Assembly (NCBI RefSeq): GCF_036320485.1
Contig: NZ_CP132911.1
Coordinates: forward strand, 62,001 to 126,000
DNA: 64,000 bases
Reading direction: 5' to 3'
Source of the DNA: Dyella sp. A6
GTDB lineage: Bacteria > Pseudomonadota > Gammaproteobacteria > Xanthomonadales > Rhodanobacteraceae
Within the stretch, counting starts at the first letter, position 1. Every line of letters begins with the position of its first letter. Below the pieces are notes generated by a model. That model did no database searches. It had not been told where the DNA came from and worked only from the letters and a program-made list of their open reading frames with translations. This document shows positions 1 through 64,000 of the stretch, piece by piece. A program made the position numbers and the translations under genes.

Positions 1-1678
1 TGCGCCAGTGGTCGCCCACGCGCGTCACCGTGGGCGCAGCGGGTGTGGCCGGTGCGTACATCGGTGCGTGCGTCGCCAGCGGCGACGCATCCACATGAAT
101 GGCCTTCAGCGTGATCACGATGTCGTGGCCGACCCGGGTGCGGTGATCGGTCACGAGCAGGTTGCCGTCCAGCGAGGCCGGACGGATCAGGGTGATTTTC
201 CGGCCGGGCAGCTGCAGGCTGATCTGTTCTCCGCTGCCGAACAGCATCGGCACCAGCGAGACCGGCAGTTCCGGATTCACGTGTCCGTCGTTCTCCAGCC
301 CGAACACGCCTTCGGTGACCGCGTCGAGGTAGGCCGCCACCGACCACAACTGGCGCGGCGAATCGACCACCGGTCCGCTGAGCTTGCCTTCGTCGACGTG
401 GATCGACTGCGCGACCAGCGAGAAGTTTTCCATGTTGGAACCGTTCATGGCCGCGCCGCGCATGATCGAGTGCAGTTCGCGGGCAATCAGTTCGGGCTGC
501 CGGGTGACCCGCGCCGCGCGCAGTGCGTAGGCGCTGACAAACGGCCAGATCGCCCGGTTGTGGTAGATCGGCTGGTCGGCGCGTTCGGGCCAGATTACCG
601 GGCTGCCCGAAGGCCAGATCGGGTAGTTTGCCAACGTCTCGCGGGCGCGCTGGGGATCGGCCACGCCGCTGGTCACGGCCAGGGCGATACCGAGCAGGTC
701 GTAGGCTTCCATCGGCTGGCCGTCACCGCCGATGTAGCTCATGTACAGGCCACGGCTGGCACGCCAGAAGTGTTCGTTGATGGCCTTCTTCAGCGCCGTC
801 GCCTGCGCGCGCCAGGTCGCGGCACGCGCGTCGCCGCGCTGTGCGGCAAGCGCGGCGGCGAGCTTCAGAGCCTCGTAGTGCAGCACGTTGGTGGACAGCG
901 AGAACGATTGCGCGATGAACACCACGTTGTTCGCGGTCCATGCCGGATAGGTCTGCTCGCGCCAGTCGAGGAACGAGGTTTCGCCGCGATACAGCCCCAT
1001 CGCCGGGTCGAAGATGTACTGGCGGTCCTGTGCCAGGGTGTCGCCCAGTGCCGTCCACACCTTGTCGGCGAAAGCCTTGTCGCCGAGCAGGTGGCGTGCG
1101 CCGAGGAACCACACGATGCGATCGGTGCTGATCGGCCAGCTGCCGCCGGAGCCGGTGTCCTGCATCGGGTACAGGCCCTGCGGCACGTCCTTGGCGCGCA
1201 CGCCGGAAAGCTTGAACAGCAGACCGTTGCGCGCACGCGCCGGATCGAAGCGCCACAGCCCGAGGTCGACCGAGTAGGACAGGTCGCGCGTCCACACGTA
1301 CGGCCATTTCAGGCCGGTCTCGAAGCAGTGGCAGGGCATCGGCTGGCCGTGGTCGAAAGCGCCGTCCTGGATCGAGGTCACCGAATCGAGCTTGAGGTCG
1401 TCCTGGGCCATCGCGAACAGCCCGTCGAACAGCGGGCTGGCGGTGCTGGCGCTGGCCGCGCCGGCGGCGATGTGGCGGCTGCCGCCGGGAAAGTTCAGCA
1501 GGTAGCTGTCGCCGGTCACCTGCATGGAAGCCTGGTGGCCCTGCCAGTCGACCTGATGATGCCAAGTGCTGTCGCCGGCAGCGGACGCCGAAAGCGCGGT
1601 CGCCAGCATCGGCAATGCCAGCCAGCCATGGAGCCGGCGGTGCTGCCGGGGGGAATGGTTCGGATGCGGATGGGTCAC
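1..1678 (-). CDS. six-hairpin (glucoamylase-like) glycosidase, 3' end missing
   Basis: The minus-strand frame stays open from a GTG at 1678 to the left edge, so the gene is cut there and at least 559 residues are visible. GCAGG lies 6 nt before the GTG; an ATG at 1609 is the alternative start. The N-terminus has a basic stretch and the hydrophobic core LALPMLATALSASA, a Sec signal. The body (TRDLSYSVDLGLW, MQDTGSGGSWPISTDR, NRAIWPFVSAYALRAAR) has the look of an (alpha/alpha)6-barrel glycosidase of the MGH1/glucoamylase type. As last gene of the maltodextrin cluster it probably trims exported glucosides. The exact family and substrate are inferred. Confidence 0.75.
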   Translation of the reverse strand, partial: MTHPHPNHSPRQHRRLHGWLALPMLATALSASAAGDSTWHHQVDWQGHQASMQVTGDSYLLNFPGGSRHIAAGAASASTASPLFDGLFAMAQDDLKLDSVTSIQDGAFDHGQPMPCHCFETGLKWPYVWTRDLSYSVDLGLWRFDPARARNGLLFKLSGVRAKDVPQGLYPMQDTGSGGSWPISTDRIVWFLGARHLLGDKAFADKVWTALGDTLAQDRQYIFDPAMGLYRGETSFLDWREQTYPAWTANNVVFIAQSFSLSTNVLHYEALKLAAALAAQRGDARAATWRAQATALKKAINEHFWRASRGLYMSYIGGDGQPMEAYDLLGIALAVTSGVADPQRARETLANYPIWPSGSPVIWPERADQPIYHNRAIWPFVSAYALRAARVTRQPELIARELHSIMRGAAMNGSNMENFSLVAQSIHVDEGKLSGPVVDSPRQLWSVAAYLDAVTEGVFGLENDGHVNPELPVSLVPMLFGSGEQISLQLPGRKITLIRPASLDGNLLVTDHRTRVGHDIVITLKAIHVDASPLATHAPMYAPATPAAPTVTRVGDHWR

Positions 1679-1710
1679 GGTACGCCTGCCTCTGGAACTT
1701 GGGTGGAACA

Positions 1711-1741
1711 TCCTGGCGGAGTCGCTGCGACTCCGCCAGGA
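1711..1741 (-). terminator. 14-bp perfect hairpin after amylase gene
   Basis: TCCTGGCGGAGTCG and its exact complement flank a 3-nt centre between the neopullulanase-like gene and the six-hairpin gene. There is no U-tract, so it may be a factor-dependent terminator or an mRNA-stabilising stem. Confidence 0.5.
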
Positions 1742-1762
1742 CAGCGGATCGACGCTGCTCGC

Positions 1763-6386
<4,624 letters not shown>

Positions 6387-6412
6387 GGTTCGTCCAGTGA
6401 AGTCCAGGCGGA

Positions 6413-7990
6413 TCAATGCAGGATCATGGTGGTGTAGGGCGGCAGGTGCAGCGAGCCGTGGTGCAGCGTCGCGGTGGCGCCGGTCTGCAGCAGGATGCGG
6501 CCGAAATCGTCGCCGCCGCTGCCATGCACCGCGATCGTTCGCGGCCTGCCGGACAGGTTGTGCACCACCAGCACATGCGACTGCGCATCCTGCAGGGTGT
6601 AGGCAACGACATGCACGTCGTCGACCGGGTAGGCATGCAGCACGCCGTCGCGCAGCGCGCTCACCTGCTTACGCCAGCCGATCAGGGTGCGATAGAGGTT
6701 GAGCAGCGAGTGCGGGTCAGCCTGCTCCGCTTGCACCGAGACCTGCGGGCCGTCGCCGGCGGTCCAGGGTTCCCAGTGGGTCTGGCCGGGGCCGTTGCCG
6801 CTGCGGTACCAGCGCATCGGTTCGCGCAGGTGCGGGTCCGGTTTCTGGCCGCGCATGCCCAGTTCCTCGCCGTAGTAGACGAAGGCATGGCCGGGCACGG
6901 TCATCAGCAGCGCGGCGGCCACTCGCATGTGCGCCATGTTGCCGCCAAGCTGGCTCATCACCCGCTCCTGGTCGTGATTGGACAGGAACGGGGCGTCGTC
7001 GAAATGGCCGCCGTCCTCCTTGCGGTAGGCGGCGTCGACATAGGCCATGCCGCGGCCGATGCCCAGGTCGCGTTCCTGCTCCACGCTGGTGAGCAGCTGT
7101 GTGGACAACGGGAAGTTGAACACCGCGTTCAACTTGCCCATGTAGGGCGTGAGGTTGTCGGGGTTCTGCCGCCACACCTCGCCGACCAGCCATACGTTCG
7201 GGTCGACCTTCTTCAGACCCTGGTCGTACTCGCGCCACCAGGCGAGGTTCTTGGCCAGCGCCACCGGGCTGTGCATGTCGCTCAGGAAGTTGTCGTAGAT
7301 GTGCTGCGCGGCATCCAGGCGGAAGCCGTCCACGCCCTGACGCAGCCAGAATTGGCCCACGCCGATCATGGCCTTGCGCACGGCGGGGTTGTCGTAGTTG
7401 AGGTCGGGCATATGGCTGTCGAAAACGCCCAGGTAATACTGGCCGTTGGGCGCGCGGTGCCACGCCGGTCCGTAGGTGGGGCTGAGCGCATGCAGGTCGG
7501 TGCCCGGCTTGGCCCACACGTACCAGTTGTGGTGCGGGTCTCGGGGATTCAGCGCGGCCTTGAACCAGGGATGCTGGTCGCTGGTGTGGTTGATCACCAT
7601 GTCCATGATCACCTTGATGCCGCGTTTGTGCGCGGCGGCGATCAGGCGGTGGAAGCCCTGCATGGTGCCGTACTGCGGGTTGATCGCCTCGTAGTTGGTG
7701 ATGTCGTAGCCGTGGTAGCTGGGCGAGGCGTTGATCGGCATCAGCCAGATGCCGTCGACACCCAGCGACTTCAGGTAATCCAGCTTGGCGGTGACGCCGT
7801 TGAGATCGCCGATGCCATCGTGGTTGGTGTCGTACCAGCTGCGCACGAAGATCTCGTAGTACACGTCGGACGGCGCCGTTTTCGAGGCAACCGCTGGGGT
7901 GGGCGTCGTGGCCCGGGCGGGCTGTGCATAGCCGATGCCCAGCGCAAGCATGGCGACGAACAGGCGAGTGACGGTGCGGCGACGGATCAT
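6413..7990 (-). CDS. secreted GH13 alpha-amylase
   Basis: The 525-residue protein starts at ATG 7990 behind AACGGAG. It has a Sec signal (LFVAMLALGIGYAQPARA) and then a single GH13 barrel: MDMVINHTSD, GFRLDAAQH (nucleophile D226), LVGEVWRQ (acid/base E271) and LSNHDQER (D340), followed by a short C-terminal beta domain. It is an exported alpha-amylase or alpha-glucosidase acting on maltooligosaccharides. It follows the halogenase-like gene by 52 nt and precedes GH31, in one minus-strand run headed by the TonB-dependent receptor. Substrate size preference cannot be read from the sequence. Confidence 0.9.
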   Translation of the reverse strand: MIRRRTVTRLFVAMLALGIGYAQPARATTPTPAVASKTAPSDVYYEIFVRSWYDTNHDGIGDLNGVTAKLDYLKSLGVDGIWLMPINASPSYHGYDITNYEAINPQYGTMQGFHRLIAAAHKRGIKVIMDMVINHTSDQHPWFKAALNPRDPHHNWYVWAKPGTDLHALSPTYGPAWHRAPNGQYYLGVFDSHMPDLNYDNPAVRKAMIGVGQFWLRQGVDGFRLDAAQHIYDNFLSDMHSPVALAKNLAWWREYDQGLKKVDPNVWLVGEVWRQNPDNLTPYMGKLNAVFNFPLSTQLLTSVEQERDLGIGRGMAYVDAAYRKEDGGHFDDAPFLSNHDQERVMSQLGGNMAHMRVAAALLMTVPGHAFVYYGEELGMRGQKPDPHLREPMRWYRSGNGPGQTHWEPWTAGDGPQVSVQAEQADPHSLLNLYRTLIGWRKQVSALRDGVLHAYPVDDVHVVAYTLQDAQSHVLVVHNLSGRPRTIAVHGSGGDDFGRILLQTGATATLHHGSLHLPPYTTMILH

Positions 7991-8042
7991 CGTGTACTCC
8001 GTTGGATGAGGCTGTGGCCGGGCGTTGCAGGTGCCGGGCGCA

Positions 8043-9554
8043 TCACGCCGGCACCTCGCTGAAATGCCTGGCGATGAACTCGGCATGCGTGGGCATGGTG
8101 GCCACGGCGCGCTGCACGATGGTGCGGATGTTGCCGAGGAATTCGTCGAGCTGCGCCTGCGGCAGCGCATCGGCGAGCGGGTGGTAGCGTTCGGGCACGA
8201 CGCGCTGGCCGATCAGCACCTGCAGCCAGCCCATCTCGGTGAACAGCTCCTCGCCCTCGCGGAAAATGTGCGCGTGCTGGCGGAACAGCTGGATGCGGTG
8301 GGCCAGGTCGCCGGGCACCGACATGTTCGCGCACTCGCGCCAGAACGGACTGTCGTCGCGCTGGTTGGCGTGATAGTGCAGGATGATGAAGTCGCGCGTC
8401 TGTTCGTACTCGGCGCGGGTCTTGCGGTTGTATTCGGCGATCAGGGTCGGGTCGAACGAGCGGTCCGGGAACATCGTCAGCAGGCGCGCCACCGCCGACT
8501 GCATCAGGTGGATGCTGGTCGACTCCAGTGGCTCGATGAAGCCGCTGGCCAGGCCCATGGCGATGCAGTTGCGGTTCCAGATCTGCTTGCGGATGCCGGT
8601 GTGGAAGCGCAACTGGCGCGGTTCGCCCAGCGCGGGACCTTCCAGGTTACGCAGCAGGATCGCGGCGCCCTCGTCGTCGCTTAGGTACTGGCTGCAGTAG
8701 ACATGGCCGTTGCTGGCCAGCTGCTGCAGCGGAATCCGCCACTGCCAGCCCGCCCGCTGTGCGCTGGCCTGGGTGTAGGGACGGATCACGGCGCCGTGCT
8801 CGCTGGGCACCACCAGCGCGCTGTCGCTCGGCAGCCAGTGCTTCCAGCTTTCGTAGCCGGTCTTCAGCGCGCCTTCGGTCAGCAGGCCGCGGAAGCCGGA
8901 GCAGTCGAGGAAAAGTTCACCGTCGACGATCTCGCCGTTGTCCAGCGTGACCGATTCGATGAAGCCGTCGGTATCGCGCAAGGTGACATCCACCACCTTG
9001 CCCTCGGTACGTACCACGCCACGCTGCTCGGCATGCCGGCGCAGCAGCTGGCCGAAGCGGGCTGCATCGAAGTGGTAGGCATAGCGAATGCCGGTCAACG
9101 GACTGTTGCCGACCTTGTCCATCCGCGCGAAGCGGTTGGCGTCCGCGGCACCCGCGTTGATCGAATACGCCCACAGGCCGGGTGCCTGCGGGTTCTGCCG
9201 CCGGCTGCGCAGCCAGTAGTGCTGGAACGGCAGCAGGCCCAGCGGCAGGCCGATATCGCTGAAGGCATGCAGGTAGCTGTCGCCGAGCTTGCCCCAGTCG
9301 TTGAACTGCACCGCCAGCTTGATCGTGCCGTGGCTGGCACGCAGCAGTTCGTCTTCGTCGATGCCCAGGAAGCGGCCGACGTGGCGGATTTGCGGAATGG
9401 TGGCCTCGCCGACTCCGACGGTGCCGATCGCATCGGACTCGATCAGGCGGATCGAAAGCCCGGGACCAAAGGCCTGGGCCAGCAGCGCCGCGGCCATCCA
9501 GCCGGCGGTGCCGCCACCCACGATCACTACCTTGCTGATGCGTGAATCATTCAT
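8043..9554 (-). CDS. flavin-dependent tryptophan-halogenase-family protein
   Basis: The 503-residue protein (ATG 9554; ATG 9566 is an in-frame alternative behind GGAAGGGG) begins KVVIVGGGTAGWMAAALL, the FAD-binding GxGxxG element. It carries the WxWxIP motif as GWQWRIPL and the family lysine in GTIKLAVQF, both hallmarks of flavin-dependent halogenases. No halogenated product is expected in a maltodextrin locus. Homologues beside TonB-dependent receptors are known in Xanthomonas and Caulobacter carbohydrate loci, with unclear roles. There is no signal peptide, so it is cytoplasmic, and a flavin reductase partner is not encoded here. Confidence 0.88.
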   Translation of the reverse strand: MNDSRISKVVIVGGGTAGWMAAALLAQAFGPGLSIRLIESDAIGTVGVGEATIPQIRHVGRFLGIDEDELLRASHGTIKLAVQFNDWGKLGDSYLHAFSDIGLPLGLLPFQHYWLRSRRQNPQAPGLWAYSINAGAADANRFARMDKVGNSPLTGIRYAYHFDAARFGQLLRRHAEQRGVVRTEGKVVDVTLRDTDGFIESVTLDNGEIVDGELFLDCSGFRGLLTEGALKTGYESWKHWLPSDSALVVPSEHGAVIRPYTQASAQRAGWQWRIPLQQLASNGHVYCSQYLSDDEGAAILLRNLEGPALGEPRQLRFHTGIRKQIWNRNCIAMGLASGFIEPLESTSIHLMQSAVARLLTMFPDRSFDPTLIAEYNRKTRAEYEQTRDFIILHYHANQRDDSPFWRECANMSVPGDLAHRIQLFRQHAHIFREGEELFTEMGWLQVLIGQRVVPERYHPLADALPQAQLDEFLGNIRTIVQRAVATMPTHAEFIARHFSEVPA

Positions 9555-9617
9555 GTCGTGTCCCATGCCCCTTCCATCATGACGCCTGCATACCGGTCCG
9601 GCGTGCCCGCGATGCGG

Positions 9618-9652
9618 AAAAAAAGGCCCCGTTGGTTTTTACGCAACGGGGC
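9618..9652 (-). terminator. intrinsic terminator of receptor gene
   Basis: GCCCCGTTG and CAACGGGGC form a perfect 9-bp stem with a 9-nt loop, followed on the minus strand by seven T residues. It lies 34 nt after the receptor stop, ahead of the halogenase-like gene, so downstream genes probably receive reduced read-through. Confidence 0.9.
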
Positions 9653-9686
9653 ACCGGGGGAGTCACGCTGAATCGTGTTGCCGTGC

Positions 9687-12605
9687 TTACTGGAACTTGT
9701 ACGACAGACCCAGAGAGTAGGTGCGGCCGTAACGCTCCCAGATCAGCACCTGACGCGGATCTTTGTTCTGGTACGTGGAGAAGATCTTGTTCGACAGGTT
9801 GGACCCGGTTGCGATCAGGGTCAGGCCCTTCAGCGAGCCGTGCTGGAAGCTGTAGCTCACCTGTGCATCGTAGGTGCTGCCGCCCTTCAGCGACTGCTCG
9901 ATACGCGATGCGCTGATGCCCGACACCTCGCCCAGGAAGTCCGAACGGTAGCTGTCGCTGATGCGTGCCTCGAAGCCGTCATGCTGGTAGTACAGCGTGC
10001 CGTTGGCGACCCACTTCGACAGGCCCGGCACGGTGATCGGCGACGGGTTGTTGCCATACACCAGCGAGCTCTTGGTGCGGTCGCCGGTGAGGATCGTGCC
10101 GAAGCCGTCCAGTTTCGGAGTCAGCAGGCCGAACGGCAGGTTCAAGGTCACCTGGGCACCCTTCACGTAGCCATGGCCGTCGTTGGTCGGGCCGGACACG
10201 ATGCCGTAGGTGGTACCCAGCTGGGCCTGCTGCGCGGCGTTCAGGTACGAAGGCACGAAGGCGCTGAAGTTGTACAGGTACGACGCGTTCGGATCGATGT
10301 AGTCACGCAGGCTCAGGAAGTAGCCCGACACCGCGAAGTAGCCGCCACCGCCGCTGCGGCAAAGGTCCGAGTTCTTCGAGTCGGCCGAGCTGCACTTGTA
10401 GCCGCTGATCGGACCGGAGAAGTAATGCTCGTAGCTGACGTTGTAGTTGTCGGCCATGGTCGGCAGCAGCCTGGCATTGCCGCCCGAGGAGCTGAAGAAC
10501 GCCTGGTTCGGATCGGTGGACGTCAGGTGCGTGATGTTGCCGCTCACGCTCTGGCTGGCATTCATCTGATCCATGCGCGGCTGGGCCATCGTGCGGGCCG
10601 CGCTGAGGCGGATGTCGTCGCTGCTGGTCAGGCCGAAGATCAGGTTGAAGCTGGGCAGGTAACGGGTGTAAGTGGTACCGCCGCTCACCGGGATCAGCTG
10701 GGTATTGCCGCCGGTCACCGAACTGTTCGGTGCCACGCGCTCACCCGTCGAGGTCTGGGTGGTGCGGTCGATCTGCAGGCCGAAGTTGCCGCGCAGGCTG
10801 ACATTGCCCAGGTAGGTATCGAGGTTGAACTGGATGTACGGGTTCAGGTCACGCTCGTGCACCTTCCAGTTCGGCGGGATCGGCAGCGACGACATGAACA
10901 CCGGCACTTCGGTCAGGGTGCCGTTGGCGATCAGCGCGAACGGGTTGTAGCAGGTCTCAGCTCCGATGCCCATCCAGGCCAGCGGATCGCAGCTGCTGCC
11001 GCCCTGGATCGGTGCTGACATCACGGCATTGCCGCCGCTGATGAAGCCGCCGCCGAGGGTCAGGAAGTTCTGCTCGATGTTGTAGGTCTTGTTGCGGGTG
11101 CTGTGCGCGATGCCGAACTGCATGCTGGAGAACGGGCCGCTGGTGAAGTCGCGCTCCACGCTCAGGCGCAGGTTGGCCAGGTAGTCGACGGTGTGCGGGG
11201 CATTGATGAAGCCGGCCTGCACCACGTCGTTGCCGGCACCCCAGCCGTCCGGGTCGGTCAGCACGGCGCTGGAGGCGTAGTCGATCGACGGGCTGGCGTA
11301 CAGCATGCCGTTGCTCAGCTCGCTGAAGCCGACCGTATCGGTGGCGCCGGTACCGTTGTAGCCGGTGCCGGAGTAGCTCTCGAGGTTCACGTCGCGGCGG
11401 GTGGCGCGCGAGTAGTTGGCATCCAGGTCGGCCGACCAGTTCTCGTTGATGTGGAACTGGTTGTCGAAGTTGAAGTTGAAGACGCGGGCCGATGTGCTGT
11501 TGTAGTCGTTGCGGACGATCGGCTTCACGCCGGTATACGTGCCGCTCTGCACGAACGTTCCCTTGGCGACGGGGTCAGCCACCACGTTGCCCGGCTGAAG
11601 CGTCACGTTGGAACCCCACAGCAGCGGCAGCTCCATGCCCTTGGCCTGCTGCACTTCCTTGAAGTTGTCGTAGGTGACATCGACGGTGCCGGTGTAGAAC
11701 TGGTTCGGCTGCCACTGCACGGTGGCCAGCAGGCCGTTGCGCTTCATCGAGTCGGTGATGCCGTAGTTCTTCGCGCCGCCGACCACGTAGGAGCCGTTGC
11801 TGTCGGTCGGATAGCCCCACGGTGCCTGGTGTTCGACCTGCGACGGGTTGTTCTCCAGGTCCACGCCCAGGGTCACGCCCACGGTGTGGTCCGCGAACTG
11901 GTGTACCCATACGCCGTCGAGGTTGTAGCCCTTGTTGCTGACGCCCTTGCCCGGGGACAGCTCGTTCATGCCGTTCCAGATGTACTTGGCATTCACCGCC
12001 GCTTCCGGGCCGCTCTTCTCGAGCGGGCGGATGGTGTGCATGTCCACGGTGCCGGCCAGGCCCTGGCCGATCAGGTTGGCTTCGGGGCTCAGGTGCACCA
12101 CCACGTTGTCGAACCAGCTCGACGGATACTGGTCGAACTGCACGTCGCGGTTGTTGGAGGTCGACACCTGCTGGCCGCCATTGATCAGCGCGGTGGAGAA
12201 GTCGGGACCCAGGCCATGGATGGTCAGCACCTGCGGACGACCGTCCACGGTCTGCACGGCCAGGCCGGGCAGACGGCCCAGCGCGTCGGCGATGGAGGCG
12301 CCGGGCAGCTTGCCGACCTGTTCGGCCGACACCGCCTCGACGATGGTGCTGGCGTTGCGCTTCAGCGCGGTAGCGTTCTCGATACTGCTGAGGAAGCCGT
12401 TGACCTGCACGGCAGCCATTTTCTTGACGGCGTGCTTGCCGGACTTCGCATTCTTGTTGTCGGCCTTGGCGTCCTGCGACTGCGGCGCCTGGGCGTCCTG
12501 CTGCGAAGCGCCGGTTGCCGGCGCGGTGCCGGCATGGGCCGCGCCGAACATGCCGAAGCAGACGGATGCGATCGCCACGGCCAACATGTTGTGCTTCAGA
12601 ACCAT
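9687..12605 (-). CDS. TonB-dependent receptor, maltodextrin type
   Basis: The 972-residue protein starts at ATG 12605 with GGGAGGGGAACAC before it. A signal peptide (NMLAVAIASVCFGMFGAAHA) precedes a Lys/Asp/Gln-rich linker, a plug domain (ADALGRLPGLAVQTVDGR, GLAGTVDMHTIRP) and a long beta-barrel ending in the aromatic SLGLSYKFQ. It imports large oligosaccharides across the outer membrane using TonB energy. Position at the head of amylolytic genes and opposite an alpha-glucosidase/LacI pair suggests starch-derived maltodextrins. Expression is probably LacI-controlled through the palindrome at 12763. Ligand identity is inferred from context. Confidence 0.92.
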   Translation of the reverse strand: MVLKHNMLAVAIASVCFGMFGAAHAGTAPATGASQQDAQAPQSQDAKADNKNAKSGKHAVKKMAAVQVNGFLSSIENATALKRNASTIVEAVSAEQVGKLPGASIADALGRLPGLAVQTVDGRPQVLTIHGLGPDFSTALINGGQQVSTSNNRDVQFDQYPSSWFDNVVVHLSPEANLIGQGLAGTVDMHTIRPLEKSGPEAAVNAKYIWNGMNELSPGKGVSNKGYNLDGVWVHQFADHTVGVTLGVDLENNPSQVEHQAPWGYPTDSNGSYVVGGAKNYGITDSMKRNGLLATVQWQPNQFYTGTVDVTYDNFKEVQQAKGMELPLLWGSNVTLQPGNVVADPVAKGTFVQSGTYTGVKPIVRNDYNSTSARVFNFNFDNQFHINENWSADLDANYSRATRRDVNLESYSGTGYNGTGATDTVGFSELSNGMLYASPSIDYASSAVLTDPDGWGAGNDVVQAGFINAPHTVDYLANLRLSVERDFTSGPFSSMQFGIAHSTRNKTYNIEQNFLTLGGGFISGGNAVMSAPIQGGSSCDPLAWMGIGAETCYNPFALIANGTLTEVPVFMSSLPIPPNWKVHERDLNPYIQFNLDTYLGNVSLRGNFGLQIDRTTQTSTGERVAPNSSVTGGNTQLIPVSGGTTYTRYLPSFNLIFGLTSSDDIRLSAARTMAQPRMDQMNASQSVSGNITHLTSTDPNQAFFSSSGGNARLLPTMADNYNVSYEHYFSGPISGYKCSSADSKNSDLCRSGGGGYFAVSGYFLSLRDYIDPNASYLYNFSAFVPSYLNAAQQAQLGTTYGIVSGPTNDGHGYVKGAQVTLNLPFGLLTPKLDGFGTILTGDRTKSSLVYGNNPSPITVPGLSKWVANGTLYYQHDGFEARISDSYRSDFLGEVSGISASRIEQSLKGGSTYDAQVSYSFQHGSLKGLTLIATGSNLSNKIFSTYQNKDPRQVLIWERYGRTYSLGLSYKFQ

Positions 12606-12762
12606 GTGTTCCCCTCCCACGAAATTTAGGTGTCGCCGCTGATCTTTATTTCCTGGATTCCCCGCGCTTCCGTCGGCGACGACCGTCGGCAGGTGCGCAG
12701 CCAGGCTTTATCCGGCAGCGTGGCCGCATGGTAGGCCGGGGATTTCGTGGTCATGCATTTTT

Positions 12763-12776
12763 TGCATACGTATTCA
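12763..12776. promoter_or_regulatory. candidate LacI operator 1 (receptor side)
   Basis: TGCATACGTATTCA is centred on the perfect ATACGTAT palindrome, as LacI-family operators are on CG. It lies 158 nt upstream of the receptor start and its exact reverse complement recurs at 12933. Confidence 0.75.
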
Positions 12777-12932
12777 TGCAAGCCCTTTGCGCCCGTTTTT
12801 CGCGATGCAACATGGGCTTGCGCAGACCTTGTGCGGCAGGTCGCAAGTGCTGCTGCTGCTGACGATTGCGCTGGCAACGTGATTCGTGCGTGAGCGCTTG
12901 CAGGGCATGGCGTGACGCAGGCGCAGCAAGAA

Positions 12933-12946
12933 TGAATACGTATGCA
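12933..12946. promoter_or_regulatory. candidate LacI operator 2 (glucosidase side)
   Basis: TGAATACGTATGCA is the exact reverse complement of operator 1, 170 bp away centre to centre and about 97 nt before the alpha-glucosidase start. The pair could act on each divergent promoter or loop the DNA between them. Confidence 0.75.
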
Positions 12947-13042
12947 TATGCATGCAGGTCGCCCTGAGGCTGCGGCTAAGCTGCATCGCATTCATCGACG
13001 GGCGACGACACGCCCGCCTCATGTTCGTGGGGGCTTGTTTCA

Positions 13043-14692
13043 ATGACCGAAGTACCGTGGTGGCGCGGAGCCGTCATCTACCAGATCTATCCACGCAGCT
13101 TTCAGGATACGGATGGCGACGGCGTGGGCGATCTGCCAGGCATCATCGAACGGCTCGATTACGTGGCCAGCTTGGGTGTGGACGGTATCTGGATCGCACC
13201 GTTCTTTACTTCGCCGATGGCCGATTTCGGCTACGACATCGCCGACTACCGCAATGTGGATCCGCTGTTCGGCAGCCTGGCCGATTTCGATGCGCTGCTG
13301 GCCAAGGCGCACCGGCTGGGCCTGAAGGTGATGATCGACCAGGTGCTGAGTCATACCTCGGCCGAACATGCCTGGTTCCGCGAAAGCCGGCAGAGCCGCG
13401 ACAACCCGAAGGCCGACTGGTACGTCTGGGCCGACGCCCGTGACGATGGCGGTCCGCCGAACAACTGGCTGTCGCTGTTCGGCGGCACGGCTTGGCAGTG
13501 GGAGCCGCGCCGTGGCCAGTACTACCTGCACAATTTCTTGACCGCCCAGCCGGATCTCAACTTCCATCATCCGGACGTGCGTGCGGCCGTGCTGGACAAC
13601 GTGAAGTTCTGGCTGGACAAGGGCGTGGACGGTCTGCGCCTGGACGCGATCAACTTCTGCTTCCACGACGCGCAGCTGCGCGACAACCCGCCCAAGCCGA
13701 AAGACAAGCGCGTGGGGCGCGGCTTCAGTCCGGACAACCCCTACGCCTTCCAGTACCACTACTACAACAACACCCAGCCCGAGAACATTCCGTTCCTGGA
13801 GCAGCTGCGCGTGTTGCTGGACCGCTACCGCGACGTGGCCGCACTCGGCGAAATTTCGTCCGAGGATTCGCTGGCGACGATGGCCGAATACACCAGCGGC
13901 CGGCGCCTGCACATGGGCTACAGCTTCGAGCTGCTCACCGACGATTTCAGTGCGGCCTATATCCGCGGCACCGTGCAGCGACTCGAGCAGCAGATGCGCG
14001 AGGGCTGGCCGTGCTGGGCCATCTCCAATCACGACGTCGAGCGCGTGCTGTCGCGCTGGGGCGACGGTCATCCGTCCGCGCCGATGGCGAACATGCTCAC
14101 CGCGATGCTGTGCTCGCTGCGCGGATCGGTCTGCGTCTATCAGGGCGAGGAGCTTGGCCTGACCGAGGCCGACGTGCCCTACGAAGCGTTGCGCGACCCT
14201 TACGGCATCGCGTTCTGGCCGCAGTTCAAGGGACGCGACGGCTGTCGCACGCCGATGCCGTGGCGCGACGATTCGCATGCCGGCTTCAGCAGTGGCGCAC
14301 CGTGGTTGCCGGTACCGGAAGAACACCGCGTGCTGGCGGTTTCGCATCAGGAAAAAGATGCGTCGTCCACGCTCAACGGCTTCCGAGCCTTCATGCGCTG
14401 GCGGCGCGATCAGCCGGCACTGCGCTGGGGCGAAATCCAGTTCCTAGATACGGTCGAACCAGTGCTGGCGTTCGTGCGTTCGCTGGGCGACGAGGCACTG
14501 CTGGTGGCCTTCAACCTGTCGGGCGAGGACATTGCATTGCCGCTGGCCGTGACGGACACGCTGCCATTGCTGGAAGGGCACGGTCTGCCGCAGGGGCGGG
14601 CCGCCGGCGGCGAACTGCGCCTGCCCGGCTACGGCACGGTTTTCGCGCGACTGGATGCCGCGCAGAGCAAGGCCCTCGATCCGATGCGTTGA
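13043..14692 (+). CDS. cytoplasmic GH13 alpha-glucosidase
   Basis: The 549-residue protein begins MTEVPWWRGAVIYQIYPRSF, the usual start of oligo-1,6-glucosidase and alpha-glucosidase GH13 enzymes, with no signal peptide. Catalytic elements are GLRLDAINF (nucleophile D201), ALGEISSED (acid/base E270) and SNHDVER (D331). The overall pattern is closest to the Xanthomonas XgtA type (GH13_23), known for alpha-glucosyl hydrolysis and transfer. It would process maltose or short dextrins after inner-membrane import. The gene is divergent from the receptor and probably governed by operator 2; the LacI-type gene follows on the same strand. Confidence 0.9.
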   Translation: MTEVPWWRGAVIYQIYPRSFQDTDGDGVGDLPGIIERLDYVASLGVDGIWIAPFFTSPMADFGYDIADYRNVDPLFGSLADFDALLAKAHRLGLKVMIDQVLSHTSAEHAWFRESRQSRDNPKADWYVWADARDDGGPPNNWLSLFGGTAWQWEPRRGQYYLHNFLTAQPDLNFHHPDVRAAVLDNVKFWLDKGVDGLRLDAINFCFHDAQLRDNPPKPKDKRVGRGFSPDNPYAFQYHYYNNTQPENIPFLEQLRVLLDRYRDVAALGEISSEDSLATMAEYTSGRRLHMGYSFELLTDDFSAAYIRGTVQRLEQQMREGWPCWAISNHDVERVLSRWGDGHPSAPMANMLTAMLCSLRGSVCVYQGEELGLTEADVPYEALRDPYGIAFWPQFKGRDGCRTPMPWRDDSHAGFSSGAPWLPVPEEHRVLAVSHQEKDASSTLNGFRAFMRWRRDQPALRWGEIQFLDTVEPVLAFVRSLGDEALLVAFNLSGEDIALPLAVTDTLPLLEGHGLPQGRAAGGELRLPGYGTVFARLDAAQSKALDPMR

Positions 14693-14754
14693 ACCTGCGC
14701 CTGCGCTGCAGGCCGCGGCAGACGGGTTCGGTGCATGGGCGTACCAGCGGCCAT

Positions 14755-14768
14755 CGCATACGTATCCC
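14755..14768. promoter_or_regulatory. candidate LacI operator 3 (repressor gene)
   Basis: CGCATACGTATCCC keeps the ATACGTAT core and 11 of 14 positions of operator 1. It lies about 180 nt before the LacI-type start, consistent with autoregulation. Confidence 0.6.
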
Positions 14769-14947
14769 TGGGGTTCGTGATGCGCTTCATGCATGGGGCC
14801 GAGGGCATGCAACCGGGTGCCATGCGGTGTGAGCAGAACCGGCCTTGCTGCGCAGCAGCACGGGATTGCCGCGATTGCGGCTAGGATCAAAGCGTAAGCG
14901 CGGTGCAAGCAAGCTCCGCCTGGCGTGTGCGGGAACTCCTGGCAGGC

Positions 14948-16012
14948 ATGGGTACGAAAAAAAGAGTCACCTCGTTCGATATCGCTGACCTGGCTGGCGT
15001 GTCCCAGTCCACGGTGTCGCGCGCCTTGCGCGGCAGTCCGCTGGTGAACGAAGAGACGCGACGTCGCGTGCAGGCCGCGGTCGAATCGCTCAACTACACG
15101 GTGGACAAGAACGCGTCCAACCTGCGCCGCAAGTTTTCCGGCACGCTGGCGCTGCTGTTCTTCGAGGACCCCACCGCCGACGAATCGCATATCAACCCGT
15201 TCTTCCTGTCGATACTGGGCTCGATCACCCGCGCCTGCGCGCGGCAGGGTCACGACCTGCTGATCTCGTTCCAGCAGATGTCGCGCGACTGGCATGCCGA
15301 CTTCGCCGACAGCAAGAAGGCCGACGGCATCATCCTGCTGGGTTATGGCGATTACCTGGTCTATCGCGACCGGCTGGAAAAGTTGGCGGCGCAGGGCACC
15401 AGCTTCGTGCGCTGGGGGGCCGTGCTGCAGGGCCAGCCCTACGTCACCATCGGTTGCGACAACTACCAGGGTGGACATGCGGCCGCGACGCACCTGGTCG
15501 AACAGGGCTGCCGTCGCATCGCCTTCCTGGGCGATGCGTCCAGCCACTACCCGGAATTCTTCGAACGTTACCGCGGTTATGCGCATGCGCTGGAAGAGCA
15601 CGGACTGGTGGCCGAGGCGATGCTGCAGGTCGATGCCGAAAGCACCGAAAGCTCGGGGCACGATGCCATGACCACCCTGCTGGCGCGGCATGTGGAATTC
15701 GATGCGGTATTCGCCGCCAGCGATCTGATCGCGATCGGTGCATTGCGCGCGATGGGTGCGCAGGGCGTCAGTGTGCCCGGCGACGTGGCGCTGGTCGGCT
15801 TCGACGACATCCCGGCCTCCGGCTTCGTCAATCCGTCGCTGACCACCGTGCACCAGGACACCAAGCAGGCCGGCGAAGTGCTGGTCGACAATCTGCTGCG
15901 GCTGATCCGCGGACAGCCGGCGGAAAGCACGGTGCTGCCGGTGAAGCTGGTGGTGCGCCAGTCCAGCCTGCGCCCGCCGACGAAGCGGCGTGCTGCCAGG
16001 AAGCCGACCTAG
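14948..16012 (+). CDS. LacI-family transcriptional regulator
   Basis: The 354-residue protein is taken from ATG 14948, placing the helix-turn-helix TSFDIADLAGVSQSTVSRAL at residues 8-27 as in other LacI proteins; the frame opens further upstream at 14903 without family sequence. The HTH is followed by the hinge (NYTVDKNASNLRR) and a periplasmic-binding-protein-like sensor domain (VALVGFDDIPASGF). It likely represses the receptor and the amylolytic genes until a maltodextrin or glucose derivative binds. Palindromes at 12763, 12933 and 14755 are its probable targets. It resembles Caulobacter MalR and Xanthomonas LacI regulators in context only. Confidence 0.9.
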   Translation: MGTKKRVTSFDIADLAGVSQSTVSRALRGSPLVNEETRRRVQAAVESLNYTVDKNASNLRRKFSGTLALLFFEDPTADESHINPFFLSILGSITRACARQGHDLLISFQQMSRDWHADFADSKKADGIILLGYGDYLVYRDRLEKLAAQGTSFVRWGAVLQGQPYVTIGCDNYQGGHAAATHLVEQGCRRIAFLGDASSHYPEFFERYRGYAHALEEHGLVAEAMLQVDAESTESSGHDAMTTLLARHVEFDAVFAASDLIAIGALRAMGAQGVSVPGDVALVGFDDIPASGFVNPSLTTVHQDTKQAGEVLVDNLLRLIRGQPAESTVLPVKLVVRQSSLRPPTKRRAARKPT

Positions 16013-16136
16013 GGATCGCTGACCGCGCTATCCTCCCGGCGTGTTCGTGTGCCGGTGCGCCGTCGTCCCGCCATGCTCGGCGCAACGACCGGATCGACGC
16101 ATTCAGGCGTCAAGCCAGGCTTCCAGGGGGTGGTCT

Positions 16137-17297
16137 TTGTCACGTGTTTCCGGTCTCGATCTGCTGCGCGCGATCGCTATTGTCTGGGTGATGGTGTTCC
16201 ACAGTTATCTGGCCGGCTACATGGGCGGCGGAGTGCTGCGCTGGAGCGGCTGGATGGGCGTGGACCTGTTCTTCGCGTTGTCCGGATTCCTGATCGGCTG
16301 CCAGGTGTTCGCGCCGCTGGCTGCGGGCCGGCGACTGGATTTCGTGGACTTCTACCTGCGGCGTAGTTTCCGCACGCTGCCTGCCTATTTCGTCGTGCTG
16401 GCGATCTACGTCGCCTGGCCGGCGGCGCGCGAAACCAGCGGCATGATGCCGTTGTGGCAGTTCCTCACCTACACGCTCAACCTGTTCATCGACCCGGGTC
16501 GCAGCGCCTTCTCGCATGCCTGGTCGTTGTGCGTGGAGGAACAGTTCTACGTGCTGTTCCCGCTGCTGGCGGTGCTCCTGGCATGGCGCGGCAGCTGGCG
16601 CCAGACCGCACTGGTGATGGCGCTGCTGGTGCTTGGCGGCATGCTGTTGCGGGCCGTGCTGTGGATGCATGGCCTGCAACCGGTGCTGGCGCGTGGCGGT
16701 GATGCCAGCAGCACCTATCTGCGCCTGCTGTACTACCCCACCTATGCGCGACTGGACGACCTGCTGGCCGGCGTGGGGCTGGCGGCCATGCGCTGCTACG
16801 GCACGCGCGGCTGGGCCTGGGTCCAGCGTCATCCGAACGGTGTCGCCGGGCTGGGTATCGTGCTTACCGCGATCTGCATGGCCGGCTTCGACGGGCATCG
16901 CTACAGTTTCGCGGGCAATGTCTTCGGTTATCCGCTGCTGGCATTGGCGATGATGGCCCTGGTGGCGTCGGCCGCCACTGGCCGCGGGGTGCTGTCGCGG
17001 TGGCAGGTGCCTGGGGTTCGCTGGCTGGCGCTGGCGTCGTACAGCCTCTACCTGAGCCACAAGATGGTCTACGGCGCGTTGCACAAGCATTTCGCGGCCT
17101 GGGTCGACGGCCACGGCTACGCCACGGTGTTGATCTATGCCGCGGCCGTGCTCGCGGTCGGGGCAGGTCTGCACTACGCGGTGGAGCGACCCTTCCTGCA
17201 ACTGCGCGAGCGGGTACGGCGGTGGCGCAGGCAACGGCTGGAAGCGAGTGATGCCGCTGCGCTGGTGCCGGCCGTGGAAAGCGTCGCGGTCGACTGA
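16137..17297 (+). CDS. membrane acyltransferase 3 (OafA/YrhL-like)
   Basis: A TTG start at 16137 gives MSRVSGLDLLRAIAIVWVM and has the strong AGGGGGTGG 4-5 nt upstream; the ATG at 16041 would add a Cys/Arg-rich stretch unlike the family. The 386-residue protein has about ten hydrophobic helices and the conserved R in GLDLLRAIAIV and H in MVFHSYL, typical of acyltransferase 3. Such proteins O-acylate surface glycans or lipids at the inner membrane. It follows the LacI-type gene by 124 nt, and its substrate is unknown. Confidence 0.85.
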   Translation: MSRVSGLDLLRAIAIVWVMVFHSYLAGYMGGGVLRWSGWMGVDLFFALSGFLIGCQVFAPLAAGRRLDFVDFYLRRSFRTLPAYFVVLAIYVAWPAARETSGMMPLWQFLTYTLNLFIDPGRSAFSHAWSLCVEEQFYVLFPLLAVLLAWRGSWRQTALVMALLVLGGMLLRAVLWMHGLQPVLARGGDASSTYLRLLYYPTYARLDDLLAGVGLAAMRCYGTRGWAWVQRHPNGVAGLGIVLTAICMAGFDGHRYSFAGNVFGYPLLALAMMALVASAATGRGVLSRWQVPGVRWLALASYSLYLSHKMVYGALHKHFAAWVDGHGYATVLIYAAAVLAVGAGLHYAVERPFLQLRERVRRWRRQRLEASDAAALVPAVESVAVD

Positions 17298-17420
17298 CAG
17301 AGCGCCAGCCAGAAGCTCGTCGATCAACGCGTCCGCGCCGCAAGACCCATCCGCGATGTCACCGGTGCCGGTTGGCGGCGGGGTCTATACTGGGGCGTGG
17401 TGCCGGTCGGGGAGTCAACG

Positions 17421-19628
17421 ATGCGCCATACCGCCAGCATGCTTGCCTGGGTCGTATGCGCTATCGCGATAGCGATGCCAGTGGTCGCTCACGGCAAGGC
17501 CGCGCCGGCCTTCGACGTGGCGCCTGCGCGCGGCGTGATCCAGCGGCTGGTGCCGGGCCTGGCCGCGCAGATCCGGCTGGGCACGCTGCCGGCCGACCGG
17601 GGGCACGAGCGTTTCCGCATCGCCGACGAGCATGGTGCGATCAGTGTGCGCGGCAGCTCGATCAGCGCGCTGCTGTACGGGGTGAACTGGTATCTGAAAT
17701 ACGTGGCCAGGGTGCAGATATCCACCGACGGCGACCGGCTCGGGCACTTCACCCGGTGGCCGTTGCCGGACCACGTGATCGAGCGCGAGACGCCGTATCG
17801 CTACCGCTATGCGCTGAACGAGAACACCTCCGGCTACAGCACGCCGTACTGGCACTGGGCGCGCTGGCAGCACGAGATCGATGTGATGGCTCTGTCCGGC
17901 ATCAATGCGATGATCGTCGAGCGTGGCAGTGCGGCAGTGCTGTATCGCACCTTCCGCGACTTCGGCTATTCCGATACGGCGATCCGCCGCTGGCTGACCC
18001 AGCCGGCGCACCAGAACTGGCAGCTGATGGGCAACCTGTGCTGTTTCGACGGACCGATGAGCCAAGCGCTGATGGACCGGCGCATGCACTCGGCGCAGCG
18101 CATCATCCGGCGCCTGCGTGCGCTGGGCATCACGCCGGTGCTGCCGGGTTTCTACGGCATCGTGCCGGCCGACTTCGCCACGCGCTTCCCGCACAGCCAC
18201 GTGATTCCGCAGGGCCGCTGGGCCGGGTTCATTCGGCCGGGCTGGCTGGATCCACGCGACCCGATGTTCGCGCGCATCGCCGCCGACTACTACAGGCACC
18301 AGCGCGAACTGTTCGGCGACAGCTCGATCTACGACATGGAAGTGTTCCAGGAAGGCGGCACCTCCGGCGACGTGCCGGTGGGGCCCGGTGCGCATGCGGT
18401 GCAGGCCGCACTGGAGCGAGCCCATCCGGGGGCGTCGTGGATGATGCTGGCGTGGCAGGGCAATCCGCGCCAGGCGCTGCTTTCGGGCGTGGACCGCGCG
18501 CACCTGCTGATCGTCGACATCGACCACAACCGGGTGCGCCGCGATCATCGCTGGAAAGACTTCCAGCACGCGCCGTTCCTGTTCGGCGGCATCTGGGAAT
18601 TCGGGGGGCGCACCACCCTCGGTACCGATCTGGCCAACTACACCACCCGCCTGCCGCGGATGGCGCGCACCAACCCGAACATGGTCGGTACCGCGGTATT
18701 CACCGAGGGGCTGGACACCAACCCCTTCATCTTCGACCTGTTCACCGAGATGGCCTGGCATCGCGCGCCGGTGGATGCCCGGGTGTGGACCGCCGCGTAT
18801 GTGCGGCGCCGCTACGGCGCGGCCGACCCGCACGCGCTGGCGGCCTGGCGCATCCTGCTGCGCACGGCCTACGCGCTGCGCACGCACAGCGTCGTGTTCA
18901 ACAGCGAGCGCGACGCAGCGCAGGAATCCCTGTTCGACGCCCAGCCCAGCCTCGACGCGAAGCAGGCGTCGCACTGGTCGCCCGAGTCGATGCGCTACGA
19001 CCCGGCAGAGTTCAGAGGTGCGCTCACGCAGCTGCTGGAGGTCGCGCCCGCGCTGCGCGACACCGCGACCTACCGCTACGACCTGGTCGACGTCGCCAGG
19101 CAGGCGCTGGCCAACGAAAGCCGTGTGCTGCTGCCGCGGATAAAGGTCGCCTTCGACGCGAGGGACCGCCCGCGATTCGAACGTCTCAGTGCACGCTGGC
19201 TGCAGCTGATGGATCTGCAGGACGCGCTGCTCGCCACCGACCGCCACTTCCTGCTGGGCAGCTGGCTGAAGCACCTCGAAGGCTGGGCCAGCAGTCCGGC
19301 CGAGCGGGCGAAGCTGCAGTACGACGCGCGTTCGCTGCTGACCACCTGGGGCCACCGCCAGGCCAGCGAGGGTGCCGAGCTGCACGACTACGGCAACCGC
19401 GACTGGGCCGGACTGACCCGCGACTACTACCGCCGTCGCTGGCAGCTGTATTTCGCTGCGCTGGACGACAGTCTGCGCAGCGGCAAGCCGGTGCGCAGGA
19501 TCGACTGGTACGCCTTCGGCGAGGCCTGGAACCGCCGCGACACGGTCTATCCGGACCGGCCGCTCGGGAACAGTCATGCGGTCGCGCTGCAGGTGGCGCA
19601 GGCACTGGGCGTGGCGCCATCGCCGTAA
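17421..19628 (+). CDS. GH89 alpha-N-acetylglucosaminidase (NAGLU family)
   Basis: ATG 17421 follows GGGGAG and yields a 735-residue protein with signal peptide (MLAWVVCAIAIAMPVVAHG). The N-terminal domain is followed by the GH89 barrel: RYRYALNENTSGYSTPYW, the segment YDMEVFQEGG with E311 and MVGTAVFTEGLDTNP with E429. These match the two catalytic glutamates of human NAGLU (E316 and E446) in local sequence. An all-alpha C-terminal domain follows. It should cleave terminal alpha-linked GlcNAc in the periplasm. Neighbours do not reveal the glycan; bacterial or fungal wall and host glycans are options. Confidence 0.9.
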   Translation: MRHTASMLAWVVCAIAIAMPVVAHGKAAPAFDVAPARGVIQRLVPGLAAQIRLGTLPADRGHERFRIADEHGAISVRGSSISALLYGVNWYLKYVARVQISTDGDRLGHFTRWPLPDHVIERETPYRYRYALNENTSGYSTPYWHWARWQHEIDVMALSGINAMIVERGSAAVLYRTFRDFGYSDTAIRRWLTQPAHQNWQLMGNLCCFDGPMSQALMDRRMHSAQRIIRRLRALGITPVLPGFYGIVPADFATRFPHSHVIPQGRWAGFIRPGWLDPRDPMFARIAADYYRHQRELFGDSSIYDMEVFQEGGTSGDVPVGPGAHAVQAALERAHPGASWMMLAWQGNPRQALLSGVDRAHLLIVDIDHNRVRRDHRWKDFQHAPFLFGGIWEFGGRTTLGTDLANYTTRLPRMARTNPNMVGTAVFTEGLDTNPFIFDLFTEMAWHRAPVDARVWTAAYVRRRYGAADPHALAAWRILLRTAYALRTHSVVFNSERDAAQESLFDAQPSLDAKQASHWSPESMRYDPAEFRGALTQLLEVAPALRDTATYRYDLVDVARQALANESRVLLPRIKVAFDARDRPRFERLSARWLQLMDLQDALLATDRHFLLGSWLKHLEGWASSPAERAKLQYDARSLLTTWGHRQASEGAELHDYGNRDWAGLTRDYYRRRWQLYFAALDDSLRSGKPVRRIDWYAFGEAWNRRDTVYPDRPLGNSHAVALQVAQALGVAPSP

Positions 19629-19700
19629 GGCCCGGGTCGGCCGTTGGCAGGGTCGAAAGCAGTGTATTGTCTGCCGACGCCCTGCTCCGAGAACCCGGCC

Positions 19701-20720
19701 ATGAACACCACGTCAACGACCCGATTCACGCCCGAGTACGATGCCTTTGCCTTTGGCGACGACCAGGCGGTCTACAAGACCTTGCTGGAATCGACCAACG
19801 CCATTCCCTGGAAAATCGACTGGACAAGCATGCGGTTCGCCTACATCGGTCCGCAGATCGAGCCGTTGCTGGGCTGGGAGCAGGGCAGCTGGGCCACCGT
19901 CGAGGACTGGGCCATGCGCATTCATCCGGACGACCGCGAGCGGGTGGTGAACTTCTGCGTGTCGCAGTCCAAGGCCGGCGTAGACCACGAAGCGGACTAC
20001 CGCGCGCTGACCAGCGACGGCGGTTATGTCTGGATCCGCGACGTGGTGCATGTGGTCCGTACCGAGGATGGCGAGGTCGACTGCCTGATCGGTTTCATGT
20101 TCGACATCAACGAGCGCAAGAAGGCCGAGGACGAACTGCTGCGGCTGCAGAAGGAACTCGAACAGCTTTCCCTGACCGACGGCCTGACGGGTATCTCCAA
20201 CCGGCGCATGTTCGACCAGCGGCTCGACGTGGAATGGAGCGAGTCCAGGCGCAGCGGCAAGCCGCTGTCGCTGATCGTGCTGGACCTGGACTACTTCAAG
20301 CAATACAACGACTGCTACGGGCACATCGCCGGCGACGCGTGTCTGAAGGCCGTCGCCGGCGTGCTGAAAGATGTTGCCGGACGGCCGCGTGACGTGGTGT
20401 CCCGCTTCGGTGGCGAGGAGTTCATCCTGCTGCTGCCGGAAACCGACGAAGCCACCGCACGCGCGCTGGCCGAGGAGTGTGCCGAACGGATTCGCCAGCT
20501 GCGTATCGACCATGCACAATCGGCGGTCGGCGACTACGTGACCGCCAGCTTCGGCGTCGGCACCACCGTGGCCGCCAGGACCGAGGCCAGCGACTACGTC
20601 GAGCAGGTCGACCGGCTGCTGTATGCCGCCAAGCGCAACGGCCGGAACCGGATCGAGGCGGCCCGGCTGCATCTGACGCAGGCACCCGACGAGGATCCGG
20701 CCGCGCTGGTGACGCACTAG
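19701..20720 (+). CDS. PAS-GGDEF diguanylate cyclase
   Basis: The 339-residue protein (ATG 19701) has one PAS fold (residues about 40-150, ending GFMFDINERKKAEDEL), a short coiled linker and a GGDEF domain with the intact signature SRFGGEEFILLLPE. RPRD lies five residues before GGEEF, a match to the RxxD inhibitory site. It should make c-di-GMP from GTP with product feedback and respond to a signal sensed by the PAS domain. There are no membrane segments, so it is cytoplasmic. The start gap to the GH89 gene is 72 nt. Confidence 0.92.
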   Translation: MNTTSTTRFTPEYDAFAFGDDQAVYKTLLESTNAIPWKIDWTSMRFAYIGPQIEPLLGWEQGSWATVEDWAMRIHPDDRERVVNFCVSQSKAGVDHEADYRALTSDGGYVWIRDVVHVVRTEDGEVDCLIGFMFDINERKKAEDELLRLQKELEQLSLTDGLTGISNRRMFDQRLDVEWSESRRSGKPLSLIVLDLDYFKQYNDCYGHIAGDACLKAVAGVLKDVAGRPRDVVSRFGGEEFILLLPETDEATARALAEECAERIRQLRIDHAQSAVGDYVTASFGVGTTVAARTEASDYVEQVDRLLYAAKRNGRNRIEAARLHLTQAPDEDPAALVTH

Positions 20721-20815
20721 CGCGCCACGCCGCAGGTGCGGGCCGGTTGCGCCATGCCGTGGTCTGCGGCTGCCCGGCCGATGGCACAATAGGCGATCGA
20801 CAGGGGGCCTCGACG

Positions 20816-21265
20816 ATGAATGAAAAGAACCTGCGGCGCCTGATCCTGGGCGCCTACGACACCACCATCGACATCATCGTGATCGGCCTGGTGCTGACCA
20901 TGCTGGTGCTGCTGGTGTTCGCCTTCGTCGACGTGCTGATCACCTTGTTGCACCTGATTCCGACGATACGCGGCGGCGCGCTCGACGAGGGCGATTTCCG
21001 CGACATGGTGACGAGCGTGCTGGACGTGTTCGTCATCATCGAGCTGTTCAGCACGTTCATCGATTACGTCAAGGAACGGCGCATACGGATTACCCGCCTG
21101 ATCGACGTCACGGCGGTTTTCGTGCTGCGCGAAATGCTCATCAAGGTCTACGCCAAGGCGTTTTCCACCAACGAGCTGCTGGTGCTGGCCTTGCTGTTGC
21201 TGGTGCTGGTGATCGCGCGCAGTGTGACCGGACGGTTTCCGCCCAAATCGCGCGACGAGGTATAG
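20816..21265 (+). CDS. PsiE-like small membrane protein
   Basis: The 149-residue protein starts at ATG 20816, preceded by CAGGGGGCC. It shows four hydrophobic stretches, an acidic loop and the family segment VFVIIELFSTFIDYVKERR, resembling the phosphate-starvation-inducible PsiE family. It is probably an inner-membrane protein. The function of PsiE is not established, and nothing here shows phosphate control. Confidence 0.8.
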   Translation: MNEKNLRRLILGAYDTTIDIIVIGLVLTMLVLLVFAFVDVLITLLHLIPTIRGGALDEGDFRDMVTSVLDVFVIIELFSTFIDYVKERRIRITRLIDVTAVFVLREMLIKVYAKAFSTNELLVLALLLLVLVIARSVTGRFPPKSRDEV

Positions 21266-21383
21266 ACGCGGCCCGCATCGGACTGTTTCACCGGCATCCT
21301 CGATGGGGGTGTTATCTTGACCGGGTCATGACCGGCGCAACGCCGATGCGGCCGCGCACCCCTGCCTCACACCCGCCTGACTG

Positions 21384-22649
21384 ATGCCGATCCATCGCCG
21401 CTCCCTGTCGCGCATCGCTGCGACCGTACTCGCCGCCGGGCTCGCGACTCTGTCCGGGCCATGCACGGCGACGGCGACCGTGGATACTCCACTGAAACCC
21501 GGCGTGGCCCTGCTGTCCAATGCCTACGACAACCTCAGCGGCGGCCAGCGGAGCGGACTCACCGGGCTGTGGAATCTCTACGGTTCGCTGCGCTACAAAG
21601 CCGTATCGGGGCCGGCCGCGGGGCATCTGAGCGCGTTTGCCCAGGTGCTGGCCAGTCGCGGCGGTTTCCCCAGCAGCTATACCGGCGATGCGCAAGGCAC
21701 CAGCAACATCGAAGCGCCGCATCTCACCCGCGTCTACGAGGCCTGGGTGCAGTACAACGGGCGGCATTCGCGCTGGTCGGTGTTGTTGGGCCGCTACGAC
21801 CTCAACAGCGAGTTCGATCGCCTGCAGACCGCGTCGTTGTTCCTCGACAGCTCGTTCGGCGTGGAACCGGCGTTCTCGCAAAGCGGTGGCGGCGGGCCGT
21901 CGATTTTTCCGCGTCCACGCATGGCGCTGCGGGTCGCGCTCAAGCTTGCACACGGTGTGGTCTGGCGTAGCGCGGTGGTGCAGGGTGGCGTGCCGCTGGA
22001 CCGGAGCCTGCCGCCTGCGGCCGAGCGCGCGCGCTTCGGCGACGCACTCTTCGTTACCGAGCTGGCGCTGCTGCGGCGTGGCCCGGTGGAAGATCCGAAG
22101 GCGGGCGATCCGGTCGACGACATGATCGGGCGACAGGCACGTCTGCCGCCCTACAGCGGCAAGCTGGCGCTCGGTGCCTGGCGCTACGCCCGGCGCCAGA
22201 TCTGCCTTGAGCCATCGATCGCTGCGCGCGCGTGCACGGCCAGCGGAGCCTACCTGCTGCTCGACGATCCGCTGCTCCAACGGATCGGCACGGCGGGGCG
22301 GCAACTGGCCGCGTTCGCCCAGCTCAGTGTGGCCAGCGGTGCGGCGGATCGCTTCCACCGCTATGTCGGCGTGGGCCTGTCGCTGACCCCCTTGTTCGAT
22401 GCCGGTGCCGACGACGCGCTGGGGCTGGCCGTGGCCACCGTCTGGAATGGCCGCCCCTATCTGCGCGCGCAGCATGCGCTGGCGCAGCCGGTTTCGTCGG
22501 ACGAGCGCATCTACGAACTGACCTATCAGCGCAGCATCGGCGCACACCTGACCGTGCAGCCGGACCTGCAGTACGTGGTGCATCCGGATACCCGCAGCGA
22601 CGTGCCCGATGCCCTCGCGCTGCAGTTCGAGGTGCAGCTCAGTTACTGA
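21384..22649 (+). CDS. OprB-type carbohydrate porin
   Basis: The 421-residue protein has a signal peptide (IAATVLAAGLATLSGPC), alternating beta-strand sequence throughout and OprB-family landmarks such as HLTRVYEAWVQY, GRYDLNSEFD and FLDSSFGVEP. The C-terminus FEVQLSY ends in an aromatic residue, as outer-membrane barrels do. It probably lets small sugars diffuse through the outer membrane. It is single, with 118 nt before it, and no transport partner is adjacent. Confidence 0.85.
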   Translation: MPIHRRSLSRIAATVLAAGLATLSGPCTATATVDTPLKPGVALLSNAYDNLSGGQRSGLTGLWNLYGSLRYKAVSGPAAGHLSAFAQVLASRGGFPSSYTGDAQGTSNIEAPHLTRVYEAWVQYNGRHSRWSVLLGRYDLNSEFDRLQTASLFLDSSFGVEPAFSQSGGGGPSIFPRPRMALRVALKLAHGVVWRSAVVQGGVPLDRSLPPAAERARFGDALFVTELALLRRGPVEDPKAGDPVDDMIGRQARLPPYSGKLALGAWRYARRQICLEPSIAARACTASGAYLLLDDPLLQRIGTAGRQLAAFAQLSVASGAADRFHRYVGVGLSLTPLFDAGADDALGLAVATVWNGRPYLRAQHALAQPVSSDERIYELTYQRSIGAHLTVQPDLQYVVHPDTRSDVPDALALQFEVQLSY

Positions 22650-22688
22650 GCCGGGTGCGGTCCAGGTCGTCGGCGAAGTGCCAAGCCA

Positions 22689-23279
22689 TCAAGCGCGTCG
22701 CGCCTCGCGCAGGATGCCAGCCGCTTCCCTGATCACATAGAGTGCGATGGCTGTGCCGATCACCAGGTCGGGCCATGGCCGGTGCCACCACCAGACCAGC
22801 ATGCCGGATGCGATGACGGCCAGGTTGGCGACGACATCCGTGCGGGTGAAAAGCCACGTGGCGCGAAGGTGCACCTCGCCCTGGCGAAAGCGCTGCAACA
22901 GCACCAGCACGGTGGCGTTCACCAGCAGCGAGAGGCAGGCCACCGCCATCATCCATCGCCCGTCCGGCGTGCTGCCGTTGAACGCCCGCCAGGCGACGCC
23001 GAGCAACACGCTGGCGCCGAGCACCGACAGCAGCGAACCGCTGAGCGTGGCGGCACGGGCCTTGAAGGCATGGCTGCGATGCACGGCCATCAGGGCGATG
23101 CCATAGGCTGTCGCATCGGCAAGCATGTCCAGCGCGTCGGCGAGCAGGCCCATCGACTGGGCGACCAGGCCGGCGACCAGGCCGATCACGAACATCGTGG
23201 CGTTCAGGGCCAGGGCGATGCGCAGGATGCGGCGCTCCGCCGCGTTCGTGGCCTCGGCGTGGCAGCCGCAGTCGCTCAT
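22689..23279 (-). CDS. cation diffusion facilitator-family transporter
   Basis: ATG 23279, behind GGAGAGCGGG, gives a 196-residue protein beginning MSDCGCHAEA, a Cys/His-rich start that could bind metal. Six hydrophobic helices follow, and the usual cytoplasmic C-terminal domain is absent. In helix 2 the metal site reads DALDMLAD, that is DxxxD rather than the HxxxD of zinc transporters, and helix 5 has TDVVAN. It may export a divalent cation, but the altered site makes the metal uncertain. It is convergent with the porin gene. Confidence 0.8.
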   Translation of the reverse strand: MSDCGCHAEATNAAERRILRIALALNATMFVIGLVAGLVAQSMGLLADALDMLADATAYGIALMAVHRSHAFKARAATLSGSLLSVLGASVLLGVAWRAFNGSTPDGRWMMAVACLSLLVNATVLVLLQRFRQGEVHLRATWLFTRTDVVANLAVIASGMLVWWWHRPWPDLVIGTAIALYVIREAAGILREARRA

Positions 23280-23331
23280 GCGTCCCGCTCTCCGTTGGCG
23301 GCGATCAGCGCCGCCGCATGGCCGTGCAGGA

Positions 23332-23360
23332 CCGGATGGCACGGCAGGTGTGCCATCCGG
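23332..23360 (-). terminator. 10-bp perfect hairpin after Asp-box protein gene
   Basis: CCGGATGGCA and TGCCATCCGG flank a 9-nt loop downstream of the large gene that ends at 23405. No U-tract follows. Confidence 0.45.
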
Positions 23361-23371
23361 TTCGCAGGCCC

Positions 23372-23400
23372 GGCCCGCTTACATGGCATGTACGCGGGCC
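23372..23400 (-). terminator. second long hairpin directly after Asp-box protein gene
   Basis: GGCCCGC-t-TACAT and ATGTA-c-GCGGGCC pair around GGC, starting 4 nt past the stop codon. With the hairpin at 23332 it makes a double 3' structure. Confidence 0.5.
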
Positions 23401-23404
23401 ACGG

Positions 23405-26400
23405 TCATTTGCCGCAGCTCAGCGACGGGATCGCGGCGGCAGCCTGTCCGCCGGTCGATGGCTGCGCATTCCAGGCGCTGGCGGTGGCGTTGAAGTCCCC
23501 GCACAGCTCGCGGTAGGTGCGGTACAGCGATGCGGTGGGCGCGCCCTGGGCGGTGTAGTTGATCATGCCCAGCAACGCGGCCGCTTGACCGTTGATCCGG
23601 CTGAAGCTGGTGTCGCCCTTGACCGGCGGTACGGCGTAGGGTCCGCCGGACAGACCGATGGTCGCATCGGCCAGGGTGCCGGTGAGCTTTGCGATCTGCT
23701 GCTTCGAGGCCTGCGCTTCGTGACCGTTCGACAGCAGCGCGGTGCCGCGGTCGTAGGCGCGCCGGCTGGCGGCGATGACGGTGATGACCTTCTGCGCGAG
23801 CGCCAGTTGCTTGCGCATGCCCGCCTGGTCGGCCGGCGACAGCTTGATCCGCGGGTCCGGCACCAGCGTCAGCGGCTGCGTATAGGACTGGCCGTCGACG
23901 GTCAGCTTCACCAGGTAATGGCCGGGCAGGGCCATCGGTCCCTGCGGCACGAACGGGGTCTCGTGCGGTACCGCGCCCATCGACTGGTCGAAGTACAGCG
24001 CCGGCGGTGTCGCGTAGCGCAGGTTCCAGGTCACCCGATGTGCGCCGGCCGTGGCCGGCAAGGGCCGGTGCCGGCCGATCCAGAACGCCGGCGCCGGCGG
24101 CGCGGGCTGATCCAGCGCCGGAATCGGCGCGTTCGAATAGGTATGCACCACCGCACCCTTGTCATCGACAATCTGCAGCAGCACGTGCTGCGCCGGCTGC
24201 TTGAGGTAATAGTCGATGACGGCACCCTGCGGCGGATTTTCCGCGTGCGGAACCTCGGGCGGGAACGGCGTGTCCTGGTTGACGTTCGCCTGCACCAGCA
24301 CCGCTGGCCGGGGGCGGAACATGTGCACGGCCTGGTCGGCGGTGGCGGCGGTCATCTGTTCCAGCGGGGAGATGTCGTCGAGGATCCAGATGGCACGGCC
24401 GTAGGTCGCGGCGATCAGGTCGCCGTCGTGGATCTTCAGGTCCGTGTAGGCGGTGGTCGGCAGGTTCAGCCGCAGCGACTGCCAGTGGTCGCCATCGTCG
24501 AACGACACGTATACCGACGTTTCGGTGCCGGCGAACAGCAGGCCGTGACGGTGCGGGTCGTCCCGCACCACCCGCACGAAGCTGCCGGTCGGCTGGTCGG
24601 TCGGTAGGCCGGTCACGATCGGCTGCCAGGACTTGCCGTAGTCGCGCGTGCGATAGATGTGCGGCGCGTCGTCGCCCGTCGCCGAGGCGTCCACGGCGGC
24701 ATAGGCTTCGGCCGGGTCGACCCGGGACGCCTGGATGTTGACGATGCCATGGATGGAGATGCCGGGAGGCGTCACGTCCTGCCAGTGCTGGCCGTCGTCG
24801 CGGGTCAGGTAGATCACGCCGTTGTTGCTGCCGGTCCAGATCACCCCGGCCTGCAGGCGCGACGGCGACAGCGACACGATGGCGTCGCCGTGGTGCACGC
24901 CCTTCGGCGGCGGCACCGGGTCCTTGCCGGGGTGCGCGGTGAGGTCCGGGCTGATCTTCGTCCAGTGGTCGCCACCGTCACGCGTGCTCCAGACGTTCTG
25001 CGTGCCGTAGTAGAGGGTGTGCGGATGCTGCGGCGAGAACACGATGGGTGGCGAGATGGCTCGCCGGTAGTCGGTGTCGCTGACAGCGCTGATCGCGCCT
25101 ACGCCCGGGTCGACGATGCGCGCGCCCCAAGTCCGGCGGTCCAGCTTCTGCAGGAAGCCCATGTTGCCGCTGCTGAAAATGACATTCGGATCGGTCGGGT
25201 CGAGAGCCTCGAAACCAGTTTCCCAGCCCGGCAGCGGGAACCAGTCGAGGTTGGAGACCTCGCCCATCGGGCCGCGGCTGGCCACGGCGACCGCGCCACT
25301 GTCCTGCTTGGTGGCATAGACCCAGTAGGGAAAGCGGTTGTCGGTGGCGATGCGGTAGATCTCCGCGGTGGGCTGGTTGTACCAGAGGCTCCAGGTGTGG
25401 CCGCTGTCGAGGCTGATCGATGCGCCCTGGTCGCCGCCGTACACGATGTGCCTGGGATCAGTCGGGTCGATCCACCACTGGTTCGGATCGTCGCCACCCG
25501 GCGCACCCTTGAACGCCACCAGCGTGTGGCCGCCGTCGGTGGAGCGGTACACGCAGGTGCCCATGGTGTAGACCACGTCCGGATTGGCCGGGTCGACCAG
25601 CACCTGCTTGCTGGACGTATAGATGGTCTTCGTGGCGAGCGACCAGTGCTCGCCGCCGTCGTTCGAGCGGTACAGCCCGTGCTGGTTCAACAGGTAGACG
25701 CGCTGCGAGTGGGTGCCGTTGGCGACGGCGGTGGGCCCGGCCATCGCCGGCAGGCCGTGGCCCTGCAGCTTGGTCCAGGTCAGGCCCTCGTCGGTGGATT
25801 TGTACAGCGTGCGCGGTGCCGGGTGCTTGAACAGCGAATAGCCGGTGGTGCCGGGCGGGTGGTAGGTCTGCGCCACCGTGGCGAAGACCACGCGCGGGTT
25901 GTCGCTGGCCCAGGACAGGTAGGTGGCGCCGAAATTCGGCTCGGCGGCCAGCACCAGTTGCCAGCTGCGCCCGCCATCGGTGCTGCGGAACACGCCGCGC
26001 TGGCCGCCCTGCTTGTGCTGCGTGCCGCGCACGGCGGCCAGCAGTAGGTCGGGGTTGTGCGGGTCGACCAGCAGCCAGCTGATGGCGCCGACATGTTTCA
26101 GGCCGGTGTTGTGCCAGGTCACGCCGGCGTCGGTCGATTTCCACAGCCCGCTGCCGTACTGCACACCGAAGACGCTGCCGGTGCCCGCGTAGATGACCGA
26201 CGGCTTGGACGGCGCCACGGCCAGCGCGGTGATGCCGCGGATCGCATGCACGGCATCGGTGACCGGGTGCCAGGTCACGCCGGCGTTCTCGGTCTTCCAG
26301 ACACCGCCGTTGTCGGTACCCACGTAGCCGAGCGCCGGTTGTCCGGGTACACCGGCGACCGAGTCCACCTTGCCGGCGATGAACGGGCCGATGTTGCGCC

Positions 26401-26527
26401 AGTGCATGCCCTGCAGCAACGACGGACTCACTTGGGCCTGCGCCACGGGTGCGAAACAGAGGGTGGCGGCGATCAACGCCACGGGTCCGATGGCACGGAC
26501 CGCATTCATTCCAAACCGCAGGGTCAT
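23405..26527 (-). CDS. large secreted Asp-box (BNR) beta-propeller protein
   Basis: ATG 26527 gives 1040 residues with a signal peptide (IGPVALIAATLCFAPVAQA). About ten Asp-box repeats of SxDxGxxW type are visible (STDAGVTWH, STDGGRSWQ, STDEGLTWT, SNDGGEHWS, TRDGGDHWT, TRDDGQHWQ, TRDYGKSWQ, SFDDGDHWQ), as in two seven-bladed propellers of the VPS10/GH74/sialidase type. The C-terminal 250 residues lack repeats and look like a beta domain plus a helical bundle. Proteins of this layout are often called glycosyl hydrolases, but I see no assignable catalytic pair, so function is open. It appears to be a single-gene unit. Confidence 0.8.
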   Translation of the reverse strand: MTLRFGMNAVRAIGPVALIAATLCFAPVAQAQVSPSLLQGMHWRNIGPFIAGKVDSVAGVPGQPALGYVGTDNGGVWKTENAGVTWHPVTDAVHAIRGITALAVAPSKPSVIYAGTGSVFGVQYGSGLWKSTDAGVTWHNTGLKHVGAISWLLVDPHNPDLLLAAVRGTQHKQGGQRGVFRSTDGGRSWQLVLAAEPNFGATYLSWASDNPRVVFATVAQTYHPPGTTGYSLFKHPAPRTLYKSTDEGLTWTKLQGHGLPAMAGPTAVANGTHSQRVYLLNQHGLYRSNDGGEHWSLATKTIYTSSKQVLVDPANPDVVYTMGTCVYRSTDGGHTLVAFKGAPGGDDPNQWWIDPTDPRHIVYGGDQGASISLDSGHTWSLWYNQPTAEIYRIATDNRFPYWVYATKQDSGAVAVASRGPMGEVSNLDWFPLPGWETGFEALDPTDPNVIFSSGNMGFLQKLDRRTWGARIVDPGVGAISAVSDTDYRRAISPPIVFSPQHPHTLYYGTQNVWSTRDGGDHWTKISPDLTAHPGKDPVPPPKGVHHGDAIVSLSPSRLQAGVIWTGSNNGVIYLTRDDGQHWQDVTPPGISIHGIVNIQASRVDPAEAYAAVDASATGDDAPHIYRTRDYGKSWQPIVTGLPTDQPTGSFVRVVRDDPHRHGLLFAGTETSVYVSFDDGDHWQSLRLNLPTTAYTDLKIHDGDLIAATYGRAIWILDDISPLEQMTAATADQAVHMFRPRPAVLVQANVNQDTPFPPEVPHAENPPQGAVIDYYLKQPAQHVLLQIVDDKGAVVHTYSNAPIPALDQPAPPAPAFWIGRHRPLPATAGAHRVTWNLRYATPPALYFDQSMGAVPHETPFVPQGPMALPGHYLVKLTVDGQSYTQPLTLVPDPRIKLSPADQAGMRKQLALAQKVITVIAASRRAYDRGTALLSNGHEAQASKQQIAKLTGTLADATIGLSGGPYAVPPVKGDTSFSRINGQAAALLGMINYTAQGAPTASLYRTYRELCGDFNATASAWNAQPSTGGQAAAAIPSLSCGK

Positions 26528-26859
26528 GGCAGGCAGGCTCCAGATTCGATGTGTGGCTGTGCGTCGACGGTTTGCACGGCATGCGAGAGACTTATCGTGT
26601 CGAGTATAAGCGCGCCGTGGCACGGACATGCCGGTGTTGCGACAGATCGACGCCAGTTCAAATGCCGAACTGGCGACATGCGCACATGCCGGGTGTGCAT
26701 GCCCTGTCTTGCGGCGCGTGCAGAGATCGTCGTCGATCAGCATGCCGGCGAGTATGATCGGCCCCCGGTTGCTGTCCGGTGCAGGTCGACCACCCGCGCA
26801 GACACCGTGATGTGGCATGCAGAAACGTCAATGAGAACGGTCTTGCCCAAGGATCATTC
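26528..26859. other. 332-bp divergent intergenic region
   Basis: This region separates the leftward Asp-box gene from the rightward DUF418 gene and presumably holds both promoters. The only clear structure is a short inverted repeat at 26651-26675. No credible gene was seen. Confidence 0.5.
26651..26675. repeat. 9-bp inverted repeat
   Basis: CGCCAGTTC and GAACTGGCG are exact complements around AAATGCC. Without a U-tract and between divergent promoters, it could be an operator rather than a terminator. Confidence 0.5.
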
Positions 26860-28083
26860 ATGACACGTGGAAGTGCGTCGTTGTGTTCACCCACCGATGC
26901 CGTGGTACGACCCGTTGCGGACAGGGACCGCATCCGCTCCATCGACATACTTCGTGGCATCGCCCTGTTCGGCGTGCTCGTGGTCAACCTGGTCGACGAG
27001 TTCCGGGTATCGTTGTTCCGGCAGTTCCTTCCGCATCGGCCCTCGCCGTTTCCGCTTGAACATGCCCTTGCGCAGGGCATCTCCATGTTCGTCGAGATGA
27101 GAGCATTTGCGCTGTTCTCGATACTGTTCGGTGTCGGGCTGGCAATCCAGTTCGAACGGCTGGCCCGCAGCGGGTCGCGGCTGCGTCTGCTGCTCCGGCG
27201 CCTGCTGGTATTGCTGGCCATCGGCCTGGTGCATCTGCTGCTGATCTGGAACGGGGACATCCTGACCGAGTACGCGCTGGCAGGTTTCGTGGTCCTGCCG
27301 TTCCTGTGGCTGCCGACAAGGGCCGCAGTGCTCGTCGCCATGGGCCTGCTGGCTTTTTACACGGCGATCCCAGCCCTTGCACTGCCGATCGCCTGGCCTT
27401 CCGCGGTGTGGCTGCAACAGCATGTCATGGCGGCAAACCACGTCTATGCGACCGGCGGATACGGAAGCATCGTGCGCTTCAGCTGGGGCGAGCTGCCCTA
27501 CATCTTGCCGCTGCACGAGAATGTATTTCCACGCACCCTGGGGCTGTTCCTGCTTGGCATGGTGGCGTGGCGTAGTGGTGTGCTGCGGGAACCGCATCGG
27601 TACCGGCGACGGCTGTCGGCGGTGGCGGGCGTCGGGCTGATACTGGGTACGCTGATGGGTTTGCCGGAGGCACTACCCGCAATGGCACCCTGGCTTGCGT
27701 CCGCCGCGACAAGAGCCTGTCTCTCGAACGCAGCCAATGTCCTCATGGGCCTGGGATATGGAGCGACGGTCATCGTGCTGGTCGAGTTCACCCGCGCTTC
27801 GCGCGTGCTCGGGATCTTCGCGCCGCTTGGCCGCATGGCCTTTACTAATTACCTGATGCAGTCCGTGATCTTCAGCTGGGTGTTCTACGGCTACGGACTG
27901 GGTTGCTTCGGTCGAATGGGCCTGCTCGAGGCGCTTGCTCTTGGCCTTGCTGTCTACGTTGGCCAGATCGTCCTCAGTGCGATCTGGCTGCGCCGATACC
28001 GATTCGGTCCCATCGAGTGGCTGTGGCGTACCCTGATGTACGGTGTCCGCCAGCCGATGCTGATGCCCGGAACCGCTGGATAA
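26860..28083 (+). CDS. DUF418 (YeiB-like) membrane protein
   Basis: ATG 26860 follows AAGGA by 7 nt and gives a 407-residue protein. It starts with a short cytoplasmic segment, then RIRSIDILRGIALFGVLVVN, the typical opening of DUF418/YeiB proteins, and continues with about ten transmembrane helices and the C-terminal FTNYLMQSVIFSW and RFGPIEWLWR motifs. DUF418 proteins are related in layout to acyltransferase-type membrane proteins; their role is unknown. It may be cotranscribed with the small secreted protein 39 nt downstream. Confidence 0.88.
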   Translation: MTRGSASLCSPTDAVVRPVADRDRIRSIDILRGIALFGVLVVNLVDEFRVSLFRQFLPHRPSPFPLEHALAQGISMFVEMRAFALFSILFGVGLAIQFERLARSGSRLRLLLRRLLVLLAIGLVHLLLIWNGDILTEYALAGFVVLPFLWLPTRAAVLVAMGLLAFYTAIPALALPIAWPSAVWLQQHVMAANHVYATGGYGSIVRFSWGELPYILPLHENVFPRTLGLFLLGMVAWRSGVLREPHRYRRRLSAVAGVGLILGTLMGLPEALPAMAPWLASAATRACLSNAANVLMGLGYGATVIVLVEFTRASRVLGIFAPLGRMAFTNYLMQSVIFSWVFYGYGLGCFGRMGLLEALALGLAVYVGQIVLSAIWLRRYRFGPIEWLWRTLMYGVRQPMLMPGTAG

Positions 28084-28122
28084 CGACTCGTCAAACAAGA
28101 CTGGCTCGCAAGGAGGTGTGAG

Positions 28123-28506
28123 ATGAAACGTTTCGTCACCGCTGTACTGTGCCTTTGTGTTGCGATCGCGGCATCGGCAGGTACGCCATCATCGGTCCAG
28201 TTCAGCGGGCTGGTGCGCAGCAACGATGGCATGCCCACGCGCTTCGACCTCGACGTGCCAACCGGCCAGCAGGTGACCCTGATCATGGGCGACGGAACCC
28301 GGCTGGAACTGGCTGCATCGGGTAGACGCGGCCATGCCCGGACCCCGATGGCGCAGCTGGTGTCGGCCAAGGGGAAGGTTCTGCACACGGCGACCTTCAC
28401 CAAGCATGGCGTTGCCGTGGTTTCCCTCGACTACGTGGTGTGCGGCAAGCGGGTGATGTACGTCAGCCCGGCGCCTTCAACGATGCCGTCGTGTCACGCC
28501 GGGTAA
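28123..28506 (+). CDS. small secreted protein of unknown function
   Basis: The 127-residue protein starts at ATG 28123 behind a near-perfect AAGGAGGTG, so it is probably well translated. It has a Sec signal (MKRFVTAVLCLCVAIAASAG), then beta-rich sequence and two cysteines (YVVCGKRV and PSCHAG) that could form a disulfide. I do not recognise a family. It sits 39 nt after the DUF418 gene and is convergent with the peroxidase gene. Confidence 0.7.
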   Translation: MKRFVTAVLCLCVAIAASAGTPSSVQFSGLVRSNDGMPTRFDLDVPTGQQVTLIMGDGTRLELAASGRRGHARTPMAQLVSAKGKVLHTATFTKHGVAVVSLDYVVCGKRVMYVSPAPSTMPSCHAG

Positions 28507-28565
28507 GCGGTGCGCCGACTGCCGCCGATAGCGTCGATTCGCCGGAATGGGCGCAGGCAAAGGCC

Positions 28566-29492
28566 TCAGTCCAGGGCATCGAGGAACGATGACGAAGGCA
28601 CGAAGAACAGGCAGCCGGTAACGGCGCGGCTGTAGTCCAGCAGCCGGTCGTAGTTGCCCGGAGGGTTGCCGACGAACATGTTGTCCAGCATCCGCTCGAT
28701 CCGGCTGGGCGACCGTGCATAGCCGATGAAATACGTGCCGAACTCACCCTTGCCCGCATCGCCGAAGGGCATGTTGTCGCGCAGGATATCCAGCTCCTCG
28801 CCATTCTCCTCGATCGTGGTGAGGACGTTGTGCGCATAGGGCGCTTTCTCGGCGTCCGCGAACTCGATGTCCGAAAGCTTGGTCCGGCCGATGATCCGTT
28901 CCTGCGTTTCGACGGCCAATGCGTTCCAGCGGCTCAGGTCGTGCAGGTACTTCTGCACGATCACATAGCTGCTGCCGCTGAAGGCGGGGTCTTCGTCGCC
29001 GATGAGCGTGGCGTCGAGTGCGGCCTGGTCCACCGGGTTTTCGGTGCCATCGACGAAACCGAGCAGGTCGCGTTCGTCGAAGTACTTGAAGCCATGCACT
29101 TCATCGGTCATGGCGACGGCATCGCCCAGCCGCATCACGATTTGCGTCGCCAGCTCGAAGCACAGGTCCATGCGCATGGCGCGAATGTGGAAAAGCAGGT
29201 CCCCGGGCGTGGAGACCGCATGATGCTGGCCGCGGATTTCCCGGAACGGGTGCAGCTCTTTCGGCCGAGGCGTGTCGAACAGCCGATCCCAGGCCACCGA
29301 GCCGATGCCTGTAATGCACGACAGCATGCCCTCGGGAGAACGGAAGCCGACGGCCCTGGTCAGGCTGGCGATATCGCTGCATAGCGACTTTGCCGTCTGG
29401 GCATGCGCGGGTTCGGGCTTCAACGTCACGACCAGGAAGATGGCGGCACGCGTCAGTTTGGATGTAACGGGTTGTGGCGTGGTCGATGACAT
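28566..29492 (-). CDS. DyP-type heme peroxidase
   Basis: ATG 29492 is preceded by GGAGGA and gives 308 residues, normal for class B (YfeX-like) dye-decolorising peroxidases. It carries the GFVDGTENP signature with the catalytic aspartate, a histidine in APYAHNV at the heme-ligand place and arginine in LRDNMPFG. No signal peptide is seen, so it is cytoplasmic or encapsulin-loaded; no encapsulin gene is nearby. It uses peroxide to oxidise aromatic or porphyrin substrates. Confidence 0.92.
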   Translation of the reverse strand: MSSTTPQPVTSKLTRAAIFLVVTLKPEPAHAQTAKSLCSDIASLTRAVGFRSPEGMLSCITGIGSVAWDRLFDTPRPKELHPFREIRGQHHAVSTPGDLLFHIRAMRMDLCFELATQIVMRLGDAVAMTDEVHGFKYFDERDLLGFVDGTENPVDQAALDATLIGDEDPAFSGSSYVIVQKYLHDLSRWNALAVETQERIIGRTKLSDIEFADAEKAPYAHNVLTTIEENGEELDILRDNMPFGDAGKGEFGTYFIGYARSPSRIERMLDNMFVGNPPGNYDRLLDYSRAVTGCLFFVPSSSFLDALD

Positions 29493-29601
29493 GTACTGGT
29501 CCTCCGATGCCCAGGGCATCCACAGCCTAGCGCATGCAAAATTGCGTGCGTAAAGCCAGCGTGAGCCGCGAATTACCGGGTATACAGGCTGCCGCCCATG
29601 G

Positions 29602-29763
29602 TCAGTTCATGGCGGTTGCCGTTATCCATTCCGACCGGCGCAGCGCACCGGGCCGTACCGCGAAACGACGCTGGATGGCGCGGCTCAGGGCGGCTTTGGA
29701 CTGGTGGCCGGCATCTGCCGCGATGTCGGCCAGCGCATCGTTCGTCTGCATGATGCGGTTGCG
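29602..29763 (-). pseudogene. truncated AraC-family regulator, C-terminal HTH relic
   Basis: The minus-strand frame encodes NDALADIAADAGHQSKAALS and RAIQRRFAVRPGALRRSEW, a clear match to the second helix-turn-helix of AraC regulators. Only about 50 residues remain: upstream the frame runs straight into an intrinsic terminator (29776-29811), and the first HTH and sensor domain are absent. No start codon or ribosome site suits it. It is read as the tail of a deleted regulator. Confidence 0.75.
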
Positions 29764-29775
29764 CGCGACTGCAGC

Positions 29776-29811
29776 ATAAAAACACGCGTGCGCCGGGCAT
29801 GGCGCACGCGT
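29776..29811 (-). terminator. intrinsic terminator of small secreted protein gene
   Basis: ACACGCGTGCGCC and GGCGCACGCGTGT form a perfect 13-bp stem with a 6-nt loop, followed on the minus strand by a T run. It lies 40 nt downstream of the gene ending at 29851. Confidence 0.9.
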
Positions 29812-29850
29812 GTGCGGTACGAGCTTTCCACGCACACTGGACGCAGGCGC

Positions 29851-30198
29851 TCAGTGGCCGATCTGCTGGCTGTTCGCGTTGAGTTGCTGGTTCATGGTTC
29901 TCTGCTGCGATTTGGTGATATAGCCGCCGTTGACCTTTGCGTCGGCGCGCTGCTGCTGCACCACAGAGCGGTCACTGGCACGTATCGCGTGCGCCTGGGC
30001 GTGGGTGAGCTCTCCCTCGCGGACCTGGTGAGTAATGCGACGGTTCTGCCGATGGGTGCGGTCGACCAATTGGTCACGACGCGGATGCCGATGATCGAAA
30101 CGGTGGTCGTGGCGCTCACCCGCCATGCCTGGCGCGGCGACCGCAATCGCGGTCAGGCCCAGAAGGATCAGGCAGCTGAAACGAGTCGAAAGGCGCAT
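29851..30198 (-). CDS. small exported His/Arg/Gln-rich protein
   Basis: ATG 30198 follows GGGGAAATCACA and gives 115 residues: a signal peptide (RFSCLILLGLTAIAVAAPGMA) and a mature part very rich in His, Arg, Gln and Asn (RHDHRFDHRHPRRDQ). A helix-loop unit, QVREGELTHAQAHAIRASD, is followed by a similar GGYITKSQQRTMNQQLN. The pattern recalls small periplasmic proteins of Xanthomonadales with EF-hand-like helix pairs, but no calcium loop is complete. Function unknown; it has its own strong terminator. Confidence 0.7.
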   Translation of the reverse strand: MRLSTRFSCLILLGLTAIAVAAPGMAGERHDHRFDHRHPRRDQLVDRTHRQNRRITHQVREGELTHAQAHAIRASDRSVVQQQRADAKVNGGYITKSQQRTMNQQLNANSQQIGH

Positions 30199-30571
30199 TG
30201 TGATTTCCCCGCTGAAGGGAGCCGTGGGCTCCGGTGCCAGCTGGGAACGCGGTCGAAGCGCGGGCGTTGACCGGGCGTGCTTTTCGCAGGCCTGTCGTTC
30301 ATGTTTGCTTTGCCACGTCCTGCGCGCTGATCTGACTGGCCATCGCACCCGAGGCCATGCCGGTCGCCTGGCAGGTGGCACCGGGCGTCGATACCGACCA
30401 TGATCGCATCCGATGCATCGATTTCGACGTATACATAACAGCCGAGCAAGCTGAACGGATTCAAGCCCATGGCATCGATGCCGATAGTATCTGTATAGCT
30501 ACGTACCGATCCCGTATCCAGCCCGAAGCACGACCGGTTGGACCGCCAACGTTCCGACCGATTGAATCCCC
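30199..30571. other. 373-bp divergent intergenic region
   Basis: It lies between the small exported protein (leftward) and the MHYT protein (rightward). It includes a palindromic GTATAC near 30429 in locally A/T-rich DNA, which may belong to the promoters. No gene or strong hairpin was seen. Confidence 0.4.
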
Positions 30572-32719
30572 ATGGCCACAGCCCTGATGCATCCGACCTA
30601 CGACCCCTACGTGGTCGGGCTGTCCCTGCTGATCGCGACCTATGCGTCCTATGTGGCGCTGGACGTAGCCCGCCGGGTACACGAGAGCGACGCCTACGCC
30701 AAGCGGCTGTGGACCATCGGCGGCGGACTGGTGATGGGCTCGGGTATCTGGTCGATGCACTTCGTCGGCATGCTGGCCATGTCGCTGCCCATCGTGGTGA
30801 CCTACGACCCGTGGCTGACCCTGGCGTCCTGGCTCGCCGCCGTAGCGGTTTCGGCGACGTCGCTGCGGATCGCCTCCGGCGAACGGCTGGCGCGTCGCAC
30901 CCTGGTCGCCGGCGGCGTCGGCATGGGACTAGGTATCTGTGTCATGCACTACATCGGCATGATGGCGATGCAGCTGGTCCCGGCCGTCGAATGGAATGAC
31001 TGGCTGGTAGCGGCGTCGGCGCTGATCGCCGTCGGTGCCTCGGCGACGTCACTGTTGATCTTCTTCGGTCTGCGCCGCCTGCATGGGTTGCGTCGTGCGC
31101 AGGCGCAGGCCGGCGCCGCGCTGGTCATGGGCGTGGCGATCTGCGGCATGCACTACACCGGTATGGCCGCAGCCAGTTTTCCCGCGGGCGCCCACTGCAT
31201 CGATGTCAACGGGCTGGGTGGCCACAGCCTTGTCGCGATGGTGGTGCTGGCCAGCGTGGTACTGCTGTCGATGACCCTGTTCACGTCGATCATCGACACG
31301 CGCCTGCGTACCCGCGCGCAATATCTGGCCACGTCATTGCAGGAGGCCAACCAGGAGCTGGCTGGCGCCAATGAGGCACTGCAACGCATGGCGTACTGCG
31401 ACCTGCTGACCGGGCTGGCCAACCGGACGCTGCTGGAAGAACGCCTGGCAGCCGCCCTGGACAAGGTCGATCGGCGCATGGCCATGCCCGGCAAGCGTCC
31501 GCTGAGCCGTGCGGCCCTGCTCTTCATCGATCTCGACGGCTTCAAGCCGGTGAACGACAGCTACGGCCACGCCGCCGGTGACGAGGTGTTGCGCCAGGTT
31601 GCCGCCCGTCTGCTGGGCGTGGTGCGAGGCATGGACACGGTGGCGCGCATCGGTGGCGACGAGTTCGTGCTGCTGCTGGAAGACGTCAGCGGCAACGCCG
31701 ACGCGGTGGCCATGGCGGAGCGCATCCTGGATGTGCTCGCGGAGCCCTACCGGTTAACCGGGCGCGAGGCTGGCTTGTCCTGTTCGATCGGCGTGGCGCT
31801 GTATCCGGAGCATGGCGACCGCAGCCAGTTGACGTTGCACGCCGACGCGGCGATGTACGCGTCCAAACGCGCTGGCGGCAACACCTACGCGGTCTACGAG
31901 CCGCACATGCACAGCAGCGCCAGCGAGCAGATGGTCCTACAGCAGGCGCTGCGCGGTGCCATCGCCCGCGACGAGCTCAGCCTGTATTACCAGCCGAAGA
32001 TGAGTCGCAGCGGTGAGCCGGTGGGGATGGAAGCCCTGTTGCGCTGGCATCACCCTGAGCTGGGCACGGTCGACCCCGATGTTTTCATTCCCCTGGCCGA
32101 GCGCTTCGGCCTGATCGTCACGATCGGCGACTGGGTGATCGAGGAAGCCTGCCGCCAGCTGGGCGAGTGGCTACGCGATGGCTTCCGGACCTGCGTGGCG
32201 ATCAATCTGTCGGCCTACCAGCTGCGTCAACCGGATCTGGTCGAACGCCTGCGCGCAGCGCTGGCTCGTCACGGCGTCGATCCCGCACAACTGGAATGCG
32301 AGGTCACCGAAACAGTAGCGATGGAGGACACCGCATCCACCCAGCGCATCATGCGCGAACTGGGCGAGCTGGGTGTGTCGCTGTCGATCGACGACTTCGG
32401 CACCGGCTATTCCAGCCTGTCCTACCTGCGCCAACTACGCGTCCAGCAGCTGAAAATCGACCGCAGCTTCATCCGTGACCTGGACAGTTCCACCGACGCC
32501 CATGCGGTGGTCGACGCGGTGATCCGGCTGGCCCATTCGCTGGGCCTGAAGGTGGTGGCCGAAGGCGTGGAAACCACGGCCCAGCAGCTTGCCCTGCTCG
32601 ACATGGGCTGCGACGAGCTGCAGGGGTTCCTGTTCGCGCGGCCAGCACCGGCCAGTGCGCTGAACCTGAAGACCGCTAACTTGTCGGCTGCCAGCCAGCC
32701 TCTGGCCGTCACCCCCTAA
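30572..32719 (+). CDS. MHYT-GGDEF-EAL c-di-GMP protein
   Basis: The 715-residue protein starts at ATG 30572. Residues 10-245 form the MHYT sensor with seven helices and the three motifs SMHFVGM, VMHYIGM and GMHYTGM (histidines near 63, 126 and 194), proposed to bind copper and sense gases. The GGDEF domain is intact (GGDEF 361-365) with RGMD five residues earlier, an RxxD inhibitory site. The EAL domain keeps EALLRWHHPE and DDFGTGYSSL, so phosphodiesterase activity is plausible too. It may switch between making and degrading c-di-GMP at the inner membrane. Confidence 0.93.
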   Translation: MATALMHPTYDPYVVGLSLLIATYASYVALDVARRVHESDAYAKRLWTIGGGLVMGSGIWSMHFVGMLAMSLPIVVTYDPWLTLASWLAAVAVSATSLRIASGERLARRTLVAGGVGMGLGICVMHYIGMMAMQLVPAVEWNDWLVAASALIAVGASATSLLIFFGLRRLHGLRRAQAQAGAALVMGVAICGMHYTGMAAASFPAGAHCIDVNGLGGHSLVAMVVLASVVLLSMTLFTSIIDTRLRTRAQYLATSLQEANQELAGANEALQRMAYCDLLTGLANRTLLEERLAAALDKVDRRMAMPGKRPLSRAALLFIDLDGFKPVNDSYGHAAGDEVLRQVAARLLGVVRGMDTVARIGGDEFVLLLEDVSGNADAVAMAERILDVLAEPYRLTGREAGLSCSIGVALYPEHGDRSQLTLHADAAMYASKRAGGNTYAVYEPHMHSSASEQMVLQQALRGAIARDELSLYYQPKMSRSGEPVGMEALLRWHHPELGTVDPDVFIPLAERFGLIVTIGDWVIEEACRQLGEWLRDGFRTCVAINLSAYQLRQPDLVERLRAALARHGVDPAQLECEVTETVAMEDTASTQRIMRELGELGVSLSIDDFGTGYSSLSYLRQLRVQQLKIDRSFIRDLDSSTDAHAVVDAVIRLAHSLGLKVVAEGVETTAQQLALLDMGCDELQGFLFARPAPASALNLKTANLSAASQPLAVTP

Positions 32720-33060
32720 AGCACGCGCCACCGCACAAGGGCGTGCGGCCATGAGGTCTGCGGTGGCTTCCATCGCCGTGACCAGCGCACGGCGGCATGC
32801 CGGGTCAGATGCGGCAATGACGTCGCCGCGCCCGCAGAAAATCCTGCACAGATTCAATCCGCGACGTGCCCTTTCACGGATCAGTGGCGAGCGCTCGCTC
32901 ACGACATGTCATTAATCGTATGCATCAGCAAAAAAATGATATTTGTTGTGTATACATGCGCACACCAGAATGAGGAATGAGCGGATCAGGTGTGGTCGGA
33001 TGCTGGTGACCGGGTGAAACACCGTTCTGCGCCAGCAGACAGACAAAGCAGGGTCGACGC
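32720..33060. promoter_or_regulatory. leader of the arabinose operon
   Basis: This 341-bp gap holds a 6-bp GC hairpin just after the MHYT gene (CCGCAC/GTGCGG, 32731-32748, weak terminator candidate). About 110 nt before the AraD1-like gene is an A/T-rich stretch around 32900-32960 that includes a variant of the TNATATWTGTC motif. No gene was seen. Confidence 0.5.
32937..32947 (+). promoter_or_regulatory. TNATATWTGTC-like motif, site 1
   Basis: TGATATTTGTT matches ten of eleven positions of the motif shared with sites near 41697, 57079 and 60123, and lies 113 nt before the AraD1-like start. It is a candidate LysR-regulator target. Confidence 0.4.
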
Positions 33061-34071
33061 ATGCGCCTCATTCAGTTTTTGGACGATACCCATGCTCCTC
33101 GCGTGGGCCAGGTTTCTCCCGATGGAACGACGGTGCGCGAAGTCACCGGGCATGCTTCGGTCTACGATCTTGCAAGTTATGCCCTGGCCCATCAGCGGTC
33201 GCTTGATGATCTCGTGGCCGCACACCTGGGCGGGCGGAGCTACGACTACGCAAAGCTCCTCGATGAGTTGCGCGTGCTTGCGCCGCTCCGGCATCCGGAC
33301 CCGGCTCACTGCCTGGTGACCGGTACCGGCCTCACCCATACGGGCAGTGCGTCGGCTCGTGATGCCATGCACCAGAAGCAGGCCGCCGCCGGTGACGATG
33401 ATGCATCGCTGACCGATTCGATGCGGATTTTCCGCTGGGGGATGGAAGGTGGTCGTCCGACGGATGGTCGCCCCGGCGCGCAGCCGGAGTGGTTCTACAA
33501 GGGCAATGGCGACATGGTGGTTGCACCGGGTGCACCCCTGCATTCCCCCGCTTTTGCACTCGATGGCGGCGAGGAGCCCGAACTGGTCGGCCTCTACCTG
33601 ATCGACGGGGAAGGCTGTCCACGACGGATTGGTTTTGCCCTGGGCAACGAGTTTTCCGATCACGTCACCGAGCGTCAGAACTACCTCTATCTCGCGCATT
33701 CCAAACTGAGGCAGTGCGCCATCGGCCCCGAGATCTGGACCGGGCCGCTTCCCGCCGATCTGCGTGGCACCAGCCGCATCCGTCGCAACGGCAACGTCAT
33801 CTGGGAAAAGCCGTTCCTGACCGGTGAGGCCAACATGTGCCACTCGCTGGCAAACCTCGAATACCACCATTTCAAATACGCCGCGCATCGACGCCCTGGC
33901 GACGTGCACATGCACTTCATGGGCACTGCGACGCTGAGTGTTGCCGACGGCATTCGAACCGAACCCGGTGACGAGTTCGAGATCGACCTGCCGGCGCTTG
34001 GTGCCGCTCTGCGCAATCCGCTGAAAGTCGCCGACGCCGAGTTCGCGATGGGCGACGTACGACCGCTGTAG
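33061..34071 (+). CDS. FAH-family AraD1/GguC-like protein (sugar-acid dehydratase candidate)
   Basis: The 336-residue protein has the fumarylacetoacetase-fold core with acidic metal ligands around GGEEPELVGLY and GNEFSDHV, and the C-terminal HFMGTATLSV, as in AraD1/GguC proteins found in pentose-oxidation operons. It would convert 2-keto-3-deoxy-L-arabonate to alpha-ketoglutarate semialdehyde, the substrate of the enzyme encoded 12 nt downstream. The classic AraD of this step is a DHDPS-fold protein, so the assignment rests on family and operon context. It is cytoplasmic and heads the operon. Confidence 0.8.
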   Translation: MRLIQFLDDTHAPRVGQVSPDGTTVREVTGHASVYDLASYALAHQRSLDDLVAAHLGGRSYDYAKLLDELRVLAPLRHPDPAHCLVTGTGLTHTGSASARDAMHQKQAAAGDDDASLTDSMRIFRWGMEGGRPTDGRPGAQPEWFYKGNGDMVVAPGAPLHSPAFALDGGEEPELVGLYLIDGEGCPRRIGFALGNEFSDHVTERQNYLYLAHSKLRQCAIGPEIWTGPLPADLRGTSRIRRNGNVIWEKPFLTGEANMCHSLANLEYHHFKYAAHRRPGDVHMHFMGTATLSVADGIRTEPGDEFEIDLPALGAALRNPLKVADAEFAMGDVRPL

Positions 34072-34083
34072 GAGCTTGACCCG

Positions 34084-35520
34084 ATGACGCAGAAATACGA
34101 GAGCTACATCGCCGGCCGCTGGGTCGGTGGCAAGAGCTTTTCGCCGGATGAAAACCCTTCCGATCTGGACAACCCGGTCGGCGAGTTCGCCGATGCCGAC
34201 GCGGCGGATGTGGCAGAAGCCGCTGCAGCCGCCAAGGTCGCCCAGCGAGCCTGGGCTGCAACGACCCCGCAGCAGCGCGCCGATATTCTGGACCGGATCG
34301 GCAGCGAGATACTGGCGCGCAAAGAGGAGTTGGGTCGGCTGCTGGCGATGGAGGAAGGCAAGCGCCTGCCCGAGAGCATGGGCGAGGCCGCACGCGCCGG
34401 ACAGATCTTCAAGTTCTTCGCGGGCGAAGCGCTGCGTATTCCCGGTGAACGCCTGGCCTCCACCCGCCCTGGGGTCGATATCGAGATCACCCGCGAGCCG
34501 GTCGGGGTGGTGGGCATCATCGCTCCCTGGAATTTCCCGCTGGCCATTCCGGCGTGGAAGATCGCGCCGGCGCTCGCCTATGGCAACAGCGTGGTGTTCA
34601 AGCCCGCCGAGTCGGTGCCGGCCTGTGCCTGGGCGCTGGCCGAGATCATCAGCAGGGCCGGCGTTCCCGACGGCGTGTTCAATCTCGTCATCGGCACTGG
34701 CGGCGTGGTGGGCAAGGCGATCGTCGACGCGCCCGAGATCGATGCGCTGAGCTTCACCGGCTCCGTTGCCACGGGAAACCGCTTGCTGCAGGACGCCGCG
34801 GCGCGGGGCCTGAAGATCCAGCTCGAGATGGGCGGCAAGAATCCACTGGTGGTGATGGCCGACGCGGATCTTGATCAGGCCGTGCGATGCGCCATCGATG
34901 GAGCATTCTTTTCCACCGGCCAGCGCTGCACGGCATCGAGCCGCCTGATCGTCGAGCGCCCGGTCTACGACGCCTTTGTTGAGCGCATGCAGAAAGCGAT
35001 GCAGGCGCTCAAGGTCGGGCCGGCTCTGGCTGGCGACACCGATATCGGGCCGGTCGCCAGCGCCCGGCAATTCGAACAGGATCGGTCCTACATCCAGATT
35101 GGCAGGGATGAGGGCGCCCGGCTGCTGTGGGGCGGGGAGACGGTCGACGTGGGGCCGCGGGGCTACTACCTGCAGCCGACCTTGTTCGAGGCACGCCCGG
35201 ATCACCGGATCAGCGTCGAGGAAATTTTCGGTCCGGTGGCCTGCGTGATGCCTGCCGACGATTACGAGCACGCATTGAGTCTTGCCAACGACACCCGATA
35301 CGGCCTGTGTGGCGGAATCTGCACCACATCGTTGCGGCACACTACGCATTTCAAGCGGCATGCGCAGGTTGGCATGGTCATGGTCAACCTGCCCACGGCA
35401 GGTGTCGATCCGCATGTTGCGTTCGGTGGACGGAAGGGATCCAGCTATGGCCCGCGCGAGCAGGGCCGCTACGCCGCCGAGTTCTACACCACGGTGAAAA
35501 CTGCTTACACCGCAGCTTGA
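34084..35520 (+). CDS. alpha-ketoglutarate semialdehyde dehydrogenase
   Basis: The 478-residue aldehyde dehydrogenase begins at ATG 34084 behind GGAGC. It contains the cofactor segment FTGSVATGNRL, the general-base E248 in LEMGGKNP and the nucleophile C282 in GQRCTASS. Length and order are typical of the ALDH superfamily, and the family closest in context is KGSADH, which oxidises alpha-ketoglutarate semialdehyde to alpha-ketoglutarate for the TCA cycle. The 12-nt spacing to the AraD1-like gene supports the last step of oxidative L-arabinose degradation. Confidence 0.88.
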   Translation: MTQKYESYIAGRWVGGKSFSPDENPSDLDNPVGEFADADAADVAEAAAAAKVAQRAWAATTPQQRADILDRIGSEILARKEELGRLLAMEEGKRLPESMGEAARAGQIFKFFAGEALRIPGERLASTRPGVDIEITREPVGVVGIIAPWNFPLAIPAWKIAPALAYGNSVVFKPAESVPACAWALAEIISRAGVPDGVFNLVIGTGGVVGKAIVDAPEIDALSFTGSVATGNRLLQDAAARGLKIQLEMGGKNPLVVMADADLDQAVRCAIDGAFFSTGQRCTASSRLIVERPVYDAFVERMQKAMQALKVGPALAGDTDIGPVASARQFEQDRSYIQIGRDEGARLLWGGETVDVGPRGYYLQPTLFEARPDHRISVEEIFGPVACVMPADDYEHALSLANDTRYGLCGGICTTSLRHTTHFKRHAQVGMVMVNLPTAGVDPHVAFGGRKGSSYGPREQGRYAAEFYTTVKTAYTAA

Positions 35521-35542
35521 GGCCAACGATCGAGATGATAAC

Positions 35543-35557
35543 GTCCGTCTGACGGAC
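35543..35557. repeat. 15-bp palindrome between KGSADH and sugar porter genes
   Basis: GTCCGTC-T-GACGGAC is a perfect palindrome about a single base, in the 135-bp gap before the MFS gene. It could be an operator or a short stem affecting downstream expression. Confidence 0.4.
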
Positions 35558-35655
35558 ATGGCGTACCCAGTCCGCAGTCACCCATACCAAAAGAAAGAAA
35601 AATAGCGTTGCTCTGCCCCGGGGGGTGGCTAACGCATCCATGAGGGGAGAGTGAA

Positions 35656-37083
35656 ATGGATCAAGCAGGTGGAAACGACACCGTGGCACTGGGCGGCATG
35701 GCGAAGGCCGCCCACCCGAAGAAAATCCCGATCATCTACATCGTCGGGCCAATTGCCGCGCTGGCAGGCCTGCTGTTCGGCATGGATATAGGCATCATCT
35801 CCGGTGCGTTGCCGCTGATATCCAAGACCTTCAACGCGTCCGACACCATTCAATCTTCCGTGGTGGCTGCGATGATGGCCGGCGCGGCACTGGGTGCGGC
35901 CGGTGCGGGCTGGCTGTCGCACCGTTTCGGGCGCCGTACCACCTTGCTGATAAGCGGCCTCGTGTTTGCCCTTGGCGCGGTCGGCTGCGCGCTGGCCGCG
36001 AGCGCCTACATGCTGATCGGCATGCGCGCGGTTCTTGGCATGGCGGTCGGCATCTCCTCCTACATCGCACCGATCTACCTGTCCGAAATCGCACCGGAAA
36101 AAAGCCGTGGAGCGCTGATCTCGGGCTATCAGCTCTGCATCATGCTGGGCATCCTGGTGGCTTATCTCGTCGATGCCGCGCTGAGCTACTCGGGCAACTG
36201 GCGCTGGATGCTGGGTTCCATGGCGCCACCGGCGCTGCTGATGGTACTGGCCATGCTGTTCCTGCCGCGCAGCCCTCGCTGGCTGATGTCCAAGCAGCGC
36301 GAGGACGAGGCCATGAGCACCCTGCTCACCTTGCGCCAACACGATCACGATATGGCGCGAGTGGAGATGGTCGCGATCCGCGAGAGCCTGGCCGTGGAGG
36401 GCAGCGGCCTGCGGCTGTTCCTCAAGAACGCCAATTTCCGCCGTTCCACCTTCCTGGGCATGCTGCTGCAGGTGATGCAGCAACTCACCGGCGCCAACGT
36501 GATCCTGTATTACGCACCGAGGATCCTCGGCATGGTCGGCATCACCACCGGCACCGAACGGATGTGGGGCACCGTGGCCATCGGTGCGCTGATGACGCTG
36601 GCCACGTTCATCGCCGTGGGCCAGGTCGATCGCGCCGGCCGCAAGCCGCTGCTCTACATCGGCTACAGCGTGATGGGCGCCTGCATGCTCGGCATGGGCA
36701 TCCTGTTCAAGGTCGGCCTGGGCGGCAGCGCCACTGCTTATATCGCCATCGGCCTGCTGGTGGCCTTCGTGATCAGCTATGCCATGTCTGCCGCGCCGGT
36801 GATGTGGATCCTGTGCTCGGAAATCCAGCCGCTGAAGGGCCGCAACTTCGGCGTGTCGGTATCGACGGTGACCAACTGGGTGAGCAACACCTTTGTCGGC
36901 TTCACCTTCCTGCTATTGCTCGACTCCGTCGGCACCAGCCAGACCTTCTGGATGTATGCCGCACTCAACGTGCTTTTCATCTTCCTGGTCTACCGCTTCC
37001 TGCCCGAGACCAAGGGTGTGGCGCTGGAGCATATCGAACGCAAACTGATGTCCGGCACCCGGCTGCGCGATATCGGTGTCTAG
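35656..37083 (+). CDS. MFS sugar porter (arabinose/galactose:H+ symporter type)
   Basis: The 475-residue protein starts at ATG 35656 with GGGGAGAG upstream. It has 12 predicted helices and sugar-porter signatures: GLLFGMDIGIISGAL in helix 1, HRFGRRT in loop 2-3, PRSPRWLM after helix 6, QLTGANVILYYAP in helix 7 and LPETKG at the end. It belongs to the AraE/GalP/XylE group and should bring L-arabinose or D-galactose through the inner membrane. It is last in the AraD1-KGSADH operon, closed by a terminator. Confidence 0.93.
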   Translation: MDQAGGNDTVALGGMAKAAHPKKIPIIYIVGPIAALAGLLFGMDIGIISGALPLISKTFNASDTIQSSVVAAMMAGAALGAAGAGWLSHRFGRRTTLLISGLVFALGAVGCALAASAYMLIGMRAVLGMAVGISSYIAPIYLSEIAPEKSRGALISGYQLCIMLGILVAYLVDAALSYSGNWRWMLGSMAPPALLMVLAMLFLPRSPRWLMSKQREDEAMSTLLTLRQHDHDMARVEMVAIRESLAVEGSGLRLFLKNANFRRSTFLGMLLQVMQQLTGANVILYYAPRILGMVGITTGTERMWGTVAIGALMTLATFIAVGQVDRAGRKPLLYIGYSVMGACMLGMGILFKVGLGGSATAYIAIGLLVAFVISYAMSAAPVMWILCSEIQPLKGRNFGVSVSTVTNWVSNTFVGFTFLLLLDSVGTSQTFWMYAALNVLFIFLVYRFLPETKGVALEHIERKLMSGTRLRDIGV

Positions 37084-37086
37084 GCC

Positions 37087-37124
37087 TGCGGGGATGGACC
37101 TGCGTCCGTCCCCGCAATCGTTTT
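37087..37124 (+). terminator. intrinsic terminator after sugar porter gene
   Basis: TGCGGGGA pairs with TCCCCGCA, with an inner GGAC/GTCC stem and CTGC loop, followed by ATCGTTTT. It separates the catabolic operon from the exported-enzyme run that begins with the epimerase gene. Confidence 0.75.
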
Positions 37125-37200
37125 CGGTGCGTGCAGTGATGTCGGTCGATCGGGCCGGTGCCGCGAAGCGGGTGCCGTTGGTGACAAGGAGTGATCTGTG

Positions 37201-38349
37201 ATGCAGATGTATCGACGTATTCTTGGCGTGTCTCTGGCGGGCGTCCTGCTGATGCCTGCGCTGGCGCTGGCCGCCACGGCGCAAAAGTCGCTGTTCGGCA
37301 CGCTTCCGGACGGAAGGGCAGTGGACGCGGTGACACTGGATAACGGACATGGTATCCGCGTGCGGGTGATCACCTTCGGCGCACGCGTCCAGTCCATCGT
37401 CACCCCCGATCGCAACGGCCACCCCGCCGACATTGCGCTGGGTTACGGCAGCCTGGAGGGCTACCTCGGCAAACGCCAGTTCTTCGGCGCCACGGTGGGC
37501 CGTTTCGCCAACCGCATCGCCAAGGGACGCTTCACCCTCGACGGCAAGACCTACCAGCTGCCGACCAACGACGGTCCCAACTCGCTGCATGGCGGAACCA
37601 AGGGCTTCGACATGCAGCTGTGGAAGATCCTTTCGATCAAGCAGGGCAAGGCCGCCAGCGTCAGCATGCGCTACGTCAGTCCCGATGGCGACCAGGGATA
37701 TCCCGGCACGCTGACAGTGACCGCGACCTACACGCTTTACCCCGATGACCGTCTGACGATCGACTACCAAGCCACCACCGACAAGCCGACCATCGTCAAC
37801 ATCTCCAACCACACCTACTGGAACCTCAACGGCGAGGGCTCCGGCACGGTCTTCAACCAGCGGATGATGATTCCCGCGGCGCAGATCACCCCGGTCGACG
37901 CCACCCAGATTCCGACCGGTGCGTTCCGCGACGTCGCCGGTACGCCGTTCGACTTCCGCAAGGCCAAGCCGATCGGGGCGGATATCCACGACGGTCATTC
38001 CAGGCAGCTGCTGATCGGCCTGGGCTACGACATGAACTGGGTGATCAGTCGCCAGGCCAGCGCCAAGCCGCGCCTGGTGGCACGGATCGTCTCGCCGAGC
38101 AGTGGCCGCGTGCTGAGCCTGTACTCGCGCAAGCCCGGCCTGCAGTTCTATTCCGGCAACTTCCTCAACGGTTCGACCGTCGGCATTTCCGGTCATACGT
38201 ATCGGCAGGGCGATGCTTTCGTGCTTGAACCGCAGCTGTTCCCGGATACGCCCAATCACCCGAACTTCGGCTCGGCCCGACTCAACCCCGGCCAAGTCTA
38301 CCGTAACCGCATTACCTACCGGTTCTCGACCGTGGGCGCCGGGCGCTGA
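37201..38349 (+). CDS. galM: exported aldose 1-epimerase
   Basis: ATG 37201 lies 9 nt after AAGGAG (a GTG at 37198 is also possible) and gives 382 residues with a Sec signal (RRILGVSLAGVLLMPALALAA), so this mutarotase is periplasmic. GalM landmarks are TNDGPNSLHGGTKGFD, the catalytic histidine in ISNHTYWNL and the C-terminal glutamate in VLEPQLFPDTPNHP. It equilibrates alpha and beta anomers of galactose or arabinose freed by the neighbouring glycosidases before uptake. The GH43 gene follows after 11 nt. Confidence 0.9.
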   Translation: MQMYRRILGVSLAGVLLMPALALAATAQKSLFGTLPDGRAVDAVTLDNGHGIRVRVITFGARVQSIVTPDRNGHPADIALGYGSLEGYLGKRQFFGATVGRFANRIAKGRFTLDGKTYQLPTNDGPNSLHGGTKGFDMQLWKILSIKQGKAASVSMRYVSPDGDQGYPGTLTVTATYTLYPDDRLTIDYQATTDKPTIVNISNHTYWNLNGEGSGTVFNQRMMIPAAQITPVDATQIPTGAFRDVAGTPFDFRKAKPIGADIHDGHSRQLLIGLGYDMNWVISRQASAKPRLVARIVSPSSGRVLSLYSRKPGLQFYSGNFLNGSTVGISGHTYRQGDAFVLEPQLFPDTPNHPNFGSARLNPGQVYRNRITYRFSTVGAGR

Positions 38350-38360
38350 AGGGGCGGCGC

Positions 38361-39461
38361 ATGTCTGCATGTCGATCCATGCCGTTGCGGCAGGCCGCTT
38401 CGATCCTTCGTGGGCTTACCGGCGCCGTGCTGCTTGGCGCGTTGTCGATCGGCACCCCGGCGGCCCACGCCGATGCTCCGGTCATCCCGCTCGGCAAGGT
38501 CATCGTCCACGACCCGATGATGATACGTGACGGGGCTATCTGGTACTTGTACGGAACTGGCCGCGGCATCCCTGTCTACAGCTCCGCCGACCTAGTTCAC
38601 TGGCACCCGCGACCGCGAGTGTTCCAGGCGGCGCCGGCCTGGGCGCACCGCACCATCAAGGGCTTCGACGGCTCGATCTGGGCGCCCGAAGTAGCACATG
38701 TCGACGGCCGCTACGTGCTGTATTACGCAGTGTCGGCATTCAAGAAGAACACCTCGGCCATCGGCGTGGCCACCAACGTCACCCTGGACAGCAGCTCGCC
38801 GCGCTATCACTGGGTCGACCACGGCATCGTGGTTCAGTCGATGCCGTATCGCGACCTGTGGAATGCGATTGACCCGGCGGTGATCCGCGGACGCGACGGT
38901 GGCCTGTGGATGGCTTTCGGCTCGTTCTGGGCGGGCCTGAAAATGGTGAAGCTGCGGGCCGACGGTCTGCGACTTGCCACGCCGCAGCAGTGGTATGGCA
39001 TCGCCCGCCGCGAACGTCCGCCGTTCTTCCCGGAAACGCGTCCGGGCCCGGCTGCCGAGGAAGCGCCGTATGTGTTCCGCCATGGTGGCTGGTATTACCT
39101 GTTCGTGTCCTGGGACTACTGCTGCCGGGGCGTGAAGAGCAACTACAAGGTCATGGTGGGCCGCTCGCGCAGTGTGCACGGCCCCTATGTGGATCGCAGC
39201 GGCAAACCCATGGAACAGGGTGGCGGCACGCTCGTGGTCGGTGGTGATGCACTGTATCCGGGCGTCGGCGGCAACGGCGTGATCACCTCCGGGGGCACCG
39301 ACTATCTGGTTTTCCACGCCTACGATGCCAGCGACCATGGCATGCCCAAGCTGAAGATCAAGGCATTGCACTGGAGCGCCGATGGCTGGCCGTCGGTAAG
39401 CCAGGCAGAACTTGATCGCCCTGGCCTGGGCAGGAGCGGGCACACCGGCACCGCGAAGTAA
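38361..39461 (+). CDS. GH43 arabinanase/arabinofuranosidase
   Basis: The 366-residue protein (ATG 38361, GAAGGGG upstream) has a signal peptide and a five-bladed propeller with the GH43 catalytic triad: D51 in VIVHDPMMI, D171 in NAIDPAVI and E234 in AEEAPYVF. The segments GSIWAPEV and WDYCCRGVKSNYKVMVGRS resemble endo-alpha-1,5-L-arabinanases (subfamilies 4-6). It should cut alpha-1,5-linked arabinan side chains or release arabinose in the periplasm. It lies between the epimerase and the six-hairpin gene with short gaps. Confidence 0.87.
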   Translation: MSACRSMPLRQAASILRGLTGAVLLGALSIGTPAAHADAPVIPLGKVIVHDPMMIRDGAIWYLYGTGRGIPVYSSADLVHWHPRPRVFQAAPAWAHRTIKGFDGSIWAPEVAHVDGRYVLYYAVSAFKKNTSAIGVATNVTLDSSSPRYHWVDHGIVVQSMPYRDLWNAIDPAVIRGRDGGLWMAFGSFWAGLKMVKLRADGLRLATPQQWYGIARRERPPFFPETRPGPAAEEAPYVFRHGGWYYLFVSWDYCCRGVKSNYKVMVGRSRSVHGPYVDRSGKPMEQGGGTLVVGGDALYPGVGGNGVITSGGTDYLVFHAYDASDHGMPKLKIKALHWSADGWPSVSQAELDRPGLGRSGHTGTAK

Positions 39462-39466
39462 CCGTC

Positions 39467-41623
39467 ATGTCCGCATCGCCCGACACCCCATCGCGCAGGC
39501 GCTTCATGAAGCTGGCGGCGGGCGCGACGTTCGCGCCATTGCTGGTCGGGACGCGGAACGCCGGCAGCACGCCGACCGGTGCCGCCGATCATGACGGCGC
39601 GGAAGCGCCAGCGCCAGCAGAGTGGGGCGACGGAACCCGGGTACTCGATCACCAGCGTCTGGCCGAGGCGCACTTCGGCAATGACGCGCCTTGGTACCTG
39701 GACAATATTCCGTTCTTCGAAGCGTCCGACGCCCGCCTGACGCAGGTCTATTACTACCGCTGGCAGGTGTTCCGCGCGCACATCCGCGATCTCGGCGCAC
39801 ATGGCCATGTGTTCACCGAGTTCCTCGACGCAGTGTCCTGGGAGCGCAAGCCCTACGGCACCCTCAACGACTCGGCCATCTTTCCCATTCACGATGGCCG
39901 CTGGTTGCGCGACCGGCGCTACGTGGACCGGTTCATCGATTATCTGTACGAAGGTGGCGGCAACGACCGGCATTTCAGCGAGTCGATTGCCGACGCGGTC
40001 CACGCACACTACCTGGTGCACGGCGACGAGCGTCGGGCAGTGCGCCATCTGGCCGCGATGAAGTACGTCTTCAACCGCTGGGATGACCACTACGATTTCG
40101 ACAAGCGGCTGTACTGGGTCGAGCCGCTTTACGACGCGACCGAATACACGATCGCCTCGATCGATGCCAGCGGCGGCACTGACGGCTTCAGCGGCGGGCA
40201 GGCGTTCCGGCCGTCGATCAATACCTACATGTTCGCCAATGCGCGTGCCATCGCCCGGCTGTGCAGACTATCCGGTGACGAGCGCGCGGCCGCCTGGTAC
40301 ACGGGGCGCGCGCAGGATCTGAGAGAGCGTATCGTCAAGGACCTGTGGAACCCCGATTTCCTGCACTTCACCGACCGCTACCAGGTCAGCAACACGCATG
40401 TGCACTACTGGGACTTCATCCGCGGGCGCGAGCTGGTCGGCTACCTGCCCTGGTATGCCAATGTGCCACCCGACCGTGGCGGTTACGCACAGGCATGGCG
40501 GCACCTGCTGTCGCCGCAGCAACTGCGCGGCGCTTATGGCATGCGCACGGTGGAGCCGTCCTATCCGCACTACATGCATCAGTACCGCTACGACCAGGCC
40601 ACCGGTCGTCCCGAATGCCAGTGGAACGGACCTGCCTGGCCGTTCCAGACCGCGCAGGCACTGACCGGCATGGCCAATCTGCTCAACGACTACAGCCAGG
40701 ACGTGGTCACGCCTTCGCACTACGCGATGTTCCTGCGTCAGTTCGCCGACCTGCACATGCTCGATGGTCATCCGGACATCCAGGAGGACTACAACCCGGA
40801 CACCGGCAGGGTGATCGTCGGCCTGCCGCGAAGTCACCACTACTACCACTCGAGTTTCGTCGACCTGGTGATCAACGGTCTGGTCGGTGTGCGGCCCGGC
40901 GAGGGCGACACGCTGGTGGTACGACCGCTGGTGCCGCCGGATGCGTCGGACCCGCACCATCTGGCCTGGTTCATGCTGGAAAACGTGCCGGTGCGTGGTC
41001 ATCTGCTCAGCGTGCAATGGGACGCCGATGGTCGCCGTTACCAGCGTGGTGCCGGCCTGTCGGTCTACCTCGACGGCAAGCGCGTTGCGCATGCGGCCGG
41101 GCTGGCGCGTCTGCAGGTGTCGCTGTCCACGCGCCAGGAACCGACGTCACCACGGCGCATCAACCGTGCCGTCAATGTGTCCGGCAAGGGTTATCCGATT
41201 CCCAGTGCCTCGCGCCACACCGATCCGGCCGAGCTGTACGCCGCGGTCGACGGGCGTCTGTGGTTTTTCGACAACATGGTGCGCGGCTGGGGCGTGGATG
41301 CCTCGCTCGGCGACGACTGGTTCGCGCTGGAGTTTGCCGGGCCGGTCACGCTCGATGCGATGGAAGCGGCCTTCTTTGCCGACGGCAAGCTGGTCGAGGC
41401 GCCGCAGCGCTACGAGATCCAGTATCGCCACCACGGGCAATGGTTCAGCGTGACGCGTACCGACGGTGCCAGCCGGCCGGTGCTTGCCAATGGCGTGGAA
41501 ACGGCGCGATGGACAGCGGCCACGGCACGCCACTGGCGCCTGCGGTTGTGGCACCGGTCGGCGCTGCGGCTGGTGGACTGGCGGCTGTATTCCAGTAACA
41601 CCGAGGTCGCGCTCGACGGCTGA
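39467..41623 (+). CDS. Tat-exported six-hairpin glycosidase with F5/8C domain
   Basis: The 718-residue protein starts with a twin-arginine signal (SRRRFMKLAAGATFAPLL). Residues about 60-480 form an (alpha/alpha)6-barrel of MGH1/glucoamylase type (GRPECQWNGPAWPFQTAQ, DIQEDYNPDTGRVIVG). The last 150 residues look like an F5/8 type C (CBM32-like) carbohydrate-binding domain (LWFFDNMVRGWGVDASLGDD, RYEIQYRHHGQW). The start is 5 nt after the GH43 stop, so it belongs to the same operon. Which glycosidic bond it cuts is not evident; an arabinogalactan branch is inferred. Confidence 0.78.
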   Translation: MSASPDTPSRRRFMKLAAGATFAPLLVGTRNAGSTPTGAADHDGAEAPAPAEWGDGTRVLDHQRLAEAHFGNDAPWYLDNIPFFEASDARLTQVYYYRWQVFRAHIRDLGAHGHVFTEFLDAVSWERKPYGTLNDSAIFPIHDGRWLRDRRYVDRFIDYLYEGGGNDRHFSESIADAVHAHYLVHGDERRAVRHLAAMKYVFNRWDDHYDFDKRLYWVEPLYDATEYTIASIDASGGTDGFSGGQAFRPSINTYMFANARAIARLCRLSGDERAAAWYTGRAQDLRERIVKDLWNPDFLHFTDRYQVSNTHVHYWDFIRGRELVGYLPWYANVPPDRGGYAQAWRHLLSPQQLRGAYGMRTVEPSYPHYMHQYRYDQATGRPECQWNGPAWPFQTAQALTGMANLLNDYSQDVVTPSHYAMFLRQFADLHMLDGHPDIQEDYNPDTGRVIVGLPRSHHYYHSSFVDLVINGLVGVRPGEGDTLVVRPLVPPDASDPHHLAWFMLENVPVRGHLLSVQWDADGRRYQRGAGLSVYLDGKRVAHAAGLARLQVSLSTRQEPTSPRRINRAVNVSGKGYPIPSASRHTDPAELYAAVDGRLWFFDNMVRGWGVDASLGDDWFALEFAGPVTLDAMEAAFFADGKLVEAPQRYEIQYRHHGQWFSVTRTDGASRPVLANGVETARWTAATARHWRLRLWHRSALRLVDWRLYSSNTEVALDG

Positions 41624-41696
41624 GCGATCCGGCATCACATGTCGCACTCAATTCATTGCAAGAACGATATGTTTGAAGGGGAATAATTCATTAGAT

Positions 41697-41707
41697 TGAT
41701 ATATGTC
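41697..41707 (+). promoter_or_regulatory. TNATATWTGTC motif, site 2
   Basis: TGATATATGTC lies 253 nt before the GH51 start, in the A/T-rich leader, and matches the motif fully. Confidence 0.45.
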
Positions 41708-41720
41708 ATGCTGACTATGC

Positions 41721-41751
41721 TTTGAACGTATTCCTGCTTTTGAGCGTATTC
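41721..41751 (+). repeat. tandem 13-mer direct repeat in GH51 leader
   Basis: TTTGAACGTATTC and TTTGAGCGTATTC differ at one base and are 18 bp apart. Such spacing suits a protein binding near-adjacent turns of DNA. Confidence 0.45.
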
Positions 41752-41959
41752 ACACAAGCAAAGAAGCGGTGTGCTGTTCCGAAACCGGTGCCGGCACGCC
41801 ACGCGCAACGCAAGTCGTGGGGAAGCGAAAGGTTCGGCGAGTGCCCGATGTCCAGCAGGTCGATGTCCGCGGTGCGCCGTGCCGGGCATCGGTCCATGGC
41901 ATCGTGACCCGCGCCGCGCAGCGACCCCGAACCGAACCAGGTCCCATGTGGAAATCACT

Positions 41960-43531
41960 ATGAAATCAAGTTTCCGGCGTCTCGTTAGCGGTACCACCCT
42001 GGCTCTGACCATTGCGGTCGGCATGCCGGCTGCCTCGGCGGCCGATGCTCCGGTGCACGTCTCGGCCACGCTGAGGGCGAACGCGTCCGGTCCGACCGTC
42101 AATCCGGCTGTCTTCGGCCAGTTCGCGGAAGACTTGGGCCACAGCATCTATGGTGGGGTCTGGGTCGGACCGAAGTCCAAGATCCCCAACACCGACGGCT
42201 ACCGCACCGACGTGCTGCACGCGCTGCAGGCGCTGAAGGTGCCCGTGGTGCGTTGGCCTGGCGGCTGCTTTGCCGACCGCTACGACTGGCGCGACGGTGT
42301 CGGCCCGGCCGACAAGCGGCCGATGACCGAGAATGTGTCCTGGGGTGGCGTCGACGACGACAACAGCTTCGGCACGCCCGAGTACATGAAGTTCATGCAG
42401 CTGATCGGGGCCAGGACCTTCGTTGCCGGCAACGTCGGCAGCGAACCGCCGAGTCTGCTGGCGCACTGGGTCGACTATATGACCTCGACCTCGCATTCGA
42501 AGTGGGCTCAGATGCGACGCCGTGACGGACGCGACAAGCCCTGGCGTCTGAATTACCTAGGTGTAGGCAACGAGCTGTGGGGCTGTGGTGGCAACATGAC
42601 GGCCGACTACGCGGCTGACCTGCTGCGCCGCTACGTGACCTTCGTGCATGTCGACGGTCCGCAGCACACGGACATCATCGGGCCGGGAGCCAACGGCGAC
42701 GACTACGCCTGGATCGACACCCTGATGAAGAAGGCTGGTCGCTTCATGAATGGGATCGGCCTGCATTACTACGTGATCCCCGGTGGCTGGAGCCACATGC
42801 AGCCGGCCAGCCAGTTCGACGAGGCGGGCTGGATCGACACCCTGTCCAAGGCGCTCTACATGAACACGCTGGTCAGCAAGGACAGCGCGATCATGGACAA
42901 GTACGACCCGAAGAAGCGCGTTTCGCTGGTGGTCGACGAGTGGGGCACCTGGTTCAAGGCCGAGCAGGGTACCAACCCCGCCTTCCTGTACCAGCAGAAC
43001 ACGTTGCGTGACGGCATGGTGGCCGCGCTGACGCTGAACATCTTTGTCCATCACGCCGATCGCGTGCGCATGGCCAACATCGCGCAGATGGTCAACGTGC
43101 TGCAGGCGATGATCCTGACCAAGGGCGACAAGATGATCCTGACGCCCACCTACTACGTGTTCAAGATGTTCATCCCCTACCAGGGCGCCGAAGCCCTGCC
43201 GCTTAAGCTGGACACGCCCGCATACACCCTGGGCAAGGTCAGCGTGCCCGCGGTGCAGGGCTCGGCCGTGCGCGGCAAGGATGGCAAGGTGCACATGGTG
43301 CTGGTCAACCTGGACCCGCACAAGGCCGCGCAGGTCGCGGTGCGTCTGGAAGGCATGTCGGCGCATGGCGTGAGCGGACAGATCCTCACCGGTCCGCAGA
43401 TGAACACGCACAACACCTTCGCACATCCGGACACGATCAAGCCGGAGGCATTCGATGGTGCGCACGTGCGTGGAGCCTCGCTGGAGGCGAAGCTGCCGGC
43501 GAAGTCGATCGTGGTGCTGGACGTGGATTGA
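41960..43531 (+). CDS. exported GH51 alpha-L-arabinofuranosidase
   Basis: ATG 41960 gives a 523-residue protein with a Sec signal (LVSGTTLALTIAVGMPAASA); the longer frame from 41771 hides it. The GH51 barrel carries acid/base E205 in GVGNELWGCGG and nucleophile E327 in VVDEWGTWF, followed by the family beta-sandwich. GH51 enzymes release terminal alpha-L-arabinofuranose, the usual decoration of type II arabinogalactan. The gene has its own leader and a 12-bp hairpin after its stop. An export signal is less common in GH51 than a cytoplasmic form. Confidence 0.92.
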   Translation: MKSSFRRLVSGTTLALTIAVGMPAASAADAPVHVSATLRANASGPTVNPAVFGQFAEDLGHSIYGGVWVGPKSKIPNTDGYRTDVLHALQALKVPVVRWPGGCFADRYDWRDGVGPADKRPMTENVSWGGVDDDNSFGTPEYMKFMQLIGARTFVAGNVGSEPPSLLAHWVDYMTSTSHSKWAQMRRRDGRDKPWRLNYLGVGNELWGCGGNMTADYAADLLRRYVTFVHVDGPQHTDIIGPGANGDDYAWIDTLMKKAGRFMNGIGLHYYVIPGGWSHMQPASQFDEAGWIDTLSKALYMNTLVSKDSAIMDKYDPKKRVSLVVDEWGTWFKAEQGTNPAFLYQQNTLRDGMVAALTLNIFVHHADRVRMANIAQMVNVLQAMILTKGDKMILTPTYYVFKMFIPYQGAEALPLKLDTPAYTLGKVSVPAVQGSAVRGKDGKVHMVLVNLDPHKAAQVAVRLEGMSAHGVSGQILTGPQMNTHNTFAHPDTIKPEAFDGAHVRGASLEAKLPAKSIVVLDVD

Positions 43532-43545
43532 TGCATGCTTGAAGT

Positions 43546-43584
43546 CGGCTTCACGCATGCGTGTCCACGCGCTGCGTGAAGCCG
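43546..43584 (+). terminator. 12-bp perfect hairpin after GH51 gene
   Basis: CGGCTTCACGCA and TGCGTGAAGCCG flank a 15-nt loop, 14 nt past the stop. The following bases are only weakly T-rich. Confidence 0.55.
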
Positions 43585-43726
43585 GCAAGATTTCTCCCCG
43601 ATGGGGTGGCCGGCGACATGATTGTGGCGGCCCCCCATTTTTTTTACTTGCCGTCCTGGTGCCATGAATCTGCGGTCAGAAATCCGGGCCAGGACATGGG
43701 ACCGGGCCAATCGCACGGGAAAATGG

Positions 43727-44788
43727 ATGGAGCGCATACGGGACGATTCGAGCGATATGTATTCCCCGGTGCCGTCGCGAAGGCGGTTCATCGCGGGCAT
43801 GGCCGTGCTCGTGACTTCGGCACTGGCCTCAGGGCGCACCTTTGCCAGTGCCGCCCGTCCGCGATTCCGGGTCATCATCGACAACGATTTCTCGGGCGAT
43901 CCGGACGGACTTTTCCAGCTTGCCCACCATCTGCTGTCGCCATCGATCGAAATCCCCTTCATCGTCGGATCGCATATCCACGTGAACGATTTCCTCGATC
44001 CTTCCCGCACCCAGGCGGAGGATGCGGTATCCCGTGTGCACGGACTGATGTCGGCCATGCGGCTTTCCACAGTGCCGACCGTGCTGGCAGGCCGCGATGC
44101 GGCGGCAGCCCCTGGAGCAGCGCCGGTGCGCAGTGCTGTAACCGATCGCATCATCCGCGAAGCCCGCCGCAGCGATACACAGGTCCCGCTGGTCTATGCC
44201 GCCGGGGCGGGACTGACCGAACTGGCCGAGGCCCTGCGCATCGCGCCGGACATCGCCACACGCATGAGGCTGGTCTGGATCGGTGGTAGCGAATGGCCGG
44301 ACCTGGTCCATGGTATGCCACGCCGCAACGACCCGGAATACAACTTCACCATCGACGCTGGCGCGGCCCAGACGGTATTCAACGACGCCGGCATCGAAAT
44401 CTGGCAGGTGCCACGAAATGTCTATCGCCAGATGCTCGTGTCGATGGCCGAGCTCGGCTTGCGCCTCGGTCGTGCCGGCGATCTTGGCCGCTTCCTGCTC
44501 GATGCGCTCGATGCGGTGCGGTATCGCTACCCGGACCACATGGGCGAGACCTACATCCTCGGCGACAGTCCACTGGTCACGCTGACCGCGCTGCTCAGTG
44601 CCTTCGAGCCCGACAGCTCGTCCAGCCGCTACGTGGTACGCCCCACCCCGCTGCTCGGCGCGGACGGCACCTACCGGCAGCGCGAGGGGTCACGACTGAT
44701 GCGGGTCTACACCGGCATCGATACACGGCTCACGTTTGCCGACATGTTCGCCAGGTTTGCCAGTCACCAGACCGCGCAGTCTGCCTGA
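43727..44788 (+). CDS. Tat-exported nucleoside-hydrolase-like protein
   Basis: ATG 43727 (GGGA 6 nt upstream; ATG 43757 possible) gives 353 residues starting with a twin-arginine signal (PSRRRFIAGMAVLVTSAL). The mature start FRVIIDNDFSGDPDGLFQLA resembles the Asp-rich calcium site of inosine-uridine nucleoside hydrolases, though the usual DxDxGxDD is altered to DNDFSGDPDG. Family-like GAGLTELAEAL and NDPEYNFTIDAGAA follow. A furanosidase of this fold in the periplasm of an arabinogalactan locus may act on a furanoside other than a nucleoside; that is inference. It is convergent with the GH42 gene. Confidence 0.75.
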   Translation: MERIRDDSSDMYSPVPSRRRFIAGMAVLVTSALASGRTFASAARPRFRVIIDNDFSGDPDGLFQLAHHLLSPSIEIPFIVGSHIHVNDFLDPSRTQAEDAVSRVHGLMSAMRLSTVPTVLAGRDAAAAPGAAPVRSAVTDRIIREARRSDTQVPLVYAAGAGLTELAEALRIAPDIATRMRLVWIGGSEWPDLVHGMPRRNDPEYNFTIDAGAAQTVFNDAGIEIWQVPRNVYRQMLVSMAELGLRLGRAGDLGRFLLDALDAVRYRYPDHMGETYILGDSPLVTLTALLSAFEPDSSSSRYVVRPTPLLGADGTYRQREGSRLMRVYTGIDTRLTFADMFARFASHQTAQSA

Positions 44789-44799
44789 AACGTCGTGCC

Positions 44800-46905
44800 T
44801 TACGGGCCGACGGATGATTCGACGATGGCGACGCCCCACGCGCCCAGGTGGATCGTCTGGCCGGCGTGGATCGCGCGGCCCGACAGAAGCTCGGTGCCGG
44901 CAAAGGGCGTGGTTACGTTCTGCGGGTTTCGGGAGTAATTGAGCAGGTAGCGCACCGCGTGGCCGTTGTGCAGGGTGCCGCCGCGGACGATGACCGGGAA
45001 GTGCACGTCGGGCAGGCGCGGCTTCACGTCGGCCTCTGCGGTCTCGCGGGCCATCAGCTTGGCGAGGATGGCGCGGGACGGCATGAAGCCGACGTAGGTG
45101 ACCTCGCCCTTGCCCCAGTGGTTCTCGGTGATCGCCGCGTAGGCCGGCCACGACGCGTGCTGGTAGCGGGTGATGATCCGGGCGGTGGTCGGCTTGAGGA
45201 ACTCCATCCACCAGCGGATCGTGTTGCCCTTCTTGCCGACGTTGAACGGATCGCCGGCCAGCGAAACGTCGTGGGGGATGGTGAACTCGTGATAGACGAC
45301 GCCAGCCGCCTTGCTGATGTCGCCGGGTTGCACCGTATAGCGCACCTTGGTGTTCTGATCGGAGAAGCCGCTCTTGAACGTGTACAGCAGATGCCCACCG
45401 CGTCGTGCATAGTCGTTGAGCCGCTGGATCTGTGCATCGGTGGCGGCATACAGGGCTGGCACGATGATGAGCTTGTACTTGTCCAGGTCGACTTTCGAAT
45501 CCGGCGAGATGATGTCGGTTTCTACGTTCATGCGGTAGAGCGCGTCGTAGAACGGTCGCATGATCTGGTTGTAGCCGATCCACTGGCCGTCGGCGTGGAT
45601 CCTGAATGCGTCGAATGCGCTCAACGCAGTGTTGCTGACGTAGATCGCGACCTGGTTGTGCTTGGTCATGTCGACTAGGGTCGGACCCAGTCGCCTGAGG
45701 TCGGCGCCGATGGTTTTTGCCTCGCGGTAGACAGCGTTGGGCTGGTAGTCCTGCGATAGGATGCCGCGCCAGTAGGTCTCGGCGGCGTTGGCCGTAGTCG
45801 CCCAGTGCCAGTACTCGACCATGTTGGCGCCCGAGGCAAGATGACTGAAGGCCTGCAGCCGCAACTGGCCAGGATAGGGCGTCCAGTCCGGGAAGCCCTG
45901 CGCCTCGGTCTCCATCACCAGGTAGTTCTGCCCGTTGCGCAGCGAGCGCGCCAGGTCGCCGCCGAAGGCGATGTCGGCGCCGGTGAGCTTGTCCTGAGTC
46001 GGGTGGTAGATGTCCACGCCGGCCACGTCCAGGGCACGCGCCGCACGCCACTGGTTGACCTCAGGTTGCACACCGTAGGAGTAACCGCGCCAGCCGAGGT
46101 CGAAGTTCTGGGTGATGAACTGATCGGGCCGTGCGTGTGCACGCACGAGTTTGGCCTGCCAGGCCAGGAAATGGGTCACCAGGCCACGCTGGTAGGCGGC
46201 GAAGGCGTTGCTCATGCTGGCATTGATGGAGCCGGTGACGTCAGGGAAGTCCTGCCAGCGGTTGATCCGATTGCTCCAGTAGTTCAGGCCCCAGGCCGTG
46301 TTGAGTGCGTCAAGGGTGCCGAACTTCCTTCGCATGGCGGCGACAAACGCCTTCTGCACGTTCGGTCCGCTGGTTCCGTAGGCCTTGGTCTCGTTGTCGA
46401 TCTGGTAGCCGATCACCGCGGGGTTGTCGCGCACGTGGTCGACCAGCGCCACGACCACCCGCCGGGCCGCCGCCAGGTAGTGCGGGTTGGTGATGTCCAT
46501 GTTCTGCCGGCGGCCATACTTGGCGCGGCCCTGTGCCGTGACCACCAGCACGTCCGGATGCTCGCGTGCCAGCCAGGCGGGAATGGCGTAGGTTGGTGTG
46601 CCGATGATGACCTTGATGCCGTGGCGGTTCATCGCCGCCAGCGTGCGGTCGATGTCGCTGAAGTCGAACACGCCCGGTTGCGGCTCCAGCGTGCCCCAGG
46701 TCGACTCGCCAATGCGCACCACGTCGATGCCGGCAGCCTGCATCATCTGCGCGTCCTTTTCGATGCGGTCGACAGGCTCGTACTCCGGGTAGTAGGCGGC
46801 GCCGTAGAGGATCGTCTTCGGCAGGGTCGCCGAGGATGCCAGGGCAGGAGCCGCGGCCATCATGGCGAACAAGATGCCGATCGCGATGAGGCAGGTGTGC
46901 TTCAT
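44800..46905 (-). CDS. exported GH42 beta-galactosidase
   Basis: ATG 46905 overlaps the previous stop as ATGA and gives 701 residues with a signal peptide (CLIAIGILFAMMAAAPALAS). The GH42 barrel opens LYGAAYYPEYEPVDRIEKD and has acid/base E172 in QIDNETKAYG and nucleophile E332 in LVMETEAQGF. Trimerisation-type and C-terminal beta domains follow. It probably removes beta-linked galactose from galactooligosaccharides in the periplasm. It is the last of five genes with 4-nt overlaps. Confidence 0.92.
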   Translation of the reverse strand: MKHTCLIAIGILFAMMAAAPALASSATLPKTILYGAAYYPEYEPVDRIEKDAQMMQAAGIDVVRIGESTWGTLEPQPGVFDFSDIDRTLAAMNRHGIKVIIGTPTYAIPAWLAREHPDVLVVTAQGRAKYGRRQNMDITNPHYLAAARRVVVALVDHVRDNPAVIGYQIDNETKAYGTSGPNVQKAFVAAMRRKFGTLDALNTAWGLNYWSNRINRWQDFPDVTGSINASMSNAFAAYQRGLVTHFLAWQAKLVRAHARPDQFITQNFDLGWRGYSYGVQPEVNQWRAARALDVAGVDIYHPTQDKLTGADIAFGGDLARSLRNGQNYLVMETEAQGFPDWTPYPGQLRLQAFSHLASGANMVEYWHWATTANAAETYWRGILSQDYQPNAVYREAKTIGADLRRLGPTLVDMTKHNQVAIYVSNTALSAFDAFRIHADGQWIGYNQIMRPFYDALYRMNVETDIISPDSKVDLDKYKLIIVPALYAATDAQIQRLNDYARRGGHLLYTFKSGFSDQNTKVRYTVQPGDISKAAGVVYHEFTIPHDVSLAGDPFNVGKKGNTIRWWMEFLKPTTARIITRYQHASWPAYAAITENHWGKGEVTYVGFMPSRAILAKLMARETAEADVKPRLPDVHFPVIVRGGTLHNGHAVRYLLNYSRNPQNVTTPFAGTELLSGRAIHAGQTIHLGAWGVAIVESSVGP

Positions 46906-47996
46906 GGTCTGGTCCGGGTGTCGGGAGGCGTGGCACGGCGGCGAGGGCGTGAGCGTGCGGGTAGTGGCGGCACCGGGTGGGTTTCGCCGTCCAGTTCGAC
47001 CGCCTCGCGCACGATGCGCACGCGGTCGTCGGTATCGCGCATCAGATAGAGCTTGCCGCGCGCGTGGCGGAACGGGCGGTGCAGCACCATCATCAATTGG
47101 CCGTCGAAGCGATGGAACAGCATGCCGTGGCCGCTGTCGGCGCGCACCAGCGGGGGCAGTTGCTGCCAGGGGCCGAGGATTGAGCCACTGCGCGAGCGGG
47201 CCAGGCCCTCCACGTAACCGTGGCGGTCGTAGCTCGACCACAGCATCAGCAGGGTGCCGCTGCGGGTGCGGAACAGTTCTGGTCCATCAGTGACGTAGAT
47301 GGTGTTGCCGTTGGGCTGCTTCTTGCCGTCCACCCAGGGTGCGTCGGAAGCGTGGAACAGCACCTTCGAGGGGCCGGCTCGGGCCAGAGCGTCGTCCAGC
47401 GGCATGGCATCGATGGTGCCGTCGCCGATCTGCACCCACTCGTGTGCATACACCAGCCATGGATGCCCCGAAGGGCCGATATACAGTGTGCCGTCCAGGG
47501 TCATCTTCGCCTTTGGCACGATAGGTTGGCCATGACGCACCAGACGGAACGGGCCATCAAGGCTGTCGGACACTGCCAGCACGGTGGCGCGACGTATCGG
47601 CCGATGATGACCGTGGGCCGGCAGCGGCCGGTGCGGATTGTAGAAAGTGCTGAACAGGTACCAGCGTCCGCGCCAGCGGTGCACCTCCGGCGCCCAGGCG
47701 CCAGCGTCGGCCCAGGTGCCCGGCGGCAGCGTGAACACCACACGCGGGTGGGTCCAGTGTTTCAGGTCGCGGCTGGTGTACTCCATGATGCCGAGCCGGG
47801 GGTCATGGGTCATGCGCGCGCGGTTGCGCGTGTACAGGTGGTAGGTGTGTGTGGCGGTGTCGGCGACGATCCACGGGTCGTGAAGCGGCATTACCGGCAG
47901 GCGCAGCGGCGCGTTGGCGTGCGCTGTTGCAGCGGCGGTCGGGTGCAGGGCGAGCACACTGCCCAGTACGGCCAGACACAACGCGACCCGCTTCAC
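46902..47996 (-). CDS. exported GH43-like glycosidase
   Basis: A GTG start at 47996 overlaps the GH30 stop (GTGA) and gives 364 residues with a signal peptide (ALCLAVLGSVLALHPTAAA). The propeller has D40 in MPLHDPWIV, D168 in MTLDGTLYIG and E240 in TDGPELFR, the expected GH43 triad, plus AWAPEVHRW. It may release arabinofuranose or galactose from arabinogalactan; the subfamily cannot be fixed from the sequence alone. The C-terminal 25 residues are Pro/Arg-rich and probably disordered. Confidence 0.85.
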   Translation of the reverse strand: MKRVALCLAVLGSVLALHPTAAATAHANAPLRLPVMPLHDPWIVADTATHTYHLYTRNRARMTHDPRLGIMEYTSRDLKHWTHPRVVFTLPPGTWADAGAWAPEVHRWRGRWYLFSTFYNPHRPLPAHGHHRPIRRATVLAVSDSLDGPFRLVRHGQPIVPKAKMTLDGTLYIGPSGHPWLVYAHEWVQIGDGTIDAMPLDDALARAGPSKVLFHASDAPWVDGKKQPNGNTIYVTDGPELFRTRSGTLLMLWSSYDRHGYVEGLARSRSGSILGPWQQLPPLVRADSGHGMLFHRFDGQLMMVLHRPFRHARGKLYLMRDTDDRVRIVREAVELDGETHPVPPLPARSRPRRRATPPDTRTRP

Positions 47997-49462
47997 GGAT
48001 GCGTCCCGCAGTGCGGCGCGTGCGACCCGCGACGGAGTACCAGCGTCACGATCGAGCGCGGCGGTGCGTACATCCGGTTGCCGCAGGCCAGGGCGTGGTG
48101 GGCGTCGGTGAGGATGGCAATGCCGTGCCAGCCCGACGGGATCCCGAGCCGGCGCGGTGTGATGCCGCCGTTGACGTGGACCAGGACCAGGGTTCGGCCG
48201 TCGGGCGAGAGGGCACCGGCCGTATCCATGTCCTGCACCGGGATCAGTCGGTAGCCGGGCCGGATGTAGCGGCTGAACTGGGCCATGGCCCAGTACTTGC
48301 GGGTGATGTGCAGCACATGGACCGTATCGGCGGGGGCAAGCAGGTCGGTCTTGATCAGCCCCCAGTTGGAGCCACCCCGGCCGTGTCGCGCGCTGATGTT
48401 CTCAACCGCCTGCCAGAACACCCACGCCGCCGGCTGCAGGCGCTTGAGGTCCAGCACCACATGCTCGGCGAAGGCCAGCGGCGAGGCCATGCCCTGGAAG
48501 TTCTCCGGATCGCCGCGCAGCGGGGTGTCGTTCTCGCTCATCCACAGGCGGATGCCGGCAGCGCGGGCCGCGTCGCGTACGCCGGTCTGGTGGACGGTAC
48601 CGTAGCTGTGCACGTTGATCTGGCCGACGCGCCTGCGCGTGGCCGGCGGGTAGGCGGCCCAGTCCTTCAGAAACAGGTGCGAGTTGGTCTCGTCCGGCGC
48701 CGACACCACCGTTGCCAGGCCCTGCCGTTTCAGCGCGGCGGCGGTGGCGTCGATCATGTTCGCCTGCAGCGCCGGGCTCCAGTGCGAACCTTCCTGGCGG
48801 TTTCCAAGGTACCAGTAGTCGGTGTCTGGTTCGTTGAACGGCGACAGCGTGCGGAAGCGGATGTGTTCGCGTAGCTGCAGCTGCGCCACCACCCGTGCCA
48901 GGTAGCTCGCGAAGGCGTCTTCCATGCCGGGGCGGAGGTTGTTCTGCGTCGCTTTGGCCGCCCCCGAAGTGCGGCCGCTCACCGTCATGAACCACGGTGG
49001 CGAGTTGGAGAAGGCTTCGAAGATCGGTGTCGCCACCCGCCTGCGCACGGCCTCGAGCCACCAGCGCTGTCCGGGGTCGGCCGACCGGTTCCACATGGCC
49101 GGATTGTCGGGATTCCATGCGTGCGCGCTGTCGCCGCTTGGCAGGTGCCAGAAGCCCGGCACGTCGGCACCGGGTTGCGAGAATGGTGCTGTGCCGGCCG
49201 GATTGCCGCCGCCGATGTTGTAGCGCGCGATGGTGAAGCCCAGGCCGTCGGGTCCGTACAGCAGATCGGCCAGGTGCTGCTTCTGCGCCAGCGGCCAGCG
49301 GCCGGTGACGTTGGCGAACCATGCCAGTGCCGTACCCCAGCCTTCGAAGCGCGTGGTGGGGTGGGCGATGTCAGGGCGCAGTGGCACGCTGACCGAAGGT
49401 CCGGCAGCCAGTGCCGGGACACTGGCCGCCAAGGCCAGCGCAAGCAGACATCGCACCCTCAC
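47993..49462 (-). CDS. exported GH30 endo-beta-1,6-galactanase-like enzyme
   Basis: The GTG start at 49462 overlaps the GH27 stop (GTGA) and gives 489 residues with a signal peptide (RCLLALALAASVPALAAG). It has the GH30 barrel plus side beta-domain: FEGWGTALAWFANV, YNIGGGNP, acid/base E211 in SPFNEPDTDYW and nucleophile E310 in LWMSENDTPL. The sequence style fits subfamily 5, whose known members cut the beta-1,6-galactan side chains of type II arabinogalactan. It is the key depolymerase that suggests the substrate of the whole region. Confidence 0.87.
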   Translation of the reverse strand: MRVRCLLALALAASVPALAAGPSVSVPLRPDIAHPTTRFEGWGTALAWFANVTGRWPLAQKQHLADLLYGPDGLGFTIARYNIGGGNPAGTAPFSQPGADVPGFWHLPSGDSAHAWNPDNPAMWNRSADPGQRWWLEAVRRRVATPIFEAFSNSPPWFMTVSGRTSGAAKATQNNLRPGMEDAFASYLARVVAQLQLREHIRFRTLSPFNEPDTDYWYLGNRQEGSHWSPALQANMIDATAAALKRQGLATVVSAPDETNSHLFLKDWAAYPPATRRRVGQINVHSYGTVHQTGVRDAARAAGIRLWMSENDTPLRGDPENFQGMASPLAFAEHVVLDLKRLQPAAWVFWQAVENISARHGRGGSNWGLIKTDLLAPADTVHVLHITRKYWAMAQFSRYIRPGYRLIPVQDMDTAGALSPDGRTLVLVHVNGGITPRRLGIPSGWHGIAILTDAHHALACGNRMYAPPRSIVTLVLRRGSHAPHCGTHP

Positions 49463-50826
49463 GCCCGCTCCAGCCGATAGAGGCCGGCGCCGTGGGGCGG
49501 AAGCGTACGCGAGAGCGAGCCCTTCGCGGTGCCGTCGGGTCGACGCTGCCAGAGATCACGCACTGCCACGCTGCCGGTGATGTTCAGCAGCGCCAGCTCG
49601 ATGGCCACGTCGCGGGTCTGGTCGCTGGTGTTGAACAGGCCGACATAGACCTCGCCCCCGGGCGAGCGTGCGGCCCAGACGCTGGTGCCGTCGGCGACGA
49701 AGTAGGGCCGGTTGTCGCTGGAGGCCTGGTTGACGGCGATCACCTCGGGGTTGGTCAACAGGGCCAGGGTCGGTATATCCAGATGGCGCAGGTCGCCGCC
49801 CATGATCAGCGGCGAGCGGGCAATCGACCACAGCGACATCAGTGTGCGTTGCTCGTCCGGGGTGAAGCGGGTGTTGCGCGTGCCGAGCTTGAGCCGACCC
49901 AGCGGCAGCATGTCGGCGTCCGGCCAGCCACCGTCTCCGCAGTAGGGGCTCCAGTTCTCCAGCCGGGTGAACTGTGCCTTGAGCATCGGCCAGTGGTCCC
50001 AGAAGTCGTCGGAGATGCGCCACATCTGTGCGTGCTTGCGCGCGTGCGTGGCGCGTACCAGCGGTGTCGGTCCCGGCGACATGCTCAGCACCATCGGCCG
50101 GCCACTGCGCTCGATGGCGGAGGCGATGGCCTCGATTTCGGGTGCATGGGCGTCGTAGGGCCGGCTGAGGTCGTCGAGCTTGACGAAATCCACGCCCCAC
50201 GAGGCGAGCAGGGCAAACACGCTGTCGTAGTAAGCCTGCGCACCGGGCCGTGACATGTCGACGCCATACATGTCGGGGTTCCACGCGCAGGTGCTGGAGG
50301 TGTCGGCAATCTCGCGCGCGGTGAATTTTGTGCCCAGCACCGGGCAGTCGCGTTCGACCGCCAGCCGCGGAATGCCACGCATCAGGTGTACGCCGAAACG
50401 CAGACCCAGCGCATGGACATGGCGTGCCAGCGGCGCAAAGCCGTGCCCGCCGGCACTGGAGGGAAACCGGTTGGGCGCGGGCAGCAGGCGGCCGTAGCGG
50501 TCCAGTGTCGGTATCGGATGGGCTGCATAGGCGTAGCCGGTGGCGTCGGGTTCGTACCACTGGATGTCGACCGTGAGGACGTCGTAGCCGGCCGGCAACA
50601 GCTCACGCGCCATGATGGCGGCGGTCTCCCGCGTCTGTGCCTCGGTGATGGTGGCGCCGAAGCTGTTCCAGCTGTTCCATCCCATCGGTGGCGTCGGCGC
50701 CAATGGGCTATGTCGTGTGGGCGATTTTGGCGACATCGCAGCCAGGGCCGCCCACGCGCCCGGACCTTGCGCCAGGCCGGCGAGGACCGCCCCGGCCTTG
50801 AGGAAAGTACGACGTGAGGTTTTCAC
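49459..50826 (-). CDS. Tat-exported GH27 alpha-galactosidase / beta-L-arabinopyranosidase
   Basis: GTG 50826 overlaps the preceding stop (GTGA) and starts a twin-arginine signal (SRRTFLKAGAVLAGLAQG). The 455-residue protein has the GH27 opening TPPMGWNSWNSFG, nucleophile D218 in FVKLDDLSRP and acid/base in RISDDFWDHW (D274), then the C-terminal beta domain. GH27 includes alpha-galactosidases and beta-L-arabinopyranosidases; both sugars occur in arabinogalactan. Substrate cannot be decided here. The upstream GTG-less frame from 50925 overlaps the GH35 gene and is not used. Confidence 0.9.
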   Translation of the reverse strand: MKTSRRTFLKAGAVLAGLAQGPGAWAALAAMSPKSPTRHSPLAPTPPMGWNSWNSFGATITEAQTRETAAIMARELLPAGYDVLTVDIQWYEPDATGYAYAAHPIPTLDRYGRLLPAPNRFPSSAGGHGFAPLARHVHALGLRFGVHLMRGIPRLAVERDCPVLGTKFTAREIADTSSTCAWNPDMYGVDMSRPGAQAYYDSVFALLASWGVDFVKLDDLSRPYDAHAPEIEAIASAIERSGRPMVLSMSPGPTPLVRATHARKHAQMWRISDDFWDHWPMLKAQFTRLENWSPYCGDGGWPDADMLPLGRLKLGTRNTRFTPDEQRTLMSLWSIARSPLIMGGDLRHLDIPTLALLTNPEVIAVNQASSDNRPYFVADGTSVWAARSPGGEVYVGLFNTSDQTRDVAIELALLNITGSVAVRDLWQRRPDGTAKGSLSRTLPPHGAGLYRLERA

Positions 50827-52406
50827 TGAATCACCTGCTCGGTCACCATCAGCTGCGTGCCGTCGTGAGGAAAGATCAGGCCGAAGGCGGTCTCGTCGCC
50901 ATTGAGCAGGCGATCGGTAATCCACCGGCCGTGTTCGACGTGCCCCTGCTCGACGGTGAGCAGTTCCACGTGGCCCATAGTGCCCAGCTTGGGCGCGAAC
51001 TTCACATTGGCCGAGGTGCCCAGCAGCAGGAAGCGATGCGGTGCCACCTGTGCGGCGATGACGCGGCCGGAGACGTCGGCATTGCCCTGGCCGCGAGGTC
51101 CGCCGTAGCCATCGCGTACTTCGCCGAAGCGCGCCACCAGGTCGACGTCGTCAAAGTGCATGGGAATGTTGGCGAGGCCGCGTTCCTCGATCGCGGTGCG
51201 CACCTTGCCGGCATTGCGCAGCGGGATCAGAAACGATGCGGCGCGACGCAACAGGTGGTAGTTCACCGCCATTGGCGACGACTTCCAGTCGCTCTTGCCG
51301 CTGGCGAAATCGTCGGTGATGCCGAACATCGAGATGCCCACGGCATCCGGTCGCATCACCGTCCAGATGGCGTGGCGTGCATGCGCCATGCTGTGGCCGG
51401 TCTCCGGCACGAACAGCGGGTTGCCCTTGATGCGGTAGGCGTCGGCGATGGCGGTATAGGGCGCGACGTTGGTGTCGTAGTTGTCCACGCCGACCACGTC
51501 GATGGCCGGTGCCAGCGCCTTCCACTGCGGCAGCAGCCACGACACCGCGCCGCCGCTGGGGCTGCTCTGGCCAGGACGCAGCAGACCTGGTTGCTGGCGT
51601 GGCCACACGTTCACGTACAGCGGCAGGTCGTACACCTTCTTGCCCGCTGCCGCCACTGCGCCGATGTAGCGCGCGGTGTAGTAGGCCATGAAAGCTTCGG
51701 GCGCACGCACGCCGTAGTCCTGCGTCCAGGTTCCCGGCTTGGCGTCCGGCATGTCCGCAGGTACCTGTCCGTCGAACAGCGCGTTGGCGCGTGCGGAGTG
51801 GTCACGGTCGGCACCGAGCGTGCCGGCCTCGTTCTCGACCTGCACCATGATCACCGTCCGCTGGCGACCGTCGATCTGCTTGAGGTGACCCATCAGCGCC
51901 GCGAACGCATGGGCGTCGGCATCGCGGCTGGCGCCGGCGATCGGGGTGAGCACATCGATCGGGTGGCCGTCGGCGTCGATCACACGCGGGAAGCGCCGGG
52001 TGTCCCGCTTCACCCATGCCGGTACGTAGGACATCGTGGCGTTCTTCCAGGTGCCGAACCACAGCAGGGCCAGGCGCACATGCTGGGCACGCGCCTCCTT
52101 CACCAGACCGTCCAGCACCGAGAAGTCGAAATGGCCCTCGCGGGGCTCGATCGACTCCCACCCGATCGGCACCATCACCGTGTTCGCACCGCTGCGTGCG
52201 ATGGCCGGGGCCAGCCGGTGCAGGATGGCGGGGAAGCCGCTGGAGTTGTGCAACTGGATGCCGAGCACCAGATACGGCTTGCCGTCGACGGTGAGCTGCC
52301 TGCCGTTGGACGACATCACGAATTGGCTGTCGTGGGTATTGGCCGTCGCCGAGGCGGTTATCGCCATCAGCAATCCGGCGAGGACGGTGGTCAGGTATCG
52401 GCTCAT
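50823..52406 (-). CDS. exported GH35-like beta-galactosidase with DUF5597-like tail
   Basis: ATG 52406 gives 527 residues with a signal peptide (YLTTVLAGLLMAITASATA). The barrel begins LVLGIQLHNSSGFPAIL and has acid/base in MVQVENEAGTLG and nucleophile in LFVPETGHSM, as in GH35/GH42-clan enzymes; the C-terminal half resembles DUF5597. Beta-galactosidase action on galactan ends is likely. It is the first gene of the five-gene overlapping run (GH35-GH27-GH30-GH43-GH42). Confidence 0.85.
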   Translation of the reverse strand: MSRYLTTVLAGLLMAITASATANTHDSQFVMSSNGRQLTVDGKPYLVLGIQLHNSSGFPAILHRLAPAIARSGANTVMVPIGWESIEPREGHFDFSVLDGLVKEARAQHVRLALLWFGTWKNATMSYVPAWVKRDTRRFPRVIDADGHPIDVLTPIAGASRDADAHAFAALMGHLKQIDGRQRTVIMVQVENEAGTLGADRDHSARANALFDGQVPADMPDAKPGTWTQDYGVRAPEAFMAYYTARYIGAVAAAGKKVYDLPLYVNVWPRQQPGLLRPGQSSPSGGAVSWLLPQWKALAPAIDVVGVDNYDTNVAPYTAIADAYRIKGNPLFVPETGHSMAHARHAIWTVMRPDAVGISMFGITDDFASGKSDWKSSPMAVNYHLLRRAASFLIPLRNAGKVRTAIEERGLANIPMHFDDVDLVARFGEVRDGYGGPRGQGNADVSGRVIAAQVAPHRFLLLGTSANVKFAPKLGTMGHVELLTVEQGHVEHGRWITDRLLNGDETAFGLIFPHDGTQLMVTEQVIQ

Positions 52407-52536
52407 GGTCGTTTTCTCGCTGGCTGCAATGAATGCGATGGTGTGTCGTATCGCATCTCAGTGCCGAATATCGTGATCTGTGAGGGCGTCAGGTAAAGGA
52501 GTTGCCGGATCTGGTTTTAGTGGCGCGCTGCAGGTC

Positions 52537-52547
52537 GACAAATATCC
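52537..52547 (-). promoter_or_regulatory. TNATATWTGTC-like motif, site 5
   Basis: Read on the minus strand, GGATATTTGTC matches ten of eleven motif positions and lies 131 nt before the GH35 start. It is the weakest of the set with site 1. Confidence 0.35.
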
Positions 52548-52605
52548 ATGCCCTCAGGTGTCGCTTTTTCATCATGTCGGTCATCGCTTGGTGGCATGCC
52601 GCGAC

Positions 52606-53547
52606 CTATTCGACAAATGGTTCGACCTCGATCCGGCGCGCGCACAGGAAGGCGTCGGCCACCAGTCGAAGCGGACGCAGGTCCACGTCCGAGATGCCCT
52701 CGCGGATGATGTCGGCGAAGCGCCGATAGAGTCCGGGATATTCGCCGGCTAGGTCGAGGCCGCGTGGGCTGTCGGTCGTGCCGTCGACGTGCAGCACCGA
52801 GCCGCCCTCCGACAACGTCAGGATGCCGCTGTCGGTCCGTACCACGATGTCCCAGCTCTGCTTGCCCTCCTGGCGGAAATCCAGGTCCATGTCGATGACG
52901 GCGCCCGAGGTGTCGCGGAAGGCCACGCGTGCGGCGATCGGCGCATCGCGGTTGGACGGCATGTCGAGCTCGCAGCGCTGGACAAAGAAGGGCGATGGAA
53001 GAATGCGGGTGGCGATCGAAAGCGCGTTGATGCCCGGATCGAACACGCCGAAGCCGCCGGGCTCCCAGATCCAGGTCTGTCCCGGATGCCAGACGCGGAC
53101 GTCTTCGCGCCAGGTGATGGTCACGCGCTCGATGGTGCGTTTGCTGAGCCATTCGCGGGCCGGCTCGACGCCAGCAGCGTAGCGCGAGTGCCAGCTGGCG
53201 AACAGGCTGACACGTTGAGCCTTGGCCGCCTCCTGCAGGGCGATGACCTCGCTCAGCGTTTCTCCGGGCGGCTTCTCCAGGAACGTATGCCAACCCTGTT
53301 CGATGGCGAATTGCGCGATGGCCCAGCGGACCTGCGGTGGCGTGCACAACCCGACCGCATCGACCTCGAAGCCGCTTGCAGCCAGCTCGGTGATGTCGTT
53401 GAAATGAGGCAGGTCGCCGACGCTTTCGCCGCGCCGGCTGACGGTGGCCACCAACTCGAGTCCGGGGTCGGCGTGGATCGCGGGAAGGTGCTGGTCGTGG
53501 GCGATCTTCCCCATGCCGACGACGGCGATGCGGATGGGTTTGGACAT
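52606..53547 (-). CDS. L-arabinose/D-galactose 1-dehydrogenase (Gfo/Idh/MocA)
   Basis: ATG 53547 follows GAGGTGA and gives 313 residues. It has the dinucleotide site AVVGMGKIAHDQHLPAI, the catalytic lysine in FLEKPPGET and FDPGINALSIATRIL, closely resembling the Azospirillum L-arabinose 1-dehydrogenase. It oxidises L-arabinose (and probably D-galactose) to the 1,4-lactone with NAD(P)+, the first step of the oxidative pathway completed by the dehydratase, AraD1-like and KGSADH genes. It is cytoplasmic and lies between the receptor and the GH35 run. Confidence 0.9.
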   Translation of the reverse strand: MSKPIRIAVVGMGKIAHDQHLPAIHADPGLELVATVSRRGESVGDLPHFNDITELAASGFEVDAVGLCTPPQVRWAIAQFAIEQGWHTFLEKPPGETLSEVIALQEAAKAQRVSLFASWHSRYAAGVEPAREWLSKRTIERVTITWREDVRVWHPGQTWIWEPGGFGVFDPGINALSIATRILPSPFFVQRCELDMPSNRDAPIAARVAFRDTSGAVIDMDLDFRQEGKQSWDIVVRTDSGILTLSEGGSVLHVDGTTDSPRGLDLAGEYPGLYRRFADIIREGISDVDLRPLRLVADAFLCARRIEVEPFVE

Positions 53548-53712
53548 GTTTGCTTCACCTCGGCAGGTAGGGCGTGATGTGGTGCCTGCCCGGGCCACCC
53601 TCGGCGAGACGTTGGGCGAGCTTTCGCGTCTTGCGGTCGTGGCGCGTTTGCCCGTAGGCAGCAATGAGTGTGTTGGGCGGTGGTTTCATGCGAGCTTGCG
53701 CGGGCATGCATT

Positions 53713-53759
53713 CTCGCCGCGACCTCTCCGGTAGCCATGACTGGAGAGGCCGCGGCGAG
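53713..53759 (-). terminator. long hairpin after second receptor gene
   Basis: CTCGCCGCG-a-CCTCTCC pairs with GGAGAGG-c-CGCGGCGAG around a 13-nt loop, 15 nt past the receptor stop. No U-tract follows; it may cut down read-through into the dehydrogenase gene or protect the receptor message. Confidence 0.6.
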
Positions 53760-53774
53760 CCTGTTTCGGCGGTC

Positions 53775-56690
53775 CTACTTGCCGAACTGGAAGCGCAGGC
53801 CGGCGCCGAAGTAACGACCCTCGTCACGCACGTCCTGTTCGTACACCAGTTTGTAGCCCGAATAGCCGGTGTAGTCCTGGAACGGGCGGGCCAGCAGGTT
53901 GCTGACGTCGACGTTGAGGCTGAGTTGCTTGGTCAGGTCATAGCTGAATGAGAAGTCCAGTCGGCTGCGGGCACGGGTGCCGTTGTAGGTGTTTCCGCCA
54001 GCAGGATCGTAGCCGTACCAGTTGATCCAGCCCGAGCGGTGGTTGAACGACAGGCGTGTGGTGATGCCGTGACCTTCGTAGAAGATCGAGGCGTTGTAGG
54101 TGTACTTGGACAGGCCAGTGATTTCCACGGGGCTGCTGTACTTGAAGGCGCCGGTCGTCGAGTCGAAGGTCGGGATGGCGTTCTTGCCGTCCAGGTAGGT
54201 GAAGTTGTACTGGAAACCCAGGCCTTTCCATACCGAGGGCAGGAAGGTCAGGAAGGTCTGATAGTTGACCTCCAGGCCGCGGATATGACCTTTGCCGGCG
54301 TTCTCCGGAAGGCTCAGCTGAATCAGGCCGTAGGTCGGGTCTTTCACGTACCGCGTGTAGTTACTGATGAAGCCGTTCACTTCGTGATCGAACACAGCGA
54401 CGCTGGCATAGCCATCCTTGGCGAAGTACCACTCCAGGCTCGCGTCGTAGTTGTGCGAGGTCAGCGGCTTGAGGTTGGGGTTGCCACCCGAGCCATACGC
54501 AGTCACCGCTGCGGCTGGATCGTTCGGATTGGTGATGGTGCCCTGTTGCACCTGGGTGATGTTGAGCGCCGGGTTCAGCTGGGAGAAGTCGGGCCGGGTC
54601 CGCGTATAGGTGTAGCCCAGCCGCAACTGCAGCTTCGGCGTGAAATGGATGCGCATGCTGACATTCGGCAGGATATCCCAGTAGTTCTGATGGTCGGTCC
54701 GGGGCACCTTGCTCAGCGTGCCGGTTGCGTTGGTGACGTTCGATGTGCCCGAGTAGTAACCGACCGTATTGACCGCGCGGAAGCCGATGAGGCCGTCCAC
54801 CGGCATCGGGCCGAGATTGAAGTTGTACTTCGTCTGTGCGTAGGCCGCGTAGCTGTACTCACGGGCACTGAATGCGGCAGCGGGATCGAGTGCCACGTCA
54901 CCAGCCTGGAAGGCCTGCAGGTCACTCAGGTAGCCCTGGTCGCCAGGATTGAGTGCCACCAGTTGCTTCAGTGCCTGGATGGAAAGCTGCTCGAGCTGGG
55001 CGTAGCTACCGGCGATGCCATTGCGTGTCGGCTGCAGGTACTGCGTGAAACTCTGCGCGCTGCCGCGGAACGGGTTGCCGGTCAGCACCAGGGGACCTAC
55101 CGGGAGACTGGCTAACGGAATGGCGAGGGGCAGGGTATAGGCATAGCGTGAGCCTTGCTCGAGTGAGGCCTTGCGCGAGGTGGTGCGGATGCCGAACTGG
55201 AGTGTGTTGAACAGGCTCCACGGGGTGTCCCACTCACCGTCGGCACGCCACTGCCAACCGCTGCCGTTGGACTTGTAGCGGCGCTCGTAGAAGCCACGCC
55301 AGATGTAGTTGCTGGGATCGTTGATGTTGAAGTTGGGCAGACTGAAGGCTGCGCCGCCATCCTTCATGAAGTTGACCACGGTCTCCTGTGGTGTGGTCAG
55401 TGCCGAATCCAGACTCCAATTCCGTGCGCTGTACTGGCTCGTCGTGAAGGCCAGGTCGGTCGACCACGTCAGATCGCCGTCGTACCACTTGGCGCCGGTC
55501 GCCAACTGGTAAGTATTGGTCTGGTCTGCACCGGTGGATCGATACATCTGGGGTGCGTAGCCACCACTCTTGACCAGGCTCTGGACCTGTTCGGTGCCCG
55601 GTACCAGAACAACGTCGGTCAAGGTCGGGTCGCCGCCACGGACGTCATCGTTGAAATTGTCGGTGAAGCCGCGTCCGCGATAGCCCTGCCAGATACCCTC
55701 CAGGTAGTACTCCGAATTCCCGTTCGGCCTGAACTGCACGGCGAAGTTGGCTGACGGACGATCCCGCTTGCCGCCGTCGTTGTACAGGCCGACGTTATAG
55801 GGGTAATAGAAGCTCTGGCCGACCGACGTCGGGCTGACGGACGATCCCGGGCTGACTTGGGTGATGTAGGTGCCGTTGTAGCGCACGCCATTGTGATAGT
55901 GCTCCTGGGCGTAGGTCAGATTGCCCAGAAAGCCCCACTCGCCGAGGCTGTTCTTCCAGCGGTTCGAGTAAAGGAAATTACCATTCGGATCGTACCTGCC
56001 GTTCTCGTCGTTGTAGGTCTCGCGGAACCCACCGGCGATGACCCGGCCCTTGAAGTCGAATGGTCGGCGGGTACGCACGTTGATCAGGCCTGCCAGTCCC
56101 GCAGCGAGCAGATTGGCAGTGCCCGACTTGTATACCTCGATGGCCTGGATGGCCTGGGAAGGGAAATCCTGCAACTGGACCCGGCGAAGCTCGGCGGTGA
56201 AGATGTTGCGTCCGTTGTAAGTGGTGACGATATCCGGCAGGCCGCGCACCAGCACGTTGCTGGTGTCGTCGTCGTAGCGCGAGACCTGCACGCCAGCGAT
56301 ACGGGCGAGACTTTCGGCGGCGGTATTGTCGGGAAGCTGGCCGATGTCCTGCGCCACGACTACGTCGACGATGGCATCTGAGTCGCGCTTGATCTGCTGC
56401 GCCGTCTGCATGCTCATCCGCAACGAGTCGGCCGAGACGGTGACGCCTTTGAGATTGGTGGCTTTCTTGCTGTCTGCCTTGGTCGACTCTTTTTTCTTGG
56501 ACTTTTTGGAGTCGCTTTTCTTGGCTTGCGACTGGTCCTGCGAGACTGCTGCTTGCGGAGCCACAGACAGCGCGCTGCCCACAGTTGATGTGCTTGTCGG
56601 AGACGCGAGTGCCGCGGTCGGCAGCAAGGCTGCGGCGATTGCGGTTGTGATCAGCGTCCGGACGAGTGATGAACGATCATTGCGAGTCAC
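53775..56690 (-). CDS. TonB-dependent receptor, arabinogalactan type
   Basis: A GTG start at 56690 lies 6 nt after GGGGAGG and gives 971 residues. A signal peptide (TLITTAIAAALLPTAALA) is followed by an unusual Lys-rich linker (KKSDSKKSKKKESTKADSKK), the TonB-box-like LKGVTVSAD, the plug (ESLARIAGVQVSRYDDD, GLAGLINVRTRRPFDF) and a barrel ending GAGLRFQFGK. It should import arabinogalactan oligosaccharides released outside. It is divergent from the LysR gene and next to the dehydrogenase, so the two-gene pair ties uptake to catabolism. Ligand inferred from context. Confidence 0.92.
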   Translation of the reverse strand: MTRNDRSSLVRTLITTAIAAALLPTAALASPTSTSTVGSALSVAPQAAVSQDQSQAKKSDSKKSKKKESTKADSKKATNLKGVTVSADSLRMSMQTAQQIKRDSDAIVDVVVAQDIGQLPDNTAAESLARIAGVQVSRYDDDTSNVLVRGLPDIVTTYNGRNIFTAELRRVQLQDFPSQAIQAIEVYKSGTANLLAAGLAGLINVRTRRPFDFKGRVIAGGFRETYNDENGRYDPNGNFLYSNRWKNSLGEWGFLGNLTYAQEHYHNGVRYNGTYITQVSPGSSVSPTSVGQSFYYPYNVGLYNDGGKRDRPSANFAVQFRPNGNSEYYLEGIWQGYRGRGFTDNFNDDVRGGDPTLTDVVLVPGTEQVQSLVKSGGYAPQMYRSTGADQTNTYQLATGAKWYDGDLTWSTDLAFTTSQYSARNWSLDSALTTPQETVVNFMKDGGAAFSLPNFNINDPSNYIWRGFYERRYKSNGSGWQWRADGEWDTPWSLFNTLQFGIRTTSRKASLEQGSRYAYTLPLAIPLASLPVGPLVLTGNPFRGSAQSFTQYLQPTRNGIAGSYAQLEQLSIQALKQLVALNPGDQGYLSDLQAFQAGDVALDPAAAFSAREYSYAAYAQTKYNFNLGPMPVDGLIGFRAVNTVGYYSGTSNVTNATGTLSKVPRTDHQNYWDILPNVSMRIHFTPKLQLRLGYTYTRTRPDFSQLNPALNITQVQQGTITNPNDPAAAVTAYGSGGNPNLKPLTSHNYDASLEWYFAKDGYASVAVFDHEVNGFISNYTRYVKDPTYGLIQLSLPENAGKGHIRGLEVNYQTFLTFLPSVWKGLGFQYNFTYLDGKNAIPTFDSTTGAFKYSSPVEITGLSKYTYNASIFYEGHGITTRLSFNHRSGWINWYGYDPAGGNTYNGTRARSRLDFSFSYDLTKQLSLNVDVSNLLARPFQDYTGYSGYKLVYEQDVRDEGRYFGAGLRFQFGK

Positions 56691-57214
56691 TATAAACCTC
56701 CCCTCGGTATAGGCATGGCATGACGCCGCTCGCGGGTCGTGCCGTCCATTTGCTTTCGCCTTCTCCCCATCGGAAAGCGAGCTATGTAGGTACTTCCTCT
56801 CCCAGCCGAGCTCATGCAGGTCGCCCCGGCGATGGTTCTTGTTCTGCGATTGCGGTAACCGGTTATCTGTGCCGAATTCGCGCTTGGATTAACGGGTCGT
56901 GCACAACGCGAGGCTGCGAAGAACGATCTGAAGCGGGTGCATGGTCGGCTCGTGCTTTGCGGATATTCCTGTTTGGACGACGAACCGGAGAGTTCCCCCA
57001 GGCACAACGAATCCCGATCCGTTCGTTGCTTATTCTGGAGACAGCAGGTATACACAACAAATACTATTTATCGAAAAAGACATATATAAACGCACATATT
57101 TTTTGAGACATTGCAATGCAGCAAAAAGGAATTTGGCTGGATACGTCAGTTAATTGAGATACGCCAATGCATTAAGGCTTGTGGTTCAAAACGATTATTT
57201 CTTGAGGCATTGCA
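56691..57214. promoter_or_regulatory. 524-bp divergent control region, receptor/LysR
   Basis: The half near the receptor is ordinary GC-rich DNA. The half near the LysR gene (57050-57214) is strongly A/T-rich and holds the TNATATWTGTC motif (57079) and a duplicated 27-bp segment that spans the LysR start. A 13-codon frame (57116-57157, MQQKGIWLDTSVN) opens in the first copy. No longer gene was seen. Confidence 0.6.
57079..57089 (-). promoter_or_regulatory. TNATATWTGTC motif, site 3
   Basis: Read on the minus strand the sequence is TTATATATGTC, a full match. It lies 126 nt before the LysR start and 389 nt before the receptor start. Confidence 0.45.
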
Positions 57215-57226
57215 ATGCAACAAAAA
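57101..57226 (+). repeat. 27-bp direct repeat spanning the LysR start codon
   Basis: The segment around 57101-57127 recurs at 57200-57226 with about three differences, 99 bp apart and in the same frame. Each copy includes CATTGCAATGC; in the second copy GCATTGCAATGC (57207-57218) is a perfect palindrome covering the ATG. A self-binding site for the LysR protein or a remnant duplication are both possible. Confidence 0.7.
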
Positions 57227-58171
57227 AGCCCATGGTTTCTGCGCGCGCGACTCAAGACTCGCCATCTGTTGCTATTGGTCGCGATCGAGGAAGAGGGAAA
57301 TATCCATCGCGCGGCCGAGACACTGAACATGTCGCAGCCAGCCGCATCGAAGCTCCTGAAGGACCTCGAGGACTCGATGAATGTGGCGTTGTTCGACCGG
57401 TTGCCGCGGGGCATGCGGCCCACATGGTTCGGTGAAGCGATGATTCGCCATGCCCGGGTCGCCCTGGCCAGTCTTGGCGAAGCGGGTGACGAAATCGAGG
57501 CGCTGAAAACCGGTCATGCCGGAACCGTCAACCTCGGATCCATCCAGGGGCCCAGCGTCACGCTTGTCCCCGACGCCATCAAGCTGGCGGTGAGCGAACA
57601 TCCGAAACTCCGGGTGTCGCTGACCGTGGACACCAGCGATGTTCTTCTGGAGCGCCTTGCGCAGAACAAGCTGGACATCATCGTGGCGCGTCTTTTCGCA
57701 CGACACGACAAGTCCCATCTGCATTATCAGGCTCTTGCCGAAGAGAATATCTGCGCCATCGGTCGCGTCGGGCACCCGTTGCTGAGGAAAAGGCGCCTTA
57801 GGCTCTCCGACCTGGCCGCGGCCGACTGGGTGGTTCCACCGGTGGGAAGCGTGCTGCGGCATCGCTTCGAGCTGATGTTCCAGAACGCCGGGCTACCCAT
57901 TCCCGAGCGCATGATCGAGACCACCGCGCTGGTGTTCGTGCTGAAGATGATGCGGGAGACCGATTATCTGAGCGTGGTGCCCACCGATGTCGCCAACTAC
58001 TACGAGGATCATCGTGTCGTGTCCGTGCTGCCGATCGAGCTCACCTGCAAAATGGATGCGTTCGGGATCATCACCCGGACTGACTGGCTGCTTTCGCCGG
58101 CTGCCCGCATCATGCTGCGGTCCATGAAGACCACGGCCACCGAGGTCTATGGAGTCGAGGATCTCGACTAG
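57215..58171 (+). CDS. LysR-family regulator of arabinose/galactose genes (candidate)
   Basis: The 318-residue protein starts at ATG 57215 inside a repeated segment and has no clear ribosome site. The winged helix-turn-helix (RHLLLLVAIEEEGNIHRAAE, LNMSQPAASKLLKDLE) is followed by a two-lobed effector domain. It resembles LysR regulators of sugar oxidation (AraR of Azospirillum, GguR of Agrobacterium) in sequence style and position next to the receptor and the L-arabonate dehydratase gene. It probably senses a sugar acid and controls the shared motif sites. Target and effector are inferred. Confidence 0.85.
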   Translation: MQQKSPWFLRARLKTRHLLLLVAIEEEGNIHRAAETLNMSQPAASKLLKDLEDSMNVALFDRLPRGMRPTWFGEAMIRHARVALASLGEAGDEIEALKTGHAGTVNLGSIQGPSVTLVPDAIKLAVSEHPKLRVSLTVDTSDVLLERLAQNKLDIIVARLFARHDKSHLHYQALAEENICAIGRVGHPLLRKRRLRLSDLAAADWVVPPVGSVLRHRFELMFQNAGLPIPERMIETTALVFVLKMMRETDYLSVVPTDVANYYEDHRVVSVLPIELTCKMDAFGIITRTDWLLSPAARIMLRSMKTTATEVYGVEDLD

Positions 58172-58209
58172 GGTCCATCGGTATTCTTGATATCGACGAT
58201 GAACGCGGT

Positions 58210-58232
58210 CTCACGGTCAGCATGACCGTGAG
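58210..58232. terminator. bidirectional hairpin between LysR and dehydratase genes
   Basis: CTCACGGTCA and TGACCGTGAG are exact complements around GCA, midway in the 90-nt gap between convergent genes. T-runs are absent on both sides. Confidence 0.6.
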
Positions 58233-58261
58233 TGCCTTAGCCATATCGGCGCGGTTTGCGT

Positions 58262-59995
58262 TCAGTGCGAGTCGCGCGGTACGTCAGCGCCGCTGCCGCC
58301 TACGAGGAAGTCCAGGTCCGCGCCAAGATCTGCCTGCTGGACATGCTCGACATAGAGCTTGTACCAGCCACGCGTGGGCGTCTCGGGCGCCTTCCAGTTC
58401 GCCTTGCGGCGCGCAAGCTCCTCATCACCAACTTCGAGATGGATCCGGCGTCCCGGCACGTCGAGTTCGATCATGTCACCGTCCCGCACCAGTGCCAGCG
58501 GGCCGCCGGCGGCGGCTTCCGGTGATGTGTGCAGCACCACGGTGCCGTAAGCCGTGCCACTCATGCGGGCGTCGGAGATGCGCACCATGTCGGTGATGCC
58601 CCGCTTGAGCAACTTTGGCGGTAGCGGCATGTTGCCGACCTCCGCCATGCCGGGGTAGCCGCGTGGTCCGCAGTTCTTGAGGACCATCACGCAGGTTTCG
58701 TCGATGTCCAGTGCATCGTCGTCGATGCGTGCATGGAAGTCCTCGATGTTCTCGAAGACCACCGCACGACCACGATGCTTCAGAAGGTGGGGCGAGGCTG
58801 CCGAGGGTTTGATCACCGCGCCATTGGGTGCGAGATTTCCCCTCAATACGGCGATGCCGGCCTCGGCCCTGACCGGCTCGTCCATGGTCTTGATGACATC
58901 CCGGTTCCAGCAAGGGGCATTGGCTATGTTCTCCCCAAGCGTATGCCCATTGACGGTCAATGCATCCGTATGAAGATGTGCGGCGATCTCGCGCAGGACG
59001 GCAGGCAGGCCGCCCGCGTAGTAGTAGTCCTCCATCAGGTGCTCGCCCGACGGAAGGAGGTTCACCAGGCAGGGAAGCTTGGAGCCCAGCTCGTCCCAGT
59101 CCTGCAGGTTCAGCTCGACGCCGATGCGACCTGCCAGGGCCAGCAGGTGGATCACTGCGTTGGTCGAGCCACCGATCGCGGCATTGGTGCGAATGGCGTT
59201 TTCAAAGGCCTCGCGGGTAAGGATCTTGGACATGCGCAGATCCTCGTGGACCATCTGCACGATCCGGCGGCCGCTCAGTTGAGCCAACTGGTAGCGCCGC
59301 GAATCCACGGCCGGAATAGCGGCGTTCTCGGGCAGGGACATGCCCAGCGCCTCGACCATGTTGGCCATGGTGGAGGCGGTGCCCATGGTCATGCAGCTGC
59401 CTTTCGAGCGATGCATGCAGGATTCCGCCTCGACGAAGTCCTCGTGTGACATCTCGCCCGCGCGGACCATCTCCGACATCTGCCAGACACCCGTGCCCGA
59501 GCCGATCTTCTGGCCGCGCCAGCGGCCGCTGAGCATCGGGCCGCCGGAGATACCGATAGTCGGAATGTCGCAGCTTGCCGCGCCCATCATCAGGGACGGG
59601 GTGGTCTTGTCGCAGCCCATCAGCAGTACCACGCCATCGATCGGATTGGCGCGGATCGACTCTTCGACATCCATGCTGGCGAGGTTGCGAAACAACATCG
59701 CGGTGGGGCGCATCTGAGTCTCGCCCAGCGACATCACCGGGAATTCGAGCGGAAAGCCACCCGCTTCATAGACACCGCGCTTGACGTATTCGGCCAGTTC
59801 GCGGAAGTGGCCGTTGCAAGGCGTCAGCTCGGACCAGGTATTGCAGATGCCGATGACGGGACGTCCATCGAACAAGTCACCCGGATAGCCCTGGTTTTTC
59901 AGCCAGCTTCGGTAGAGGAAACCACTCTTGTCCGCACTGCCGAACCACGCCTGACTGCGCCGACCTGGCTTCTTCGAAGAACTCATGGCGTGCAT
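58262..59995 (-). CDS. L-arabonate dehydratase (IlvD/Edd family)
   Basis: The 577-residue protein (ATG 59995; ATG 59986 also possible) has the Fe-S ligands C60 or C51 in GICNTWSELTPC, C128 in MGCDKTTPS and C201 in GSCMTMGTAST, with the carbamylatable lysine next to C128. Length and motifs match sugar-acid dehydratases of the L-arabonate/D-fuconate group rather than dihydroxyacid or 6-phosphogluconate dehydratases. It dehydrates L-arabonate to 2-keto-3-deoxy-L-arabonate in the cytoplasm. It is convergent with the LysR gene and has a motif site 128 nt upstream. Confidence 0.9.
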   Translation of the reverse strand: MHAMSSSKKPGRRSQAWFGSADKSGFLYRSWLKNQGYPGDLFDGRPVIGICNTWSELTPCNGHFRELAEYVKRGVYEAGGFPLEFPVMSLGETQMRPTAMLFRNLASMDVEESIRANPIDGVVLLMGCDKTTPSLMMGAASCDIPTIGISGGPMLSGRWRGQKIGSGTGVWQMSEMVRAGEMSHEDFVEAESCMHRSKGSCMTMGTASTMANMVEALGMSLPENAAIPAVDSRRYQLAQLSGRRIVQMVHEDLRMSKILTREAFENAIRTNAAIGGSTNAVIHLLALAGRIGVELNLQDWDELGSKLPCLVNLLPSGEHLMEDYYYAGGLPAVLREIAAHLHTDALTVNGHTLGENIANAPCWNRDVIKTMDEPVRAEAGIAVLRGNLAPNGAVIKPSAASPHLLKHRGRAVVFENIEDFHARIDDDALDIDETCVMVLKNCGPRGYPGMAEVGNMPLPPKLLKRGITDMVRISDARMSGTAYGTVVLHTSPEAAAGGPLALVRDGDMIELDVPGRRIHLEVGDEELARRKANWKAPETPTRGWYKLYVEHVQQADLGADLDFLVGGSGADVPRDSH

Positions 59996-60122
59996 TTGCC
60001 CCTGTGGCAGCTGTTGTCCGTTGGGTGTCGATGCTGCTTTGCAGCTGGAAATCCCGTGAACATCAGCCTACAGAGCTGAGACATACAGATAAAATAAAAA
60101 GATCAGAGCGATCAATATACTT

Positions 60123-60133
60123 TCATATATGTC
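60123..60133 (+). promoter_or_regulatory. TNATATWTGTC motif, site 4
   Basis: TCATATATGTC is a full match, 128 nt before the dehydratase start, in the A/T-rich leader. Confidence 0.45.
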
Positions 60134-60219
60134 TTGAGCCATGGGATTCACCCCGATATCGCGGACACTTACGAGAAGGCTGCGGGCTTTCTCCGTTCAC
60201 AGATCTAATTGGCGAATGG

Positions 60220-60233
60220 CAACGTATACGTTG
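60220..60233. promoter_or_regulatory. 14-bp palindrome upstream of ECF sigma gene
   Basis: CAACGTATACGTTG is a perfect palindrome about 100 nt before the sigma start, a candidate operator for a dimeric regulator. Confidence 0.5.
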
Positions 60234-60246
60234 GTGGGAGCGACCC

Positions 60247-60286
60247 GTGTGGTCGCCAGGAATGGCCAGAGCTATCTGGCCCACAC
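60247..60286 (+). other. nested stem-loop in sigma gene leader
   Basis: GGCCAGA-GCTA-TCTGGCC (60264-60281) is flanked by GTGTGG and CCACAC, so the leader transcript can fold into a longer hairpin 49 nt before the start codon. It could influence translation or transcription. Confidence 0.4.
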
Positions 60287-60334
60287 GACCACGCGGTCTG
60301 CTTGAGCCGGCCCGCCAACGATGGACACACGCCC

Positions 60335-60904
60335 ATGCAGCCAGGTCGAGCGATCGAGCAAGACGTGAAGGACGTGCAGGACGAACTGCTGTTGAAGACC
60401 GCATCCGGTGACCAGTCGGCCTTCGCCGAGCTCTACCGGATCAGTTCCCCTCGTCTGTATGGACTCTGCGTGCGTATGCTGCGTGAGCGCGGCACTGCCG
60501 AAGAGGTGTTGCAGGAAGCCTGGATTACGGTCTGGCATCGGGCTTCAACGTTCGATCGAGCCAAGGCCAGCGCAAACACCTGGCTGGGTACGCTGTTTCG
60601 CAACAAGGCGATTGACCGACTCCGCCAGCGCAAAGAAGAGGTGCTCGACGATCCGGACCTGATGAACGATCTGGAAGACGACGTGCCAAGCCCGGCAGAG
60701 GGAGCCGAACAGTCACAGGACTATCTGCGCTTGAGCGAATGCCTTGAGCAACTCAGACCGCAGCAGCGGCGTGCGGTCCGTGAAGCTTTTTTCTCCGGCG
60801 TTACGTACAACGAATTGGCTGCGCGTTGCCAAGTGCCTTTAGGGACCATGAAAAGCTGGATCCGTCGCAGCCTGTTACAGCTCCGTACGTGCCTGGACCC
60901 ATGA
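60335..60904 (+). CDS. ECF-type sigma-70 factor
   Basis: The 189-residue protein from ATG 60335 has sigma region 2 (SAFAELYRISSPRLYGLCVR, EEVLQEAWITVWHRASTFD) and region 4 (LRPQQRRAVREAFFSGVTYN, CQVPLGTMKSWIRRSLLQL), with no region 3. It directs RNA polymerase to stress or envelope promoters. Its stop overlaps the next start as ATGA, so it is translationally coupled to its anti-sigma. The start is chosen by alignment to the conserved DELLLKTASGDQSAF; a longer frame reaches 60209. It resembles the SigK/RskA-type pairs. Confidence 0.92.
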   Translation: MQPGRAIEQDVKDVQDELLLKTASGDQSAFAELYRISSPRLYGLCVRMLRERGTAEEVLQEAWITVWHRASTFDRAKASANTWLGTLFRNKAIDRLRQRKEEVLDDPDLMNDLEDDVPSPAEGAEQSQDYLRLSECLEQLRPQQRRAVREAFFSGVTYNELAARCQVPLGTMKSWIRRSLLQLRTCLDP

Positions 60905-61677
60905 ATATACCGACCGATGACAGCAACTCGCAGCTGCGCTATGCCGAATACGTGCTTGGCGTGCTTGACGCCGATGCCAGGGCTGAAATGGAACGCGACA
61001 TAGCCGCCAGCGATGCCGTGGCCACTGCCGTGGCGCTGTGGCAACGCCGGCTTTTGCCGCTCATTGCCGAGAGTGTGTCGATCGATCCTCCGGAATACGT
61101 CTGGCAACAGATCCGCCATCAGCTGGCGCTGGCACAGCCTTCGACGGCAAAGCACCCTGCCGCTACCCCCTTTCGCTGGTGGGACAACCTGCGGTTCTGG
61201 CAGGTACTTGGGCTGGGAGCGAGCCTGCTGGCTGCGGCCTGCCTGGTCCTGCTTGTGGTGAGCCCGCGCCATTCCAGTCCGACGGCGACCTACCTTGCCT
61301 CTGCGATCACACAGGGCAATGGCCAGGTCGGCTGGACGGCGACCGTGGATCTCGACCATCGCCTTGTTGTCATCGTACCGACTCGCCCGCAAGCCATCGC
61401 GCAGGGGCGGGAGCCCGAGCTATGGCTGATTCCCAAGGGGCAGCGTCCCATCGCGCTGGGCATGATCGGTGGCGACGCGCCGGTGACCTTGTCGCTGGGT
61501 CCCAAGCTCCTGGCCGGGTTTGGCCGGGGGGCGGCACTGGCTGTATCGGTAGAGCCGCCGGGTGGTTCACCAACCGGACAACCCACCGGACCGGTCATCG
61601 CCAAGGGTCTCGTTGGGGCCTCGAGCACAGTCATCCGGTTTTCCAGTGGGCGCTCCGCGCGACCGCTCGACAGTTGA
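60901..61677 (+). CDS. RskA-like anti-sigma factor
   Basis: ATG 60901 overlaps the sigma stop. The 258-residue protein has a cytoplasmic anti-sigma domain (LRYAEYVLGVLDADARAEME), one transmembrane helix (VLGLGASLLAAACLVLLVV, residues about 103-121) and an RskA-type periplasmic domain (GREPELWLIPKGQRPIALG). It should hold the sigma factor inactive at the membrane until an envelope signal frees it, commonly by proteolysis. The signal is not evident. Confidence 0.9.
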   Translation: MNIPTDDSNSQLRYAEYVLGVLDADARAEMERDIAASDAVATAVALWQRRLLPLIAESVSIDPPEYVWQQIRHQLALAQPSTAKHPAATPFRWWDNLRFWQVLGLGASLLAAACLVLLVVSPRHSSPTATYLASAITQGNGQVGWTATVDLDHRLVVIVPTRPQAIAQGREPELWLIPKGQRPIALGMIGGDAPVTLSLGPKLLAGFGRGAALAVSVEPPGGSPTGQPTGPVIAKGLVGASSTVIRFSSGRSARPLDS

Positions 61678-61768
61678 ACCCCGGGCGTCCCTGCCGACCC
61701 CCAGCCTGCTCAGACCTGTGCACTTTCGTGGCGGGTGCGGTCGTCGTATCAGGTGCCCTCATTCCGGT

Positions 61769-61793
61769 GGAACGGGCATGTCTGCGCGTCAAG
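61769..61793 (+). promoter_or_regulatory. possible ECF-type promoter
   Basis: GGAAC is followed after 14 nt by GTCAAG, about 92 nt before the COG4315 gene. The -35 resembles ECF promoters; the -10 is weak. Only a candidate. Confidence 0.25.
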
Positions 61794-61884
61794 TCGACGC
61801 GGTACCGAGTATTTGCATCCAGGCGACCGTTCGGCACGTAGCTGGATAGGTAGGCAAGTGCCTGCTCACGCCAGGGACAATTCA

Positions 61885-62274
61885 ATGAACGTACGGATCT
61901 GGATTACTTCAGCACTTTGGAGTGTGCTCAGCGTGTACGGCACGCTCGCTGTCGCGCAAACGAAAACACCCCCGCACTCAGATGCCCACCATCGGCTGGT
62001 CAGTGCCGATGGCATGACGCTGTATACCTATGATCGGGATGGCCAGGGTGGCTCCAGTCACTGCGAGAATATCTGTGCCAGGCTATGGCCGCCGTACCTT
62101 GCCACCGCGAATGCAAAGCCTTCGAAGAGCTACGGTGTGATCGTCCGCAATGATGGCTCTCGACAGTGGACTTACCTGGGACACCCACTCTACAGATACG
62201 CGGGTGACACGGCGGCGGGTGTCACATTGGGCAATGGCGTCAACGGCACCTGGCATGTGGCCCTGAAACACTAG
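61885..62274 (+). CDS. COG4315-type secreted repeat protein
   Basis: ATG 61885 follows AGGGA and gives 129 residues with a signal peptide (WITSALWSVLSVYGTLAVA). Two copies of the family repeat are visible: LVSADGMTLYTYDRDGQGGS with SHCENICARLWPPYLA, and GSRQWTYLGHPLYRYAGDTA. The two cysteines of CENIC may form a disulfide. Such small periplasmic proteins often sit behind ECF sigma/anti-sigma pairs; their activity is unknown. Confidence 0.85.
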   Translation: MNVRIWITSALWSVLSVYGTLAVAQTKTPPHSDAHHRLVSADGMTLYTYDRDGQGGSSHCENICARLWPPYLATANAKPSKSYGVIVRNDGSRQWTYLGHPLYRYAGDTAAGVTLGNGVNGTWHVALKH

Positions 62275-62360
62275 AGCCCATTCTTTTGCATCCCTCGAGC
62301 ATTTCATCTCGTACCGCCCATAGGGGCGCGGTAGTCGCGTCATTGACGGAGAGCTCGACG

Positions 62361-63269
62361 ATGCATCCATTCCTACGGAACTACAAGCTACTCGCAGCCG
62401 CATTGGCGTTGCTGGGCGGCCTCATCTCTCTTCCCGCCGTTGCCGGAGATAGCGGCGCAACGCCCTTGAATATCAGCGGAAAACTCTTGCTTACGGGCGG
62501 CGTCTCGCAGATCGAGGGCTCGGCAGGTGGCGGCCTGACGCCATGGGCCGTGATCGGGGGATACGGAACGCAGGGCCAGATCGGCGCCAACGCCTTCTAC
62601 ACCCGTGTCAATGTGCAGGACTACCATCTCGACGACGCCGGAGCCCTGATCGGCATCGACAACCGTGTCGAGATTTCAGTGGCGCAGCAGCGCTTCAATA
62701 CCGAGGACGTCGGTGCGGCCCTCGGGCTCGGTCGTGGGTTCACCTTCCGCCAGAATGTGGTTGGCGTGAAGGTTCGTCTTTTCGGCAATGCCGTGCTCGA
62801 CCAGGACACCTGGGTGCCGCAGGTGGCCGTCGGCATGCAATACAAGAAGAACAACCAGGGCGCGATCCTGCACGCAATTGGCGCGAAGAGCGACCATGGC
62901 ATTGACTACTATGTCAGCGCGACAAAGTTGTTCCTGTCGCAGAGCCTGCTTGCCAATGCCACGCTCCGTTTCACCAAGGCTAACCAGATCGGAATCCTCG
63001 GCTTCGGGGGCGACAAGCACAACGGCTACCAAGCCGAGCTCGAGGGTTCGCTGGCATATCTGCTCAGTCGCAACTGGGCAATCGGCGCGGAGTATCGGCA
63101 GAAGCCGAACAATCTGAACATCGCGCGGGAAGACGACTGGTACGACGCCTTCGTGGCTTGGGCCCCGACCAAGAACGTCTCCGTGACCCTCGCCTACGTC
63201 AATCTCGGCAACGTCGTCATCAAGAGCAACCAGCAGGGCATGTACGCATCCGTGCAGGTCGGCTTCTGA
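62361..63269 (+). CDS. DUF3034-family outer-membrane-like protein
   Basis: ATG 62361 lies behind GGAGAGC and gives 302 residues with a signal peptide (LLAAALALLGGLISLPAVAG). The mature protein begins GKLLLTGGVSQIEGSAGGGL and GGYGTQGQIGANAF, typical of DUF3034, and continues with amphipathic beta-strands ending SVQVGF, so an outer-membrane barrel is likely. Function is unknown. It is 86 nt after the COG4315 gene and 28 nt before the globin gene. Confidence 0.88.
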   Translation: MHPFLRNYKLLAAALALLGGLISLPAVAGDSGATPLNISGKLLLTGGVSQIEGSAGGGLTPWAVIGGYGTQGQIGANAFYTRVNVQDYHLDDAGALIGIDNRVEISVAQQRFNTEDVGAALGLGRGFTFRQNVVGVKVRLFGNAVLDQDTWVPQVAVGMQYKKNNQGAILHAIGAKSDHGIDYYVSATKLFLSQSLLANATLRFTKANQIGILGFGGDKHNGYQAELEGSLAYLLSRNWAIGAEYRQKPNNLNIAREDDWYDAFVAWAPTKNVSVTLAYVNLGNVVIKSNQQGMYASVQVGF

Positions 63270-63297
63270 CACCCATCACGCATCGAGGATTCCCGCC

Positions 63298-63798
63298 ATG
63301 TACAAGACTACGACCTTCATCTTTCTGCTGACTGCAGGCTTGTTCGTCAGCACCGTCGCCTCGGCACAGAACGCCATGTCCGCCGGACAGAACAACACGA
63401 GCGCCGATGCCTACCCCGCAGCACCACGCGACCCTGCCCTGAAGCCGGTCTTCAAGGAGTTCGGTGGCAAACCCGGTCTCGTCGCACTGATGAACGATTT
63501 CATGGACAACCTGATGGCCGATCCGGTAACCAAGCCTTACTTCGAGAATGCCGACCGCAACCATATCAAGGCAGAACTGGTGGATCAGTTCTGCGTGATC
63601 CTGGACGGACCGTGCACCTACACCGGAAAGGACATGGCCGCGGCACACCGGGGCATGAACATCGACCATGCCGCCTTCAATGCCCTGGTCGAGGATCTCC
63701 AGCGCGCGATGAGCAAGCGTGACATCCCGTTTCGCGCGCAGAACAAGCTTCTGGCGAAACTCGCACCCATGCATCGTCAGATAATCACGAAGCATTGA
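63298..63798 (+). CDS. exported group I truncated hemoglobin
   Basis: The 166-residue protein (ATG 63298, GAGGA 9 nt upstream) has a Sec signal (TFIFLLTAGLFVSTVASAQ), a roughly 25-residue spacer and a group I truncated globin domain. Globin landmarks are FKEFGGKPGLVALMNDFMDN, KPYFENADRNHIKAELVDQF, CTYTGKDMAAAHRGM and the probable proximal histidine H124 in MNIDHAAF. It should bind heme in the periplasm and may handle NO, oxygen or redox stress. Most truncated globins are cytoplasmic. It ends the sigma-linked unit. Confidence 0.9.
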   Translation: MYKTTTFIFLLTAGLFVSTVASAQNAMSAGQNNTSADAYPAAPRDPALKPVFKEFGGKPGLVALMNDFMDNLMADPVTKPYFENADRNHIKAELVDQFCVILDGPCTYTGKDMAAAHRGMNIDHAAFNALVEDLQRAMSKRDIPFRAQNKLLAKLAPMHRQIITKH

Positions 63799-63809
63799 CC
63801 GAGTGGTCT

Positions 63810-63847
63810 TCCATGCACGTCGCGGATAGAACCGAGGCGTGCATGGA
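63810..63847 (+). terminator. 10-bp perfect hairpin after globin gene
   Basis: TCCATGCACG and CGTGCATGGA flank an 18-nt loop 11 nt after the stop. There is no U-tract. The remaining bases to the window end (63848-64000) show no gene. Confidence 0.5.
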
Positions 63848-64000
63848 GCCGCGGCGTGGGCGAAGCCGACTAGAGCAGCGATAGTTGCGCACAGTTAACC
63901 ACCCGAACCCACCGGAAAGACTTCACTATTTTGTCTTCGGGCGCGTGCAAAATTTTGTGTGCATAGCCTAAGCCTTGTCAGAACCCTCGTCTCCAAGCCG

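Follow-up and report, generated by a model that had tools for sequence, protein, structure and literature searches.

Positions 33061–59995 of the window, the whole 64,000-nucleotide stretch of DNA that was analysed, hold a cluster that a first-pass annotation had read as arabinogalactan degradation joined to oxidation of L-arabinose. Pfam and NCBIfam scans of 17 open reading frames (ORFs) found all the families named there, several of the labels scoring under the curated cut-offs of these collections. Three genes were absent from the earlier list, those for a GH142-like protein (39467–41623), a nucleoside-hydrolase-fold protein (43757–44788) and a LysR-type regulator (57215–58171). The starts given for GH51, GH42 and GH27 are chosen ones. 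The features are:

32940–32985, + strand: promoter/operator block before the arabinose-oxidation operon; 16-bp core at 32940–32955, ~105 bases before GguC
33061–34071, +: GguC/AraD1 family protein, probable L-2-keto-3-deoxyarabonate (KDA) dehydratase (NF040903, 519 bits, cut-off 340)
34084–35520, +: aldehyde dehydrogenase, probable alpha-ketoglutaric semialdehyde dehydrogenase (KGSADH; PF00171)
35656–37083, +: sugar-porter MFS transporter (PF00083, TIGR00879)
37198–38349, +: exported aldose 1-epimerase, GalM type (PF01263, hydrophobic N-terminus)
38361–39461, +: exported GH43, AbnA-like (PF04616)
39467–41623, +: exported (RR motif) MGH1-like glycoside hydrolase, GH142-like beta-L-arabinofuranosidase candidate (PF22422, 240 bits)
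41960–43531, +: exported GH51 alpha-L-arabinofuranosidase (PF06964, PF22848)
43757–44788, +: exported (RR motif) nucleoside-hydrolase-fold protein (PF01156)
44800–46905, − strand: exported GH42 (PF02449, PF08532)
46902–47996, −: second exported GH43 (PF04616; PDB 5c0p ‘endo-arabinase’, E 1.1e-48)
47993–49462, −: exported GH30, probable endo-beta-1,6-galactanase (PF14587)
49459–50826, −: exported (RR motif) GH27, probable beta-L-arabinopyranosidase (PDB 4nx0, E 2.6e-132)
50823–52406, −: exported GH35-like protein with DUF5597 (PF18120)
52606–53547, −: L-arabinose/D-galactose 1-dehydrogenase, Gfo/Idh/MocA family (PDB 4ew6, E 4.6e-101; 6jnj, E 2.6e-98)
53775–56690, −: TonB-dependent receptor (TIGR01782, 547 bits, cut-off 310)
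57018–57063, −: second copy of the promoter/operator block, facing the TonB-receptor/glycosidase operon; core at 57048–57063, ~357 bases before the receptor
57215–58171, +: LysR-type regulator, candidate for both operons (PF00126, PF03466)
58262–59995, −: IlvD/EDD family protein, probable L-arabonate dehydratase (PF00920)

Labels below a cut-off include those of the aldehyde dehydrogenase (top NCBIfam model NF042993, KGSADH, 501.9 versus 770), the first GH43 as AbnA (NF053747, 268 versus 480) and the GH35-like protein (NF051902, 435.5 versus 500; PF01301, 26.7 versus 27). The IlvD/EDD dehydratase scores just below the cut-off of the L-arabinonate dehydratase model PRK13016 (877.3 versus 882) and passes that of the subfamily PRK06131 (959.7 versus 539).

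By its matches to solved structures the GH30 falls with the galactanases, known from GH30_5, rather than with the GH30 xylanases, as had been supposed; its nearest solved structure is the endo-beta-1,6-galactanase 24td (E 1.4e-44), followed by 3clw (4.1e-14), 7n6h (3.7e-10) and the xylanase 6iuj (2.8e-6). Its Glu211 and Glu310 are kept and align with glutamates of the galactanase that we take to be catalytic. Residues 72–550 of the GH142-like protein match residues 649–1102 of PDB 5mqr (‘beta-L-arabinobiosidase’, E 8.5e-79), the C-terminal domain of BT1020, which belongs to GH142. In the GH27, Ile121 (counted on the 488-aa ORF) is aligned to Ile67 of Abp (4nx0). In GH27 beta-L-arabinopyranosidases Ile or Glu replaces Asp at this specificity position, according to PMC4598101, and because of its Ile the GH27 probably has that activity. 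A fit of the enzyme set to the side chains of type II arabinogalactan is supported. The earlier proposal of breakdown of arabinogalactan-protein glycans is supported for the side chains and not for the whole glycans: an enzyme for the beta-1,3-galactan backbone was not recognised in the locus, whose GH43s are placed at family level only, and the 20 ORFs family-scanned include none that would act on glucuronate or rhamnose caps (glucuronidase, rhamnosidase). The whole genome has four GH43 matches, two of them inside the locus.

The main target could instead be pectin, namely the alpha-1,5-arabinan and galactan side chains of RG-I together with a GH142-type activity, type II arabinogalactan being secondary; GH142-type activity is known from rhamnogalacturonan II. 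Such a target would suit the AbnA-like and 5c0p-like GH43s, the GH142-like protein nearest to 5mqr and the GH51. However, the best solved relative of the GH30 and the arabinopyranosidase Ile of the GH27 both fit type II arabinogalactan, and neither a polysaccharide lyase nor GH28 or GH53 was found among the 20 ORFs family-scanned; we regard pectin as an unlikely main target.

The presence in the locus of the oxidative L-arabinose pathway genes, except for the lactonase, is supported: those for a sugar dehydrogenase, an aldonate dehydratase, a KDA dehydratase and KGSADH are all there, the aldonate dehydratase and KGSADH scoring below NCBIfam equivalog cut-offs. No lactonase was found in the locus. 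The genome's single SGL-family lactonase match is at 3.33 Mb, next to a galactonate dehydratase; this separate galactonate locus is the probable destination of galactose. The first-pass annotation had the arabinose burnt completely; that this gene set alone would do so is not supported. The predicted structure of GguC is of low confidence (mean pLDDT 63); its match to an FAH-like fold is a lead, backed by family and context.

Upstream of each of the two operons, the one for arabinose oxidation and the one for the TonB receptor and glycosidases, lies a 46-bp block with a 16-bp core. With up to three mismatches allowed, the window contains two copies of the core, where shuffles predict 0.03; with up to two allowed, a search of the full 3.72 Mb genome likewise gives two copies, both exact and in the locus, and none for the backward control. 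Of the 32 bases 3′ of the core, a stretch picked post hoc, 23 are identical between the copies, which none of 20,000 shuffles reached. The copies agree at 39 of 48 positions inside the block and at 15 of 48 beyond it, as expected of a kept element. The distance from core to start differs between receptor (~357 bases) and GguC (~105), and the arabonate dehydratase has no copy of the core in front at up to three mismatches. Among 14 congeners the core was found in G011 only, where it is exact and lies between GguC and LysR; 5 of 39 other relatives have it at one or two mismatches, and it is not confined to an arabinose/arabinogalactan system everywhere. The shared block suggests that both operons are switched on together from a common promoter element, and it supports the proposed joining of glycan degradation to arabinose oxidation.

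The two parts of the cluster seem to differ in history. Among the 14 congeners GguC was found only in G011, and at full length it was found in 3 of 40 relatives of the host; the GH30 and the nucleoside-hydrolase-like gene were found in none of the 40. The nearest relatives found for GH30, GH27, GH42, the sugar dehydrogenase and the nucleoside-hydrolase-like protein come from Sphingomonadales. In 19 alphaproteobacterial genomes, picked for having the nucleoside-hydrolase-like gene, GH30 was found in nine, strongly in eight, and GH27 adjoins it in five of these eight. The locus looks like a mosaic: its arabinose core resembles that of G011, and its arabinogalactan module is closest to modules of Sphingomonadales. 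We infer the direction of transfer, the glycan-degrading operon having probably been acquired; the arabinose core, itself rare, may also be mobile. Empty-site evidence of insertion was not obtained among the 14 congeners; the left flank gene has relatives at just 44–48% identity in 12 of them, the right flank anti-sigma gene is present in five, and the four of these five neighbourhoods that were compared have no match to the 17 locus genes.

The difference in nearest relatives, together with the ~357 bases between block and receptor start, could also mean that two independent loci are adjacent by chance, the block being a general promoter or a functionless rearrangement relic at the receptor operon. 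We consider this very improbable, since at up to two mismatches the genome has the core only in front of these two operons, since among the congeners only the one with GguC has it, since agreement between the copies drops outside the block, and since Aurantiacibacter luteus has matches to both parts within 40 kb.

The nucleoside-hydrolase-fold protein was analysed separately. The longer ORF, 43622–44788, scores 41.8 bits with PF01156 (cut-off 34.2). In the model of 43757–44788 (pLDDT 83.9), the best 50 PDB fold matches are all nucleoside hydrolases (top E 1.9e-12), and the Asp-rich N-terminal motif DND...GDPDG is invariant in the family alignment. Nucleoside hydrolases have a leaving-group His-Asp motif near the C-terminus; at the apparent equivalent place, as judged from the alignment, all 25 aligned sequences have Gly269-Asp270. 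Since the Asp-rich motif is kept, Gly apparently takes the place of His, an export signal is present and GH51 adjoins, the protein might be a glycoside hydrolase of plant glycans whose substrate is an L-arabinofuranoside or some other furanoside, which we regard as doubtful. A GH51 match lies within 10 kb of the gene in A. luteus, Novosphingobium rosa and Sphingobium lactosutens (partial), but 77 of 80 loci (the best 80 of 280) have no such match. In 22 of the 80 loci we looked at 68 neighbour ORFs; among 25 listed of the 82 Pfam families, TonB-receptor domains occur in six ORFs and the other families in at most three. Recurrent neighbour clusters are mainly those of Bacteroidetes, Actinobacteria and four Novosphingobium loci. 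The idea that the gene regularly accompanies arabinogalactan loci was rejected, with GH51 in 3 and GH42 in 4 of the best 80 loci (flanks up to 10 kb).

We propose, with a probability of roughly three in four, that this carbohydrate-utilisation locus is of the TonB type and serves type II arabinogalactan, namely its arabinose-rich side chains, with co-induced oxidation and a mosaic history. The target would be beta-1,6-galactan capped by alpha-L-Araf, beta-L-Arap and perhaps also beta-L-Araf. The TonB receptor would bring oligosaccharides into the periplasm, where the exported GH30, GH35-like and GH42 enzymes would cut the galactan, and GH27, GH43, GH51 and the GH142-like enzyme would release L-arabinose. 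The exported epimerase would interconvert anomers before import by the MFS porter, and in the cytoplasm the Gfo/Idh dehydrogenase, IlvD-type dehydratase, FAH-fold GguC and semialdehyde dehydrogenase would convert L-arabinose to alpha-ketoglutarate. Release and oxidation would be induced jointly because LysR probably acts on the block common to both operons; the receptor operon of the Sphingomonadales-like module would now lie beside LysR and behind the arabinose promoter block. In this host, from outside the Alphaproteobacteria, a glycan operon that was probably acquired and an arabinose operon have a genome-unique promoter block in common, and this offers a testable example of the wiring of a new polysaccharide module into existing sugar catabolism. 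The locus also yields candidates for an arabinopyranosidase, a beta-arabinofuranosidase and a galactanase.

Among known systems, the locus compares with the TonB-dependent carbohydrate utilisation (CUT) loci of the Xanthomonas/Caulobacter type. Like them, it clusters a TonB-dependent receptor, exported glycosidases (export being read from N-termini), an inner-membrane MFS porter, a regulator and catabolic genes; here, the substrate would be type II arabinogalactan side chains and the catabolic part non-phosphorylative arabinose oxidation. A SusC/SusD pair, as in Bacteroidetes-type PULs, was not found: no SusD-type family occurs in the 17 locus ORFs scanned, small ORFs lying outside the scan.

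In A. luteus KA37 (NZ_LBHB01000001.1, 1277001–1317000; two adjoining 20-kb stretches, tblastn) 12 of the 17 locus genes have matches: GH42 and GH27 (66% identity each), dehydrogenase and nucleoside-hydrolase-like gene (65% each), GH30 (63%), GguC (54%), GalM (52%), GH51 (48%), TonB receptor (46%), dehydratase (43%), GH43 (39%) and, partially, the semialdehyde dehydrogenase (34% over 286 residues). GH142, the second GH43, GH35, MFS and LysR have no match there at E 1e-12, and the 16-bp core is absent at up to three mismatches. The arabinose cluster of G011 has the dehydratase (88.5%), KGSADH (79%), MFS (78%), GguC (72%), GalM (71%), LysR (70%, beside GguC) and GH51 (53%). It differs in having a short-chain dehydrogenase and no Gfo/Idh match, and also has GH31 and another GH43; its GH27 (44%) has Gln at the Ile position. 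The 20 kb fetched from G011 gave no match for GH30, GH42, the TonB receptor or the nucleoside-hydrolase-like gene.

PMC4598101 reports Ile at the specificity position in the GH27 enzymes CpArap27 of Chitinophaga pinensis and Abp of Geobacillus, and growth of Chitinophaga on arabinogalactan with a GH27 arabinopyranosidase. The Ile is in common with our GH27; host and gene setting differ, as does the RR-motif export signal. Route II of L-arabinose oxidation, as outlined in PMC6336799, runs through a dehydrogenase, an acid-sugar dehydratase and a 2-keto-3-deoxypentonate (KDP) dehydratase to alpha-ketoglutarate; the paper assigns the known L-KDP dehydratase to the dihydrodipicolinate synthase superfamily and also describes KDP dehydratases of the FAH type in Herbaspirillum. 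Here, in contrast, the fourth step would fall to a GguC/AraD1 protein with an FAH-like fold. Our search of the open-licence literature turned up no description of a locus like this from bacteria of this kind.

Profile scans (Pfam and NCBIfam) of the open reading frames at 33061..59995 recovered every family that the first-pass annotation had listed within this span; the specific names KGSADH (alpha-ketoglutaric semialdehyde dehydrogenase), L-arabinonate dehydratase (877 of 882 bits), GH35 and AbnA score under their curated cut-offs. Three genes were absent from that list:

39467-41623, GH142-like enzyme
43757-44788, nucleoside-hydrolase-like protein
57215-58171, LysR regulator

An export-like hydrophobic segment was read at the start of ten locus proteins, including GH42 and GH27, and the N-termini of the sugar dehydrogenase, the GguC/AraD1 protein, KGSADH and the dehydratase have no exported look. 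GguC matched no family in the Pfam scan. TonB-receptor matches number 31 in the single 3,716,880-base contig, of which the window covers bases 62001-126000. In the plasmid collection the contig's 16S rRNA comes nearest to Aeromonas caviae (87.5%), Methylomagnum (87.2%) and Burkholderia (about 87%), and full-length alphaproteobacterial matches reach 78-83%, which places the host on the gamma/beta side, outside the alphaproteobacteria.

The best solved match of GH30 is a secreted endo-beta-1,6-galactanase (24td, E 1.4e-44), followed by 3clw, an unnamed protein (4.1e-14), and by AcXbh30A and xylanases (3.7e-10 and weaker); GH30 residues 211 and 310, the glutamates of PFNEP and MSEND, align with glutamates of 24td. 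GH27 best matches the Geobacillus beta-L-arabinopyranosidase Abp (E 2.6e-132). As given in PMC4598101, the GH27 specificity determinant is Ile67 in Abp versus Asp in alpha-galactosidases; in our alignment the locus enzyme has Ile at this position, and the GH27 of congener G011 has Gln. Among solved structures, D-galactose and L-arabinose 1-dehydrogenases match the sugar dehydrogenase with about the same strength, so the enzyme may serve both sugars.

By searching for words common to intergenic regions we found a 16-bp core that precedes GguC, lies between the TonB receptor and LysR, and recurs between GguC and LysR in G011; at all three sites it is oriented toward the structural operon. The window has two copies with up to three mismatches (0.03 expected), within blocks at 32940..32985 (+) and 57018..57063 (-), and the whole genome has two with up to two mismatches, both exact and both at the locus (reversed-pattern control, 0). 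Among 40 relatives only G011 has the exact core; copies with one or two mismatches occur at 14 places in five others. Nine of these places are in G032, a genome in which the control pattern itself has 11 matches. Likeness extends about 30 bases downstream: in a 32-base stretch, picked post hoc, the two window copies share 23 of 32 bases, and 16 of 32 columns are invariant across all three sites, neither value being reached in 20000 shuffles. Past this stretch only 15 of 48 bases are shared by the window copies. Within the window, a 46-base pattern matches just these two places, but, being drawn from the same sites, it describes them and does not test them independently. Since LysR and block are adjacent in both genomes, the LysR protein is plausibly paired with the block. 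The original title, arabinogalactan degradation 'fused' to oxidative L-arabinose catabolism, is largely right, and with the shared block the word 'fused' takes on a concrete sense.

The 40 relatives were searched for GH30 and for the nucleoside-hydrolase-like gene, and neither was found in any of them. The arabinose core is sporadic as well, because full-length GguC occurs in just 3 of 40. Among the 120 database matches listed for each, named GH30 relatives come from Sphingomonas, Hephaestia, Novosphingobium and Caulobacter; those of the nucleoside-hydrolase-like protein are mostly from Sphingomonadales and Caulobacterales, joined by Niveispirillum, Massilia and a Burkholderiaceae bacterium. 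In the list for the GH142-like enzyme unnamed entries rank on top and the named others are mostly alphaproteobacterial. GH30 was matched in 9 (8 strongly) of 19 alphaproteobacterial genomes selected for having the nucleoside-hydrolase-like gene, and GH27 adjoins it in five of those eight. Aurantiacibacter luteus has matches to 12 of the 17 locus genes inside 40 kb, and its sugar dehydrogenase is 65% identical, versus 54-57% in relatives G025 and G024. The simplest reading of these sequence comparisons is that the glycosidase module was transferred from the Sphingomonadales, or alphaproteobacterial, direction.

A predicted model of the nucleoside-hydrolase-like protein has a nucleoside-hydrolase fold (Foldseek E 1.9e-12, TM about 0.6). 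Outside this locus the gene's neighbours differ from genome to genome. The family spans Proteobacteria, Bacteroidetes and Actinobacteria (25-protein alignment A1; L019-L098, the best 80 of 280 loci). Many members carry an RR-type export signal, and a GD is invariant in A1, presumably standing where nucleoside hydrolases carry HD.

Within the locus, where the GH43s were read at family, not subfamily, level, we recognised no enzyme acting on the beta-1,3-galactan backbone, and no lactonase was found there. The genome's single SGL-family match lies at 3.33 Mb. Contig positions 3327701-3335692 (L126 9701-17692) hold in a row galactonate dehydratase, a short-chain dehydrogenase, the SGL lactonase, an MFS sugar porter and a TonB receptor; the galactonate dehydratase scores 683 bits (cut-off 311). 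This is probably an oxidative galactose locus, to which the galactose half may be routed.

Elsewhere in the window, a second carbohydrate locus at 1763-12620 (minus strand) looks like one for malto-oligosaccharide/starch: it has a TonB receptor, a tryptophan-halogenase-family protein, a GH31 and two GH13, of which one ends in a SusG C-terminal domain. A LacI-type regulator lies at 14903-16012. The three NAGLU domains are all present in a GH89-type alpha-N-acetylglucosaminidase at 17397-19628, and a sortilin/BNR-repeat protein of 1137 aa lies at 23405-26818 (minus strand), its start overlapped by a DUF418 protein ORF (26779-28083). At 60209-63798 are an ECF sigma factor, an RskA-type anti-sigma, a secreted-repeat lipoprotein, an outer-membrane protein and a globin, whose counterparts in congeners G013 and G007 lie at most about 11 kb apart in a different order.

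G011 has clustered relatives of GH51 (53% identity), GalM (71%), MFS (78%), KGSADH (79%), GguC (72%), LysR (70%) and the dehydratase (88.5%); GH30, GH42, the TonB receptor and the nucleoside-hydrolase-like gene are unmatched within the 20 kb fetched. G025, of another family, has a comparable core accompanied by ABC-transporter genes, a GH43 and a GH127. The locus itself is of an already known kind, the TonB-type utilisation loci.
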